From a virus: DNA of 47,197 bases. Positions 1 through 47,197 of the stretch are shown here, in pieces (position 1 is the first letter of the stretch; every line of letters begins with the position of its first letter). The notes under the pieces are model-generated. The model ran no database searches, was not told where the DNA came from, and saw nothing but the letters and a program-made list of their open reading frames with translations. Made by a program: the position numbers and the translations under genes. The stretch lies in IMG/VR virus record IMGVR_UViG_3300020404_001967, positions 1-47,197 of that record; one strand, given 5' to 3'.

Positions 1-3000
1 ACAGGTGAACAGTTACCTGGATATTGGCGTGCTGTTTACAAAATGGCATACGACACAGATACTCCGCATATGACACCTTGGGAAATGCTTGGATATTGTA
101 TCAAGCCAAGTTGGTGGGAAACAAACTATGGACCTGCACCTTATACTAAAGACAATCTTGTTATGTGGAAGGACATTGAAAAAGGCTATTGTAAAGAGCC
201 TGGTAAAGCACTAATTGTTAAGAAAAAATATGTCCGACCAAATCTTTTATCACATTTGCCTGTTGATGAATTTGGGCAACTTGTTGATCCACTAGCAAGC
301 GGTTATGCAAAAGATTTTAGTTACGCTACAATGAAAAATGATGCTTTTAAGTTTGGTGACGAAGCACCTATTGAAACTGCATGGAGACGTAGCAGTGATT
401 ATGCATTTAGTTTATTAGTTGCAATGATATTGAGTCGCCCAGCACAAGTTTTTTCTATAGGTTTTGATAGAGCTAGAACTTCAAGAAATGTTGCAGGTAA
501 TTATGTTTATAATAATAAAAAAGCAATACGAGCAGTAGATTTAATTTTTCCAAAAACAAAAACAAATAACACAGTAAATCAAACACTAGGGTTGATTAAC
601 TATATTGAAAATTACTTACGCAGTAATGTTAATGCAAATTATGAACGTTATATTGGTAGACTTACAGCAATAAATTCTCAGATGGGTATTAAACTAGCTG
701 GCTTTGCTGACAAGGACAAATTAAAGTTAGTCTTAGATAGCAGAACACCGTTGAATCAAGGTAATGTTTTTATACCTCAAGAAAATTATCAAATTTTTCT
801 CAATACTAGTAGTGCTCAAGAACTAATTTCTTATAGTGGTATTATTATTGAAAAATTAGGACGAGGATATAAAGTAAGTGGGTATGACAAAGAAGATCCA
901 TTTTTTACTTTTTATAAACCAATCGAAAGTTCAAATGATATAGGAATAAATGTTGGCGGTATTAGCGAAAGTTTCTTAGAATGGGATGAAAACAAACAAG
1001 TTATAGCTGGAAAAGTTGTAAAATTTAGTAATCGTTTCTATAGAGCTTTAGATAATCATGTTACAAGTGAAAATTTTGATATTAGTCTTTATAGCCAATT
1101 AAGTGAACTTCCAATTACTGGAGGTGCAAATGCGTTACTTAGAAGACGTTTCGAAACAACTATTTCTACAGTAGATTACGGTAAAGTATATTCTACTTTA
1201 CAGGAGGTGGTTGACTTTTTATTAGGCTATGAAAGATATCTGTTAGAAATTGGATTTACATTTGATTACAATAATAGACAAACTGCAAGTATAGAAGATT
1301 TCAAATTAGCCACAAAAGAATTTTTATTTTGGACAACACAGAACTGGGCAGAAGCAAGTGTTATAGTTTTGAGCCCTGGTGCTAACCAATTATCCTTCAA
1401 AAGACAATATTTTGTTGTAGATAATTTGTTTGATAATTTTTATGGTTTAGATGTTTTAAAAGCTGATACAGGAAAATTAAGAAGTTCTTATGCAAATATA
1501 ATTAGAGATAATACAAACGAATTTGGTATTCAGCCGCAAACAAATGCGGATGGCATATATTTTGTAAAATTACCTTTGGTGCAAAAAGAACATATTGTGT
1601 TGATTGACAATAGCACAGTGTTCAACGATACAATATATGACCCTGAACCAGGATATAGACAAGAACGTATCAAAGTAGTAGGATATAGAACTGATGCATG
1701 GAACGGTAGTTTAAACATACCAGGATTTACATTTGATGAAGCAAAAGTTACTGAATGGCAATCTTGGAAAGATTACTATATTGGTGAATTGGTAAAATTC
1801 AAACAATTTTTTTACGCTGCTGTAGTAACACACACTGGCACTGAAGAATTTAATTTTAATAATTGGAGTCTTTTACCAAGTCGTCCTGAAAGCACATTGA
1901 TGCCTAACTGGGATTATCGAGCTAATCAATTTACAGATTTTTATGATTTAGATACAGACAATTTTGATAGTGAACAACAGCGTTTAGCACAACACTTGAT
2001 AGGATATCAAAAAAGACAATATTTAGAAAACATCATAAATGATGATGTAGCTCAATATAAATTTTATCAAGGTATGCTGCAAGACAAAGGCACAAAAAAT
2101 GCATTAACAAAATTATTTGACAAATTGGGTAGTGCAGATACTGATAGTTTAGATTTTTATGAAGAATGGGCTGTGAGGTTAGGACAGTATGGTGCAACAG
2201 ATAGTTTCAATGAAGTAGAATATCAATTAGATGAAAAACAATTTAGAATAGAACCGCAAACTGTTGAGCTTGTAAATGTAGTTGATCAATCAAGAACAGA
2301 TCTTGTTTATCAATATCCTAAAGCAAAAGTATATTTGCGTGATGATGATTATGACCACGCTCCGTTTCCTACAAATAACAGTTTAGAAGAATATACAAAA
2401 ACTGGCGGATATGTTGCGTTAGATCAAGTAAACTTTATTGCTAGAACTTTAAAAGATGTGTTAAGTTTTGATATTAATTCAGTTGATATTAATTCTTACA
2501 TATGGGTGCCAGAAGTGCAACAAAGCTGGAATGTATACAAACATATTCAATCCCCAGCACGTATAGATAAAATAGAAAAAAGTGAATTAGGTTTTATAGC
2601 AACATTTGATAGAGCTGTGCCATTTGCTGTTGGTGAAATCATAGGTATCAATAATATACAAGATGACATTAATGGATTTTGGACTGCAAGATCTGTAAGT
2701 CTCAATGTTGTAGAATTTTATACTAACAAAGATATAGGCGACGATGCAATAGATCTAAGTGATAGCACACAAGGTGTTGTATCACAACTTAACAGCCGCA
2801 GACTTGCAAATGTTACAGATATAAACAATTTATTAGTTGATTACGATATTGACCAAAATGAAAAACTATACATAGATGATAACGGAACTGGTAATAGTGA
2901 AGTAATAGAAAATAATTCTGTTTATAGTCTACAAGCAGAAATAACAAACGAAGAAGGTTTAGCTGATGTTGGCTATGGAACTGCATTTGATGCAAGTGGT

Positions 3001-6000
3001 AGTAATCAGGTGCTTGCTGTTGGTATGCCTGATTTAGGACTTAATGGTAAAGTTGCAGTATACACAAGACTAAGTGAATCTTTAGAATATACATTATTAC
3101 AAACACTAGAACCAACTGGTGTAAACATTTTTGGAATACAAGGAATAATAAATGCTAATCCTGGCGAAATAACAACTGTAGGAAATCACAGTCTTAGAGA
3201 AGGTGAAAAAATAACCATCGCTGACGCAACAGGACTAACAGCACTTAATGGAAACAGTTACTATGTTTCAGTTATTTCAGACACATCTTTTAGAATTTAT
3301 AATGACAAAGCACTTACTTCGCCAGTTGATACAACTTCATTAGGAACACACGATACTGGAACAGGATCTGTATCTAGTGGTTATCTTTATGACACAGGAG
3401 CTGGCTTTGGAACATCAGTTGAAGTTACGGATAATGGACAATACATTATTGTTGGAGCTCCAAATGCTAGTGATGTCCGCAGTAAATATGCAGGAGAATT
3501 TGCTGGAACTTCTAGTTACCTAGAAGGAGATATTGTAAGCGATAAGGGCACACTTTGGAAAGCATTGAGAGACACACCAGCAGGCAGTGGCGATAGTTCA
3601 ATAAGTTCATTAGCACAAGATTGGGAACTAGCAAATGTTTTAGAAGCAGAACCAACAGGTTACCTTAGCAACTACTTGAACCAAGGTGTTATACACATAT
3701 ACAAAAAAGATATTACTACCTTTAAGTTAGAAACAACAATCTTATCACCTGTTGCAAGGACCAACGAACAATTTGGTATAGCAGTCAAATCTGCTTTTAC
3801 GCCAGATTTAGTTCATAAGTTTTATGTTCGTAGTTTAGCAGATAATGGAAGAATTTATTTTATAGAAAACAGTTTAGCAAATGTAAACTTTTTTAACTAT
3901 TCAAGAGATGCAAGCTACAAAGGAACATTTGATCCTTTAAAAACATATTATGAAAATGAAATAGTTTTTGCTGGTTTTATTTTATACAAAGCTACAACAA
4001 ACATTTTTGCTAGTAGTGGTATTATTCCAGGTGCTGACAGCGAATGGGAAGCTATTGATCAGTATGTTGATTATGTTGGATTTGTTCCTAACTTAGGAGA
4101 TGTTACTGCTTTAGAAAGTGACAGTGTTGGATTAGGTGCAGCAGTAGAAATTGGTAAAAGTTTTGATGTTAGTAAAGACGGTAGCGTGTTAGCTATATCA
4201 GGCTATTTAGACGCAACACAAATAAACAGAATAAGTGTTTACAGATTCAACAATAATGATGACAGATATGTATACGAATCAAATATAGATGGAAACATTG
4301 CACTAGACGAAAATTTTGGAAATGCTGTAGCAGTATCTGATGAAGGTAAAGATATTGCTGTAGGCGCTACCGGCAGTGATGTCACTGGACTTAATAATGG
4401 CAAAGTTTATATTTACAGATATAATTTTAACAGTGATGCACCTGAGTTTGTTCTAAAACAGGAAATATATTCTCCCAAAGGAGACGCCAATGAAGAGTTT
4501 GGTTATAGTTTAGACTTTGATAAAAACAAGTTAGCTGTAATGAGTATCAATGGCGATAATATAAATGCACTTACACTTGATGCAGATACTACATATTTTG
4601 ATAACAGAGCAACTTCAGTAATTGACAAGTCAAAAGATAATGGACAAGTTTACATATATGAAGCATATAATGATAATTGGATATATGCAGAAAAAATGAA
4701 ATATGTAAGAGATACAACTAAAGCAGTTCAACCTAGTCTAAAACTTATAGATAATCATATACTTGTGGGACAACCTGTTTCTACATATGTAGAAGACGGA
4801 GCAGCAACAGCTACAGGTTTTGTAATTGATTTTAGAAGTCAAAAAAATACCAATAGCTGGCAGTCAAATAGTTTAGTGCAACCGTTTGTTGATTTATCAC
4901 AAATAAAAAATGTATTCTTATATGATAAGACAAACGGAGATTTGGTTACATATTTAGATTACATTGATCCTGTTCAAGGAAAAATAGCTGGCCCAGCTGA
5001 ACAAGAATTAAGTTACAAACTATATTATGATCCTGCTGTGTATAATATTGGTAGCACAAACACAGGAAATAAGACTCCTTGGGATAGCAGATATGTTGGC
5101 AATCTATGGTGGGATCTTAGCACAATAAAATGGTTCAACACAAGACAGCGTGGGCTTGAATATAAAACAAATAATTGGAATACGCCATTACCTAGTTTTG
5201 AAGTGGACGTATACGAATGGGTTGAAAGTGATTTATTGCCTACAGAATGGGATGCAACTGCTGACACTGTTGAAGGACTAGCTGACGGAATAAGTGGACA
5301 AACAAAATACGGCGATGATAGTTACGTAATTGCAAATATATACGATCCAATTATAGGAACATTTTCAAACAAATATTATTATTGGGTAAAAAATAAGAAA
5401 ACATTGCCTGTAAGTGAAGTAAGAAAAATCTCTGCATTTGATGTTACACTTCTTATACAGGATCCGGCAGGACAAGGATACAGATTCGTTGCGTTTTATG
5501 AAAACAATAAATTTGGATTATACAATGTTAGAAACTTAATTCAAGACGAAAATATTGTATTACATGTTGAATGGAAAAAGTTTGAAACTGATAACAATAT
5601 TCATAGTGAATATCAACTTCTTACAGAAGGCGTAGCTGATAGTAAGCCTAATAAAGACGTTGTGCAAAAATGGGTAGACAGTTTAGTTGGCTACGATAAC
5701 AATAGTAATCAATTACCTGATATTGATTTAAGTGTGCCACGCAGATACGGTATTCTAAACACACCTAATCAAAGCATGTTTGTAAATAAAACAGAAGCTT
5801 TGAAACAAATTGTAGATCGTGTTAATGGCATTTTAGCTGAGAATCTAATTGTAGATGATTTTGATCTTAGTGGATTGCAAAAAGTAGATCCGCAACCAAG
5901 TATTTTTAGTAATGACTATGATATAAAGATTGCCAGTGAAAATTTACTTAGATTTGTGCCTGTAGCAAAAATAGAAACTGCAACTTTAACACCAACTGTA

Positions 6001-9000
6001 ATTGACGGAAAAATTAAAAATGTAATTATTAATAATCCTGGTAGGGGTTATATTGATCCAGGTTATACAACTGGTGCTGTGCGTAAAGGTCCTTCTGTAG
6101 ATATTAGAGGATCAGGCACAGGTGCAAAAATACAACTTTATATAAACAACTTAGGACAAGTAACAAGTGCAGTAGTTGAAAAAGAAGGCAAAAACTATGG
6201 CGATGATACAATCTGTATAGTTAGAAGATTTACTGTTTTAGTTGAAAATGACAGCACTATTAGCGGATTTTGGAGTTTATATAATTATACACCAGATCAA
6301 AAAGAATTCACAATAGAAAGAATACAATCTTTTGATACTACATTATACTGGAAGTATATTGATTTCTATGCAAAGGGATATGATGAAACAGTAGCTATTC
6401 AACATCTAGTGCCAGGAAGCTACGCACTATCTTCTATATCAAATCATTCAATAGGAGAAATTGTAAAAATAGAAAACATCGGATCAGGCGGCTGGTTATT
6501 GCTTGAAAAAATTGACGATGTTCCTGAAGTAGATTACACTGTGAATTATAAAGTTATTGGTAGACAAAACGGAACAATACAATTTTCAAAACTCTTATAT
6601 CAAAATGTAACAAGCGGTTTTGACAATCAAGTGTTTGATGCATATCTTTATGATAGAGAAGCAATTAATGAAACAAGAAATATTATGCAAGCGTTGCAAA
6701 ATGATATTTTTGTAGATCAACTAGAAGTAGAATGGAATAAATTATTTTTTGCAAGCGTAAGATATGCATTATCAGAACAAGTAAACATTGACTGGATATT
6801 CAAAACAAGTTTTGTTAGAGCACAACATAACGTTGGAGAACTCAAACAAAAAATAACATTTAAAAATGATAATTTACCTAACTATCAAGATTATGTGAAT
6901 GAAGTGAAACCGTATAAAACAAAAGTAAGAGAATACGTAAGTAGCTATCAAAAAATAGAACCTACTGAAACTAGTGTTACAGATTTTGATTTACCTCCAA
7001 GATATGATTCTGAAGAAGGAAAGATAGTAGCAGAGCGAACAAGTGTGTTTAACAGTAGTGTGCAAACATTCAGTGAATTTGTAAACACACCTCCACAAAA
7101 AGATTGGTTAGACAATGTAGGCTTTGAAATAAAAGATATCAAAGTATATGATGGCGGATCAGGTTGGACAGATGGTCCTAATGTAACTATAAGTGGAGGC
7201 GGAGGTCCTACTTTATTAGGCAGAGGAACATTAGCAGGAGACAAAGTCAACTCAATTGATATTGATACAAGAAATGCAAAATATATAACTGCGCCAAATA
7301 TAATTTTTGATGGATCGCAAGATGAAGGCGGAACACCAGCAAAAGCAGTAGTAATAATTGGCAACGGCAAATCTAAAGCAACACACATGCTAATGAAATT
7401 TGATAGAGTAAGTGGAAATTTAGTTTTCACTAGCCTAGTTGTTCCAACTCAAACATTTACAGGCACAGGAGCAAAAGAAACTTTTGAGCTTACATGGCCA
7501 ATTGACACTCGTAAATCCAAAATAAAAGTTACTGTAAATGGTGTAGAAAGTCTAAGTAGTGAATTTACACCGGGCAATAAAGAAGATACAACAGTTGGTT
7601 ACACTAGACAAATAGGAACAATTACATTTACAGAACCTCCTTCAATTGGAGATACAATAACAGTTGATTATTGTAGAAATGCTAGTATGTTAAGTGCTGC
7701 GGATAGAATAAGTTATTTTTATAAACCAACAGATGGCATGCCAGGCATTGGAACAAATGAAGATGGCAGTGTAGACTTAGCACAGGTTATGGACGGAGTT
7801 GATTATGGCGGAGTGCAAATAGATACTATAGACTTTGGTAACACACTAGGGTTTGATACTGATAATTTTGGTTCGTCAACTTTTGATACATATGATACAA
7901 CTTTTGATGATGAAATATTTGTTTTAGATGGTAGCACAAATGTTTTAGATCTTGCTGTTCCTTTAGAAGCAAATGTTGAATATAATGTTTACTTCAAAAG
8001 TGTGTCAGCACCTGCTAGTGAAAGTCCTATTAGATTAGATAGCGATAGTTGGCCTACATCAAATGCTGCATTACCTTTTGCTGTAATGGGGCCAATATTA
8101 GGTGACGGTATTACTACAACTATTGTGATAAGTGATATATTAGAAAAATATAATGTTTTAGCAGAAATACCATATGTAGCTAATCAACTTGGTGATACAA
8201 TCATATTTAGAAAAACATCTAGTGACGGAACATCGACACCCGAATTTACAAGTTTTGATGTTGAACTCAAAGGCGGTGATTTTACAGGTTCTACTGCAAC
8301 AGGTGTGCAAGCTGGTGATATAACAGTTGATGGTGATGGATTTGTTACACCTACAACTTCTAAAGGACCAGAAGAACAAGTGCCTGGACAATTAGTTGAT
8401 GCGTTAGATATACAAGTGTTTAATAGAGTGCAAGACGGACAAGGTATAATCACTGTGCATAATTATCTTACAGATGATAGCAGATTAGAATTTCCATTAA
8501 GTGGTATTTCAAGTAGCCAAACAAATGTTATTGCAAAACTTGATACTGAAATTATAGATCAGTCCGAATATACTATTGATTGGAAAACAAACACATTCAT
8601 ATTTGCTGATAGCACTGCTATCGAACCAGGTAAAAATTTAAACATTATATTGATTGATAACAATGGTAATGATATTATAGATAGTGATAGAATTGTTGCA
8701 ACAGAAGTTGCCACTAGATTAAACATTAATATTAAGTATGATTCAAATTATGGCTTGTTCCTTACAAGAAATGGAAATGTTGAATTTGGAGAAATAAAAG
8801 ACAATAACGGAACAGCCGAAATTGAAATTTCAATAGGTAGTGCTATAGGAGACATTTTTGATTATACAATATATGATAACAGAATTCCAGATTTTAGTCA
8901 AATTGTAATTGATGAATCTTTTGTTGGTGATGATAAAAAAGATTACCACGAATTTAGAACTAACAAAAATCCAAACGGTGCTGTTGCATTACCATACAAT

Positions 9001-10833
9001 AGATTACCTATTGCTAATAATATTATTGTTCAAGTAAACAATAAGATATTAAATCCTGGATACAGAAAGAAAATTACAATTACTTCAGATAGAAGTTATG
9101 ATATTGATAAATGGCAGTTTGAAAATCTTTCTAATGTATTCCAAAGAGACATACTGGTATATCTAAATGGTGCATACCTTTCTCCATCTAATTGGGATTT
9201 TGATGCAATTACAGGTAGGTTAGTATTAACTTCTAATCAAATAGGCGAAATAGGTGATACATTAGAAGTTTTCATTATCCGTGATGCTGAATATACATTT
9301 ACAGATACAAGTATTACATTTACATCAACAAGTCCTGCTTGGAGCAATGGTATTCCTGTAGGAGATGAAATTATAATAGCGTTGACTGATGATAGCACAA
9401 CTGTAAGAGCAACAGTAAAAGAAAAATCTTTGTCAGGAAGTTCGGTTACACTTAAATTATATGGATATCAAAGAGATATGGAAGCATTATTTACTATTGA
9501 TGATACTCCAAATAATATTACAGCTATTGCAACATACGGAAATGATAGCACATATGAAACTATAACACTTACAGGTTTTGAATATACACAAGGTGATACT
9601 TTACATTTTACAACGCCACCTAGAAGTAATCACACTGTAAAAATTTACACTTTCTCTAATCACGATATAAATGGATTTGAAAGAGAGAGCTTAGATGTTG
9701 TGTTTTCAACTACACATGCACCAGTTGGCACTAGTGCATATTTGGATAGAAACTTTTTAACAAAAGGATTTATTGAATTATCAAAACCTGCAATAAGCAC
9801 AAATTATGTATGGGTGATAAAAAACGGAAAATTATTATCACCAGAAATAGATTATGTTTTAAATGCAGATAAAACTGCGGTGCAACTTGCTAGACGTGTT
9901 AACAAAAATAGCACAATTGAAGTATTACATTTTGCAGGAAGTTTGTCAAGTCCTAAATACGGATTTAGAATATTCAAAGATATGCTTAATAGATTCCATT
10001 TCAAGCGTTTAAATAATCAAAATACATATGTATTACAACAACCTCTAAATTATTATGATAGTAAAATATTATTAGAAAGTTCAGAAGGTATTACATTACC
10101 AGATAGAAACAGAAACCAGCCTGGTATTATTTGGATTAACAAAGAACGTATTGAATATTATAATGTAGAAAATGCTGTATTGTCAGGATTACGTAGAGGA
10201 ACATTAGGAACAGGTATCAAAACTACACATGCAAAAGGTTCTATAGTTACTGGACAAGGACCTGAGGAAACAATACCGTATAAAGAAAATCAAATAATTA
10301 CAGATTTAACAAACTTTGCTGACGGTAGCACAGGTGAAATATTGTTAGATATAGATTTACATACACCTGCAAATGCATATGTAGACAAAATTTCAAGTAG
10401 TCTAAGTGCATTTGAAGTTGAAACTTTAGTTGATGAAATTGCAGCTAGTATGGTTGATATATTTGTTGGCGGCAGACGTTTAAGAAAACCGTTGCCTCTA
10501 GAACCAAATAATAAATTAAAAGATAGAAATTTTTATCAATTTAATGCAAATAAAGATTTAGATTCTCCAGACGCCGACGAAGTTGTCGCAGCAGAATATA
10601 CTATGGAAATTGCATTTATAAATGGTAGCCCTAAAACGCTACTTACATTAAATATACAGGATGATGCTCATCCTGACAATATACCACTAACAGGTGAAAA
10701 AATTCTCCTAGTTAAGAAAAATGGCAATCTTTGGAATGATGTTGTTGATACAAATACAACATTATCACTAAGTGACAGCCAAAACAAGATCGCAAGATTT
10801 ATAAGAGACAAAACAATATCGCTACCACGATAA
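1..10833 (+). CDS. Giant virion structural protein, 5' end outside window
   Basis: The frame is open from base 1, so the Met codon at 43 is probably internal and the protein exceeds 3,600 residues. Numbering from that Met, I see several module types. Four short W/Y-G-x-x-V-aromatic motifs like CBM5/12 chitin-binding modules lie near residues 315, 572, 1160 and 1297. A stretch of FG-GAP-like blades (FG-x-(A/S)-V, then VGAP or VGAT, then GKVYIYR) spans about 975-1570, suggesting a beta-propeller. Two Gly-rich G-x-G-Y modules lie near 2000 and 2365. The last 1,100 residues hold repeated beta-sandwich-like units with a VNG or LNG turn. This mosaic is typical of very large structural proteins in T4-like marine phages, probably tail or baseplate associated. 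The exact virion position is unknown. The stop codon overlaps the late promoter of the next gene. Confidence 0.8.
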   Translation, partial: TGEQLPGYWRAVYKMAYDTDTPHMTPWEMLGYCIKPSWWETNYGPAPYTKDNLVMWKDIEKGYCKEPGKALIVKKKYVRPNLLSHLPVDEFGQLVDPLASGYAKDFSYATMKNDAFKFGDEAPIETAWRRSSDYAFSLLVAMILSRPAQVFSIGFDRARTSRNVAGNYVYNNKKAIRAVDLIFPKTKTNNTVNQTLGLINYIENYLRSNVNANYERYIGRLTAINSQMGIKLAGFADKDKLKLVLDSRTPLNQGNVFIPQENYQIFLNTSSAQELISYSGIIIEKLGRGYKVSGYDKEDPFFTFYKPIESSNDIGINVGGISESFLEWDENKQVIAGKVVKFSNRFYRALDNHVTSENFDISLYSQLSELPITGGANALLRRRFETTISTVDYGKVYSTLQEVVDFLLGYERYLLEIGFTFDYNNRQTASIEDFKLATKEFLFWTTQNWAEASVIVLSPGANQLSFKRQYFVVDNLFDNFYGLDVLKADTGKLRSSYANIIRDNTNEFGIQPQTNADGIYFVKLPLVQKEHIVLIDNSTVFNDTIYDPEPGYRQERIKVVGYRTDAWNGSLNIPGFTFDEAKVTEWQSWKDYYIGELVKFKQFFYAAVVTHTGTEEFNFNNWSLLPSRPESTLMPNWDYRANQFTDFYDLDTDNFDSEQQRLAQHLIGYQKRQYLENIINDDVAQYKFYQGMLQDKGTKNALTKLFDKLGSADTDSLDFYEEWAVRLGQYGATDSFNEVEYQLDEKQFRIEPQTVELVNVVDQSRTDLVYQYPKAKVYLRDDDYDHAPFPTNNSLEEYTKTGGYVALDQVNFIARTLKDVLSFDINSVDINSYIWVPEVQQSWNVYKHIQSPARIDKIEKSELGFIATFDRAVPFAVGEIIGINNIQDDINGFWTARSVSLNVVEFYTNKDIGDDAIDLSDSTQGVVSQLNSRRLANVTDINNLLVDYDIDQNEKLYIDDNGTGNSEVIENNSVYSLQAEITNEEGLADVGYGTAFDASGSNQVLAVGMPDLGLNGKVAVYTRLSESLEYTLLQTLEPTGVNIFGIQGIINANPGEITTVGNHSLREGEKITIADATGLTALNGNSYYVSVISDTSFRIYNDKALTSPVDTTSLGTHDTGTGSVSSGYLYDTGAGFGTSVEVTDNGQYIIVGAPNASDVRSKYAGEFAGTSSYLEGDIVSDKGTLWKALRDTPAGSGDSSISSLAQDWELANVLEAEPTGYLSNYLNQGVIHIYKKDITTFKLETTILSPVARTNEQFGIAVKSAFTPDLVHKFYVRSLADNGRIYFIENSLANVNFFNYSRDASYKGTFDPLKTYYENEIVFAGFILYKATTNIFASSGIIPGADSEWEAIDQYVDYVGFVPNLGDVTALESDSVGLGAAVEIGKSFDVSKDGSVLAISGYLDATQINRISVYRFNNNDDRYVYESNIDGNIALDENFGNAVAVSDEGKDIAVGATGSDVTGLNNGKVYIYRYNFNSDAPEFVLKQEIYSPKGDANEEFGYSLDFDKNKLAVMSINGDNINALTLDADTTYFDNRATSVIDKSKDNGQVYIYEAYNDNWIYAEKMKYVRDTTKAVQPSLKLIDNHILVGQPVSTYVEDGAATATGFVIDFRSQKNTNSWQSNSLVQPFVDLSQIKNVFLYDKTNGDLVTYLDYIDPVQGKIAGPAEQELSYKLYYDPAVYNIGSTNTGNKTPWDSRYVGNLWWDLSTIKWFNTRQRGLEYKTNNWNTPLPSFEVDVYEWVESDLLPTEWDATADTVEGLADGISGQTKYGDDSYVIANIYDPIIGTFSNKYYYWVKNKKTLPVSEVRKISAFDVTLLIQDPAGQGYRFVAFYENNKFGLYNVRNLIQDENIVLHVEWKKFETDNNIHSEYQLLTEGVADSKPNKDVVQKWVDSLVGYDNNSNQLPDIDLSVPRRYGILNTPNQSMFVNKTEALKQIVDRVNGILAENLIVDDFDLSGLQKVDPQPSIFSNDYDIKIASENLLRFVPVAKIETATLTPTVIDGKIKNVIINNPGRGYIDPGYTTGAVRKGPSVDIRGSGTGAKIQLYINNLGQVTSAVVEKEGKNYGDDTICIVRRFTVLVENDSTISGFWSLYNYTPDQKEFTIERIQSFDTTLYWKYIDFYAKGYDETVAIQHLVPGSYALSSISNHSIGEIVKIENIGSGGWLLLEKIDDVPEVDYTVNYKVIGRQNGTIQFSKLLYQNVTSGFDNQVFDAYLYDREAINETRNIMQALQNDIFVDQLEVEWNKLFFASVRYALSEQVNIDWIFKTSFVRAQHNVGELKQKITFKNDNLPNYQDYVNEVKPYKTKVREYVSSYQKIEPTETSVTDFDLPPRYDSEEGKIVAERTSVFNSSVQTFSEFVNTPPQKDWLDNVGFEIKDIKVYDGGSGWTDGPNVTISGGGGPTLLGRGTLAGDKVNSIDIDTRNAKYITAPNIIFDGSQDEGGTPAKAVVIIGNGKSKATHMLMKFDRVSGNLVFTSLVVPTQTFTGTGAKETFELTWPIDTRKSKIKVTVNGVESLSSEFTPGNKEDTTVGYTRQIGTITFTEPPSIGDTITVDYCRNASMLSAADRISYFYKPTDGMPGIGTNEDGSVDLAQVMDGVDYGGVQIDTIDFGNTLGFDTDNFGSSTFDTYDTTFDDEIFVLDGSTNVLDLAVPLEANVEYNVYFKSVSAPASESPIRLDSDSWPTSNAALPFAVMGPILGDGITTTIVISDILEKYNVLAEIPYVANQLGDTIIFRKTSSDGTSTPEFTSFDVELKGGDFTGSTATGVQAGDITVDGDGFVTPTTSKGPEEQVPGQLVDALDIQVFNRVQDGQGIITVHNYLTDDSRLEFPLSGISSSQTNVIAKLDTEIIDQSEYTIDWKTNTFIFADSTAIEPGKNLNIILIDNNGNDIIDSDRIVATEVATRLNINIKYDSNYGLFLTRNGNVEFGEIKDNNGTAEIEISIGSAIGDIFDYTIYDNRIPDFSQIVIDESFVGDDKKDYHEFRTNKNPNGAVALPYNRLPIANNIIVQVNNKILNPGYRKKITITSDRSYDIDKWQFENLSNVFQRDILVYLNGAYLSPSNWDFDAITGRLVLTSNQIGEIGDTLEVFIIRDAEYTFTDTSITFTSTSPAWSNGIPVGDEIIIALTDDSTTVRATVKEKSLSGSSVTLKLYGYQRDMEALFTIDDTPNNITAIATYGNDSTYETITLTGFEYTQGDTLHFTTPPRSNHTVKIYTFSNHDINGFERESLDVVFSTTHAPVGTSAYLDRNFLTKGFIELSKPAISTNYVWVIKNGKLLSPEIDYVLNADKTAVQLARRVNKNSTIEVLHFAGSLSSPKYGFRIFKDMLNRFHFKRLNNQNTYVLQQPLNYYDSKILLESSEGITLPDRNRNQPGIIWINKERIEYYNVENAVLSGLRRGTLGTGIKTTHAKGSIVTGQGPEETIPYKENQIITDLTNFADGSTGEILLDIDLHTPANAYVDKISSSLSAFEVETLVDEIAASMVDIFVGGRRLRKPLPLEPNNKLKDRNFYQFNANKDLDSPDADEVVAAEYTMEIAFINGSPKTLLTLNIQDDAHPDNIPLTGEKILLVKKNGNLWNDVVDTNTTLSLSDSQNKIARFIRDKTISLPR

Positions 10834-10836
10834 ATA
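10829..10836 (+). promoter_or_regulatory. Late promoter motif GATAAATA
   Basis: GATAAATA matches the NATAAATA late-promoter form of T4-like phages. It overlaps the stop codon of the giant gene and ends 17 nt before the next ATG. The motif alone is common by chance in AT-rich DNA. Its repeated placement just before virion genes in this window is what supports it. Confidence 0.6.
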
Positions 10837-10853
10837 CAGTAAGGTGAGATAAC

Positions 10854-11462
10854 ATGGAACAAAAAACGGATTATAGTGGCATACACGTTGAAGGACATAT
10901 AAAAATACATAACCCAGAATCTGGTGAAGTTTTTATTAACAAACGTAATGCTATACATTATGAAAATATGAGTATTGCTTTAGCAGAAAGTTTAGGCAAT
11001 GCAGGACAAGGCTTTATCTATGAGATGTGCTTTGGTAATGGCGGAACAAGCGTAGACCCAACTGGTATAATAACTTATCTCACACCTAATAGCACTGGGA
11101 CTAATGCAAGTTTATATAACAATACTTATAGCAAAGTGGTAGACGATCAAAGTGTCAACAACACTGATCCAACAAGAAATAAAATTGAAACTAGACATTT
11201 AAGCGGAACAAATTACACTGATATACTTGTGTCTTGTTTGCTAGACTATGGAGAACCAGATGGTCAGGCAGCTTATGATACTGCTGCAAACGCTGAAGAT
11301 CAATTTGTATTTGACGAATTAGGACTTAAAAGTTACTCACCAACTGGCACAGGAAAATTAATTACACATGTTATTTTTCATCCTGTGCAAAAGTCTTTGA
11401 ATAGATTAATACAAATAGATTATACAGTTAGAGTGCAGAGTTTGAGTGGAGGTAATATTTAA
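10854..11462 (+). CDS. Conserved small virion-associated protein
   Basis: This 202-residue protein has no catalytic motif I recognise. A shine-dalgarno stretch, AAGGTGAG, lies before the ATG. The N-terminus (GIHVEGHIKIHNPESGE) and the later sequence look like an all-beta structural protein with no signal peptide or membrane segment. It lies between the giant structural gene and the fibre genes, under its own late motif, and its last base is the first base of the next start codon. A role in the tail, baseplate or fibre attachment is inferred from position only. Confidence 0.55.
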   Translation: MEQKTDYSGIHVEGHIKIHNPESGEVFINKRNAIHYENMSIALAESLGNAGQGFIYEMCFGNGGTSVDPTGIITYLTPNSTGTNASLYNNTYSKVVDDQSVNNTDPTRNKIETRHLSGTNYTDILVSCLLDYGEPDGQAAYDTAANAEDQFVFDELGLKSYSPTGTGKLITHVIFHPVQKSLNRLIQIDYTVRVQSLSGGNI

Positions 11463-13615
11463 TGACATATAATGTTCCATTTACAGACCAAGCAAATAAA
11501 GGAACTATAACTGTAGAAGGCACTAGTCCAAATACTGATACTAGTTTACAATTACCTCCTCAAAATAGCACAGATTATGGCTTGCCTATTTTAACAAATT
11601 TTTTACATCTTTTAGAAAATTTTGCAGATGTAAATCCACCACTAAATCCTGTTGAAGGACAACTTTGGTATGACACAACAAATGATGTTGATCAATTAAA
11701 AATATACGATGGCACCAATTGGGTAGCTGCCGGAGGATTGAAAAAAAGTGGAGCCGAACCAGAAAGCATTAACAGCACGGTTGGAGATCTTTGGGTAGAT
11801 ACAAGCACTAGCCAACTGTATTTGTATACAGGAAGTGGATGGATACTTGTTGGTCCAAGTTTTGCAACTGGTAACAAAACAGGTTCGTTAGCTGAACAAA
11901 TAGTAGATAATAGTGACATTACAAGAGATGTGCTAATAAATTATGTAAACAATATACCAGTAAGTATAATAAGTGCGGTTGCTTTTTTACCAAAAGCAAC
12001 TTTGTCAGGTTTTGAGAATGGTATACAAGTAGGAACTACACAAAGCACAAATGTTAGTGCTAATCCTGCATTGATTAAAGGTATTTCACAACAAGCATCA
12101 TACTTACAAGAAACACCATCATTTACAGATAGACCAAATGGCACAGTTACAGTATCTGATTTGGCAAAAAAGAATGATACTAATATTTTTACACAATTAC
12201 AAAAATTTCCAAATGGTGGAATTGAAATTGGAACAGTAAAAACATTCAGCGCACTTGTAGAAAGCACTAGTGGTATCTTAGAATTAGCAGGTGCTGGAAC
12301 TATTGATGTTAGAACTCCTGTAAGCACTAACCCTGTTGTTAGAATATCAAACGACGGTAACTTTGGAATAAACACATTAAGTCCTACTGAAAAATTAGAT
12401 ATGAGAGGTAATGTTGTAATTGGTGTTGAAACAGGCGATGATGCAGCATTAGACACAAGCGGAAAACTAACTGTAAACAGCGAATTTGATAGTATAGCTC
12501 CTACAAGTGGTGCAGCAGTTATAAAAGGTGGATTGGGAGTAGCAAAGCAATTACAAGTCGGCGGAAGGGCAACATTTACCGATGTCATACAGACTAACCC
12601 AACAGGAACAGTAATAGAACCTGATACAAACGGACAGGGTATTATTGGAAGCACATCAAAAAGATATTCAGGCATATATGCAAATACTGTATATGGTAAT
12701 TTACAAGGTAATGTAAATGGTAACGTTACAGGAAATGTTACAGGAAGTTCAAGTAAATTAACAAGTCCTACAAACTTTTCAATGACAGGTGATGTAAGTG
12801 CAAATAGTTTTACATTTGATGGACAAACTGGCGGAAGCACAAAGACATTTACAACCACTATAAATGATGATTTTATAAACACAAAACTTGATGTCGCAGC
12901 ACAATTAGGAAGATTAATTAGCACAGATGAAATTATAATTTACAGACCAACTGCTGATGATGTTACTGTAGATCCTACAGGAACATTAGGCGTGTTTAAA
13001 ACCACAGTGGCAGATATCACTGCTAAAATTAGTCAGCTTCCAATTGGAACAGTAATGATGTGGGCAGGTCTTACAGCACCACCGGGTTGGTTTATATGTG
13101 ATGGTAGTGACTATTTGATTGCAGATTATGAAAACTTAGCAAATGCACTTGGTTGGGATAGATTTAATTCAACAACATGGTATTGGGGAACACCTTTTAG
13201 TGGCTCTGGAGAATACTACTTCCGTATACCAGATTTTACAGGACGTATGCCAGTTGGTTCAAGTGTTGCAAACTCTGGTGCATTGCAATCATGGCAGAGC
13301 ACTACACACAGAATTGGAAATACAGCTACTCAATCTATGGGTGGTATAACAGGTGATGATGAAGTAACACTTGTTAGTGACAACTTGCCAGATCACACAC
13401 ATGATTTATTAAGCAGCACAGGCGAACAATTTTACGCTGTAACTAATGCATCGACTAGTGCTCCTGAAACATTATCAGGTGGTGGCATTGATGGAGGCAC
13501 AGGTAGTAGGTTATCAAACAGTGGAACTATTACTGACGGAACAGGAAACTCCCCAGTTGATATTACACCTCCATTTGCTGCAATAAACTTCATTATCTAT
13601 CACGGGGTAACATAG
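11462..13615 (+). CDS. Tail fibre protein with C-terminal phage collar domain
   Basis: A 717-residue fibre. Residues about 30-135 form an N-terminal module (FLHLLENFAD, GQLWYDT, KIYDGTNW, GDLWVDT, WILVGP) shared with the next two genes. The middle is beta-rich, with a short G-N-V-T-G repeat around 411-430 typical of fibrous trimers. Residues about 526-600 match the phage tail collar domain (IGTVMMWAG, APPGWFICDG, YFRIPDFTGRMPVG). It is followed by PDHTHD at about 643-648, whose His-x-His may bind metal, as seen in other T4-type fibres. The protein likely mediates adsorption. It belongs to the late block and is separated from the next gene by one base. Confidence 0.85.
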   Translation: MTYNVPFTDQANKGTITVEGTSPNTDTSLQLPPQNSTDYGLPILTNFLHLLENFADVNPPLNPVEGQLWYDTTNDVDQLKIYDGTNWVAAGGLKKSGAEPESINSTVGDLWVDTSTSQLYLYTGSGWILVGPSFATGNKTGSLAEQIVDNSDITRDVLINYVNNIPVSIISAVAFLPKATLSGFENGIQVGTTQSTNVSANPALIKGISQQASYLQETPSFTDRPNGTVTVSDLAKKNDTNIFTQLQKFPNGGIEIGTVKTFSALVESTSGILELAGAGTIDVRTPVSTNPVVRISNDGNFGINTLSPTEKLDMRGNVVIGVETGDDAALDTSGKLTVNSEFDSIAPTSGAAVIKGGLGVAKQLQVGGRATFTDVIQTNPTGTVIEPDTNGQGIIGSTSKRYSGIYANTVYGNLQGNVNGNVTGNVTGSSSKLTSPTNFSMTGDVSANSFTFDGQTGGSTKTFTTTINDDFINTKLDVAAQLGRLISTDEIIIYRPTADDVTVDPTGTLGVFKTTVADITAKISQLPIGTVMMWAGLTAPPGWFICDGSDYLIADYENLANALGWDRFNSTTWYWGTPFSGSGEYYFRIPDFTGRMPVGSSVANSGALQSWQSTTHRIGNTATQSMGGITGDDEVTLVSDNLPDHTHDLLSSTGEQFYAVTNASTSAPETLSGGGIDGGTGSRLSNSGTITDGTGNSPVDITPPFAAINFIIYHGVT

Positions 13616-13616
13616 T

Positions 13617-15602
13617 ATGGCATATAAATTAAATAAAACAGATGGTTCATTATTAGTAGAGCTAGTAGATGGAAAGTTAGATACTAACACAACAGACATT
13701 TCACTAATTGGTAAAAATTATCAAGGATTTGGCGAAAGTATAAATGAAAATTTTATAGCGTTACTAGAATCTTTTGCAAATACTGCTGCACCATCAAAAC
13801 CATTAAGAGGGCAACTATGGTATGATACTGGAGAAGGTAGATTAAAAGTTTATGACGGCACAACTTTCCGCAGCACAGATAGCACTATATTTTCTGCTAC
13901 ACAACCTACAAGTTTGGTGCAAGGTGACATATGGATAAATGGTGTAGAAAATAAATTATACTTTTTTGACGGCACAGATGTTATTCCTGTAGGACCAAGT
14001 TATACAAAATCTCAGGCAAAATCTGGTGTTGAAACTGAAACAATTAAAGATACTATTGGGCAAAATAAAGTTATTGTAAAACTTTTTATTAACGGTAGCA
14101 ATGTTGGCATATGGTCAAAAAATAGTTTTACACCTTTTCCTGCTATTCCAGGTTATGGTGATATCAAAACAGGATTTAATATTAACAACGGATTTTCTGA
14201 TTTTAGTTTTTATGGTAAAGCAGATAGTGCTGAAAAACTTATATCTGATACTGGTGATCAGTTTACAAAAGATAGTTTTATTAGCACACTTGATGATACT
14301 AATCCAGCAGGTAATAGAGTTGCAAATGGAACATTAACATTTAAAGGACCTAATGGTATTTTTGTAGGACCAGATAACAGATTAAACATTAAGAAGTCTG
14401 GAACGAAAACTTTATTTGATAATACAGGTGTTGATAATGATTTAGAATTTCAATTGTTAAGAACACAAGGCACAGGCACACTAGCATATAGTGCTATCAA
14501 GATGGATGCACTCAATCAAAGAATAGGTATTTTTAATGATTCACCAAATGCATTAGTTGAAGGTGGAACAGATACAAGATCAACTGGACTTGTTATTGGA
14601 ACTACAGCAGATCCAAGAAATTTAGTTGTAAGTGGTGATGTGCGTATAGACGGAGATCTAAGAGTTGGCACAGTAGTTAATGAAGAAATTACAACATTAA
14701 GAGTTGCTGATAAAGTTATTGAACTTGCTACGCCAGATGATTCAACATTACTAGATAGTTCTAGTGAATTTATCGACGGTGCAGGAATAAAAATCAATAC
14801 AACACAAGATAGTATAGATTGGATCTATAGAAATGAAAATTCAAACTGGACTACTAACGTAAACATTAATATTGATAACTTAGTTGGCAAATATAAAATT
14901 GAAGATGAAGTTGTTCTTACAAAAACAGGATTAGGACCTAGTGTTGTTAACAGTAATTTAACAAGTATTGGAACATTAGTTGCAATTAATATTGACGATA
15001 TAAACATTGACAACAATGTAATTACTAGTTCTAATGCAGACGGATTAGAATTCAATGTATTGAATGATATTGCTATAAATCCTGGAACAGTTAGTTATAG
15101 AAATATTACAGGGGTTAAAAGTCCAGTAAGTAAACTAGTTGCAGATAATACTCCGGCTAATGAATCTGCAGATGATTTAGCAGCTACAAAAGGATATGTA
15201 GATTATGAAGTGCTAGGTAGCACACGTTATTTTACAATGAATACTACTGGATTTGGTGCTGCTGGTTTTAGTGGATCAGGAGATTTAGAAGGCGATATAA
15301 AAGCAGTGTTAATGTCTTGGATACCACCAACTGATGCTAATACTGTATCTGAGTATGCAATAGTTAGAATATTGTCTGAAAAAACAGAAGCAACTACAGA
15401 TCCTATAGATGTTAATAGTAATATTAATAAAAGTTTACAAGCGGTGGATAGTGCTGGTGTTCAAAACGTTAACGTTTTATCAGATATAACAATAAGTCCA
15501 GATCCAACTACAACAATAACATTTACTATAACAAGACATATAATTGAATTTAGAAAACGAGCAAGTGATTGGGAATGGGTGTCAACCGTAACATATCCAT
15601 AA
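13617..15602 (+). CDS. Tail fibre-like structural protein, second paralogue
   Basis: A 661-residue protein with the same N-terminal module as its two neighbours: DISLIGKNYQGFGESINENF, then GQLWYDT, KVYDGT, GDIWING and a VGPSY end near residue 125. The rest is a beta-rich fibre sequence with GDVRIDGDLRVG-type turns near the middle. The C-terminal part (about 530-661) does not carry a collar domain. It lies one base after the collar fibre, so the two are probably translated from one late message. Which fibre or baseplate structure it forms is not visible. Confidence 0.75.
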   Translation: MAYKLNKTDGSLLVELVDGKLDTNTTDISLIGKNYQGFGESINENFIALLESFANTAAPSKPLRGQLWYDTGEGRLKVYDGTTFRSTDSTIFSATQPTSLVQGDIWINGVENKLYFFDGTDVIPVGPSYTKSQAKSGVETETIKDTIGQNKVIVKLFINGSNVGIWSKNSFTPFPAIPGYGDIKTGFNINNGFSDFSFYGKADSAEKLISDTGDQFTKDSFISTLDDTNPAGNRVANGTLTFKGPNGIFVGPDNRLNIKKSGTKTLFDNTGVDNDLEFQLLRTQGTGTLAYSAIKMDALNQRIGIFNDSPNALVEGGTDTRSTGLVIGTTADPRNLVVSGDVRIDGDLRVGTVVNEEITTLRVADKVIELATPDDSTLLDSSSEFIDGAGIKINTTQDSIDWIYRNENSNWTTNVNINIDNLVGKYKIEDEVVLTKTGLGPSVVNSNLTSIGTLVAINIDDINIDNNVITSSNADGLEFNVLNDIAINPGTVSYRNITGVKSPVSKLVADNTPANESADDLAATKGYVDYEVLGSTRYFTMNTTGFGAAGFSGSGDLEGDIKAVLMSWIPPTDANTVSEYAIVRILSEKTEATTDPIDVNSNINKSLQAVDSAGVQNVNVLSDITISPDPTTTITFTITRHIIEFRKRASDWEWVSTVTYP

Positions 15603-15606
15603 TTAC

Positions 15607-15614
15607 GATAAATA
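15607..15614 (+). promoter_or_regulatory. Late promoter motif GATAAATA
   Basis: It lies in the 34-nt gap between two fibre genes and ends 22 nt before the ATG at 15637. A strong ribosome site (GAGGAG) lies between motif and start. The match to NATAAATA and the spacing parallel the other late genes here. Confidence 0.6.
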
Positions 15615-15636
15615 AGTGTAAGCACGAGGAGCTAAG

Positions 15637-17145
15637 ATGGCATACATAATAAACACTTTTAACGGTAACCAACTCGTTGTAGTTGAAGACGGCACAGTTG
15701 ACCAAACTACCGATATCAAATTGATTGGTAAAAACTTTAGTGGTTACGGAGAAGCACAAAACGAAAACTTTTTGCATTTACTAGAACATTTTGCAAATAC
15801 AACCGCACCTGCAAAAGCAATTACTGGACAAGTTTGGTATGATGCAGGAACTGCAAAATTAAAATTTTACACAGGAAATGCATGGAAAAATGCAGGCGGT
15901 GCAGAAGTAGCTGCAACCGAACCAGCAGGATTAGCAGAAGGCGATTTATGGTATAGCACTACTAGTAGTCAGTTATACGCAAAAAATGGAGCCGGTGAAT
16001 TTATTTTAGTTGGTCCACAAGCAGCAGGCGACGGAACAACACAAATGTTAAGTGTAACAGTGGTAGACACCCTCAGTGCTAACAAGTCTATCATAATTGC
16101 ACTTATTAATGACACACCAGTATATGTTATCAGCTCATCAGAATTTACACTAGGATCTACACAACCAGCAGATGTGCCAGATCTTACAGGATTTACAGGA
16201 ATACGTAGAGGTATTACATTAATTAATACAGATAGTAGCACAGGTGTTACTACTGGAGCAGGCACAGCAGGAGAACCAGTAATTTGGGGAACAGCAAGTG
16301 ACTCGCTTAAATTAGGCGGATTATCTGCAAGCGACTTTTTAACATCAAGCACAGCAGCATTTTCTAGTATTGCTAGGTTTGCAGATGTAGGATTTACAGT
16401 AGGTAATAGTAATGACTTAGCTGTAAGCATTGTGTCAGACACAATAGGACAAATACAAAACACAATAGGCGATCGTATACTGTTTGGTGCAACACGTAGT
16501 GGTGTTGGCGTTTCAAACATTATAAGCATTAGAAATGTAGATGCTGTTAACACAGGTATATTCCCTGAAACTTCATCTCTATACAATATAGGTAGTGCAA
16601 CATTAAAATTCTCAACAATGTATGCTGATACTTTTAACGGTCAAGCTACTGAAGCATTAGCATTAGATGTAGCAGGAACAGCTAGATCAGCAAGCACATT
16701 AGCAACTCCAAATACTATTGCAGCAAGAGATTCAAATGGTGATATCACAGCTAGACTATTTTCTGGAACAGCTACACAAGCTCGTTATGCTGACTTAGCA
16801 GAAAAATACACTACCGCCGAAGAACATCCAGTAGGAACAGTTATGACAGTAGGAGGAGCAAAAACCACAGTAGAAGCAGTGCCAGCAAAAAGCTCTGATA
16901 TTGTAATAGGTGTTATAAGTGAGAATCCAGCATACTTAATGAATTCAGATATAGATGGACAAGCAATAGCTCTAAAAGGGCGTGTGCCAGTTCGTGTAAA
17001 AGAACCTGTTGCTAAAGGTCAAGCTGTATATGCTTGGTCAGATGGCGTTTGCACAGTAACAGCTACTAGATCACTTGTTGGTGTAGCACTTGAAACAAAT
17101 ACAAGTGCAGATGAGAAGCTAGTTGAATGTGTTCTGAAGACATAA
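15637..17145 (+). CDS. Tail fibre-like structural protein, third paralogue
   Basis: A 502-residue protein opening with the shared fibre module: DIKLIGKNFSGYGEAQNENF, GQVWYDAG, KLKFYTGNAW, GDLWYST and VGPQA near residue 128. A central Y-N-I-G-S...Y-A-D-T-F-N-G segment resembles the repeats before fibre tips. The C-terminal 110 residues form a distinct Val/Ala/Gly-rich domain (VGTVMTVGG, GRVPVRVKEPV, GVALETN) with no collar motif. It has its own late motif and ribosome site. Three consecutive genes sharing a head module but ending differently suggests domain swapping of receptor-binding parts. Confidence 0.75.
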   Translation: MAYIINTFNGNQLVVVEDGTVDQTTDIKLIGKNFSGYGEAQNENFLHLLEHFANTTAPAKAITGQVWYDAGTAKLKFYTGNAWKNAGGAEVAATEPAGLAEGDLWYSTTSSQLYAKNGAGEFILVGPQAAGDGTTQMLSVTVVDTLSANKSIIIALINDTPVYVISSSEFTLGSTQPADVPDLTGFTGIRRGITLINTDSSTGVTTGAGTAGEPVIWGTASDSLKLGGLSASDFLTSSTAAFSSIARFADVGFTVGNSNDLAVSIVSDTIGQIQNTIGDRILFGATRSGVGVSNIISIRNVDAVNTGIFPETSSLYNIGSATLKFSTMYADTFNGQATEALALDVAGTARSASTLATPNTIAARDSNGDITARLFSGTATQARYADLAEKYTTAEEHPVGTVMTVGGAKTTVEAVPAKSSDIVIGVISENPAYLMNSDIDGQAIALKGRVPVRVKEPVAKGQAVYAWSDGVCTVTATRSLVGVALETNTSADEKLVECVLKT

Positions 17146-17148
17146 ATA
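17141..17148 (+). promoter_or_regulatory. Late promoter motif CATAAATA
   Basis: It overlaps the stop codon of the preceding fibre gene and ends 26 nt before the ATG at 17175. An AAGGAAG ribosome site lies between. It has the same NATAAATA form as at the other virion genes. Confidence 0.55.
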
Positions 17149-17174
17149 TATACGTAGTTAATTAAGGAAGTGTC

Positions 17175-18143
17175 ATGGCAGTAGGTGATATTATAGGAGC
17201 CGCAAGATACAATACCTTACAAGGTAGAGTAGCAACAATTTTAGGTGTAGGTAGTGGCGATAAAGGATATAATAACGCTGTTTTAAGTAGCCCGGTAGCA
17301 GTAGGCAATGTTGTAACTGCTGAAGACTTACAATACCTAGCAAGCGATTATACAAAAATTTATGTGCATCAAACAGGAAGTTTACCAGGTGGACTTATTG
17401 GAACTGATGTTGAAACTAGAACTATTTCTACAGACGTAGGATTGATTTGGGATGATTTGTATGCTGAATACGAAAGTGTATTGACTGCCATTGAAACAAA
17501 TAGATTTGATATAAATTTTAACTATGCAAGTGTAGAAGCATCTGGTGCTAATAGTGTAAGAAATACAGTATGGGGTGGAAGTGCATTACCACAAAGTATT
17601 ATACATGAATTTATTGTAGATTTTGGAACAGCAAATGCTCGCAGAGGTTTTTTCAACGCTGGAGGAGAAATACGCTTTTCTGCATCATTGACTCATAGTT
17701 TAACAATAGGTGATCCTGATTATCAAAAAACAGTAGATTGGCAATCAATGCTTTCATCGATGCAAACTGTAAAATTCAACTATGATACAACAGATAGTTA
17801 TAATTTATCAGGCACAGATGATGATGTGACAGATGATGCAATTACTGGTGCAGGAACAGGATCTGCTATAGGTAATTTAGATCTTACAACAGCTTATCAA
17901 ACCATTTATACAAAAACCGGTTCCGCAGCGTATATAGATAATGAATTAATAATACAAGCAAAAGAAGAATCAAGTAGCCAAATTAGATTTTTACTAACAT
18001 TTGTTGATGATGCAAATGGTAGCGGCGGAGCAGATGAAAGAGTCAATGGAACATTAACAAGTAACATTAGCCATCTTAGAGCTGATAGCACTACATACGT
18101 AAATAATCCGGCACCTTCCTATTCACTTATAACTGGTCTTTGA
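17175..18143 (+). CDS. Putative virion protein, paralogue of the next gene
   Basis: A 322-residue protein of unknown precise role. It shares with the following gene an N-terminal pattern (YN-x-x-(Q/R)-G-x-x-A), a YVHQ-x-GS motif, and a conserved segment FFNAGGEIRFSASLT near residue 161, so the two probably arose by tandem duplication. There is no signal peptide, membrane segment or catalytic signature. The composition is rich in Gly, Ser, Thr and Asn, as in fibre or decoration proteins. The late motif and its position after the fibres support a virion role. The exact location is not determinable. Confidence 0.65.
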   Translation: MAVGDIIGAARYNTLQGRVATILGVGSGDKGYNNAVLSSPVAVGNVVTAEDLQYLASDYTKIYVHQTGSLPGGLIGTDVETRTISTDVGLIWDDLYAEYESVLTAIETNRFDINFNYASVEASGANSVRNTVWGGSALPQSIIHEFIVDFGTANARRGFFNAGGEIRFSASLTHSLTIGDPDYQKTVDWQSMLSSMQTVKFNYDTTDSYNLSGTDDDVTDDAITGAGTGSAIGNLDLTTAYQTIYTKTGSAAYIDNELIIQAKEESSSQIRFLLTFVDDANGSGGADERVNGTLTSNISHLRADSTTYVNNPAPSYSLITGL

Positions 18144-18177
18144 TTGACAAAAATGAAAATTGTGTATATAATAAATA
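18144..18177 (+). promoter_or_regulatory. Composite sigma-70-like and late promoter
   Basis: TTGACA at 18144-18149 and TATAAT at 18167-18172 are both perfect and 17 bp apart. The late-type AATAAATA at 18170-18177 overlaps the -10 box. The ATG of the next gene is at 18198, after an AAGGAG site. The arrangement could allow both host-polymerase and phage late transcription of the same gene. Confidence 0.75.
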
Positions 18178-18197
18178 CATAACGACAAGGAGTTTAA

Positions 18198-19370
18198 ATG
18201 GCTGGTGTAGGCTTACCAATTACAGCATTAGAGTATAATAATACACGTGGCAGCATTGCAGCAAAAGCTGGCGATTTTAACACTTGGAGTGAACACGGAC
18301 TAGGATCAAGCACAACCTCAAGTGGGTATGGTAGAAACTTTACAAGTAATTTAGTTGTTGGTGGTAGCACATTTGGTGTAAGCGATTCTGTAACAGAACA
18401 ACAACATTTTGATCTTTGGTTAGATTTGCAGGCTGCATATGTGCATCAATATGGATCTCAATATTCAGGCATACAACCTACTAGTTTTGAAGGTAAGCTG
18501 ACTTATCCAAATGAAGCAGATTATACAAGTAGAGATTATATTGAATGGGCTCATTACTCAAACTCAGGCAGTAACAACGATCTGCGTGATATTGCTACAG
18601 CAGTAAATGCATTTAATCATGCTTCTACAGATTTTGATTCATCTAGTTTTACTACAGCTATATTAAGAACTTCTGGAGGTTCAAGTTGCACAAGTTCAAG
18701 AAATGGTGCTACCAATCCTTGGGGAGGAAGCCCGGATACTATAACACATAGAGTAGAAATAAATTTTCTAAATCACAACGCACTATTGTATTTTTTAAGT
18801 GCAGGCGGAGAAATAAGATTTGATGCAAGTCTTACAGGTGGAACATCAGGAACATCAAACACAAAAGATTGGGACTGGAAAACAATTTTATCCGCAATGG
18901 GCACAATACGCTTTGGTAGGGTAGCTGGAAACTTTAGGACTGAAAGTTTAAGTGGTAGTGGCACAGGAAGTTTATTAAGCAGCCTTAGCACTGGCACATC
19001 ACCTAGCACATTGATTTTTGAAAAACAAGGTGGTGTAACTACAGGCAATCCTAGTCCAGGCGATCCTGGAGGAACTACAATATATGATGATAACGCATAT
19101 CAAATTTATGCAAGCACAAATACTGCATTCAGTAGTGCTACAAAATTAATTTTTGAAATTAGATTTGATGATGCTGATCCAGGAACTGGTGGTCAGCAAG
19201 GTTATCCTTCAGAACCCGATGTAGGCGGTGTGGACGAAAATGTAACAGGTAACATTACAAGCAATATCTATACTTACACACCTAGTAGCACTTTTATTTA
19301 CGATAGCACAACCTACGCAGCAATTACACAGGCTGCTCCAACAGGTTCTGTGACTTCATCTCTTGTATAA
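18198..19370 (+). CDS. Putative virion protein, second tandem paralogue
   Basis: A 390-residue protein related to the gene before it. Both have a YVHQYGSQ-like motif and the segment LSAGGEIRFDASLTGG, here near residue 200. A Gly/Pro-rich loop (PSPGDPGG, about 293-300) and a C-terminal Ser/Thr-rich tail suggest an exposed surface protein. There is no enzyme motif. It is the last gene of the structural block and has an unusual composite promoter, so it may be made both early and late or simply at high level. A virion role is inferred from family and position. Confidence 0.65.
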   Translation: MAGVGLPITALEYNNTRGSIAAKAGDFNTWSEHGLGSSTTSSGYGRNFTSNLVVGGSTFGVSDSVTEQQHFDLWLDLQAAYVHQYGSQYSGIQPTSFEGKLTYPNEADYTSRDYIEWAHYSNSGSNNDLRDIATAVNAFNHASTDFDSSSFTTAILRTSGGSSCTSSRNGATNPWGGSPDTITHRVEINFLNHNALLYFLSAGGEIRFDASLTGGTSGTSNTKDWDWKTILSAMGTIRFGRVAGNFRTESLSGSGTGSLLSSLSTGTSPSTLIFEKQGGVTTGNPSPGDPGGTTIYDDNAYQIYASTNTAFSSATKLIFEIRFDDADPGTGGQQGYPSEPDVGGVDENVTGNITSNIYTYTPSSTFIYDSTTYAAITQAAPTGSVTSSLV

Positions 19371-19381
19371 TCACATATAAG

Positions 19382-19410
19382 TTGACTTTCGCAAAAATTT
19401 ATTATATACT
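19382..19410 (+). promoter_or_regulatory. Sigma-70-like promoter opening the glycosyltransferase block
   Basis: TTGACT (19382-19387) and TATACT (19405-19410) are separated by 17 bp. The predicted start is near 19417, followed by a GGAG ribosome site at 19422 and the ATG at 19433. It marks the switch from virion genes to auxiliary genes. No NATAAATA is seen here. Confidence 0.75.
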
Positions 19411-19432
19411 ATAGCTCTAATGGAGAATAAGT

Positions 19433-19780
19433 ATGGATGAACGTCTAACAAAAGCACTTGATATTAGTAACTATATGGTTACTTTAAACAATCAAAAAAG
19501 ATTACTTACTGAACAATATGCTGATAATCTAATTTATTATTACAATGGAGGACAGTTTTCTATTTCGCAACAACTAATAAGTTTTTGTCAAAGCCTAGTT
19601 GCTCGTGAGCAAGAAGAAGCTATTCTTGTTGACGATAATAAAATACCTATTGAAATTGAAGATCTCAATGACTTTACCAACACAATAGTAAGTAAATATT
19701 TTGAAGCAAGTAATATATATCTTACAGAATATAATAAATTAAAGAAAAACAGATCAGTTGAAAGCATTATGGATTTATGA
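19433..19780 (+). CDS. Small protein of unknown function
   Basis: I do not recognise this 115-residue protein. It is mostly predicted helix, with a Gln/Asn-rich N-terminal half (ISNYMVTLNNQKRLLTEQY) and an acidic centre (VDDNKIPIEIEDLND). It has no Cys cluster, signal peptide or membrane segment. It is the first gene behind a sigma-70-like promoter and overlaps the next gene by four bases (ATGA), so it is translationally coupled to a putative glycosyltransferase. It might be a fibre-assembly helper or a partner of the transferases. Neither idea has direct support. Confidence 0.6.
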   Translation: MDERLTKALDISNYMVTLNNQKRLLTEQYADNLIYYYNGGQFSISQQLISFCQSLVAREQEEAILVDDNKIPIEIEDLNDFTNTIVSKYFEASNIYLTEYNKLKKNRSVESIMDL

Positions 19781-20619
19781 ATCAAGGTGTAGTTTTATTT
19801 GCTAGTAACAATACAAAAATTAACTATGTAAAGCAAGCACAATATCTTGCAAAACGTGTTCGTAAATATATGGATTTGCCTACTTCGCTAGTTACTGATG
19901 TAGATATAAAAAATAAATTTCCAGATGCAGAAGATGCTTTTGATCAAATTATTTTTACAAATACTTTAAAGCATAATTATGCTAACAAAAGATATCATGA
20001 CGGAACGTTATCTAATCGTATTTTGCCTTTCAATAACGGAAACAGAGCAGATGCATATTTTTTGAGTCCGTATGACGAAACGTTAGTAATGGATACTGAT
20101 TATATTATATGTAATGATATTTTAAATAATTGTTTTTCTCAAAAAAACGATTTATGCTTATATGATGATGCTGTGCATTTAGGGATACACAATGGCACAC
20201 CAGAATTTAAAAAAATAAGCGATACAAGCGTAGATTTTTATTGGGCTACTGTTGTATTTTTTAGAAAAACAAAAATGAATGAAATTTATTTTAATCTTGT
20301 TAAGCATATACAAGAAAATTATATGCATTATAGAAGTGTGTATCAATTTAAAAGTAACGTATATAGAAATGATTTTGCTTTTAGTATTGCAGCACATATT
20401 ATGAATGGATATCAAAAAGGTAATATAATAGGTAATTTACCGGGCAAACATTTTTATAGTATAGATAAAGATTTATGTCATAATATAAAAGATGATGAAA
20501 TTGTTATTTTATTAGAAAAGTCACAAAGGCTTGGAGAATATACTTTGACAAAAACCAAAGGCATGAATATACATGTTATGAATAAGTTTAGTTTGGAGAG
20601 AGTAATTGACAACAAATAA
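19777..20619 (+). CDS. Putative GT-A glycosyltransferase
   Basis: A 280-residue protein that looks like a nucleotide-sugar transferase of GT-A fold. Its N-terminal strand (VVLFASNN) begins a Rossmann-like half. The segment SPYDETLVMDTDYI near residues 98-111 gives a D-T-D metal-binding motif preceded by the usual 'YDETLVMD' context. The following gene is a clear paralogue with the same architecture. Donor and acceptor cannot be read. Position next to fibre genes would fit modification of a virion or cell-surface glycan, by analogy with LPS-type gene clusters in marine T4-like phages. The start overlaps the previous stop by 4 nt. Confidence 0.6.
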   Translation: MNQGVVLFASNNTKINYVKQAQYLAKRVRKYMDLPTSLVTDVDIKNKFPDAEDAFDQIIFTNTLKHNYANKRYHDGTLSNRILPFNNGNRADAYFLSPYDETLVMDTDYIICNDILNNCFSQKNDLCLYDDAVHLGIHNGTPEFKKISDTSVDFYWATVVFFRKTKMNEIYFNLVKHIQENYMHYRSVYQFKSNVYRNDFAFSIAAHIMNGYQKGNIIGNLPGKHFYSIDKDLCHNIKDDEIVILLEKSQRLGEYTLTKTKGMNIHVMNKFSLERVIDNK

Positions 20620-21451
20620 TTTTACAATGCTCGCTCAGAATAGTAATTTTGATTATGTAAGACAAGCATGTTTAGCAGCAATGAGCATACGTGCTACAAA
20701 CGAAAATGCTAGTATATGCTTAATAACAAATGACCCAATACCAAAACGCTATAAAGATCTATTTGATCATGTAATTGAAATACCATGGGGAGATCATGCT
20801 GAAGAAGAAGATTGGAAGATAAGCAATCGATGGAAAATTTATCATGCTATACCATATGATGATACTATTGTTTTAGATACTGATATGCTTGTGTTACAAG
20901 ATATAAGTAGTTGGTTTGACTTCTTACGCAACTATGATTTATTCTATACAAGCAAAGTTCTTACTTATAGAGGCGAAACAATAAATGACAATTATTATAG
21001 AAAAGCCTTTAACAAATATAATTTGCCTAATTTGTATAGCGGATTGCATTGGTTCAAAAAAACTGATTTAGCACATGAATTTTACACATGGCTTGAAATG
21101 ATTACTAATAACTGGCAGCAATTTTACAAAATACATGCCGGAGGTAAGACATATCAAAAAATTTGTAGTATGGATTTGAGTGCATCTATAGCTGCAAAAA
21201 TTATGAATATAGAAAGTAACATTACTAATCCTAATATCATGTATCCTAGTTTTGTTCATATGAAACCTAGAATACAAAACTGGAGTCAAAATTTTGCAGA
21301 TAGGTGGCAAGATAGGGTTGGTGTGTATTTAGACACAAACTTACAACTTAAAATTGGCAACTATAAACAGTCTGGTATTTTTCACTATACAGAAAAAGAT
21401 TTTTTGAATAATCATATAATGTCAATTTATGAGAAACATTTAGGACTATAA
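20606..21451 (+). CDS. Putative GT-A glycosyltransferase, paralogue, TTG start
   Basis: A 281-residue paralogue of the preceding gene. IPYDDTIVLDTDMLVLQD carries the D-T-D motif near residues 92-94, followed by a conserved NLYSGLHWFKK segment that in such proteins lies near the acceptor site. I chose the TTG at 20606 because GGAGAG lies five bases before it. The first ATG at 20627 would remove the first beta strand (NFTMLAQ), which aligns with VVLFASN in the neighbour. The start overlaps the previous gene by 14 nt. The sugar donor is unknown. Confidence 0.65.
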   Translation: MTTNNFTMLAQNSNFDYVRQACLAAMSIRATNENASICLITNDPIPKRYKDLFDHVIEIPWGDHAEEEDWKISNRWKIYHAIPYDDTIVLDTDMLVLQDISSWFDFLRNYDLFYTSKVLTYRGETINDNYYRKAFNKYNLPNLYSGLHWFKKTDLAHEFYTWLEMITNNWQQFYKIHAGGKTYQKICSMDLSASIAAKIMNIESNITNPNIMYPSFVHMKPRIQNWSQNFADRWQDRVGVYLDTNLQLKIGNYKQSGIFHYTEKDFLNNHIMSIYEKHLGL

Positions 21452-21452
21452 C

Positions 21453-21998
21453 ATGGAGATAGAATTAGTAACAAAGAGATTTGTGCATTATGACGATGAA
21501 GGTAAAATTACCAAAATAGGACATGATAAAGATGAAAATGAAAATTCTATTGAGGTGCCTTTTGATGATGTAAAAGCATTAATGACTGGTAAAGAATCTT
21601 TAGGTTCATATATTGTTGAATGGGATTTTTTAGAAAAGCGTAATGTGCTAAAGCATATTTCTCAATGGGAAAATGACCAGCTGAAAGAAAGCTTCTTATA
21701 TGAAATAAAAAATGATAGCAATGCAGATGCTGTTATTCAACAAGATAAAAAAGAAAAATGTTGGAGACTTGTTCTAAGTGAAGATGTAGTAAAAGCAAAT
21801 ATTGATCCAACTTTACAATTTTATAGTGTTACAAAAAAATATGATCCAAATGTTTTGTATAGATTACTAAGATTTCAAAAAATAAATAATGAATATGTAG
21901 TGCCGTTTGAACTAGACTTTGAAGTTGACAATGTTGATTTATCAATATATACTGTAAGGAAGTTTTCTACATATTCTTATGAGGTAATTGATGGCTAA
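21453..21998 (+). CDS. Hypothetical protein between transferases
   Basis: A 181-residue protein I do not recognise. It is acidic, with no cysteine cluster and no membrane segment. It contains aromatic-rich stretches (YIVEWDFLEKR near 50-60 and YRLLRFQKINNEYVVPFELD near 137-156). It starts one base after the stop of the second glycosyltransferase and overlaps the following GT-A-like gene by eight bases, so it belongs to the same message. A structural or binding role alongside the transferases is possible but only a guess from context. Confidence 0.55.
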   Translation: MEIELVTKRFVHYDDEGKITKIGHDKDENENSIEVPFDDVKALMTGKESLGSYIVEWDFLEKRNVLKHISQWENDQLKESFLYEIKNDSNADAVIQQDKKEKCWRLVLSEDVVKANIDPTLQFYSVTKKYDPNVLYRLLRFQKINNEYVVPFELDFEVDNVDLSIYTVRKFSTYSYEVIDG

Positions 21999-22914
21999 TA
22001 CATTTCGTGTAGTTGATTATGACATTATTTATTTGTCATATGACGAACCAAATGCTGAGCAAAACTATTCTGATTTATGTAGTAAAGTTCCTTGGGCTAA
22101 ACGTGTGCATGGAATAAAAGGTAGCGATAGCGCACACAAAGCTGCTGCTAATGAAAGTGATACAGAACGATTTATTACTATTGATGGTGACAACCGAATT
22201 ACTGATGATTTTTTGACACAAGTAATTGACTTTGACGAAAATGTAGATTTAAATAACAAAGTAATAAGTTGGACAGCTGAAAATATAATTAATAATCTGA
22301 GATATGGTAATGGTGGCATAAAGTGCTGGCCTAAGGATCATGTTTTAAGAATGAAAACACACGAAAATGCAGATCCTAATAATCCACATGCACAAGTAGA
22401 TTTTTGTTGGGATACTGAATATGTTCAAATGAATGGGACTTTTAGTAAGATATATAATAATGCTACACCACATCAGGCATGGCGTGCAGGTTTTAGAGAA
22501 GGTGTTAAAATGGCATTAGATAGAGGTATGCAAGTTACTCCAGAACAATTCAGTAAGAATCATTGGAAAAATTTACATAGACTCTATATTTGGCTAATGG
22601 TTGGTGCTGACATAGAACACGGACGTTGGGCAATATATGGTGCAAGAGAGGGACTATACAAAACTATGTTGACAGATTGGGACTTCGTCAATGTTAGAGA
22701 TTTTGATTGGCTAAATGAATATTGGGATAATAAAAAATTAGATGAAGAAGACATGTTTCTTGCTACTGAAGATTATGGCGATAAATTAATTAATGAACTA
22801 CTATTGCCTATTTCAGTTGAACCTTTAGATGCCAATCAAAGTATATTCTTTAAAACTGTTTATCAAAATCCAGACCGTGATAATAGTAAGCAATTTTTGG
22901 ATAGAGAAACTTAA
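21991..22914 (+). CDS. GT-A-like protein with DGD motif
   Basis: About 307 residues. I start at the ATG at 21991, which has GAGGT upstream, rather than the TTG one codon earlier. The N-terminal half (YDIIYLSYDEPNAEQNY, RVHGIKG, FITIDGDNRITDDF) matches the third domain of the protein starting at 27122. It contains D-G-D near residue 61, the likely metal/nucleotide-sugar site. A GNGGIKCWPKDHVL segment follows, matching GYGGVKLFPRELTL in that homologue. A transferase role is inferred from the fold-like pattern. No substrate is known. Its stop codon overlaps the start of the first radical SAM gene (TAATG). Confidence 0.55.
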   Translation: MANTFRVVDYDIIYLSYDEPNAEQNYSDLCSKVPWAKRVHGIKGSDSAHKAAANESDTERFITIDGDNRITDDFLTQVIDFDENVDLNNKVISWTAENIINNLRYGNGGIKCWPKDHVLRMKTHENADPNNPHAQVDFCWDTEYVQMNGTFSKIYNNATPHQAWRAGFREGVKMALDRGMQVTPEQFSKNHWKNLHRLYIWLMVGADIEHGRWAIYGAREGLYKTMLTDWDFVNVRDFDWLNEYWDNKKLDEEDMFLATEDYGDKLINELLLPISVEPLDANQSIFFKTVYQNPDRDNSKQFLDRET

Positions 22915-24287
22915 TGGAGCGCAGCGAAAGCGAAGAAATAAAACGCATAGATGAGATTACAAAAGATATTTCTCCTACGTTTTGTTTCGCTAAATGGTAT
23001 CATGCCAATATATATTTTCAGACAGGTGAAACACATAGTTGTTATCATCCTGCTCCCCATAAGATAGATACAGGACCATTATTAAAAAATCCTAGTGCGA
23101 TACACAATACAGCACAAAAGAAAAAAGAACGTGCTGCAATGATGCGTGGTGAGCAACCTGCTGGTTGTAATTATTGCTGGAAGATTGAAGCAATGGGCAA
23201 AGATTATGTTAGTGACAGAAAGCAACGTAATCAAACTATTTTCTTCAAACATAGACTTAAAGCAGTAAAAGAAGGTGGTGCAGAGTTTGATGTAAATCCA
23301 GAATACTTAGAAGTTAGTTTTGGTAATGAGTGTAACTTTCGTTGTGGATACTGTCATCCAAAAGCCAGCAGCAGATTTTATAATGAAATAAAATCACATG
23401 GTCCTTATGATATGGTTAAAAATCATAGATGTGACATCGATTGGTTTAATATATTTGAAGAAGATAATAATCCATATTTAGATGCATTTTGGCGTTGGTG
23501 GCCTGAGCTTAGTAAAGAACTACACATATTACGTATAACAGGTGGTGAGCCAACAATACAAAAAAGCACATACAAGTTGTTTGATATGCTTGATGCAGAT
23601 CCAAAGCCTGAACTAGAACTAAACTGTAATAGTAACTTAGGAGGCAAACCAAAACAGTTAGAGAAGTTTACAAATCGTGTAAATGATTTACTTTCGCAAA
23701 ATAAAATTAGACGTTTTAAAATGTTTACAAGTATTGACACATGGGGCAAACGTGCAGAATATATACGTGACGGATTAAACGTAGAAGTTTTTGAACGTAA
23801 CTTAGATTATTTTATGCGTAACTGTGAAGCACCAATGGTGTTAATGATAACATTTAATATTTTCAGTGTAACAACATTCCGCACATTACTTGAAAAAATA
23901 TTAGAATGGCGTAGGAAATATAATGACGTTGATACACATAGATGGCAAAGATTAGGATTTGATACACCGCATTTGAAAGAACCGTTGCAATATGATATCA
24001 ATATTCTACCTAAACATTATATGACTTATATGCATGATCATTTACAGTTCATAAAAGAAAATACAGATGATAATCGTAAAGATGCATTTAGCACAATAGA
24101 ATATGAAAAGTTCAGACGTGTTGTTGATTATATGGATACAACAGAATATACTTTAGATAAAGTAATACAAGGACGCAGAGATTTTCATAAATTTTTTGAA
24201 GAACAAGGGCGTAGAAGAAATGTAAACCACGAACAAGTTTTTCCTGAAATGTCAGACTTTTTCGAGCTGTGCAAAGAATACATCTAA
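22914..24287 (+). CDS. Radical SAM protein with N-terminal cysteine (twitch-like) region
   Basis: A 457-residue rSAM enzyme. C140-x3-C144-x2-C147 (NECNFRCGYCH) is the canonical SAM/4Fe-4S motif, followed by RITGGEPTIQ, the usual GGE SAM-binding motif. Before the core, separated cysteines and a C-N-Y-C pair (around residues 23-85) resemble an N-terminal twitch-type auxiliary cluster. Proteins of this layout are often labelled twitch-domain radical SAM proteins. The reaction is unknown. It is the last plus-strand gene of the glycosyltransferase block, separated from the other ten rSAM genes. Its last 36 nt are overlapped by the convergent acetyltransferase gene. Confidence 0.85.
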   Translation: MERSESEEIKRIDEITKDISPTFCFAKWYHANIYFQTGETHSCYHPAPHKIDTGPLLKNPSAIHNTAQKKKERAAMMRGEQPAGCNYCWKIEAMGKDYVSDRKQRNQTIFFKHRLKAVKEGGAEFDVNPEYLEVSFGNECNFRCGYCHPKASSRFYNEIKSHGPYDMVKNHRCDIDWFNIFEEDNNPYLDAFWRWWPELSKELHILRITGGEPTIQKSTYKLFDMLDADPKPELELNCNSNLGGKPKQLEKFTNRVNDLLSQNKIRRFKMFTSIDTWGKRAEYIRDGLNVEVFERNLDYFMRNCEAPMVLMITFNIFSVTTFRTLLEKILEWRRKYNDVDTHRWQRLGFDTPHLKEPLQYDINILPKHYMTYMHDHLQFIKENTDDNRKDAFSTIEYEKFRRVVDYMDTTEYTLDKVIQGRRDFHKFFEEQGRRRNVNHEQVFPEMSDFFELCKEYI

Positions 24288-24878
24288 ACAATCTTTACTC
24301 TCTGGCCATTGTTGTTGTAAAAACGTGTTCCACCATTTATTGGTATCTAGTTTCCAAAAAAACTGAAAATGGTTTCTATATTCTAATTCAATAGGTTCGT
24401 GAAGTAGACCAAATTCTTTTAATTTAGGACAATATTTGTTATGAACAATTTTTTGACTACCTACACTACTTGGATGGCTGCTAACATACATTGGCGTATC
24501 AAGTCCTAAATATTTTATACCTACAGCATAAAGAAATTGGTGATTAATATGATCGTGATAGTTTGTATTATTCAAGCTACGCATACCAGAGATTTTTCTA
24601 GGCCCTTCTATAAAATCATTAATTACACACATACGGGCAGCTATTCTATGTGCATTTGCGCCCAGTATACCTAGGCTACGTAGTTTATGAGTTACAAAGT
24701 TTCCTACAATCCTATCATTATTATACAATAAAAATAATGTTGTGTCTTCTTCGTTTTGCAAATAATCTAATAAAGTTTCTTTACTACTATTGTTATGATA
24801 TTTTTTGGATGCAGCATCTTGAAACCATTGTTCCAAATTCTGTGTTCCGTTATATATTTCTATTTTCCACATTGACAT
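24252..24878 (-). CDS. GNAT-like N-acetyltransferase
   Basis: A 208-residue protein on the minus strand. TTLFLLYNNDRIVGNFVTHKL followed by HRIAARMCVINDF (about residues 45-92) fits the beta-strand pattern around the acetyl-CoA site of GNAT enzymes, though the classic Q/R-x-x-G-x-G/A loop is not clear. The target is unknown. It converges on and overlaps the 3' end of the rSAM gene by 36 nt. Its start codon overlaps the -35 box of the divergent desaturase promoter. There is no good ribosome site before either nearby ATG (24878 or 24872), and its own promoter is uncertain. Similar proteins occur in marine phages near fibre and glycan genes. Confidence 0.55.
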   Translation of the reverse strand: MSMWKIEIYNGTQNLEQWFQDAASKKYHNNSSKETLLDYLQNEEDTTLFLLYNNDRIVGNFVTHKLRSLGILGANAHRIAARMCVINDFIEGPRKISGMRSLNNTNYHDHINHQFLYAVGIKYLGLDTPMYVSSHPSSVGSQKIVHNKYCPKLKEFGLLHEPIELEYRNHFQFFWKLDTNKWWNTFLQQQWPESKDCLDVFFAQLEKV

Positions 24879-24900
24879 TTTTTGATATATATTATATACT
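24872..24900 (+). promoter_or_regulatory. Sigma-70-like promoter for the desaturase
   Basis: TTGACA (24872-24877) and TATACT (24895-24900) are 17 bp apart. The -35 box contains the start codon of the divergent acetyltransferase gene. The -10 box ends only 9 nt before the desaturase ATG, and the GGAG at 24901-24904 may lie upstream of the transcription start, so the message may be near-leaderless. Confidence 0.7.
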
Positions 24901-24909
24901 GGAGTTATA

Positions 24910-25656
24910 ATGCATAATACATTGGTTCGAGCTACACAAATACTTAACCATATCTTATTAGTTATTGGTGTAAGTCTGATTATTTTTTATGATGTGCCAG
25001 CTGTATATTTGATATACAGTGTGCTAATCTATTGGTTTATTGGTGTCTTTGGAATCAATATAGGATACCATAGATTAATTAGTCATAGGAGTTTTACAAC
25101 ATATAAATGGTTAGAATACTTACTAGGACTTATAGGTTCAATAACAATGATTGGAAGTCCGTTAGCGTGGACTGCAATTCACAGACAACATCACGGACAT
25201 GCAGATACAGACAAAGATGTGCATAGCCCTTACAAACTTGGATGGTGGAGAGCGTGGTTTGGCTTTTGGAATATACAACATATTAATCCAAAATATATAA
25301 AGGATATACGCAAAAATCCTTATTACAAATTTACACACAAATATTATTTTTTTATTAATATTGCATATGTATCTGTGTTATTTTTAATTAATCCTCTATT
25401 AGTAATATTTGCATATGCTATACCTACAGTTTTAGTTTTACATAGCACAAGTGCAATTATTGTAATTGCGCACATACATGGATATAAAAATCATTCTATA
25501 GATGACGAAAGTCGTAATAGTTGGATTGCTAGTTTGATTACATTAGGAGAAGGTTGGCATAACAACCATCATGCAAATAGTAAAGCATGGAATAATCAAG
25601 AACGTTGGTGGGAATTAGATCCGCCTGCATGGATAATAAGATTAATTAAAATTTAG
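24910..25656 (+). CDS. Membrane fatty acid desaturase (acyl-lipid/acyl-CoA type)
   Basis: A 248-residue di-iron desaturase with all three histidine boxes: H54-x4-H59 (HRLISH), H91-x2-HH95 (HRQHH) and H217-x2-HH221 (HNNHH). There are four hydrophobic segments, the first two near residues 10-50. The family inserts a cis double bond, usually delta-9, into membrane acyl chains using O2 and an electron donor. The length is short but complete for the catalytic core. In marine phages such genes are auxiliary metabolic genes that probably alter host membrane lipids during infection. It has its own promoter. Its TAG stop overlaps the TAA stop of the convergent fibre gene. Confidence 0.9.
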   Translation: MHNTLVRATQILNHILLVIGVSLIIFYDVPAVYLIYSVLIYWFIGVFGINIGYHRLISHRSFTTYKWLEYLLGLIGSITMIGSPLAWTAIHRQHHGHADTDKDVHSPYKLGWWRAWFGFWNIQHINPKYIKDIRKNPYYKFTHKYYFFINIAYVSVLFLINPLLVIFAYAIPTVLVLHSTSAIIVIAHIHGYKNHSIDDESRNSWIASLITLGEGWHNNHHANSKAWNNQERWWELDPPAWIIRLIKI

Positions 25657-27047
25657 CCTAATACTACCCAAGCAGTGCCATTATAACCTTCAAATTTGTT
25701 ACTACTGCTATTGAATATTATCATACCTTGTTCAGCAAACATACTATCACGTTGTGCATAACTATGGCTACCTACTTTAGCTATTGGTGTTCTAAGCACA
25801 CCGTTACTATCAAATATTAAACCTTTGTGTTCATTTGCGGCAGGGCCGTTTGCTCCGTCCGATAACGCAACTCCAAAGTAAGATTTGTATGCTGTGTTGT
25901 TTATAGGTTCATCAGCAACATAGATACCAAAGCCACCGGCTTGCCTCCAACCGTTACCATCAAAGCCTTCTGCATCAAATTGTAATACACAATCATCCGG
26001 CTGCAATGCTGTTTTATTGCTCCATGTGCCGTTAAAGCCTCTTACAGTCTGTGGACCTTTAACATTGAATGTTATTGATTGTGCCGCTAAATCTATGTCA
26101 CCTAATGCATTGTTTGCAACAAAACTCATTATTCCATATGAATCTATTGATAGTTGCCCTGATCCTTCGCTGTATGTAATCAACTGTTTGTTGCTATTAC
26201 TAAAAAGATCACCTTTGAATTTACCATAATGGTCTGCTACATAATTAACATCACCTTGTATATCAGCCATTACAATAGGACGTCCGTCATAATGTTGAAC
26301 ATGTCCTCTTAGGGCACTTTCTGATCTATTATCACCTAAAACAACAATAGGACCTTTTGCTATATCACCGTCTACTTCTGGTTTGGTATGGCCTATTCCT
26401 CCTAACCAGTTGTGCTGATTATGGTTCTCATCAGGTGGGCTCATTAGAGATGTATTCTCATCTGCCATTACTTCACCAATAAGACTGCCTGTAACAACAC
26501 CAGTCATGTTACCAATAACATCGCCAGTGACAGCACCTGTAACATTACCAGTAATATCTCCATAAAAATCACCATAATGGCTACCGTTGAAGTCACCACT
26601 AAATGCGCCAAATAATGTGCTATCACTTGTTACACTACCTATCAAGTCACCATAAAATGTTCCATAAATTGCATCTGCATCAATTGATCTACTTTCAGCA
26701 TCTATTAATACTTGTCCTAAATCATCTAACACATTACCTGCAAGATCTGCATTTACAAGTGAAGATTCTGGATCTACTATTACATTACCGTCTTTATCTC
26801 TAACTTCTCCGATAAGGTTACTTTTGAAAGTATTTAAAGAAGCATCAAATATTACAGTGCCGTCAATATCTTCAATGTCTCCAATAAGTGGACCAAATAC
26901 TTTTCCAGTATCTACATCAACTTGTAATGCGCCTGCTTTTGATAAAACACTTGCTTTGATTTGACTTGTCCAGCTGTCAACGAGCACATCGCCGTCTGCA
27001 CCAACTACGTCTAATCTGTAACTTTCACCGGGTATAAAATCTGCCAT
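25653..27047 (-). CDS. Fibre-like structural protein on the minus strand
   Basis: A 464-residue fibrous protein. Residues about 17-118 hold four spaced D-G-x-V-(I/L)-x-D units, roughly 24-44 residues apart. Residues about 163-193 form a G-x-(V/I)-T-G run (GNVTGAVTGDVIGNMTG) also seen in the collar fibre. The C-terminus (FNSSSNKFEGYNGTAWVVLG) is a typical fibre or tip ending. AAGGAG lies upstream of the ATG, and a minus-strand GATAAATA lies 19 nt before it, so it is probably expressed late with the other virion genes even though it sits between early-type genes. It may be an alternative or additional adsorption fibre. Confidence 0.75.
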   Translation of the reverse strand: MADFIPGESYRLDVVGADGDVLVDSWTSQIKASVLSKAGALQVDVDTGKVFGPLIGDIEDIDGTVIFDASLNTFKSNLIGEVRDKDGNVIVDPESSLVNADLAGNVLDDLGQVLIDAESRSIDADAIYGTFYGDLIGSVTSDSTLFGAFSGDFNGSHYGDFYGDITGNVTGAVTGDVIGNMTGVVTGSLIGEVMADENTSLMSPPDENHNQHNWLGGIGHTKPEVDGDIAKGPIVVLGDNRSESALRGHVQHYDGRPIVMADIQGDVNYVADHYGKFKGDLFSNSNKQLITYSEGSGQLSIDSYGIMSFVANNALGDIDLAAQSITFNVKGPQTVRGFNGTWSNKTALQPDDCVLQFDAEGFDGNGWRQAGGFGIYVADEPINNTAYKSYFGVALSDGANGPAANEHKGLIFDSNGVLRTPIAKVGSHSYAQRDSMFAEQGMIIFNSSSNKFEGYNGTAWVVLG

Positions 27048-27066
27048 AGGAACTCCTTGTGTAAAG

Positions 27067-27074
27067 TATTTATC
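27067..27074 (-). promoter_or_regulatory. Late promoter motif GATAAATA, minus strand
   Basis: On the minus strand this octamer lies 19 nt upstream of the fibre ATG at 27047, with AAGGAG between. It shares a 74-nt gap with a divergent sigma-70-like promoter, so one gap seems to hold a late promoter leftwards and an early promoter rightwards. Confidence 0.65.
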
Positions 27075-27086
27075 AGAAATCTATTC

Positions 27087-27115
27087 TTGACAACATAGAT
27101 ACATTTTAGTATAAT
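27087..27115 (+). promoter_or_regulatory. Perfect sigma-70-like promoter of the 20-kb operon
   Basis: TTGACA (27087-27092), a 17-bp spacer and TATAAT (27110-27115). The next gene begins at 27122, about where transcription should start, so the message may be leaderless. All plus-strand genes to the window end follow with gaps of at most 30 nt or with overlaps. Confidence 0.85.
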
Positions 27116-27121
27116 TACAGT

Positions 27122-28447
27122 ATGTATGATATTTTTTATATTGGATCTAAATCTGACCAGCAATGGCAAAACTTCAAAGAAAATTTTCCTACAATAAAAT
27201 GTATGGATACTGTAGAACAGGCTACAACAAAAAGTTTGACAGAATGTTTTTGGATAGTGTATCCAGACACAGAAATTTCAGAAAACTTCTTATTTGACTT
27301 TGTTCCTGACGAATGGAGTAAGGATGTTGCACACGTATTTCTAAACGGTGAATCTTATGATGGTATTGCACTTTTGCCAAAAAACCATAATTATTCTGTA
27401 AAAGAAACTAGAAGTAGATTTTATGTATCTCATAAAAAAATAGATATTGTTGCTAGTAAACCTGCAAAATATCAAATATTCTATGCTGATACATATCAAG
27501 AATATTTGAATGCAATAAAACAAACACAATTTGATTTATTTTATATTGTTCCAAGCACAGTTGATATTCACCCTGATTTTACATTTGATCATTATTTTTC
27601 TCATCATAACATGTTTGATAGACGTATCAATCATATATTTTTAAATGGAGATTACCACGATGGAATAATGCTTTGTAGTAAGTTACATCCAATAAGTGAA
27701 AGAGAATATACGTTTAGATTTATTGCTGGCAAAAAAGAACACAACCAATTAGTAAGCACACCCAAACCATATGATGTTGTTTTTATAAGTTATCAAGAGC
27801 CAGATGCTGATAAAAACTTTGAAAATTTAAAGAAAAAAGCACCTAATGCAAAGCGTATACATGGTGTCAAAGGCATACATCAAGCACATATTGAGGCTGC
27901 AAAGTTATGTGATACTCCAATGGTTTGGATAGTCGACGGTGATGCAACAATAGTAGATGACTTTGAATTCAACTATCAAGTGCCTGCTTGGCAATATTCA
28001 CATGTGCATGTATGGAGAAGCAAAAATCCAGTGAATGGATTAGTATATGGTTATGGCGGAGTAAAGTTGTTTCCAAGAGAATTAACACTAAACATGGATA
28101 CAAGTAAGCCAGATATGACTACAAGTATAAGTGATAAATTTATTGCAGTAAAACATATTAGTAATGTTACAGGATTCAACACAGGAGAATTTGAAACATG
28201 GAAAAGTGCATTTAGAGAATGTTGCAAACTAAGTAGTAAAATAATTGATAGACAAAAAGATGGCGAAACAGATCAAAGACTTAAAATATGGTGTAGTAGA
28301 GGCAAAGATAAACCGTTTGGAGAATTTGCAATCAAAGGAGCTAAAGAAGGTGCATTATATGGTGCAAGAAATGCAACCAACCCACAAGCATTAAAACTTA
28401 TAAATGATTTCGAATGGCTCAAGGAACAGTTCAATGGAAACTTATAA
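27122..28447 (+). CDS. Triplicated GT-A-like protein with one intact DGD domain
   Basis: A 441-residue protein made of three related domains. Domain 1 (about 1-115) and domain 2 (about 116-217) keep the strand pattern (FWIVYPDTEISENF, FYIVPSTVDIHPDF) but have lost the acidic motif. Domain 3 (about 218-441) has YDVVFISYQEPDADKNF and WIVDGDATIVDDF, with D-G-D near 276. It matches the protein at 21991. I infer one active nucleotide-sugar transferase-like domain with two binding or scaffold copies. The start is at the expected transcription start of a consensus promoter with no ribosome site. The next in-frame Met, at about residue 28, would delete the first strand. Confidence 0.6.
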   Translation: MYDIFYIGSKSDQQWQNFKENFPTIKCMDTVEQATTKSLTECFWIVYPDTEISENFLFDFVPDEWSKDVAHVFLNGESYDGIALLPKNHNYSVKETRSRFYVSHKKIDIVASKPAKYQIFYADTYQEYLNAIKQTQFDLFYIVPSTVDIHPDFTFDHYFSHHNMFDRRINHIFLNGDYHDGIMLCSKLHPISEREYTFRFIAGKKEHNQLVSTPKPYDVVFISYQEPDADKNFENLKKKAPNAKRIHGVKGIHQAHIEAAKLCDTPMVWIVDGDATIVDDFEFNYQVPAWQYSHVHVWRSKNPVNGLVYGYGGVKLFPRELTLNMDTSKPDMTTSISDKFIAVKHISNVTGFNTGEFETWKSAFRECCKLSSKIIDRQKDGETDQRLKIWCSRGKDKPFGEFAIKGAKEGALYGARNATNPQALKLINDFEWLKEQFNGNL

Positions 28448-29480
28448 GATATTAGATAGATTTGAATTGCTATATCCTAGCGACACACGATTTGCGGATT
28501 TGCGTCGAGCTTATATAGATAGAGATTTAACAAGTATATTTAAAATATGTAATGCTGATGATGAATTAAGGAAAGCAATTATTGAAAAAAATATACACAG
28601 TATATTTAGATTGACAGAAGATACAAGAGTAATAGGAACAGTAGAAGATTTTCGTAAGGCAGTAGTAGAGCAAAATTTACACAGTATTTTTAGAATGTTA
28701 CCTCCTAAATTTGAAGATTTACGTAAAGCAGTAACAGAAGATAATTTACACAGTATATTTAGATTGTTGGATTTTGAAGATTTACGCAAAGTTATTCTTA
28801 ATGATAATCAATGGTCATTATATCCTATACTCAAAGAGTTTAATGACACTCAGTTTGTAGATGCGTTAAAATATATGTATATAGAAGAAATTGAATTTGA
28901 TGAGGACTGTCTAAGTCGAGGACAATTACAAAGTAAACTATGGCTAGTAGATGAATTAAAAAAAATAAGTGTAGATTTAGGTGTTGTATTTTTATGTGCT
29001 GGCTGGTATGGGACATTAGCTACAATGATTTTTGAAGCAGGAATAAGTGTTGAAAAGATCAGAAGTTTTGATATAGATATTAATACAGAAAAAATTGCTG
29101 AAATATTTAACAAGCCTTGGGTAATGAACGGATGGAAATTTAAACCAGTTGTCCAAGATATTCACTTGATTAACTTTGATGAGCATTCATATGTTGTGCA
29201 AAAAGACGGAGGAGACTTTGAAGTTTTGTGGGATATACCTGATACAATAATTAATACAAGTTGTGAACATATAAATAATTTTAATGAATGGTATAACAAA
29301 ATACCTGAAGGTAAACTAGTTGCCATGCAATGTAATGATTTTGAACAAATTGAAGAACATGTCAATACACACAAAGACTTAGAAAGTTTTGCAAATCAAA
29401 CTCCTCTTGAAACTGAATTATATAGTGGTGAGCTTGATTTAGGACAATACAAAAGGTTTATGAGAATTGGATATAAGTAA
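28434..29480 (+). CDS. DLR/HSIF-repeat protein fused to a methyltransferase-like domain
   Basis: About 348 residues. I prefer the ATG at 28434 because AAGGAA lies seven bases before it. An upstream ATG at 28404 is in frame but has no clear site. Residues about 20-135 contain five repeats of the form D-(L/F)-R-(K/R)-A-x5-N-(L/I)-H-S-I-F-R. The C-terminal half has VFLCAGWYGTL (SAM-loop-like), SFDIDINTEKIAEIFN (acidic strand end that would bind ribose) and DTIINTSCEHINNF, as in class I methyltransferases of marine phages. The substrate is unknown. It overlaps the previous gene by 14 nt and the next by 14 nt. Confidence 0.6.
   Translation: METYKILDRFELLYPSDTRFADLRRAYIDRDLTSIFKICNADDELRKAIIEKNIHSIFRLTEDTRVIGTVEDFRKAVVEQNLHSIFRMLPPKFEDLRKAVTEDNLHSIFRLLDFEDLRKVILNDNQWSLYPILKEFNDTQFVDALKYMYIEEIEFDEDCLSRGQLQSKLWLVDELKKISVDLGVVFLCAGWYGTLATMIFEAGISVEKIRSFDIDINTEKIAEIFNKPWVMNGWKFKPVVQDIHLINFDEHSYVVQKDGGDFEVLWDIPDTIINTSCEHINNFNEWYNKIPEGKLVAMQCNDFEQIEEHVNTHKDLESFANQTPLETELYSGELDLGQYKRFMRIGYK
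28494..28841 (+). repeat. Five tandem coding repeats (DLR...NLHSIFR)
   Basis: Five units of about 20-30 codons. The third and fourth are close at the DNA level: both contain AATTTACACAGTAT preceded by a GAAGATTT(T/A)CGTAA(G/A)GCAGTA block. This suggests recent duplication or slippage within the gene. The first and fifth units are more diverged. Confidence 0.8.
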
Positions 29481-29703
29481 ATTTACACCAAGGCAGTTAC
29501 AAGTTGAAAGTGCAAGAGCACTTAGCACAATTCAAGCTACAAATAATAATATTCACATGTTTAACAAAGAAGCACATCATAACAGTTGGAATTGGTATAT
29601 TGCTGTTATACATTGGTATATTGAGCAATATGGAGATTTGCCAAGCAAGGTAGGGCCAGGAAAGGATGTTAAGTTAGTTTATGATAACATTCAAAATAAT
29701 TGA
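29467..29703 (+). CDS. Small protein of unknown function, TTG start
   Basis: A 78-residue protein. The only start that keeps most of the frame is TTG at 29467, with GAGAA just upstream and a 14-nt overlap with the previous gene, a spacing repeated elsewhere in this operon. The first ATG lies at codon 31. It is aromatic-rich in the middle (HHNSWNWYIAVIHWYIEQYG, about 37-56) and helical in look, with no Cys. I do not recognise it. It does not look like a radical SAM substrate peptide, having no Cys-rich, repeated or Gly-Gly core. Function unknown. Confidence 0.55.
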   Translation: MDISKFTPRQLQVESARALSTIQATNNNIHMFNKEAHHNSWNWYIAVIHWYIEQYGDLPSKVGPGKDVKLVYDNIQNN

Positions 29704-30778
29704 TGAAAGACAGTATATTCTAAGTCCTACTTACAACAATCTCGATATAAATTTATTAATAGAGAATCATAGCACGTGGGATAGCTATGCAAAGGATGTT
29801 TTTAATTTTTGGTCATGCGCTGACAAAATTGAAACAACCACTTCTTGTAACAAAGGAGAAAAATATATTGTTCCTATGTGTTATATACACCAAGATGAAG
29901 CGTTGTATACAGCAAAACATTTTGTTGAAGTTGCAAAACAGTTTGTAGAAGATTATGCAGAAATGTTCAAATTTGCAACATTAGCAATAGTTGATCCTTT
30001 TGAAAGTTCACAACATTTTATAGATAGTGTAGATGAATTAAAAAAACATTTTGACATAGATATAATAGGTATCAATCCGAATAAAAGATATGCAGATGGT
30101 ATATACACTGATACAGGTATTCATAAGTTTATTGATCACGGTAACCCAATATCATTTACTGATAGAAAATTATATATAAATTTAAATAATGCTGCACATT
30201 ATCATAGATGTAAAATGTTAGATGCATTGATTGAAAATAATTTGCATTCTATAGGATATAACACATGTCATGATGTATACGGACAAGTTTTAGAATATAA
30301 AAAACATAATGAAACACGTATTGATAAAATTCAATGGGATGTTTTAGATTCGTTAAATAAAACGTCAGGGAAAAGAATTACGACAGTTCCATATCGAGCT
30401 TGCACCCAAAGTTTTTTATGGTTAGTTGTTGAAACCAATGTTGATTCAGATAATATGTTTTTTACAGAAAAAATATACAAACCAATTGCTTTAGGAATGC
30501 CTTTTATGGTGTTAGGTAATCCTGGCATGCTTGCTGATCTACAACGTAGAGGATATAAAACATTTAGTGAATTTTGGAATGAAGATTATGATAAAGATTT
30601 ACCGTTAGACGATAAGATTAAAATAATAATTGATAATTTAAAAACATTAACAAAACAAAACTTAAAAGAATTACGTGTAAATATGAAATCCTATTTACTG
30701 CATAACAGACAAGTGTATAATGAAGAAAGATCTAAAAACGAATTGCGTAAAAATCTAAAGGATCATTTAAATGTATAG
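29681..30778 (+). CDS. Putative glycosyltransferase, GT10/exostosin-like C-terminus
   Basis: A 365-residue protein. The C-terminal segment FFTEKIYKPIALGMPFMVLG, then GMLADLQRRGYKTFSEFWNE (about 267-310), matches the donor-binding motif of alpha-1,3-fucosyltransferase-like and exostosin-like GT-B enzymes: F-x-T-E-K, K-P-I, P-F, then G(F/Y)-x-T-F. The N-terminal half is divergent, with no signal peptide. A retaining or inverting sugar transfer is plausible. The sugar is not known. The start overlaps the preceding small gene by 23 nt, and the end overlaps the next rSAM gene by 8 nt. Confidence 0.55.
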   Translation: MITFKIIDERQYILSPTYNNLDINLLIENHSTWDSYAKDVFNFWSCADKIETTTSCNKGEKYIVPMCYIHQDEALYTAKHFVEVAKQFVEDYAEMFKFATLAIVDPFESSQHFIDSVDELKKHFDIDIIGINPNKRYADGIYTDTGIHKFIDHGNPISFTDRKLYINLNNAAHYHRCKMLDALIENNLHSIGYNTCHDVYGQVLEYKKHNETRIDKIQWDVLDSLNKTSGKRITTVPYRACTQSFLWLVVETNVDSDNMFFTEKIYKPIALGMPFMVLGNPGMLADLQRRGYKTFSEFWNEDYDKDLPLDDKIKIIIDNLKTLTKQNLKELRVNMKSYLLHNRQVYNEERSKNELRKNLKDHLNV

Positions 30779-31850
30779 ATACGAAGATATACGTGTTATA
30801 CATTTGGAAAATACACAAAACTGTCAAGCCAGTTGTCCAATGTGTGACCGTAATCAAAACGGAGGCGATCTTAATCCACATATTGATCTGAGTGAACTTA
30901 CAATAGATGATTGCAAACGTATCTTTGAACCTGAATTTATAAAACAATTAAAAACAATGTATATGTGTGGAAACTTAGGAGATCCTATTGTTGCAAGAGA
31001 TACATTAGAAATATTCCGTTACTTTAGAGAACACAACAAAGATATGTGGCTAAGTATGAATACAAACGCAGGAGCAAAAAATGAACAATGGTGGAGAGAA
31101 TTGGCCCAAGTCTTGGGAAGGATGGGTGCTGTTATTTTTAGTGTGGACGGTCTTGCCGATACTAACCATTTATATCGTCAAGGTGTTGTCTGGAATAATG
31201 TAGAACGTAATATGCGAGCATTCATTTCAGCAGGAGGTAGAGCACGTTGGGACTTTTTAATTTTTGAACATAACCAACATCAAGTTGAAGAAGCTGAACG
31301 CCTTGCTAATGAATGGGGCTGTGAAAAATTTATGAAAAAGAAAACAGGTAGATTTGTTAATGCAAAAAGCCAAAAAAAAGAATCACATCAAGCAGTCAAT
31401 CGTAAAGGCAAAAAAACACAAGAACTTAAAAAACCTGATGCAAAGTATTTGAATAAAGCAATAAAAGAATACGACAAAGTTACAAAAAAACACGGAAGTA
31501 TAGATACATATTATGATCGTGCTGAAATACATTGTAAAGTAAAAGATGAAGGCGGCTTGTTTATAACAGCTGAAGGTTTAGCTATGCCGTGTTGTTGGAC
31601 AGCAGGTCGCATGTATAAGTGGTGGCATAGAGATCCAAAAGTAGAACAAGTTTGGGACTTTATAGATGGAGTTGGTGGCAAAGAAGAAATAAGTGCAAAG
31701 AAGCATGGATTACGAAAAGTCTTTGAAACAGGAATATTTAATAACATAGAAAACAGTTGGAACAAAAACAGTTGTGCAGACGGCAAACTAAAAGTTTGCA
31801 GCATGAAGTGTGGCAAAGAATTTGATCCATTTGCGGAACAATTCAAATGA
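30771..31850 (+). CDS. Radical SAM protein with basic insertion and C-terminal Cys region
   Basis: A 359-residue enzyme. C18-x3-C22-x2-C25 (NCQASCPMCDR) binds the rSAM cluster. The usual GGEP is replaced by G-N-L-G-D-P near residue 66-71, as in the next gene. VIFSVDGLADTNHLYRQG resembles the beta-5/6 part of SPASM-type enzymes. Between barrel and C-terminus lies a strongly basic stretch (about 195-235, KKK, KKE, RKGKK). The C-terminal region has ITAEGLAMPCCW and three more cysteines (NSCADGKLKVCSMKCG), likely one or two auxiliary clusters. AAAGGA precedes the ATG. The substrate is unknown. Confidence 0.85.
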   Translation: MYRYEDIRVIHLENTQNCQASCPMCDRNQNGGDLNPHIDLSELTIDDCKRIFEPEFIKQLKTMYMCGNLGDPIVARDTLEIFRYFREHNKDMWLSMNTNAGAKNEQWWRELAQVLGRMGAVIFSVDGLADTNHLYRQGVVWNNVERNMRAFISAGGRARWDFLIFEHNQHQVEEAERLANEWGCEKFMKKKTGRFVNAKSQKKESHQAVNRKGKKTQELKKPDAKYLNKAIKEYDKVTKKHGSIDTYYDRAEIHCKVKDEGGLFITAEGLAMPCCWTAGRMYKWWHRDPKVEQVWDFIDGVGGKEEISAKKHGLRKVFETGIFNNIENSWNKNSCADGKLKVCSMKCGKEFDPFAEQFK

Positions 31851-32884
31851 AAATTGAATTGGAGATCACAAGTGACTGTAATGCATCGTGTCCTGGTTGT
31901 GCTAGGACTTTGAATCAAGATATCTTGCAAATTAACAGTTTTACATTACAAGATCTTAAACGTATTTTTCCGCCATTAGATGTAAACGATAATCAATTTA
32001 AATTTTGTGGTGTGTTAGGTGACCCTATTGTAAATCCAGACTTTTTGAGTATGGCTGAGTATTTGACAGACAATAATGGTTATGTAGAAGTAAGCACTAA
32101 TGGAGGATACAATAGTCCTGATTGGTGGCGTCAATTAGGAAGCATTGCATATAAGCATCCAGGACTAGTTCATATACATTTTTGTGCAGATGGTCATAAA
32201 GAAACAAACCATATATATCGTGTTAACACTAAATGGAAAGTTGTAGAACGTAATATGGAAGCATTTGCAGATACAGCACCTCCGCAACATGCTACATGGA
32301 TTTATATAGTTTTTGATCACAATGAATATGAATTAGAAACAGCAAAAAATCATGCGTATGAATTAGATTTTAATTTTGCAACAAGAACAGGTATGCGTAA
32401 CAGCTATCATCAATGGATAGCTCAAATAGGTAAAAAAAATAAAAAAACAAAAAAAGTTATTACTACAACTAAGATAGAACACAGTAAAAAAGAAGTTATG
32501 AAAGAAATTGATACTTTCATAAATGATCATAAGCATAATAAAATAGATAATTCTGCTAAACAAGCAATGTTAGATAGTATTGTTTGTAAATATATACACG
32601 AAGATGAAATATTTATTGCAAGTGATCTTACAATGTGGCCGTGTTGTTTTTTATATGACAGTGCTTTTAAAAATAGAGAAGGTATTGTAGATAAACTTAA
32701 CCAGTTTGAACCAGAGTGGAACAGTCTACATAAACATAGTATACATACTATCAAACAGCACAGTTGGTATAAAAAATTATTAGCAGATAGCTGGGATCCT
32801 GATCATCCATTACATTTTAATCGATGCATAAAAACATGTGCAAAAAATAAAGCATATCATAATGAGATAAATTATGTTAAATAG
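31847..32884 (+). CDS. Radical SAM protein, paralogue of the upstream gene
   Basis: A 345-residue enzyme closely related in layout to the gene before it, which it overlaps by ATGA. C11-x3-C15-x2-C18 (DCNASCPGCAR) is the rSAM site. G-V-L-G-D-P replaces GGEP. HIHFCADGHKETNHIYRVN is the matching barrel strand. A lysine-rich stretch (GKKNKKTKK and following, about 197-205) lies before the C-terminal part, which has DLTMWPCCF and a final Cys pair near HFNRCIKTCAKN. The pair probably acts on related substrates or as a heteromer. Neither reaction is known. Confidence 0.85.
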   Translation: MKIELEITSDCNASCPGCARTLNQDILQINSFTLQDLKRIFPPLDVNDNQFKFCGVLGDPIVNPDFLSMAEYLTDNNGYVEVSTNGGYNSPDWWRQLGSIAYKHPGLVHIHFCADGHKETNHIYRVNTKWKVVERNMEAFADTAPPQHATWIYIVFDHNEYELETAKNHAYELDFNFATRTGMRNSYHQWIAQIGKKNKKTKKVITTTKIEHSKKEVMKEIDTFINDHKHNKIDNSAKQAMLDSIVCKYIHEDEIFIASDLTMWPCCFLYDSAFKNREGIVDKLNQFEPEWNSLHKHSIHTIKQHSWYKKLLADSWDPDHPLHFNRCIKTCAKNKAYHNEINYVK

Positions 32885-33620
32885 AAAATTAAAAAATATA
32901 GCAATAGTAGGATGCAGCTATTCTCATTATACTGATGGAAAGTGTTTTGGAGCAAGTTATCCTGCATTAATTGCAAAAAATAATCAAGAATATAATGTGT
33001 TTGATTTGTCAATATGCGGAGATAGTAATGCTACTGCTTACTATAAAATAAAAAATACTGAAGAAAAATATAAAATAAAATTTGATAAAATAATATGGCA
33101 AATTACACATTTAGAAAGAAATATATATTTTTCATCTAAGTATTTGCGCTACAATCCATTAGAAATTATACAAAAAAGAAATTATTTTTATACACAAGGT
33201 GAATATACAGATCAGTATAATCAGACAGATTTGGTTGCCTTGCAATCTTGGATGACATATGATGATAAAAGAGATTGGATTGTTGAATATATGAAACAAC
33301 TAAAAAACAAACATGGCTTAGATATGAATACTATTCTTTGTATGTGTGAAAATAATCAACACCATTGGCAAGTGCAACAAACTATAGATTTATTCAATGC
33401 TAGATATGGTATTGAAAATGTTCTTATGTTTGGTTGGCATGGAACAATAGCAAGATCAAGTTTCAAATTTGAAAGTAATTTTAAAGGTTGTGTAGAAGAT
33501 TGGCTTGGAAAATCCTTTCATAGATATGCTGTAGACGATGCTCCGCATTTAAACGAAGCAGGACATGCACAAATATACAAGCATCTGTATCCAGATGTCA
33601 AGAGATTATTGAAATTATAA
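32874..33620 (+). CDS. SGNH/GDSL-like hydrolase
   Basis: A 248-residue protein. GCSYS at residues 13-17 provides the block I serine (S15) after a hydrophobic strand. CGDSNATA near 49-56 could be block II Gly. DDAPHLNEAGH with D222/H225 gives the D-x-x-H catalytic pair of block V. These enzymes de-esterify acyl or acetyl groups from lipids or glycans. A role in removing or transferring an acyl group in a glycan pathway would fit its neighbours but is inferred. No signal peptide is present, so a cytoplasmic site is likely. It overlaps the previous gene by 11 nt. Confidence 0.65.
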   Translation: MLNRKLKNIAIVGCSYSHYTDGKCFGASYPALIAKNNQEYNVFDLSICGDSNATAYYKIKNTEEKYKIKFDKIIWQITHLERNIYFSSKYLRYNPLEIIQKRNYFYTQGEYTDQYNQTDLVALQSWMTYDDKRDWIVEYMKQLKNKHGLDMNTILCMCENNQHHWQVQQTIDLFNARYGIENVLMFGWHGTIARSSFKFESNFKGCVEDWLGKSFHRYAVDDAPHLNEAGHAQIYKHLYPDVKRLLKL

Positions 33621-33633
33621 CGGTAAGTATAGT

Positions 33634-35046
33634 ATGAGCGAAGTAAAATATCCGTCAGATACGTTTTGTTTACTGCCTTGGGTGCATCTAAGCACAAGAC
33701 CAGACGGCAGCATGAGAGTTTGTTGCACAGCTAATGCAAGTTCAGTAGGTCCGACTAATGACAAAGAGCATGGTGGACAAGTAGGAATACTCAAAGATGA
33801 TGAAGGACGTCCTAATAATTTAAATGTAAGTGATTTCCAAACTGCTTGGAACAGTGATTATATGAAGAATGTTCGTAAGCAAATGTTAAACGGAGAAAAA
33901 CCTCCTAGTTGTTTAAAATGTTACAAAGAAGAAGAAGCTGGACATAGAAGTAAACGTATGTGGGAAACACATTATTGGAGTCAACGTGTTGATGTAGATA
34001 AAATATTACAGGAAACAAATCACGATGGCAGTGTGCCTCCAAATTTAGCATATATTGATTTGAGATTTGGCACTAAATGTCAACTTGCATGTGTTATGTG
34101 TTCACCTCATGATAGTTCGGGTTGGATTAAAGATTACAAAAAAATATTTCCTGCTGTAAAAAATGAATCATTAAAAGAAATTATGCAATGGGAAAACAAA
34201 GGTAGCACAAATGGAAGTAGTTATAATTGGCATAAACAAAATGAAATTTTTTGGAATCAGTTTTATGAACAAATGCCAAGTATGCAACAAATATACTTTG
34301 CTGGCGGAGAAAGTTTAATTATCGAGGAGCACTATGAAATACTCGAACATGCAATCAAATTAGGACATGCAAAAGATTTAGAATTACGTTACAATTCAAA
34401 CGGAGTTGAATGGCGAGAAGATTTATTTGATTTATGGAAAGAATTTAAACTTGTGCGTTTTCATTATTCGATTGATAGTATCAAACAAATGAATGATTAT
34501 ATAAGATATCCAAGTGATTGGAAAAGACAAGAAGAAGTTTTTCATATACTTGATACACAAACTAGTAACAATGTAGAAATAACGATTGCTTGTGCAGTGC
34601 AAGCTCTAAATATACACTACCTTCCTGATTTTATTCAATGGAAACTAGAACAAGGTTTTAAAAAGATTAACATGTGGCCTTTTGGTGCTGGAGGCATAAG
34701 TCAGCATTTTGTATATTGGCCTGCACATTTAAATGTAAAAGTATTACCACAATGGTTCAAAGAAAAAACAAGAGAAAAATATGAAGCATGGTATCCTTGG
34801 TGGGAAGAAAATTGGGAACTAGGCGTTCCTAGTTGGCATAAAGGCAAAATAGGATATGATCAATGGCGTAGTGCTGAATACGGAATCAAAAGATTGAACG
34901 GTATACTAAACTTTATGGAAAGTGAAGATTGGAGTAGACGTTTACCTGAGATGCATGAATTTTTGTCTTTGTGCGATAAACAACGTGGTATTACATTTGA
35001 AAACACGTTTCCAGAAATGAAAGGAATATTTGATGCAAACATTTGA
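33634..35046 (+). CDS. Radical SAM protein with N-terminal twitch-like region
   Basis: A 470-residue enzyme. The N-terminus FCLLPWVHLSTRPDGSMRVCC with later P-S-C-L-K-C (about 85-92) is the cysteine pattern seen in N-terminal twitch rSAM proteins. C149-x3-C153-x2-C156 (TKCQLACVMCS) is the catalytic cluster site, and YFAGGESLII is the GGE motif with Ser for Pro. It starts 13 nt after the previous gene, one of only two gaps in this operon, with a weak ribosome site. It overlaps the following PP-loop gene by 14 nt, the first of three rSAM/PP-loop pairs. Confidence 0.85.
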   Translation: MSEVKYPSDTFCLLPWVHLSTRPDGSMRVCCTANASSVGPTNDKEHGGQVGILKDDEGRPNNLNVSDFQTAWNSDYMKNVRKQMLNGEKPPSCLKCYKEEEAGHRSKRMWETHYWSQRVDVDKILQETNHDGSVPPNLAYIDLRFGTKCQLACVMCSPHDSSGWIKDYKKIFPAVKNESLKEIMQWENKGSTNGSSYNWHKQNEIFWNQFYEQMPSMQQIYFAGGESLIIEEHYEILEHAIKLGHAKDLELRYNSNGVEWREDLFDLWKEFKLVRFHYSIDSIKQMNDYIRYPSDWKRQEEVFHILDTQTSNNVEITIACAVQALNIHYLPDFIQWKLEQGFKKINMWPFGAGGISQHFVYWPAHLNVKVLPQWFKEKTREKYEAWYPWWEENWELGVPSWHKGKIGYDQWRSAEYGIKRLNGILNFMESEDWSRRLPEMHEFLSLCDKQRGITFENTFPEMKGIFDANI

Positions 35047-35878
35047 AATATTAAAAGAAAGATTTAGTGATCAACATTATATTCAAACATTTGAAAATTT
35101 TCATAATAAGAAATATCCTGATATGCAAGATGTCAACGGATTGCCAATACATTTTGATAAAACATTTTCAAGAATAGGTATTAGTCTTAGTGGTGGTGCA
35201 GATAGCACAATGTTATTCTACATACTTTGTAAGTTAATTGAGGATACAGATAGCAAATGTAAAATTATGCCTACAACTATGGTAAGATTTTATGATTCGA
35301 AACCTTGGCTTGACAAATCGGCAAAAGATGTTTATGCATGGATGAAGGAACGTTTTCCTAATATTGTAGACGAACATAACTGGGGTTTTATTCCACCAGA
35401 ACTAGAAATTGTAAAAATGAAAAAATTAGGACTGCGGCATCTCAATCAACAATATCCAGTTGATCTAATGTTTTGTGATGTTTTAGCTACTGTAACATAT
35501 CATGAATATTTAATCAAAGCAAAAAAATTAGAATATATCTATAGTGGAACTACAATGAATCCACCTGAAGATTTTGAAAATGCTCCACAGTTTAGAACAG
35601 AAGAAGTGTTAGAAGTAAACGGAATTGATAATGTTATAAATGCTACTGTGATTAATCCATTTGCGTTAGTGCAAAAAGATTGGGTAATGGCACAATATGA
35701 AAATTATAAACTACACGATTTGTTAGATTTAACTAGAAGTTGTGAGGCAGACTATAAAGTATTAGGAGAAATGTGGTTGCATATTGAAGACGAGCAACCC
35801 CCTGCTTGTGGATATTGTTTCTTCTGCAAAGAACGTCAATGGGGTATAGATAATCAGGAAAAATATTTGATAAAATGA
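35033..35878 (+). CDS. QueC-like PP-loop ATPase 1
   Basis: About 281 residues, starting at the ATG at 35033 with AAGGAA six bases before it (a TTG lies one codon upstream). S53-G-G-A-D-S58 is the PP-loop motif that binds ATP and forms an adenylate. The C-terminus has TRSCEAD and then C259-x2-C262-x2-C265 (CGYCFFCKERQWG). This is the four-cysteine zinc site of 7-cyano-7-deazaguanine synthase (QueC), which adenylates a carboxylate and converts it to a nitrile with ammonia. The insertion SGTTMNPPEDFENAP differs from typical QueC, so the substrate need not be a deazaguanine. Confidence 0.75.
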   Translation: MQTFEILKERFSDQHYIQTFENFHNKKYPDMQDVNGLPIHFDKTFSRIGISLSGGADSTMLFYILCKLIEDTDSKCKIMPTTMVRFYDSKPWLDKSAKDVYAWMKERFPNIVDEHNWGFIPPELEIVKMKKLGLRHLNQQYPVDLMFCDVLATVTYHEYLIKAKKLEYIYSGTTMNPPEDFENAPQFRTEEVLEVNGIDNVINATVINPFALVQKDWVMAQYENYKLHDLLDLTRSCEADYKVLGEMWLHIEDEQPPACGYCFFCKERQWGIDNQEKYLIK

Positions 35879-37128
35879 GTTTACCATGCTACTATGCACT
35901 TGGAGGTATAAATTTTAAAAATGGTTTTGTTACAAGTTGTCCTCAACAAAGTGATCAATTAGTAATACTTGAAAATCAATATATTCCAAGTAAATTTATA
36001 AACAGCACTAATTTCAAACAACACCGCAAAGATCTAATGAGCGGTATATGGCCTAACGGCTGTGATATGTGTGAACGTGTTGAGTGTGCAAATAGTGGCA
36101 CTAGTATGCGGCAAGAGGAACCTGTAAGTTTAGATTATTATCACCAAGATGGTAGTATTGATTTTTTAGGCTTACGCACAGCAGAAATAAGATTTAGTCA
36201 TAGTTGCAATATGAGTTGTTTACATTGTAGTATGGTGTTTAGTAGTGGCTGGATGAGTAAATTAAAACGTTACCAGAGTGATAACGAAGATAGGCAACAT
36301 CAACTCCATCAACTTACAGGAGCAATGCATAGAAAGTCTCCTGATGATGATCTAACAATGAGTATAAGCACAGAACGTGCTTTAGAAATAGTAAACGACC
36401 TCAACAAAAATTTTCCTAATTTAGAACGTGTTGATTTTGCTGGTGGCGAGGTATTATATCAAAAACAATTTTTTCCAACATTAGAAAAATTAAGTGAACA
36501 TCCTAACGCAAGTAACATGTTAATATTATTTCATACAAATTTCAATGCAGATTTTGATCCAGAAAAACTCAGTAAGTGCTTGCAAAAATTTGGAAAAAGT
36601 ATTATAATGATTAGCGTAGATGCAGGACCACGTATATACCCATACTTTAGGCAAGGCGATTGGAACAAGTTGAATGAAAATATAAAAGCATTTAGGGCAA
36701 TAAATAAAAAAACTGAAGTAAACACTGTTTGCACCACTGGCACGTATCAAGTAATGGAAATACAAGATACTTTCTCTGGATTGCTTACACTAGATATTGA
36801 CTGGATCAATAGTAGTATTGTTTTTACTCCTGATTACTTAAATCCTGCACTTATGTTAAGACATTTTGAAAATGAAACTTTGTATGATATTGAACAAACA
36901 AAACAATACATAATTAATCTAAGAGATATAAAACGAACTAAAAAAATTAGTGCATTAGAAGCATTAGAAAACATTAAAAAATATATTATAAATCACAATA
37001 CACAAGAATCGCATTGGAACGCTTTTAAGGTATATATAAAGAAGAGTGACACTATATGGAAACAAAACTTTAACGACCATATACAAAACTACAGATACAC
37101 AGACGGAGAAATTGTTAGAAATGTATGA
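35875..37128 (+). CDS. Radical SAM protein, N-terminal twitch-like, between PP-loop genes
   Basis: A 417-residue enzyme. C111-x3-C115-x2-C118 (SCNMSCLHCSM) is the rSAM motif, followed by DFAGGEVLY with Val in place of Pro. The N-terminus has C5, a Cys near 22, and N-G-C-D-M-C-E-R-V-E-C (about 61-72), a variant of the twitch-like pattern with one extra cysteine. It overlaps the PP-loop gene upstream by 4 nt (ATGA) and the one downstream by 8 nt, so three genes are tightly coupled. The substrate is unknown. It may work together with one or both PP-loop enzymes. Confidence 0.85.
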   Translation: MSLPCYYALGGINFKNGFVTSCPQQSDQLVILENQYIPSKFINSTNFKQHRKDLMSGIWPNGCDMCERVECANSGTSMRQEEPVSLDYYHQDGSIDFLGLRTAEIRFSHSCNMSCLHCSMVFSSGWMSKLKRYQSDNEDRQHQLHQLTGAMHRKSPDDDLTMSISTERALEIVNDLNKNFPNLERVDFAGGEVLYQKQFFPTLEKLSEHPNASNMLILFHTNFNADFDPEKLSKCLQKFGKSIIMISVDAGPRIYPYFRQGDWNKLNENIKAFRAINKKTEVNTVCTTGTYQVMEIQDTFSGLLTLDIDWINSSIVFTPDYLNPALMLRHFENETLYDIEQTKQYIINLRDIKRTKKISALEALENIKKYIINHNTQESHWNAFKVYIKKSDTIWKQNFNDHIQNYRYTDGEIVRNV

Positions 37129-37945
37129 TGCAAATAATAAACTTTATAATAATCTGCCTGATGATATAGTTTTTAACAGAGTAAGTCATTTGGATATTCC
37201 TTTTGATCCTAGATGGAATAAAATAGGAATAAATTTAAGCGGAGGAGCTGATAGCGCACTATTAACTTTTTTACTTTGCTCCTATATAAAGCAAAACAAA
37301 TATAAAACACAAGTAGAAATAATTACATATCAACGTTGTTGGGAAACTAGACCTTGGCAAGGTGATATTGCTACTAATGTCTACATGTGGCTTATGAATC
37401 AATTTCCTAAAATTATTGGCAAAAGACATTTATGCTATATTCCTCCAGAATTAGAACATGGAGTAATAGGACCTATACACGAAGGACGCAGTGGCGACCA
37501 AATAATAGTAGGTAGCTATAACAAATTCGCAGCTTGGAACTATAAATTAGATGCAGTATATAATGCAACAAGTAAAAATCCTGACGATTTACGTGATGAT
37601 AGAATGACAAATAGAGATAAGGATGCGGAAGACGGTAATATAACTGATTTATGGTGGTATAGTCGTAAAGTGAAATCAACAGTAGTGCATCCGTTTAGAT
37701 TTGTTAAAAAAGATTGGATAGTTGCACAATATCATATTCATAATATTTTAGGATTATACAATATAACACGTAGCTGCGAAGGAGATATTAATCATCACGA
37801 TATAATAAAAAATGCATGTAATCATTTTTCAGACTATAAAACAAATATGCCAATACCAGAATGTAAAGAGTGCTGGTGGTGCGAAGAAAGAGATTGGGCA
37901 GAAAGCCGTGTGCAAAATGTTATAAAGGAAATCAATGAGTTTTGA
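37121..37945 (+). CDS. QueC-like PP-loop ATPase 2
   Basis: About 274 residues from the ATG at 37121, which overlaps the previous stop by 8 nt. A longer GTG start at 37046 would lie deep inside the upstream gene and lacks a clear site. The motif S40-GGAD-S45 lies on a hydrophobic strand (IGINLSGGADSALL). The C-terminus has TRSCEGD and C248-x2-C251-x2-C254 (CKECWWCEERDWA), matching the QueC zinc site. An extra loop (about 115-165, with RSGDQ and DLRDDRMTNRDKDAEDGN) makes it unlike the first paralogue, suggesting a different substrate. Confidence 0.75.
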   Translation: MYDANNKLYNNLPDDIVFNRVSHLDIPFDPRWNKIGINLSGGADSALLTFLLCSYIKQNKYKTQVEIITYQRCWETRPWQGDIATNVYMWLMNQFPKIIGKRHLCYIPPELEHGVIGPIHEGRSGDQIIVGSYNKFAAWNYKLDAVYNATSKNPDDLRDDRMTNRDKDAEDGNITDLWWYSRKVKSTVVHPFRFVKKDWIVAQYHIHNILGLYNITRSCEGDINHHDIIKNACNHFSDYKTNMPIPECKECWWCEERDWAESRVQNVIKEINEF

Positions 37946-39092
37946 CACCATAGATCTTCTTACCGGAAAAGTATTTCAGGTAACTTGGGATACAGGCAGA
38001 CGTTGCAATTACGATTGTAGTTACTGCCCTGCTCATCGTCACGACAACTTTAGTAAACATGCTACATTAGAAGAATTAAAAAATAATGTTGACTTTCTTT
38101 TTGAATATACCGACTTATATATGCAATATAGAAATAACAAAGTTGCAAATTTTGGTTTTACAGGCGGCGAGCCTACAGTTAATCCTAATTTTATTCCTTT
38201 CGCCAGATATCTCAAAGAATCATATGAAGACAAATATTCTAATCGTTGGGAAGCAGGATTTGCTTTAACAACAAATGGTGCTATGGGTGAAAAAATGGGC
38301 GATGCAGTAATGCAAAATTTTGGTCATGCAACAGTAAGTTATCATAGTGAAAGTGATCGTAAACTTAAACAACAAGTCAAAGATAGAATTTTACAGTTTC
38401 ATTATCAAGGAGGATTACATCAATTTACAGTAAGCGTAAATGTAATGTTCCATGCAGAGTATTTTGACGAGTGTGTAGAACTTTGTGAGTTTTTGAAAGC
38501 TCATGAAGTTGATTTTGTTCCAAGAGTAATCGGTGAGGAGCCCGATAGTAGACCAACATTTGCTCACAAGTATAGTGAAGAACAATTAGCTTGGATGAAA
38601 AATTATTGGAAACAAAAAAATGATGCCACTTATGCTAACAGTGCTGCTAGTGATGTTGTAAAAAATGCAAAAAAACTTGGCAACAGTATAGGCAGACCTT
38701 GTTGTGGTAGTAGAGATATGTTGTTATCTTTAGGAAAAGAAAGTAGAAAGAGTAATTTTGTGGATTTTAGACAATTCCAAGGTTGGAGTTGTAGTGTAAA
38801 TTGGTTTTTCTTGCACCTTGAACAACAAACTGACAGTATATATCATCACCAAACGTGCCAAGCAAGGTTTGGCAAAGGTAGAGGACCTATAGGAAAGCTC
38901 AGTGAAGGAAAAAAACTTATAGCAGAGCTAAAAGATATGTTAGAAAACAACCGTATGCCGATAATCAAGTGTCCAAAACACACTTGCGGCTGTGGATTGT
39001 GCGCTCCTAAGAGCAAATTTGAAGAAAAATTTGTTGAAACACTAGGAAATCATATGAACACAGGAGTTTTACAAACAAATGTGGAAGCATAG
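37935..39092 (+). CDS. Radical SAM protein with C-terminal CGCGLC motif
   Basis: A 385-residue enzyme. C24-x3-C28-x2-C31 (GRRCNYDCSYCPAHR) and FTGGEPTVN are the rSAM core. The C-terminal half holds RPCCG, then separated cysteines, and ends with CPKHTCGCGLCAPK (about 353-366). These give enough cysteines for auxiliary iron-sulfur clusters, but not in the standard SPASM order. The gene at 46077 is a close paralogue with the same ending. AAGGAA precedes the ATG. It overlaps the previous gene by 11 nt and the next by 14 nt. Function unknown. Confidence 0.85.
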   Translation: MSFDTIDLLTGKVFQVTWDTGRRCNYDCSYCPAHRHDNFSKHATLEELKNNVDFLFEYTDLYMQYRNNKVANFGFTGGEPTVNPNFIPFARYLKESYEDKYSNRWEAGFALTTNGAMGEKMGDAVMQNFGHATVSYHSESDRKLKQQVKDRILQFHYQGGLHQFTVSVNVMFHAEYFDECVELCEFLKAHEVDFVPRVIGEEPDSRPTFAHKYSEEQLAWMKNYWKQKNDATYANSAASDVVKNAKKLGNSIGRPCCGSRDMLLSLGKESRKSNFVDFRQFQGWSCSVNWFFLHLEQQTDSIYHHQTCQARFGKGRGPIGKLSEGKKLIAELKDMLENNRMPIIKCPKHTCGCGLCAPKSKFEEKFVETLGNHMNTGVLQTNVEA

Positions 39093-40218
39093 ATGCGTTT
39101 TACCATTTCATCATATGGCAATACGTCCAGACGGAGGCATACGTCCTTGCTGTTATTTCAGAGAGGAGACAGTGCCTAGCGATCTTAACACAGCACACGA
39201 AGATCCTTTCAATCATCCTTTCATGTTAGACATAAGAGAGCGTATGCTTAATGATGAATACATTGAAGGTTGTAGTAAATGCTATGATGACGAAGAAGCC
39301 AGTGGTAAAAGTATGCGGACTGACATGAATTCACCTTTTACTACATTTGGATTGCCAAAAGAAAATAGAGGAGAGATACCAAAACTTACTAATTTGGATT
39401 TAGCTTTCAGTAATGTGTGCAATAACAAGTGTAGAATGTGTGGTCCTGAACTAAGCACTCAGTGGTATACTGATGCAAAGAAAATGAACTATGGATTCGA
39501 GCAACGTGGCGTATTAGCACGTAATAGTATTGTAGAAGATTATGATTTACAAGATCTTAGATTTATAAAACTACTTGGTGGTGAGCCACTTATGGAGCAG
39601 AAGAAGTTTATTAAGTTATTAAGCAAGTGCGATTTATCTAAGTTGACATTATTATTAGTTACAAATACAACACATAGACCAAATGAGCAATTGACTGATC
39701 TATTTAAACAATGTAAAAAAATGACTATAACTTTTAGTATAGATAGTCATGGTGAAATGAACGATTTTTTACGTAAGGGTAGTGATTGGAAACAAGTTGA
39801 AGAAAATGTAAAATGGTTCAAAGAAACTTTTGACGGATATCCTATAGACATGAATGTGCATAGTATAGCAAGTATATATAACATCAATCAAATAGAAAAT
39901 TTGATTATGTGGTGCTTACAAAATAAACTTTATCACGATTATGTTGTGGTTGATGGTCCTAATTGGATTATGCCAAGACATATTCCGGATCCAGTAAAGC
40001 AGGAGCTTATACCTGAATTACAGAAACGTGCTGATAGTTACGGACGTAATGGGAAAATATTTAAATTGTTAATTCACGAACTAGAACAACTAGGTGATTT
40101 TGGCATGTTTATACGCAACGATATAAGATTAAATAGTATTAGAAATGAAGATTGGAAAAAATTAAATCCTTGGTTATGGCGTAAAGTTAAACCATATATA
40201 ACAAAAGATATACTTTAG
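39079..40218 (+). CDS. Radical SAM protein, compact N-terminal twitch-like form
   Basis: A 379-residue enzyme. C6 and IRPDGGIRPCC (about 16-26), then C-S-K-C near 60, make up the N-terminal twitch-like region. C114-x3-C118-x2-C121 (VCNNKCRMCGP) is the catalytic motif and KLLGGEPLME the GGE motif. The CRMCGP stretch is shared with the next two genes. It overlaps the previous gene by 14 nt and ends 30 nt before the next, where a TATAAT box lies. A peptide-, glycan- or small-molecule-modifying role is possible. The sequence gives no substrate. Confidence 0.85.
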   Translation: MWKHRCVLPFHHMAIRPDGGIRPCCYFREETVPSDLNTAHEDPFNHPFMLDIRERMLNDEYIEGCSKCYDDEEASGKSMRTDMNSPFTTFGLPKENRGEIPKLTNLDLAFSNVCNNKCRMCGPELSTQWYTDAKKMNYGFEQRGVLARNSIVEDYDLQDLRFIKLLGGEPLMEQKKFIKLLSKCDLSKLTLLLVTNTTHRPNEQLTDLFKQCKKMTITFSIDSHGEMNDFLRKGSDWKQVEENVKWFKETFDGYPIDMNVHSIASIYNINQIENLIMWCLQNKLYHDYVVVDGPNWIMPRHIPDPVKQELIPELQKRADSYGRNGKIFKLLIHELEQLGDFGMFIRNDIRLNSIRNEDWKKLNPWLWRKVKPYITKDIL

Positions 40219-40233
40219 GTAATTAAATACGTA

Positions 40234-40239
40234 TATAAT
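40234..40239 (+). promoter_or_regulatory. Possible internal promoter -10 box TATAAT
   Basis: A perfect TATAAT lies in the only 30-nt gap of this operon, ten bases before the ATG at 40249, with GGAG between. The -35 position 17 bp upstream reads TACTTT, a poor match to TTGACA, and there is no NATAAATA. A weak or activator-dependent promoter is possible. Confidence 0.35.
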
Positions 40240-40248
40240 GGAGATGAT

Positions 40249-41619
40249 ATGAGCGACACACTTTGTCCAATTCCTTGGATGAGTCAAAGTCTTAGAGCAA
40301 ATGGAGATATAAGAGTTTGCTGTCAAACTCAGCATGGTCCTACCGGAGGTATCATGAGAAATTCTGCTGGCGAAGTATATAATGCAAGAACTGCCAATCT
40401 CAAAGATACTAGAAACAGTGATATAGCGAAAGATATACGCAAAGCTATGATGAAAGGCGAATGGCATCCGGACTGCGTAAGATGTCAAACTGAGTCTGAG
40501 GCTGGTATGCGTAGCAGACAAATATATGAAAATGATATTTGGATACTCAGTGGTTTACATAATTGGGATAATTTATTATCGCACACACAAGATGACGGCA
40601 CTATAGATGTAGATGCTATAGATTGTAGTTTTTATGATGTTAGATTTGGTAATTTATGTAATTTAAAATGTAGAATGTGTGGACCTACTGATAGTAACAT
40701 GTGGTATGAAGACCAAGTTAAATTATGGGGTCCTAGTTACAAAGATAGTCATGGTAAAGTTAAACTTGTTCAAAACCAAAAAGGAAAATATGTTCCTGAA
40801 GTCAATGTATATGATTGGCATGAAAGCAATCATTATTGGGAACAAATGGATTCTAACATAAGTGAAATACGCAAACTGTATATAGTTGGCGGTGAACCAT
40901 TAATGATTGATAGGCATTATGAATTTTTACAAAAGTGTGTTGATGAAGGAGTAGCAAATAAAATAACTGTTGAATATAATAGTAATCTTACTAATATTCC
41001 ACAACGTGCTTGGGACGTATGGAAACATTTTAAGCGTATACAAATAGGTGCAAGTATTGATGGAGTAGGAGATTTACAATACTATATGAGGCCTCCTAGC
41101 CGTTTTAGTAAATGTTATGAAAATCTACTTAAATTGAGTGAAGCAGAAGGAAACTTTAAGGTGTGGATTGCTGCTACTATAAATGTATTCAACGTATTAC
41201 ATTTTCCTGAATTTATGGAATGGATCATACTAAACAAAATACCAAAAGTAAATGACGATAATGTGCGGCCTATAATTACTCCTCATCCTTTGCATGGACC
41301 AAAATTTTATAACGTAAGGATGCTGCCTAAATTTGCAAAAGATGCTGTAAAAGAAAAATATGAACAATACAAACCAAAATTAGAAAAACTTATCGATGAA
41401 AGTGATTTCACAGATGATAGAAAAAAAGCAAGTAAGCGTGAAGCAAATAAATTACTTAATCAATATGTTGATTATATGTATGCAAAAGACTTCAGTGAAC
41501 ATTTACCACAGTTTTGGGAAGCAACAAGACGATTAGATAAAATTAGAGGACATAGCATAGAAGAATCTATTCCAGAATTGTATGAATTAATAAAGGATAC
41601 AGAACCTAAAGATGTCTAG
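40249..41619 (+). CDS. Radical SAM protein, N-terminal twitch-like, tandem copy A
   Basis: A 456-residue enzyme. The N-terminus CPIPWMSQSLRANGDIRVCC and the later HPDCVRC pair form the twitch-like region. C137-x3-C141-x2-C144 (LCNLKCRMCGP) is the rSAM motif and YIVGGEPLMI the GGE motif. It is the closest relative of the following gene, with identical DNA over 29 nt at the catalytic cysteines, so the two come from a tandem duplication. A possible -10 box and a GGAG site precede the ATG. It overlaps the next gene by 8 nt. The reaction is unknown. Confidence 0.87.
   Translation: MSDTLCPIPWMSQSLRANGDIRVCCQTQHGPTGGIMRNSAGEVYNARTANLKDTRNSDIAKDIRKAMMKGEWHPDCVRCQTESEAGMRSRQIYENDIWILSGLHNWDNLLSHTQDDGTIDVDAIDCSFYDVRFGNLCNLKCRMCGPTDSNMWYEDQVKLWGPSYKDSHGKVKLVQNQKGKYVPEVNVYDWHESNHYWEQMDSNISEIRKLYIVGGEPLMIDRHYEFLQKCVDEGVANKITVEYNSNLTNIPQRAWDVWKHFKRIQIGASIDGVGDLQYYMRPPSRFSKCYENLLKLSEAEGNFKVWIAATINVFNVLHFPEFMEWIILNKIPKVNDDNVRPIITPHPLHGPKFYNVRMLPKFAKDAVKEKYEQYKPKLEKLIDESDFTDDRKKASKREANKLLNQYVDYMYAKDFSEHLPQFWEATRRLDKIRGHSIEESIPELYELIKDTEPKDV
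40657..40685 (+). repeat. 29-nt exact repeat, copy in rSAM gene A
   Basis: This stretch encodes the CNLKCRMCGP catalytic motif and is identical to 42026-42054 in the next gene. The identity includes third codon positions, which points to recent duplication or gene conversion rather than protein-level conservation alone. Confidence 0.85.
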
Positions 41620-42961
41620 CACATTCTGCCCTATGCCGTGGAATAGTATAAACATACGTAATAACGGCGATATACGCATTTGTTGTAATGCAAATAGCTA
41701 TACTGAAAATAAAGGTATAGTTAGAATGGATGATGGCACGCCATATAATATTGGTAAACACGAAATAACAGATGCTCGTAATGCTGAATTATTAAAAGAA
41801 GTTCGCTTGAAAATGCTCAATGATGAGTGGCATCCAGAATGTGAACGTTGTAGACAAGAAGAAATAAATGGTATCAAAAGCAGACGTGAACACGAAGTTT
41901 TAGAATGGGGAGAATACAGCGGCGATTTTGATATTGAGGCAGCTCAGGCAGTTACTGATGAAGATGGATCTATTGATACAAATGCTCAACCTTTAGAATT
42001 TTTTGATATACGTTATGGTAACTTTTGTAATTTAAAATGTAGAATGTGTGGACCAACAGAAAGTCATACCTGGTTTAACGATTATGTAAAACTACATGGA
42101 AGGAATCAATTCAACGATACTCACGGAACAGTAGTTTTAGAAAAAAATAAAAAAGGCAGATGGGAAACTGATAGTTATAATTGGTTCAAACAAAGTAATT
42201 GGTTTTGGAATCAATTTGAAAAGCACACAACAAATACCAAGCGCATGTATATAGTTGGTGGCGAGCCATTGATAATCGATGAACACTTAGAACTTTTAGA
42301 AAGATTAGTTGCAAATGGAAATAGTCATAACATTGAAATAGAATACAATAGTAATCTTACAAATGTTACAAAAAATATTGTAAACGCATGGGAAAAATTT
42401 AAACAAATACGTATTGGAGCAAGTATTGATGGTTTGGGCGATGTTTTTAACTATCAAAGAGCACCTGCAAATTGGAATAAAGTTTATCAAAATATGTTGA
42501 CTTTAGAAAACAATCCTAATATAAACCTTAAAGGATGGTTTACGTATACTGTTACACCTTTAAATTTATTTCATTTGCCAGAATTTATGCAATGGAAATT
42601 AGAACACAGCGGCCTTAGTAAATTCAATCCAATCACTACTGCAAAGCCTATTGTAACTTATCACATGTGTCATGCTCCTAAGCACTACAATGTTAAAATA
42701 CTCCCATACGAATATAAACAACAAGTTTGTGATACTTTTGACGAATACAAAAAATGGATTGTAACCACAGAACATGCAGACAAAGTTAAAAATAATTTTG
42801 TTGACATACTGAATAAAGTAGAACGCTTTATGAACAGTGAAGATTACAGTGAACACTTGCCTACATTTATAGATACAACACTTAGATTAGATGAAATACG
42901 CAAACAAAACATTTTAAATATAGTTCCGCAATTTGAGGAGATGTTTCATGCACATCACTAG
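41612..42961 (+). CDS. Radical SAM protein, N-terminal twitch-like, tandem copy B
   Basis: A 449-residue enzyme paired with the gene upstream. FCPMPWNSINIRNNGDIRICC and HPECERC make the N-terminal cysteine region. C139-x3-C143-x2-C146 (FCNLKCRMCGP) and YIVGGEPLII form the core, followed by IRIGASIDGLGD, which matches IQIGASIDGVGD in copy A. Copies A and B differ mainly between the N-terminal region and the core (about 95-130) and in the C-terminal third, where substrate specificity could lie. It overlaps its neighbours by 8 and 14 nt. Confidence 0.87.
   Translation: MSSTFCPMPWNSINIRNNGDIRICCNANSYTENKGIVRMDDGTPYNIGKHEITDARNAELLKEVRLKMLNDEWHPECERCRQEEINGIKSRREHEVLEWGEYSGDFDIEAAQAVTDEDGSIDTNAQPLEFFDIRYGNFCNLKCRMCGPTESHTWFNDYVKLHGRNQFNDTHGTVVLEKNKKGRWETDSYNWFKQSNWFWNQFEKHTTNTKRMYIVGGEPLIIDEHLELLERLVANGNSHNIEIEYNSNLTNVTKNIVNAWEKFKQIRIGASIDGLGDVFNYQRAPANWNKVYQNMLTLENNPNINLKGWFTYTVTPLNLFHLPEFMQWKLEHSGLSKFNPITTAKPIVTYHMCHAPKHYNVKILPYEYKQQVCDTFDEYKKWIVTTEHADKVKNNFVDILNKVERFMNSEDYSEHLPTFIDTTLRLDEIRKQNILNIVPQFEEMFHAHH
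42026..42054 (+). repeat. 29-nt exact repeat, copy in rSAM gene B
   Basis: Identical to 40657-40685 and in the same codon frame, covering the catalytic cysteines. The two copies are 1,369 bp apart, which is the unit length of the tandem duplication at this point. Confidence 0.85.
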
Positions 42962-43841
42962 TGAAAATTTAGATTGTGCTATAATAACATTGTTTGTGCA
43001 TAATGTTTGTAACTATGCTTGTAGTTATTGTAATGATTATCATAGAGATGGAAGCCATAGATGGCCAACAGATTGGGAACCATACATTGATCTTATTACA
43101 AATATGAAAAAGAAAAACAAATATTTGTATGTTGAAGTTCTTGGAGGAGAACCAACAGTGTGGCCTAAATTTCAAGACTTTGTTGATACAATAAGTTCTG
43201 ACACTGTTTTTGTAGAATTCAGCACCAATGCAAGTAGAACTATACGATACTGGGAAAAATTTAGAACACATAGAGCTTTCTGTTTTTTAAGTTGGCACTA
43301 TGAATTTGCAGATGATGATCATTTTTATGAAGTTGCAAAAATAATGCAGCATAAAGCAAGTGTTAGTATACCTTTAATGATTGTTCCTGATAATTATCAA
43401 CGGGCCAAAGCATTATATGAAAGATTAAAAGATCTAAATGTTGAAATAACGCCTAAGTTCACAAGAACTAATATTGGAGGAACAGATTATTTTCAGTATA
43501 CAGATGAACAACGTGAATGGATACAAAATAATGCATGGCACAAAATGAAACCGTTTGGTATAGATTGGAAAATACCTCAAACTTTACATTTTGATGGAGA
43601 GCCTATGAAGTTTATGAAAGTTTTAGATAAAGGTTTACATAAGTTTGATGGATATACTTGCACTGCGGGTATAAGAAGACTTATGGTTGAGCCAGATGGT
43701 AATATTAAGAGATGCACAAAAAATGTAGGAGGTAGTATAGGAAATATACTTACTGGTTATACATTGCCAGATGATCCTATATTATGTGATTATAGAGCAT
43801 GTCCTTGTAAATTAGATGCGGTGGTAGAAAAATGGATTTAA
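42948..43841 (+). CDS. Radical SAM protein with SPASM-like C-terminus
   Basis: About 297 residues from the ATG at 42948, which has GAGGAG seven bases upstream. A TTG five codons earlier lies in front of that site and is less likely. C21-x3-C25-x2-C28 (VCNYACSYCND) and EVLGGEPTVW are the core. The C-terminus has YTCTAGIRRLMVEPDGNIKRC and then CDYRACPC, close to the SPASM pattern that holds auxiliary 4Fe-4S clusters in peptide- and protein-modifying enzymes. It overlaps the previous gene by 14 nt and the third PP-loop gene by 10 nt. Confidence 0.87.
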   Translation: MHITSENLDCAIITLFVHNVCNYACSYCNDYHRDGSHRWPTDWEPYIDLITNMKKKNKYLYVEVLGGEPTVWPKFQDFVDTISSDTVFVEFSTNASRTIRYWEKFRTHRAFCFLSWHYEFADDDHFYEVAKIMQHKASVSIPLMIVPDNYQRAKALYERLKDLNVEITPKFTRTNIGGTDYFQYTDEQREWIQNNAWHKMKPFGIDWKIPQTLHFDGEPMKFMKVLDKGLHKFDGYTCTAGIRRLMVEPDGNIKRCTKNVGGSIGNILTGYTLPDDPILCDYRACPCKLDAVVEKWI

Positions 43842-44515
43842 GTAAAAGTATAGGAACAGATAATGAATTTGTTTGTGTTAAATTAAGCGGTGGTGCTGAT
43901 AGTGCTATAATTTATTATGCAGTATGTGATGCAGTAAAAGATACAAATACAAAAATTATTGTAATTACATTAGATACAGATTTAAAAGATCAGTATATTG
44001 CTGGTGCAAAACGTATAATAAAAATAGTTAAAGATCTTACTGGAGTTGAACCTTATGAACATATTACAAACACAGTTGAACATAGTTTAGAAAATTATAA
44101 TAATGGTCAGCATCATTTATTAGAACAAGTTTGGGAAAAATATGGAAAATACATTCCAGTATATACTGGACTTACAATAAATCCTCCTCATGAAGATATG
44201 GTTGAATTTTTTGAAAATAATGCAGAAAGATTAGGTATAGATTTACAACATGCACTAGCTCATATTCATAGTAGAGACCAAGGAAGAGATATCAAATTGC
44301 CATACGGTGAAAATCCTGGAAGGTTGTTCGGAAAGACTGATAAGAAAGGGACTGCTGCTGCCTATAAACATTATGATATGATGGAAAAATTATATCCATA
44401 TACATTTAGTTGTGAATCGGCACCATATGAACTTGACGAAAATGATATGCCAATTCATTGTGGACACTGTTTTTTCTGTTTAGAGCGTTGGTGGGGGTTT
44501 GATAGATTAACATGA
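43832..44515 (+). CDS. QueC-like PP-loop ATPase 3, short form
   Basis: A 227-residue protein, shorter at the N-terminus than its two paralogues. S19-GGAD-S24 is the PP-loop. FSCESAP and C210-x2-C213-x2-C216 (CGHCFFCLERWWGF) form the QueC-like zinc site. The centre has VYTGLTINPPHEDM, which matches YSGTTMNPPEDF in paralogue 1. It therefore shares a family-specific loop absent from ordinary QueC. It sits between an rSAM gene (10-nt overlap) and a PLP-enzyme gene (4-nt overlap). Carboxylate or carbonyl activation by adenylation is the family chemistry. The substrate is unknown. Confidence 0.75.
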   Translation: MDLSKSIGTDNEFVCVKLSGGADSAIIYYAVCDAVKDTNTKIIVITLDTDLKDQYIAGAKRIIKIVKDLTGVEPYEHITNTVEHSLENYNNGQHHLLEQVWEKYGKYIPVYTGLTINPPHEDMVEFFENNAERLGIDLQHALAHIHSRDQGRDIKLPYGENPGRLFGKTDKKGTAAAYKHYDMMEKLYPYTFSCESAPYELDENDMPIHCGHCFFCLERWWGFDRLT

Positions 44516-45423
44516 ATTATGAAGATTTAACTTTTGACATGCTAGGCACAAAACGCCAACGTCCAATGTATCTAAGCAAATTTACAAAGTTTAGACAAAA
44601 ATTAAAAATGAAAGATTATCCATTAGATCCACATGAATACACAACATATTTTATTGAGCAAATGGACAAATGGATAAATGCGCACAATGCTATTTCTTAT
44701 ATAGGGCTAGATACGTTTGAACGCAAAGATGCAATATTAGGAACCACACATCAGTTGGATGAATTACATAGTCTTCATGGAAAAAATATTTGCACATTTA
44801 AAGGCGAATACAAATATCATAGAAGATTAACGGATTTTAATGTTAAACAAATAGAGCACTATAGTCAAATAGCAAAAGGCGATGTCTTTGTTGTAAGTTA
44901 TCCTAGTTGTATTACAACAGGTGCTATAGAAGATTTTGGCAAGTTGTTAGACCACTGTTATCATCTACATGTTCCTGTGCATATTGACGGAGCTTGGTTT
45001 GGACAATGTAGAAATGTTGAGCTTGCTGTATACCATCCTGCTATTGAAAGTGTAAGTGTAAGTTTGAGTAAAGCACTAGGAATGGGTAGTCAGCGCATAG
45101 GCATACGCTACACTAGAGAACGTATAAACGGCCCAATTAGCATTATGAATGACTTTGCCTATGCTAATGTAAGTGATATGTGGTTAGGTGTTGAAGCAAT
45201 GAAACATTTTGGTGTTGATTATTGGTGGGCAAACTATAGTGATTTGTATAAAAAAGTATGTAAAGATTTTGATTTGCGTGAATCAAACAGTATACATGTA
45301 GCCTGGAAAGATGGTGATCAATTTGGGATACGCACGCCTTTGAGAATGTTAATTGAAGGCATATATGACGAGCGCGGAACAGATAAAGGATTGAATAAAA
45401 TAGAAAGAGAAGAACGTGTATAA
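44512..45423 (+). CDS. PLP-dependent fold-type I enzyme (aminotransferase/decarboxylase-like)
   Basis: A 303-residue protein. VPVHIDGAWFG places D159 where fold-type I enzymes hold the PLP pyridine nitrogen. SVSLSKALGMGSQRIG supplies K187 as the Schiff-base lysine, followed by the usual Gly-rich loop. The length is short for the family: the N-terminal arm and the C-terminal small domain are reduced. Transamination, decarboxylation or a lyase reaction are all possible. In this operon it could add or expose an amine on the intermediate handled by the rSAM and PP-loop enzymes. It starts by an ATGA overlap. Confidence 0.75.
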   Translation: MNYEDLTFDMLGTKRQRPMYLSKFTKFRQKLKMKDYPLDPHEYTTYFIEQMDKWINAHNAISYIGLDTFERKDAILGTTHQLDELHSLHGKNICTFKGEYKYHRRLTDFNVKQIEHYSQIAKGDVFVVSYPSCITTGAIEDFGKLLDHCYHLHVPVHIDGAWFGQCRNVELAVYHPAIESVSVSLSKALGMGSQRIGIRYTRERINGPISIMNDFAYANVSDMWLGVEAMKHFGVDYWWANYSDLYKKVCKDFDLRESNSIHVAWKDGDQFGIRTPLRMLIEGIYDERGTDKGLNKIEREERV

Positions 45424-46105
45424 TTTTGGTTCACATAAAATAGATATAGATTTAGAATATCATAAAAAACAGTTTGATAATATTATTAGCCAATCTAAAG
45501 CTAAAATTACAGGAACAAAAGGTCATAATTTATTTTATCCTGTATCAAAAGATGATAAATCTTACCTACAAAACTATATGAATGAACTTACCGGCGTTTA
45601 TAATGATTGGAATTTTGATTATTTTCAAAGTGGTGAACCTGCTGGATTACATACAGATTATGATACAGTTCCTTGGGACGATGAAACTGAATGTCATGTA
45701 GTTGTTGGTTGTATTATTCCTTTAGAATGGAACTGCAAACAACCATATACTGTAAACTATGATAAAGTAAGTGACACACCTAGGAAAATGATGTATCGAA
45801 AAGGTGAAATGCGTTACAAAGACACTGACGAAATATTTGAGTATAGAACAGAATGGAAGCATAACGAAGAATCTTTGAAATATAATCATATTGATTGTGC
45901 ATATGCAAAAGAATATGTTGATTTAGACATTCATAGTGTTTATGAATGGAAAATAAATACACTTATGCTATTTGATACAGCAAGATGGCACAGTAGTAGT
46001 TGGTTCTTAAGCGCCAACAACATTCCTGATGTTAGCACAGAAAATAAAAGGTCAATAATAGGATTTGGATCTATAGATGTTCAACGCAATCAACCACACA
46101 CGTAA
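45416..46105 (+). CDS. 2OG-Fe(II) dioxygenase-like protein, GTG start
   Basis: A 229-residue protein. H79-T-D81 (GLHTDYDT), H192 (ARWHSSSWF) and R212 (NKRSIIGFG) give the H-x-D...H...R set that binds Fe(II) and 2-oxoglutarate on a double-stranded beta-helix. These enzymes hydroxylate or desaturate amino acids, nucleobases or small molecules with O2. The GTG start is supported by a purine-rich AGAGAAG stretch and an 8-nt overlap with the PLP gene. No ATG is close by. The target is unknown. It overlaps the next rSAM gene by 29 nt. Confidence 0.75.
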   Translation: MYNFGSHKIDIDLEYHKKQFDNIISQSKAKITGTKGHNLFYPVSKDDKSYLQNYMNELTGVYNDWNFDYFQSGEPAGLHTDYDTVPWDDETECHVVVGCIIPLEWNCKQPYTVNYDKVSDTPRKMMYRKGEMRYKDTDEIFEYRTEWKHNEESLKYNHIDCAYAKEYVDLDIHSVYEWKINTLMLFDTARWHSSSWFLSANNIPDVSTENKRSIIGFGSIDVQRNQPHT

Positions 46106-47197
46106 AGAAGAATTTTCTATATTTTGGGATCTTGGTAGACGTTGCACTTATGATTGCACATATTGTAGTCCGCATCACCATAATAAATTTTCACCTATAA
46201 TTAGTTTTAAAAAATTAGCTGCAACAATAGATGGTGTTGTTGATTATGCAAATTTATTGAATTTATACAGGACGGAACCTGTGACAACGGATGTGGCTTT
46301 CACAGGAGGAGAGCCTACAATACATCCTGATTTTTTTAAATTTATAAAATATATCAAACAAAAATATCCGCATGTAACTACAAATCTTACAACTAATGGA
46401 TGTTACTCTAACAAAAAATGTCAAGAAATTATAGACAATGTTAGCAATGCATGTATAAGTTACCATCCAGAAGCAACACAAAAAGAAAAAGATTTAGTTA
46501 TTTCTAATATTAAATTAATGTATGATCAAGAATATAAATTTAGAATTAATTTAATGTTTCATAAAGATTACTTTGATCACTGTATTGAACTTGCAGAATG
46601 GTTTAAAGAATTAGGTATACGTTATACAGCACGGCCTATTGGCGACAGTAATGACAAGGAAGATATTAGAAGAGGTTATGCACATGTGTATAGTGAAAAG
46701 CAATTACAATATTTTAAAAATCAATGGGAAAAGAAAGAAAAACCAAAAACCCATGTAATGAATATGGCTACAAAAAACACAAGCATAGCAACAATAGGAC
46801 GCCCTTGTTGTAACGGAAAGTGTTTAAAAATTAAGACAGGAGATTCTTGGGGAAGAGGTTTTAGAGTTCCATCTACTAATTACAAAGGATGGAGTTGTAT
46901 GGTAAATTGGAATTTTTTATATGTGAATAGCGAATTAGATTTAATTTACACACATCAAACATGTATGGTAAATCTAGACGGACAAGTAGGTCCTTTAGGA
47001 AAGGCTACAGAGTTTGATAAAATTAATGCAGATTTGCAAAAAAAATTACGCAGCGGCAAAATGCCTGTGATACGATGTCCTAAGACTCATTGTGGTTGCG
47101 GATTGTGTGCGCCTAAGGCTCTGTATGATGATGATGCAACAGAAATATTTGAAAGTCATACAAAATATTTAGAACCAGTATTGCAAAAAGAAACTAA
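46077..47197 (+). CDS. Radical SAM protein, 3' end outside window
   Basis: The frame from the ATG at 46077 stays open for 373 codons to the window edge, so only the extreme C-terminus is missing. A TAG lies directly before the ATG, fixing the earliest start. C23-x3-C27-x2-C30 (GRRCTYDCTYCSPHH) and FTGGEPTIH form the core. GRPCC, then a C-terminal CPKTHCGCGLCAPK (cysteines at about 342-351), match the gene at 37935, its paralogue. Whether the paralogues act on the same substrate is open. It overlaps the oxygenase gene by 29 nt. Confidence 0.87.
   Translation, partial: MFNAINHTRKEEFSIFWDLGRRCTYDCTYCSPHHHNKFSPIISFKKLAATIDGVVDYANLLNLYRTEPVTTDVAFTGGEPTIHPDFFKFIKYIKQKYPHVTTNLTTNGCYSNKKCQEIIDNVSNACISYHPEATQKEKDLVISNIKLMYDQEYKFRINLMFHKDYFDHCIELAEWFKELGIRYTARPIGDSNDKEDIRRGYAHVYSEKQLQYFKNQWEKKEKPKTHVMNMATKNTSIATIGRPCCNGKCLKIKTGDSWGRGFRVPSTNYKGWSCMVNWNFLYVNSELDLIYTHQTCMVNLDGQVGPLGKATEFDKINADLQKKLRSGKMPVIRCPKTHCGCGLCAPKALYDDDATEIFESHTKYLEPVLQKET

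Follow-up and report, generated by a model that had tools for sequence, protein, structure and literature searches.

A modular island of radical SAM enzymes in jumbo phages, possibly serving the tailoring of surface glycans

What could a phage achieve with eleven radical SAM (rSAM) enzymes encoded in about 24 kb of its genome? This question is raised by a viral contig of 47,197 nucleotides (IMG/VR record IMGVR_UViG_3300020404_001967), the whole of which is referred to here as the window. The first-pass annotation proposed for it a dedicated multi-step modification pathway and left the substrate open; the evidence discussed below points towards surface glycans. Genes are named by their start positions in the window, and all those given with both ends lie on the plus strand.

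The cysteine motif C-x3-C-x2-C is found in eleven ORFs (22914, 30771, 31847, 33634, 35875, 37935, 39079, 40249, 41612, 42948 and 46077). Among the 37 ORFs of at least 150 aa in six frames, the motif is restricted to these 11, and composition-preserving shuffled controls contained 0.045 motifs per 4,014 aa. The radical SAM domain PF04055 is matched by every one of them, 8 above the Pfam whole-protein cut-off and three (22914, 31847 and 40249) just under it, so that motif and domain together place the whole set (11/11) in the superfamily, as had been claimed. The catalytic cysteines are kept almost throughout the homologues, 922 of 924 complete ORFs retaining them (family by family 446/447, 37/37, 265/265 for the family of 31847, 105/106 and 69/69). 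Ten of the genes form a single run, in which neighbours mostly overlap by 4–44 nt; 22914 is set apart from them by approximately 6.5 kb including two minus-strand genes. The count of 11 is a minimum, since the contig stops within the eleventh gene (46077).

Six of these enzymes belong to the twitch domain-containing radical SAM proteins (N_Twi_rSAM, NCBIfam NF033640; family cut-off 170 bits). The cut-off is passed, with 193–418 bits, by N_Twi rSAMs 1 to 6: the outlying 22914..24287 (300 bits), 33634..35046 (418 bits, a core gene of the island described below), 35875..37128 (193 bits), 39079..40218 (256 bits), 40249..41619 (370 bits) and 41612..42961 (358 bits). The remaining five score far under it and are not members. 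The six are exactly those that had been grouped by extra cysteines before the core. In a comparison that took in phage, cultured-phage and bacterial members, the auxiliary-cluster cysteines N-terminal to the core are invariant (C12, C93, C96) or nearly so (C30/C31), and PF13186 (SPASM) is located N-terminally. These cysteines, CX3CX2C and GGE are common to the family and the window's six; the latter, however, are divergent paralogues (~19–33% identity to 33634) lying in one locus and mixed with three other rSAM families. We know of no reaction assigned to any N_Twi enzyme.

Family B is represented by 30771..31850 (PF04055, 30.3 bits), also a core gene, and by a second copy, 31847..32884 (24.3 bits, under the cut-off). 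Family C consists of 42948..43841 (39.5 bits), whose Cys-rich C-terminus has invariant cysteines; C-terminal cysteines are conserved in both family B enzymes as well. Two further rSAMs end in CGCGLC, 37935..39092 (41.8 bits) and 46077..47197 (44.2 bits, truncated by the contig end). They are 39% identical, and 12 cysteines, the C-terminal ones included, are invariant among 18 homologues. Despite these conserved cysteines, Pfam detects no C-terminal SPASM domain in any of the five enzymes. The three layouts described earlier hold for the six N_Twi members, the CGCGLC pair and the three Cys-rich ends, but the SPASM-like character of those ends is not recovered by Pfam.

The rSAM genes are accompanied by other putative enzymes. 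A class-I-methyltransferase-like protein with N-terminal repeats (28404..29480; motif reading, no Pfam or PDB match) belongs to the core. A fatty-acid desaturase-like protein (24910..25656; PF00487, E 8e-19) has a cluster recurring in 16 related loci, and an SGNH-like hydrolase of esterase/acyltransferase type (32874..33620; sequence reading, no Pfam match) recurs in 24. The PLP aminotransferase-like protein of fold type I (44512..45423) matches a PDB profile of histidinol-phosphate aminotransferases (E 4e-5), and the lysine of its SLSK motif is conserved. A putative 2OG-Fe(II) oxygenase (45416..46105) was read from its HxD...H pattern, with no Pfam match. The recurrent first gene of the island (27122..28447) encodes a GT-A-like protein with a DGD motif, D-x-D being conserved in 22 homologues; its glycosyltransferase label is tentative because no significant Pfam or PDB match was obtained. 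Another possible glycosyltransferase, of GT10-like reading, is encoded by 29681..30778 (no HMM match). Such an assignment was considered for 27122, 20606 and 29681 and is unsupported by HMM or PDB search.

Three PP-loop ATPases of QueC fold are encoded in the same run. For the first (35030..35878; SGGADS ... SCE ... CGYCFFC), the AF2 model (pLDDT 88.9) has QueC 2pg3 as its best Foldseek match (E 1e-8). The second (37121..37945, alternative GTG start at 37046) was assigned from alignments A2 and A4, and the third (43832..44515) from alignment A4, with PF06508 (QueC) at 17.3 bits, under the cut-off. The QueC fold, SGGxDS and a C-terminal CxxCxxC are present in the PP-loops of the window. SGGxDS and a zinc-type Cys cluster are shared with the QueC family and with the N-acetyl sugar amidotransferases WbpG and LpNASAT; the window enzymes differ from the latter in matching no sugar-amidotransferase model and in a C-terminal Cys layout that is QueC/Cap9-like.

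The same block recurs in related genomes with variable content: in 122 related loci longer than 20 kb the median number of rSAMs is 9, and as many as 22 are encoded in a whole record. The rSAM genes of these relatives are clustered, not scattered, and travel jointly in hundreds of contigs. A near-constant core comprises the methyltransferase-like gene, a gene for a 78-aa protein, rSAM 30771 (orthologue at 60% identity or more in 43/43 loci having 6 kb downstream) and N_Twi 33634 (median orthologue identity 85%; at least 45% in 41/43 loci). All else is mixed and matched, including rSAMs, QueC-fold PP-loops, PLP and 2OG enzymes and many accessory enzymes. Above Pfam cut-offs, related islands contain UDP-sugar dehydrogenase, CMP-sugar-type cytidylyltransferase, NAD-epimerase, carbamoyltransferase and APS-kinase; sulfotransferase matches are sub-threshold, and genes for Asp/Asn hydroxylase (PF05118) and for TauD oxygenases are recurrent. 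A T4-type portal (PF07230) is encoded in 15 of 16 large island-bearing records. The block is a conserved yet mosaic island of T4-portal jumbo phages. Since gene content outside the small core is swapped among islands, a tailoring repertoire fits better than one linear pathway; of the earlier proposal, a dedicated co-directional multi-enzyme phage block stands and a single fixed pathway does not.

At its left edge, the window encodes a large structural protein of the virion (43..10833; PHROG 10938, E 4e-113), which marks the island as a neighbour of tail genes and is followed by a tail collar or tail-fibre type protein (11462..13615; PF07484 Collar, E 2e-11). The nearest cultured relatives of the former, at ~28% identity, are the jumbo myophages Atu_ph07, Phosso and PA5oct. 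A pelagimyophage identity was considered and rejected on these grounds.

Outside the island, N_Twi relatives number hundreds in ocean-virus contigs and occur almost nowhere among sampled bacterial genomes. The family cut-off is passed in 3 of 398 Pseudomonadota genomes, one being a phage-bearing MAG. An origin as host-derived AMGs from the MED685 MAG was rejected: N_Twi is present in 0/150 of its relatives, and therefore its N_Twi contigs are read as phage. Four bacterial chromosomes carry N_Twi. In one, a single ORF joins it to Wzt, the ATPase of the ABC exporter for O-antigen (PF00005 + PF14524 Wzt_C + SPASM + Radical_SAM) within the locus rmlC-rmlD-wzm-wzt-N_Twi(x4 in all)-TylF-WbsX. In the vicinity of the second are genes for a GT2-like protein, an epimerase-like protein and a possible GT-B (no Pfam match); in the third, N_Twi forms a fusion with an FkbM methyltransferase and has GT2-like genes alongside. 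This and the fourth locus combine fused or adjacent FkbM methyltransferase and GT2-like genes with peptide-type genes. Vibrio phage K566, which is in culture, encodes five N_Twi enzymes, and two GT8 genes (over the Pfam cut-off) and two GT-B-like genes are interspersed among theirs; INPHARED contained no relatives of the CGCGLC rSAM, the PLP gene or the 78-aa protein. A polysaccharide-locus context of N_Twi is thus found outside this phage, in few independent cases. Unlike the O-antigen/ABC-exporter loci in which bacterial N_Twi genes are located, the phage island has neither an exporter nor a recognisable complete sugar-nucleotide pathway, so its substrate would have to be host-made glycans.

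On this basis, the block could be a hypervariable island of the jumbo-phage lineage, adjoining tail-fibre genes, that tailors surface glycans, a reading whose chances we consider evenly balanced. The data directly establish the gene families, their conservation, the operon-like gene order, the pattern of core and cassettes and the polysaccharide surroundings of N_Twi relatives; substrate, reactions and biological role we infer. The N_Twi and other rSAMs would apply 5'-deoxyadenosyl radical chemistry to sugars of a surface polysaccharide; epimerisation, dehydrogenation, deoxygenation or C–C bond editing are candidate reactions. The QueC-fold PP-loops could use ATP to activate a carboxylate or acetamido group of a sugar, giving an amide, amidine or nitrile, with WbpG in O-antigen synthesis as the model. 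Further decorations could come from the PLP, 2OG, SGNH, sulfo-, carbamoyl- and nucleotidyl-transferase genes. The core would make or anchor a common step; diversification of the glycan product would fall to the exchanged cassettes. The likely benefit would be an altered LPS/O-chain of the infected cell, or an altered virion glycan, through which adsorption, superinfection or recognition could be controlled.

Glycan tailoring is favoured because of the Wzt fusion in the rml/wzm locus, the sugar-related neighbours of the second and third bacterial N_Twi genes, the interleaving with GT8 genes in K566, the sugar-nucleotide and transferase Pfam matches of related islands, the match of the PP-loop model to QueC, whose family (PF06508) includes WbpG (PMC13329287, PMC10607449), and the high cassette turnover around a constant core. 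Against it, no glycosyltransferase family scores above its cut-off within the window, the Wzt fusion is known from one genome, and the most conserved small gene encodes a folded protein not evidently connected with glycans. SPASM/twitch rSAMs characterised so far have mostly peptide substrates, acting in RiPP and sulfatase maturation. This brings in the main rival, which we consider rather unlikely, namely that the rSAM, 2OG, PP-loop and PLP enzymes modify a host protein or a phage structural protein such as the adjoining tail fibres. The SPASM-type auxiliary cluster of N_Twi would suit such a role, as would the location of the island next to tail-fibre genes and the recurrent TauD oxygenases, and the 2OG and Asp/Asn-hydroxylase genes suit protein targets equally. 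At one bacterial N_Twi locus (L283), genes of kinds usual in peptide systems (PqqD, HprK-like and NTP_transf_5) are present as well. In CBASS and Qat, moreover, QueC-family enzymes attach a nucleobase to the N-terminus of proteins (PMC11996544, PMC13279940). The clearest bacterial contexts are nevertheless polysaccharide loci, variation among the enzyme sets is far greater than in any candidate protein target, and neither a hypervariable precursor nor a core peptide with repeats turned up. Nor was a short RiPP-type precursor combining a conserved leader with a variable core seen: the one small gene observed to recur is that of the 78-aa protein, whose uniform length, conservation and fold do not fit this description.

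This gene (29467..29703, TTG start), missed in the first-pass annotation, lies downstream of the 28404 homologue in 80/80 loci of a small-protein scan and overlaps both neighbours (by 14 nt upstream and 8 nt downstream). It is present in a single copy per island in 178 loci (the window and 177 others), all with at least one rSAM, and in 19/19 rSAM-rich records; in loci L143 and L147 it is relocated beside a different rSAM. The protein, designated 'PEP', could therefore be seen as a scaffold, carrier or substrate-like partner of the rSAMs, one invariant protein alongside many swapped modifying enzymes, which we regard as quite improbable. Its length is nearly always 73–79 aa and its sequence is conserved; the AF2 model is a helical bundle (pLDDT 88.5) lacking a variable core, and Pfam, PHROG, PDB and fold searches gave no significant match. 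Diverged copies (~43–51% identity) are located in a ClpX/IF-3/S21/ClpS-like operon away from rSAM islands, one in a phage with an rSAM island elsewhere and two in others with a single rSAM each; they weaken the notion of an obligate rSAM substrate, which the 178/178 co-occurrence had suggested. There is a similarly small chance that the island works as a modular factory for radical chemistry, with the helical protein carrying or scaffolding the core rSAMs and the rSAM/PP-loop/PLP/2OG cassettes varying the product between phages. To our knowledge, such peptide-scaffolded biosynthetic logic has not been described in viruses. A small-molecule, cofactor or nucleobase pathway, leading for example to a deazapurine-like DNA base or a signalling molecule, is very unlikely. 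Neighbouring QueE-like and QueC-like genes resemble preQ0 synthesis in principle, and there are weak matches to PHROG 2076 and 1550. The canonical QueC substrate motifs YxQxHxxE, VPxRN and YPDC (PMC13329287) are, however, absent from the PP-loop consensus (A4), no protein of the window reaches a QueE (equivalog) or QueC cut-off, and up to 22 divergent rSAMs far exceed the need of a base pathway; queuosine/preQ0 synthesis was rejected accordingly.

The first-pass annotation called more than a few rSAMs rare among phage auxiliary genes. High numbers in T4-like marine phages have precedents: papers of 2017 and 2020 mention rSAM-rich examples, with no function assigned (PMC5332604, PMC7029224). 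The 183-kb T4-like genome TARA_ERS488813_N000010 carries 12 rSAM genes (Nishimura et al. 2017, PMC5332604) and resembles the phages of this island in being uncultured, marine and provided with about a dozen rSAMs. These were interpreted, alongside an A-type carrier gene, in terms of Fe-S metabolism, and neither island anatomy nor substrate was given. Fe-S assembly as the main theme is not supported here, as an A-type carrier gene occurs in only 3 of 16 rSAM-rich records. The hypervariable host-recognition cluster of pelagimyophages contains tail fibres, LPS-related genes and rSAM cassettes (PMC7029224); there rSAMs are an occasional addition, whereas in this island they are the main content. 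What is new is the division into core and cassettes, the connection with polysaccharides, the 78-aa protein and the cultured model K566. If N_Twi enzymes edit surface sugars through radical chemistry, they would offer sugar-modifying enzymes from a source not yet exploited, and large phages would possess a new route for altering cell or virion recognition. The core/cassette layout shows which genes merit testing first, and phage K566 (255 kb, GenBank) makes the substrate question testable in culture.

The C-x3-C-x2-C motif occurs in 11 of the 37 ORFs of at least 150 aa found in all six frames of the window and is absent from the other 26, the chance expectation being 0.045 motifs per 4,014 aa (shuffles of the same residues). 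The 11 radical SAM (rSAM) ORFs of the first-pass annotation are all present at their positions, and an HMM check matched every one with PF04055, three slightly below the curated cut-off. The six described there as carrying extra cysteines before the core are exactly those exceeding the cut-off of NF033640 (N_Twi_rSAM, hereafter N_Twi). The CGCGLC pair (genes 37935 and 46077) shows 39% identity with an invariant CGCGLC end; genes 30771 and 31847 represent one further rSAM family (B), and 42948 a separate one (C). Genes run in a single direction from 27122 onward, with overlaps of 4–44 nt at all junctions but two, and the last rSAM gene is cut by the contig end.

A high rSAM count is not new, since Nishimura et al. 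(2017) described 12 rSAM genes in a T4-like marine genome, which they discussed in terms of Fe-S metabolism (PMC5332604), and rSAM cassettes were noted in pelagimyophage host-recognition islands (PMC7029224). No functional study of these enzymes was found in the literature searched. The present analysis adds the core/cassette structure, a small core protein, the link to polysaccharides and a cultured model.

Clustering and family-HMM searches covered the ORFs of the window and of 237 loci, 238 sequences in total; counts refer to loci, not independent phages, as some loci overlap on one contig or stem from near-identical contigs. Loci longer than 20 kb (n = 122) contain a median of 9 and a maximum of 15 rSAMs, with up to 22 per whole record. 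Loss of the catalytic cysteines in close homologues, named in the first-pass annotation as evidence against a dedicated modification pathway, is almost absent: by family, the motif is kept in 446/447 (N_Twi), 37/37 (NTwi2), 265/265 (B), 105/106 (C) and 69/69 (CGCGLC) complete distinct homologues.

The rSAM-rich island is composed of a constant core and swapped cassettes. In 80 loci located via the small protein alone, a homologue of the methyltransferase-like gene 28404 is always present (80/80). Forty-three of these extend 6 kb downstream; all 43 have rSAM 30771 at ≥60% identity and 41 have N_Twi 33634 at ≥45% (median 85%), while the remaining island genes are all patchy or distant. Across 155 loci, the variable genes of the window have orthologues in 26 different combinations. 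The methyltransferase-like protein (28404–29480) bears N-terminal LRKAVxExNLHSIFRL repeats, whose number differs between islands. A tail-fibre-like gene (25653–27047, minus strand) immediately precedes the island start and recurs in that position in about 20 related loci. Seven islands encode an amidinotransferase-like protein without a Pfam match at the threshold used (e.g., L046:16483–17538). ORFs that by sequence reading resemble MTA/SAH nucleosidase (L241:4366–4923, minus strand; L246:8452–9168; L248:7144–7863) could remove 5'-deoxyadenosine, the rSAM by-product.

The small core protein (29467–29703, plus strand; 78 aa, TTG start) was overlooked in the first-pass annotation. It is conserved and occurs once per island in 178 loci (the window and 177 others), each with at least one rSAM, and is present in 19/19 rSAM-rich records tested. 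As a rule, its ORF shares 14 nt with the gene upstream and about 8 nt with the one downstream. AlphaFold2 predicts a confident helical bundle (pLDDT 88.5); neither the fold search (no significant match) nor sequence-family searches yielded a relative. It was initially read as an rSAM substrate, a reading set back by diverged copies (~43–51% identical) that a targeted scan detected in L238, L246 and L248, in an operon which by eye appears to encode ClpX, IF-3, ribosomal protein S21, Hsp20 and ClpS. One of these phages has an rSAM island elsewhere in its genome and the two others carry a single rSAM. Because the diverged copies sit outside rSAM islands, the protein is a core partner rather than a demonstrated substrate.

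As for the substrate of the enzymes, several contexts point to glycans. The cultured 255-kb Vibrio phage K566 (OZ196521.1) has five N_Twi genes interleaved with two GT8 genes, both above the Pfam cut-off, and two putative GT-B genes (L285:17986–26773); its neighbourhood also includes an annotated PagP-like gene and genes for NAD salvage. UDP-sugar dehydrogenase, cytidylyltransferase, epimerase, carbamoyltransferase and APS kinase exceed Pfam cut-offs in other islands, where sulfotransferase matches are weaker. The window's three PP-loop proteins form one family, in which canonical QueC motifs are absent; the model of one (35030) has the QueC fold, and PMC13329287 places the O-antigen amidotransferase WbpG in the QueC family as well.

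In bacteria N_Twi is rare, exceeding the cut-off in 3/398 sampled Pseudomonadota genomes; one of these is a MAG whose contig was read as phage because N_Twi is found in 0/150 of its relatives. Contexts were read in the two remaining genomes and two from an order-level search. G250 has an O-antigen-type exporter locus in the order rmlC-rmlD-wzm, a Wzt/N_Twi fusion, three more N_Twi, TylF and WbsX; the fusion is a single ORF (L274:8582–11143, minus strand) with ABC_tran, Wzt_C, SPASM and Radical_SAM domains. In G285, N_Twi has a possible GT-B without a Pfam match in its vicinity, along with genes that read as GT2 and as NAD-epimerase. An FkbM methyltransferase is fused to N_Twi in G601 (L283:6988–13592) and adjacent in G864 (L284), with GT2-like genes near both. 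The former locus also includes PqqD, HprK-like and NTP_transf_5 neighbours and is a mixed peptide/glycan context.

Together, the bacterial contexts, K566, the island sugar genes and the PP-loop evidence favour glycan tailoring, to which we give about an even chance. The Wzt fusion rests on one genome, a real limit, and no glycosyltransferase of the window exceeds any family cut-off. SPASM/twitch enzymes are best known for action on peptides. Protein N-termini are modified by QueC-family enzymes in anti-phage systems (PMC11996544, PMC13279940). Given these limits and precedents, protein modification is the main rival to glycan tailoring.

The first structural gene of the window, a 47-kb IMG/VR record, is nearest to those of the jumbo myophages Atu_ph07, Phosso and PA5oct (~28% identity), and a T4-type portal occurs in 15/16 large island-bearing records. 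Relatives in viral contigs number 119 for N_Twi 33634 and more than 500 for the CGCGLC family; of the 50,697 records of cultured or deposited phages, just two from Vibrio and one marine fragment matched (~21–24% identity). Apparent phage contigs are binned into the GTDB MAGs Gammaproteobacteria MED685 (NZGL01000008.1; L236/L241/L242) and Neisseriaceae CE-Jul18-66 (CANEUJ010000032.1; L237); the rSAM genes on these contigs are not to be attributed to the bacteria.
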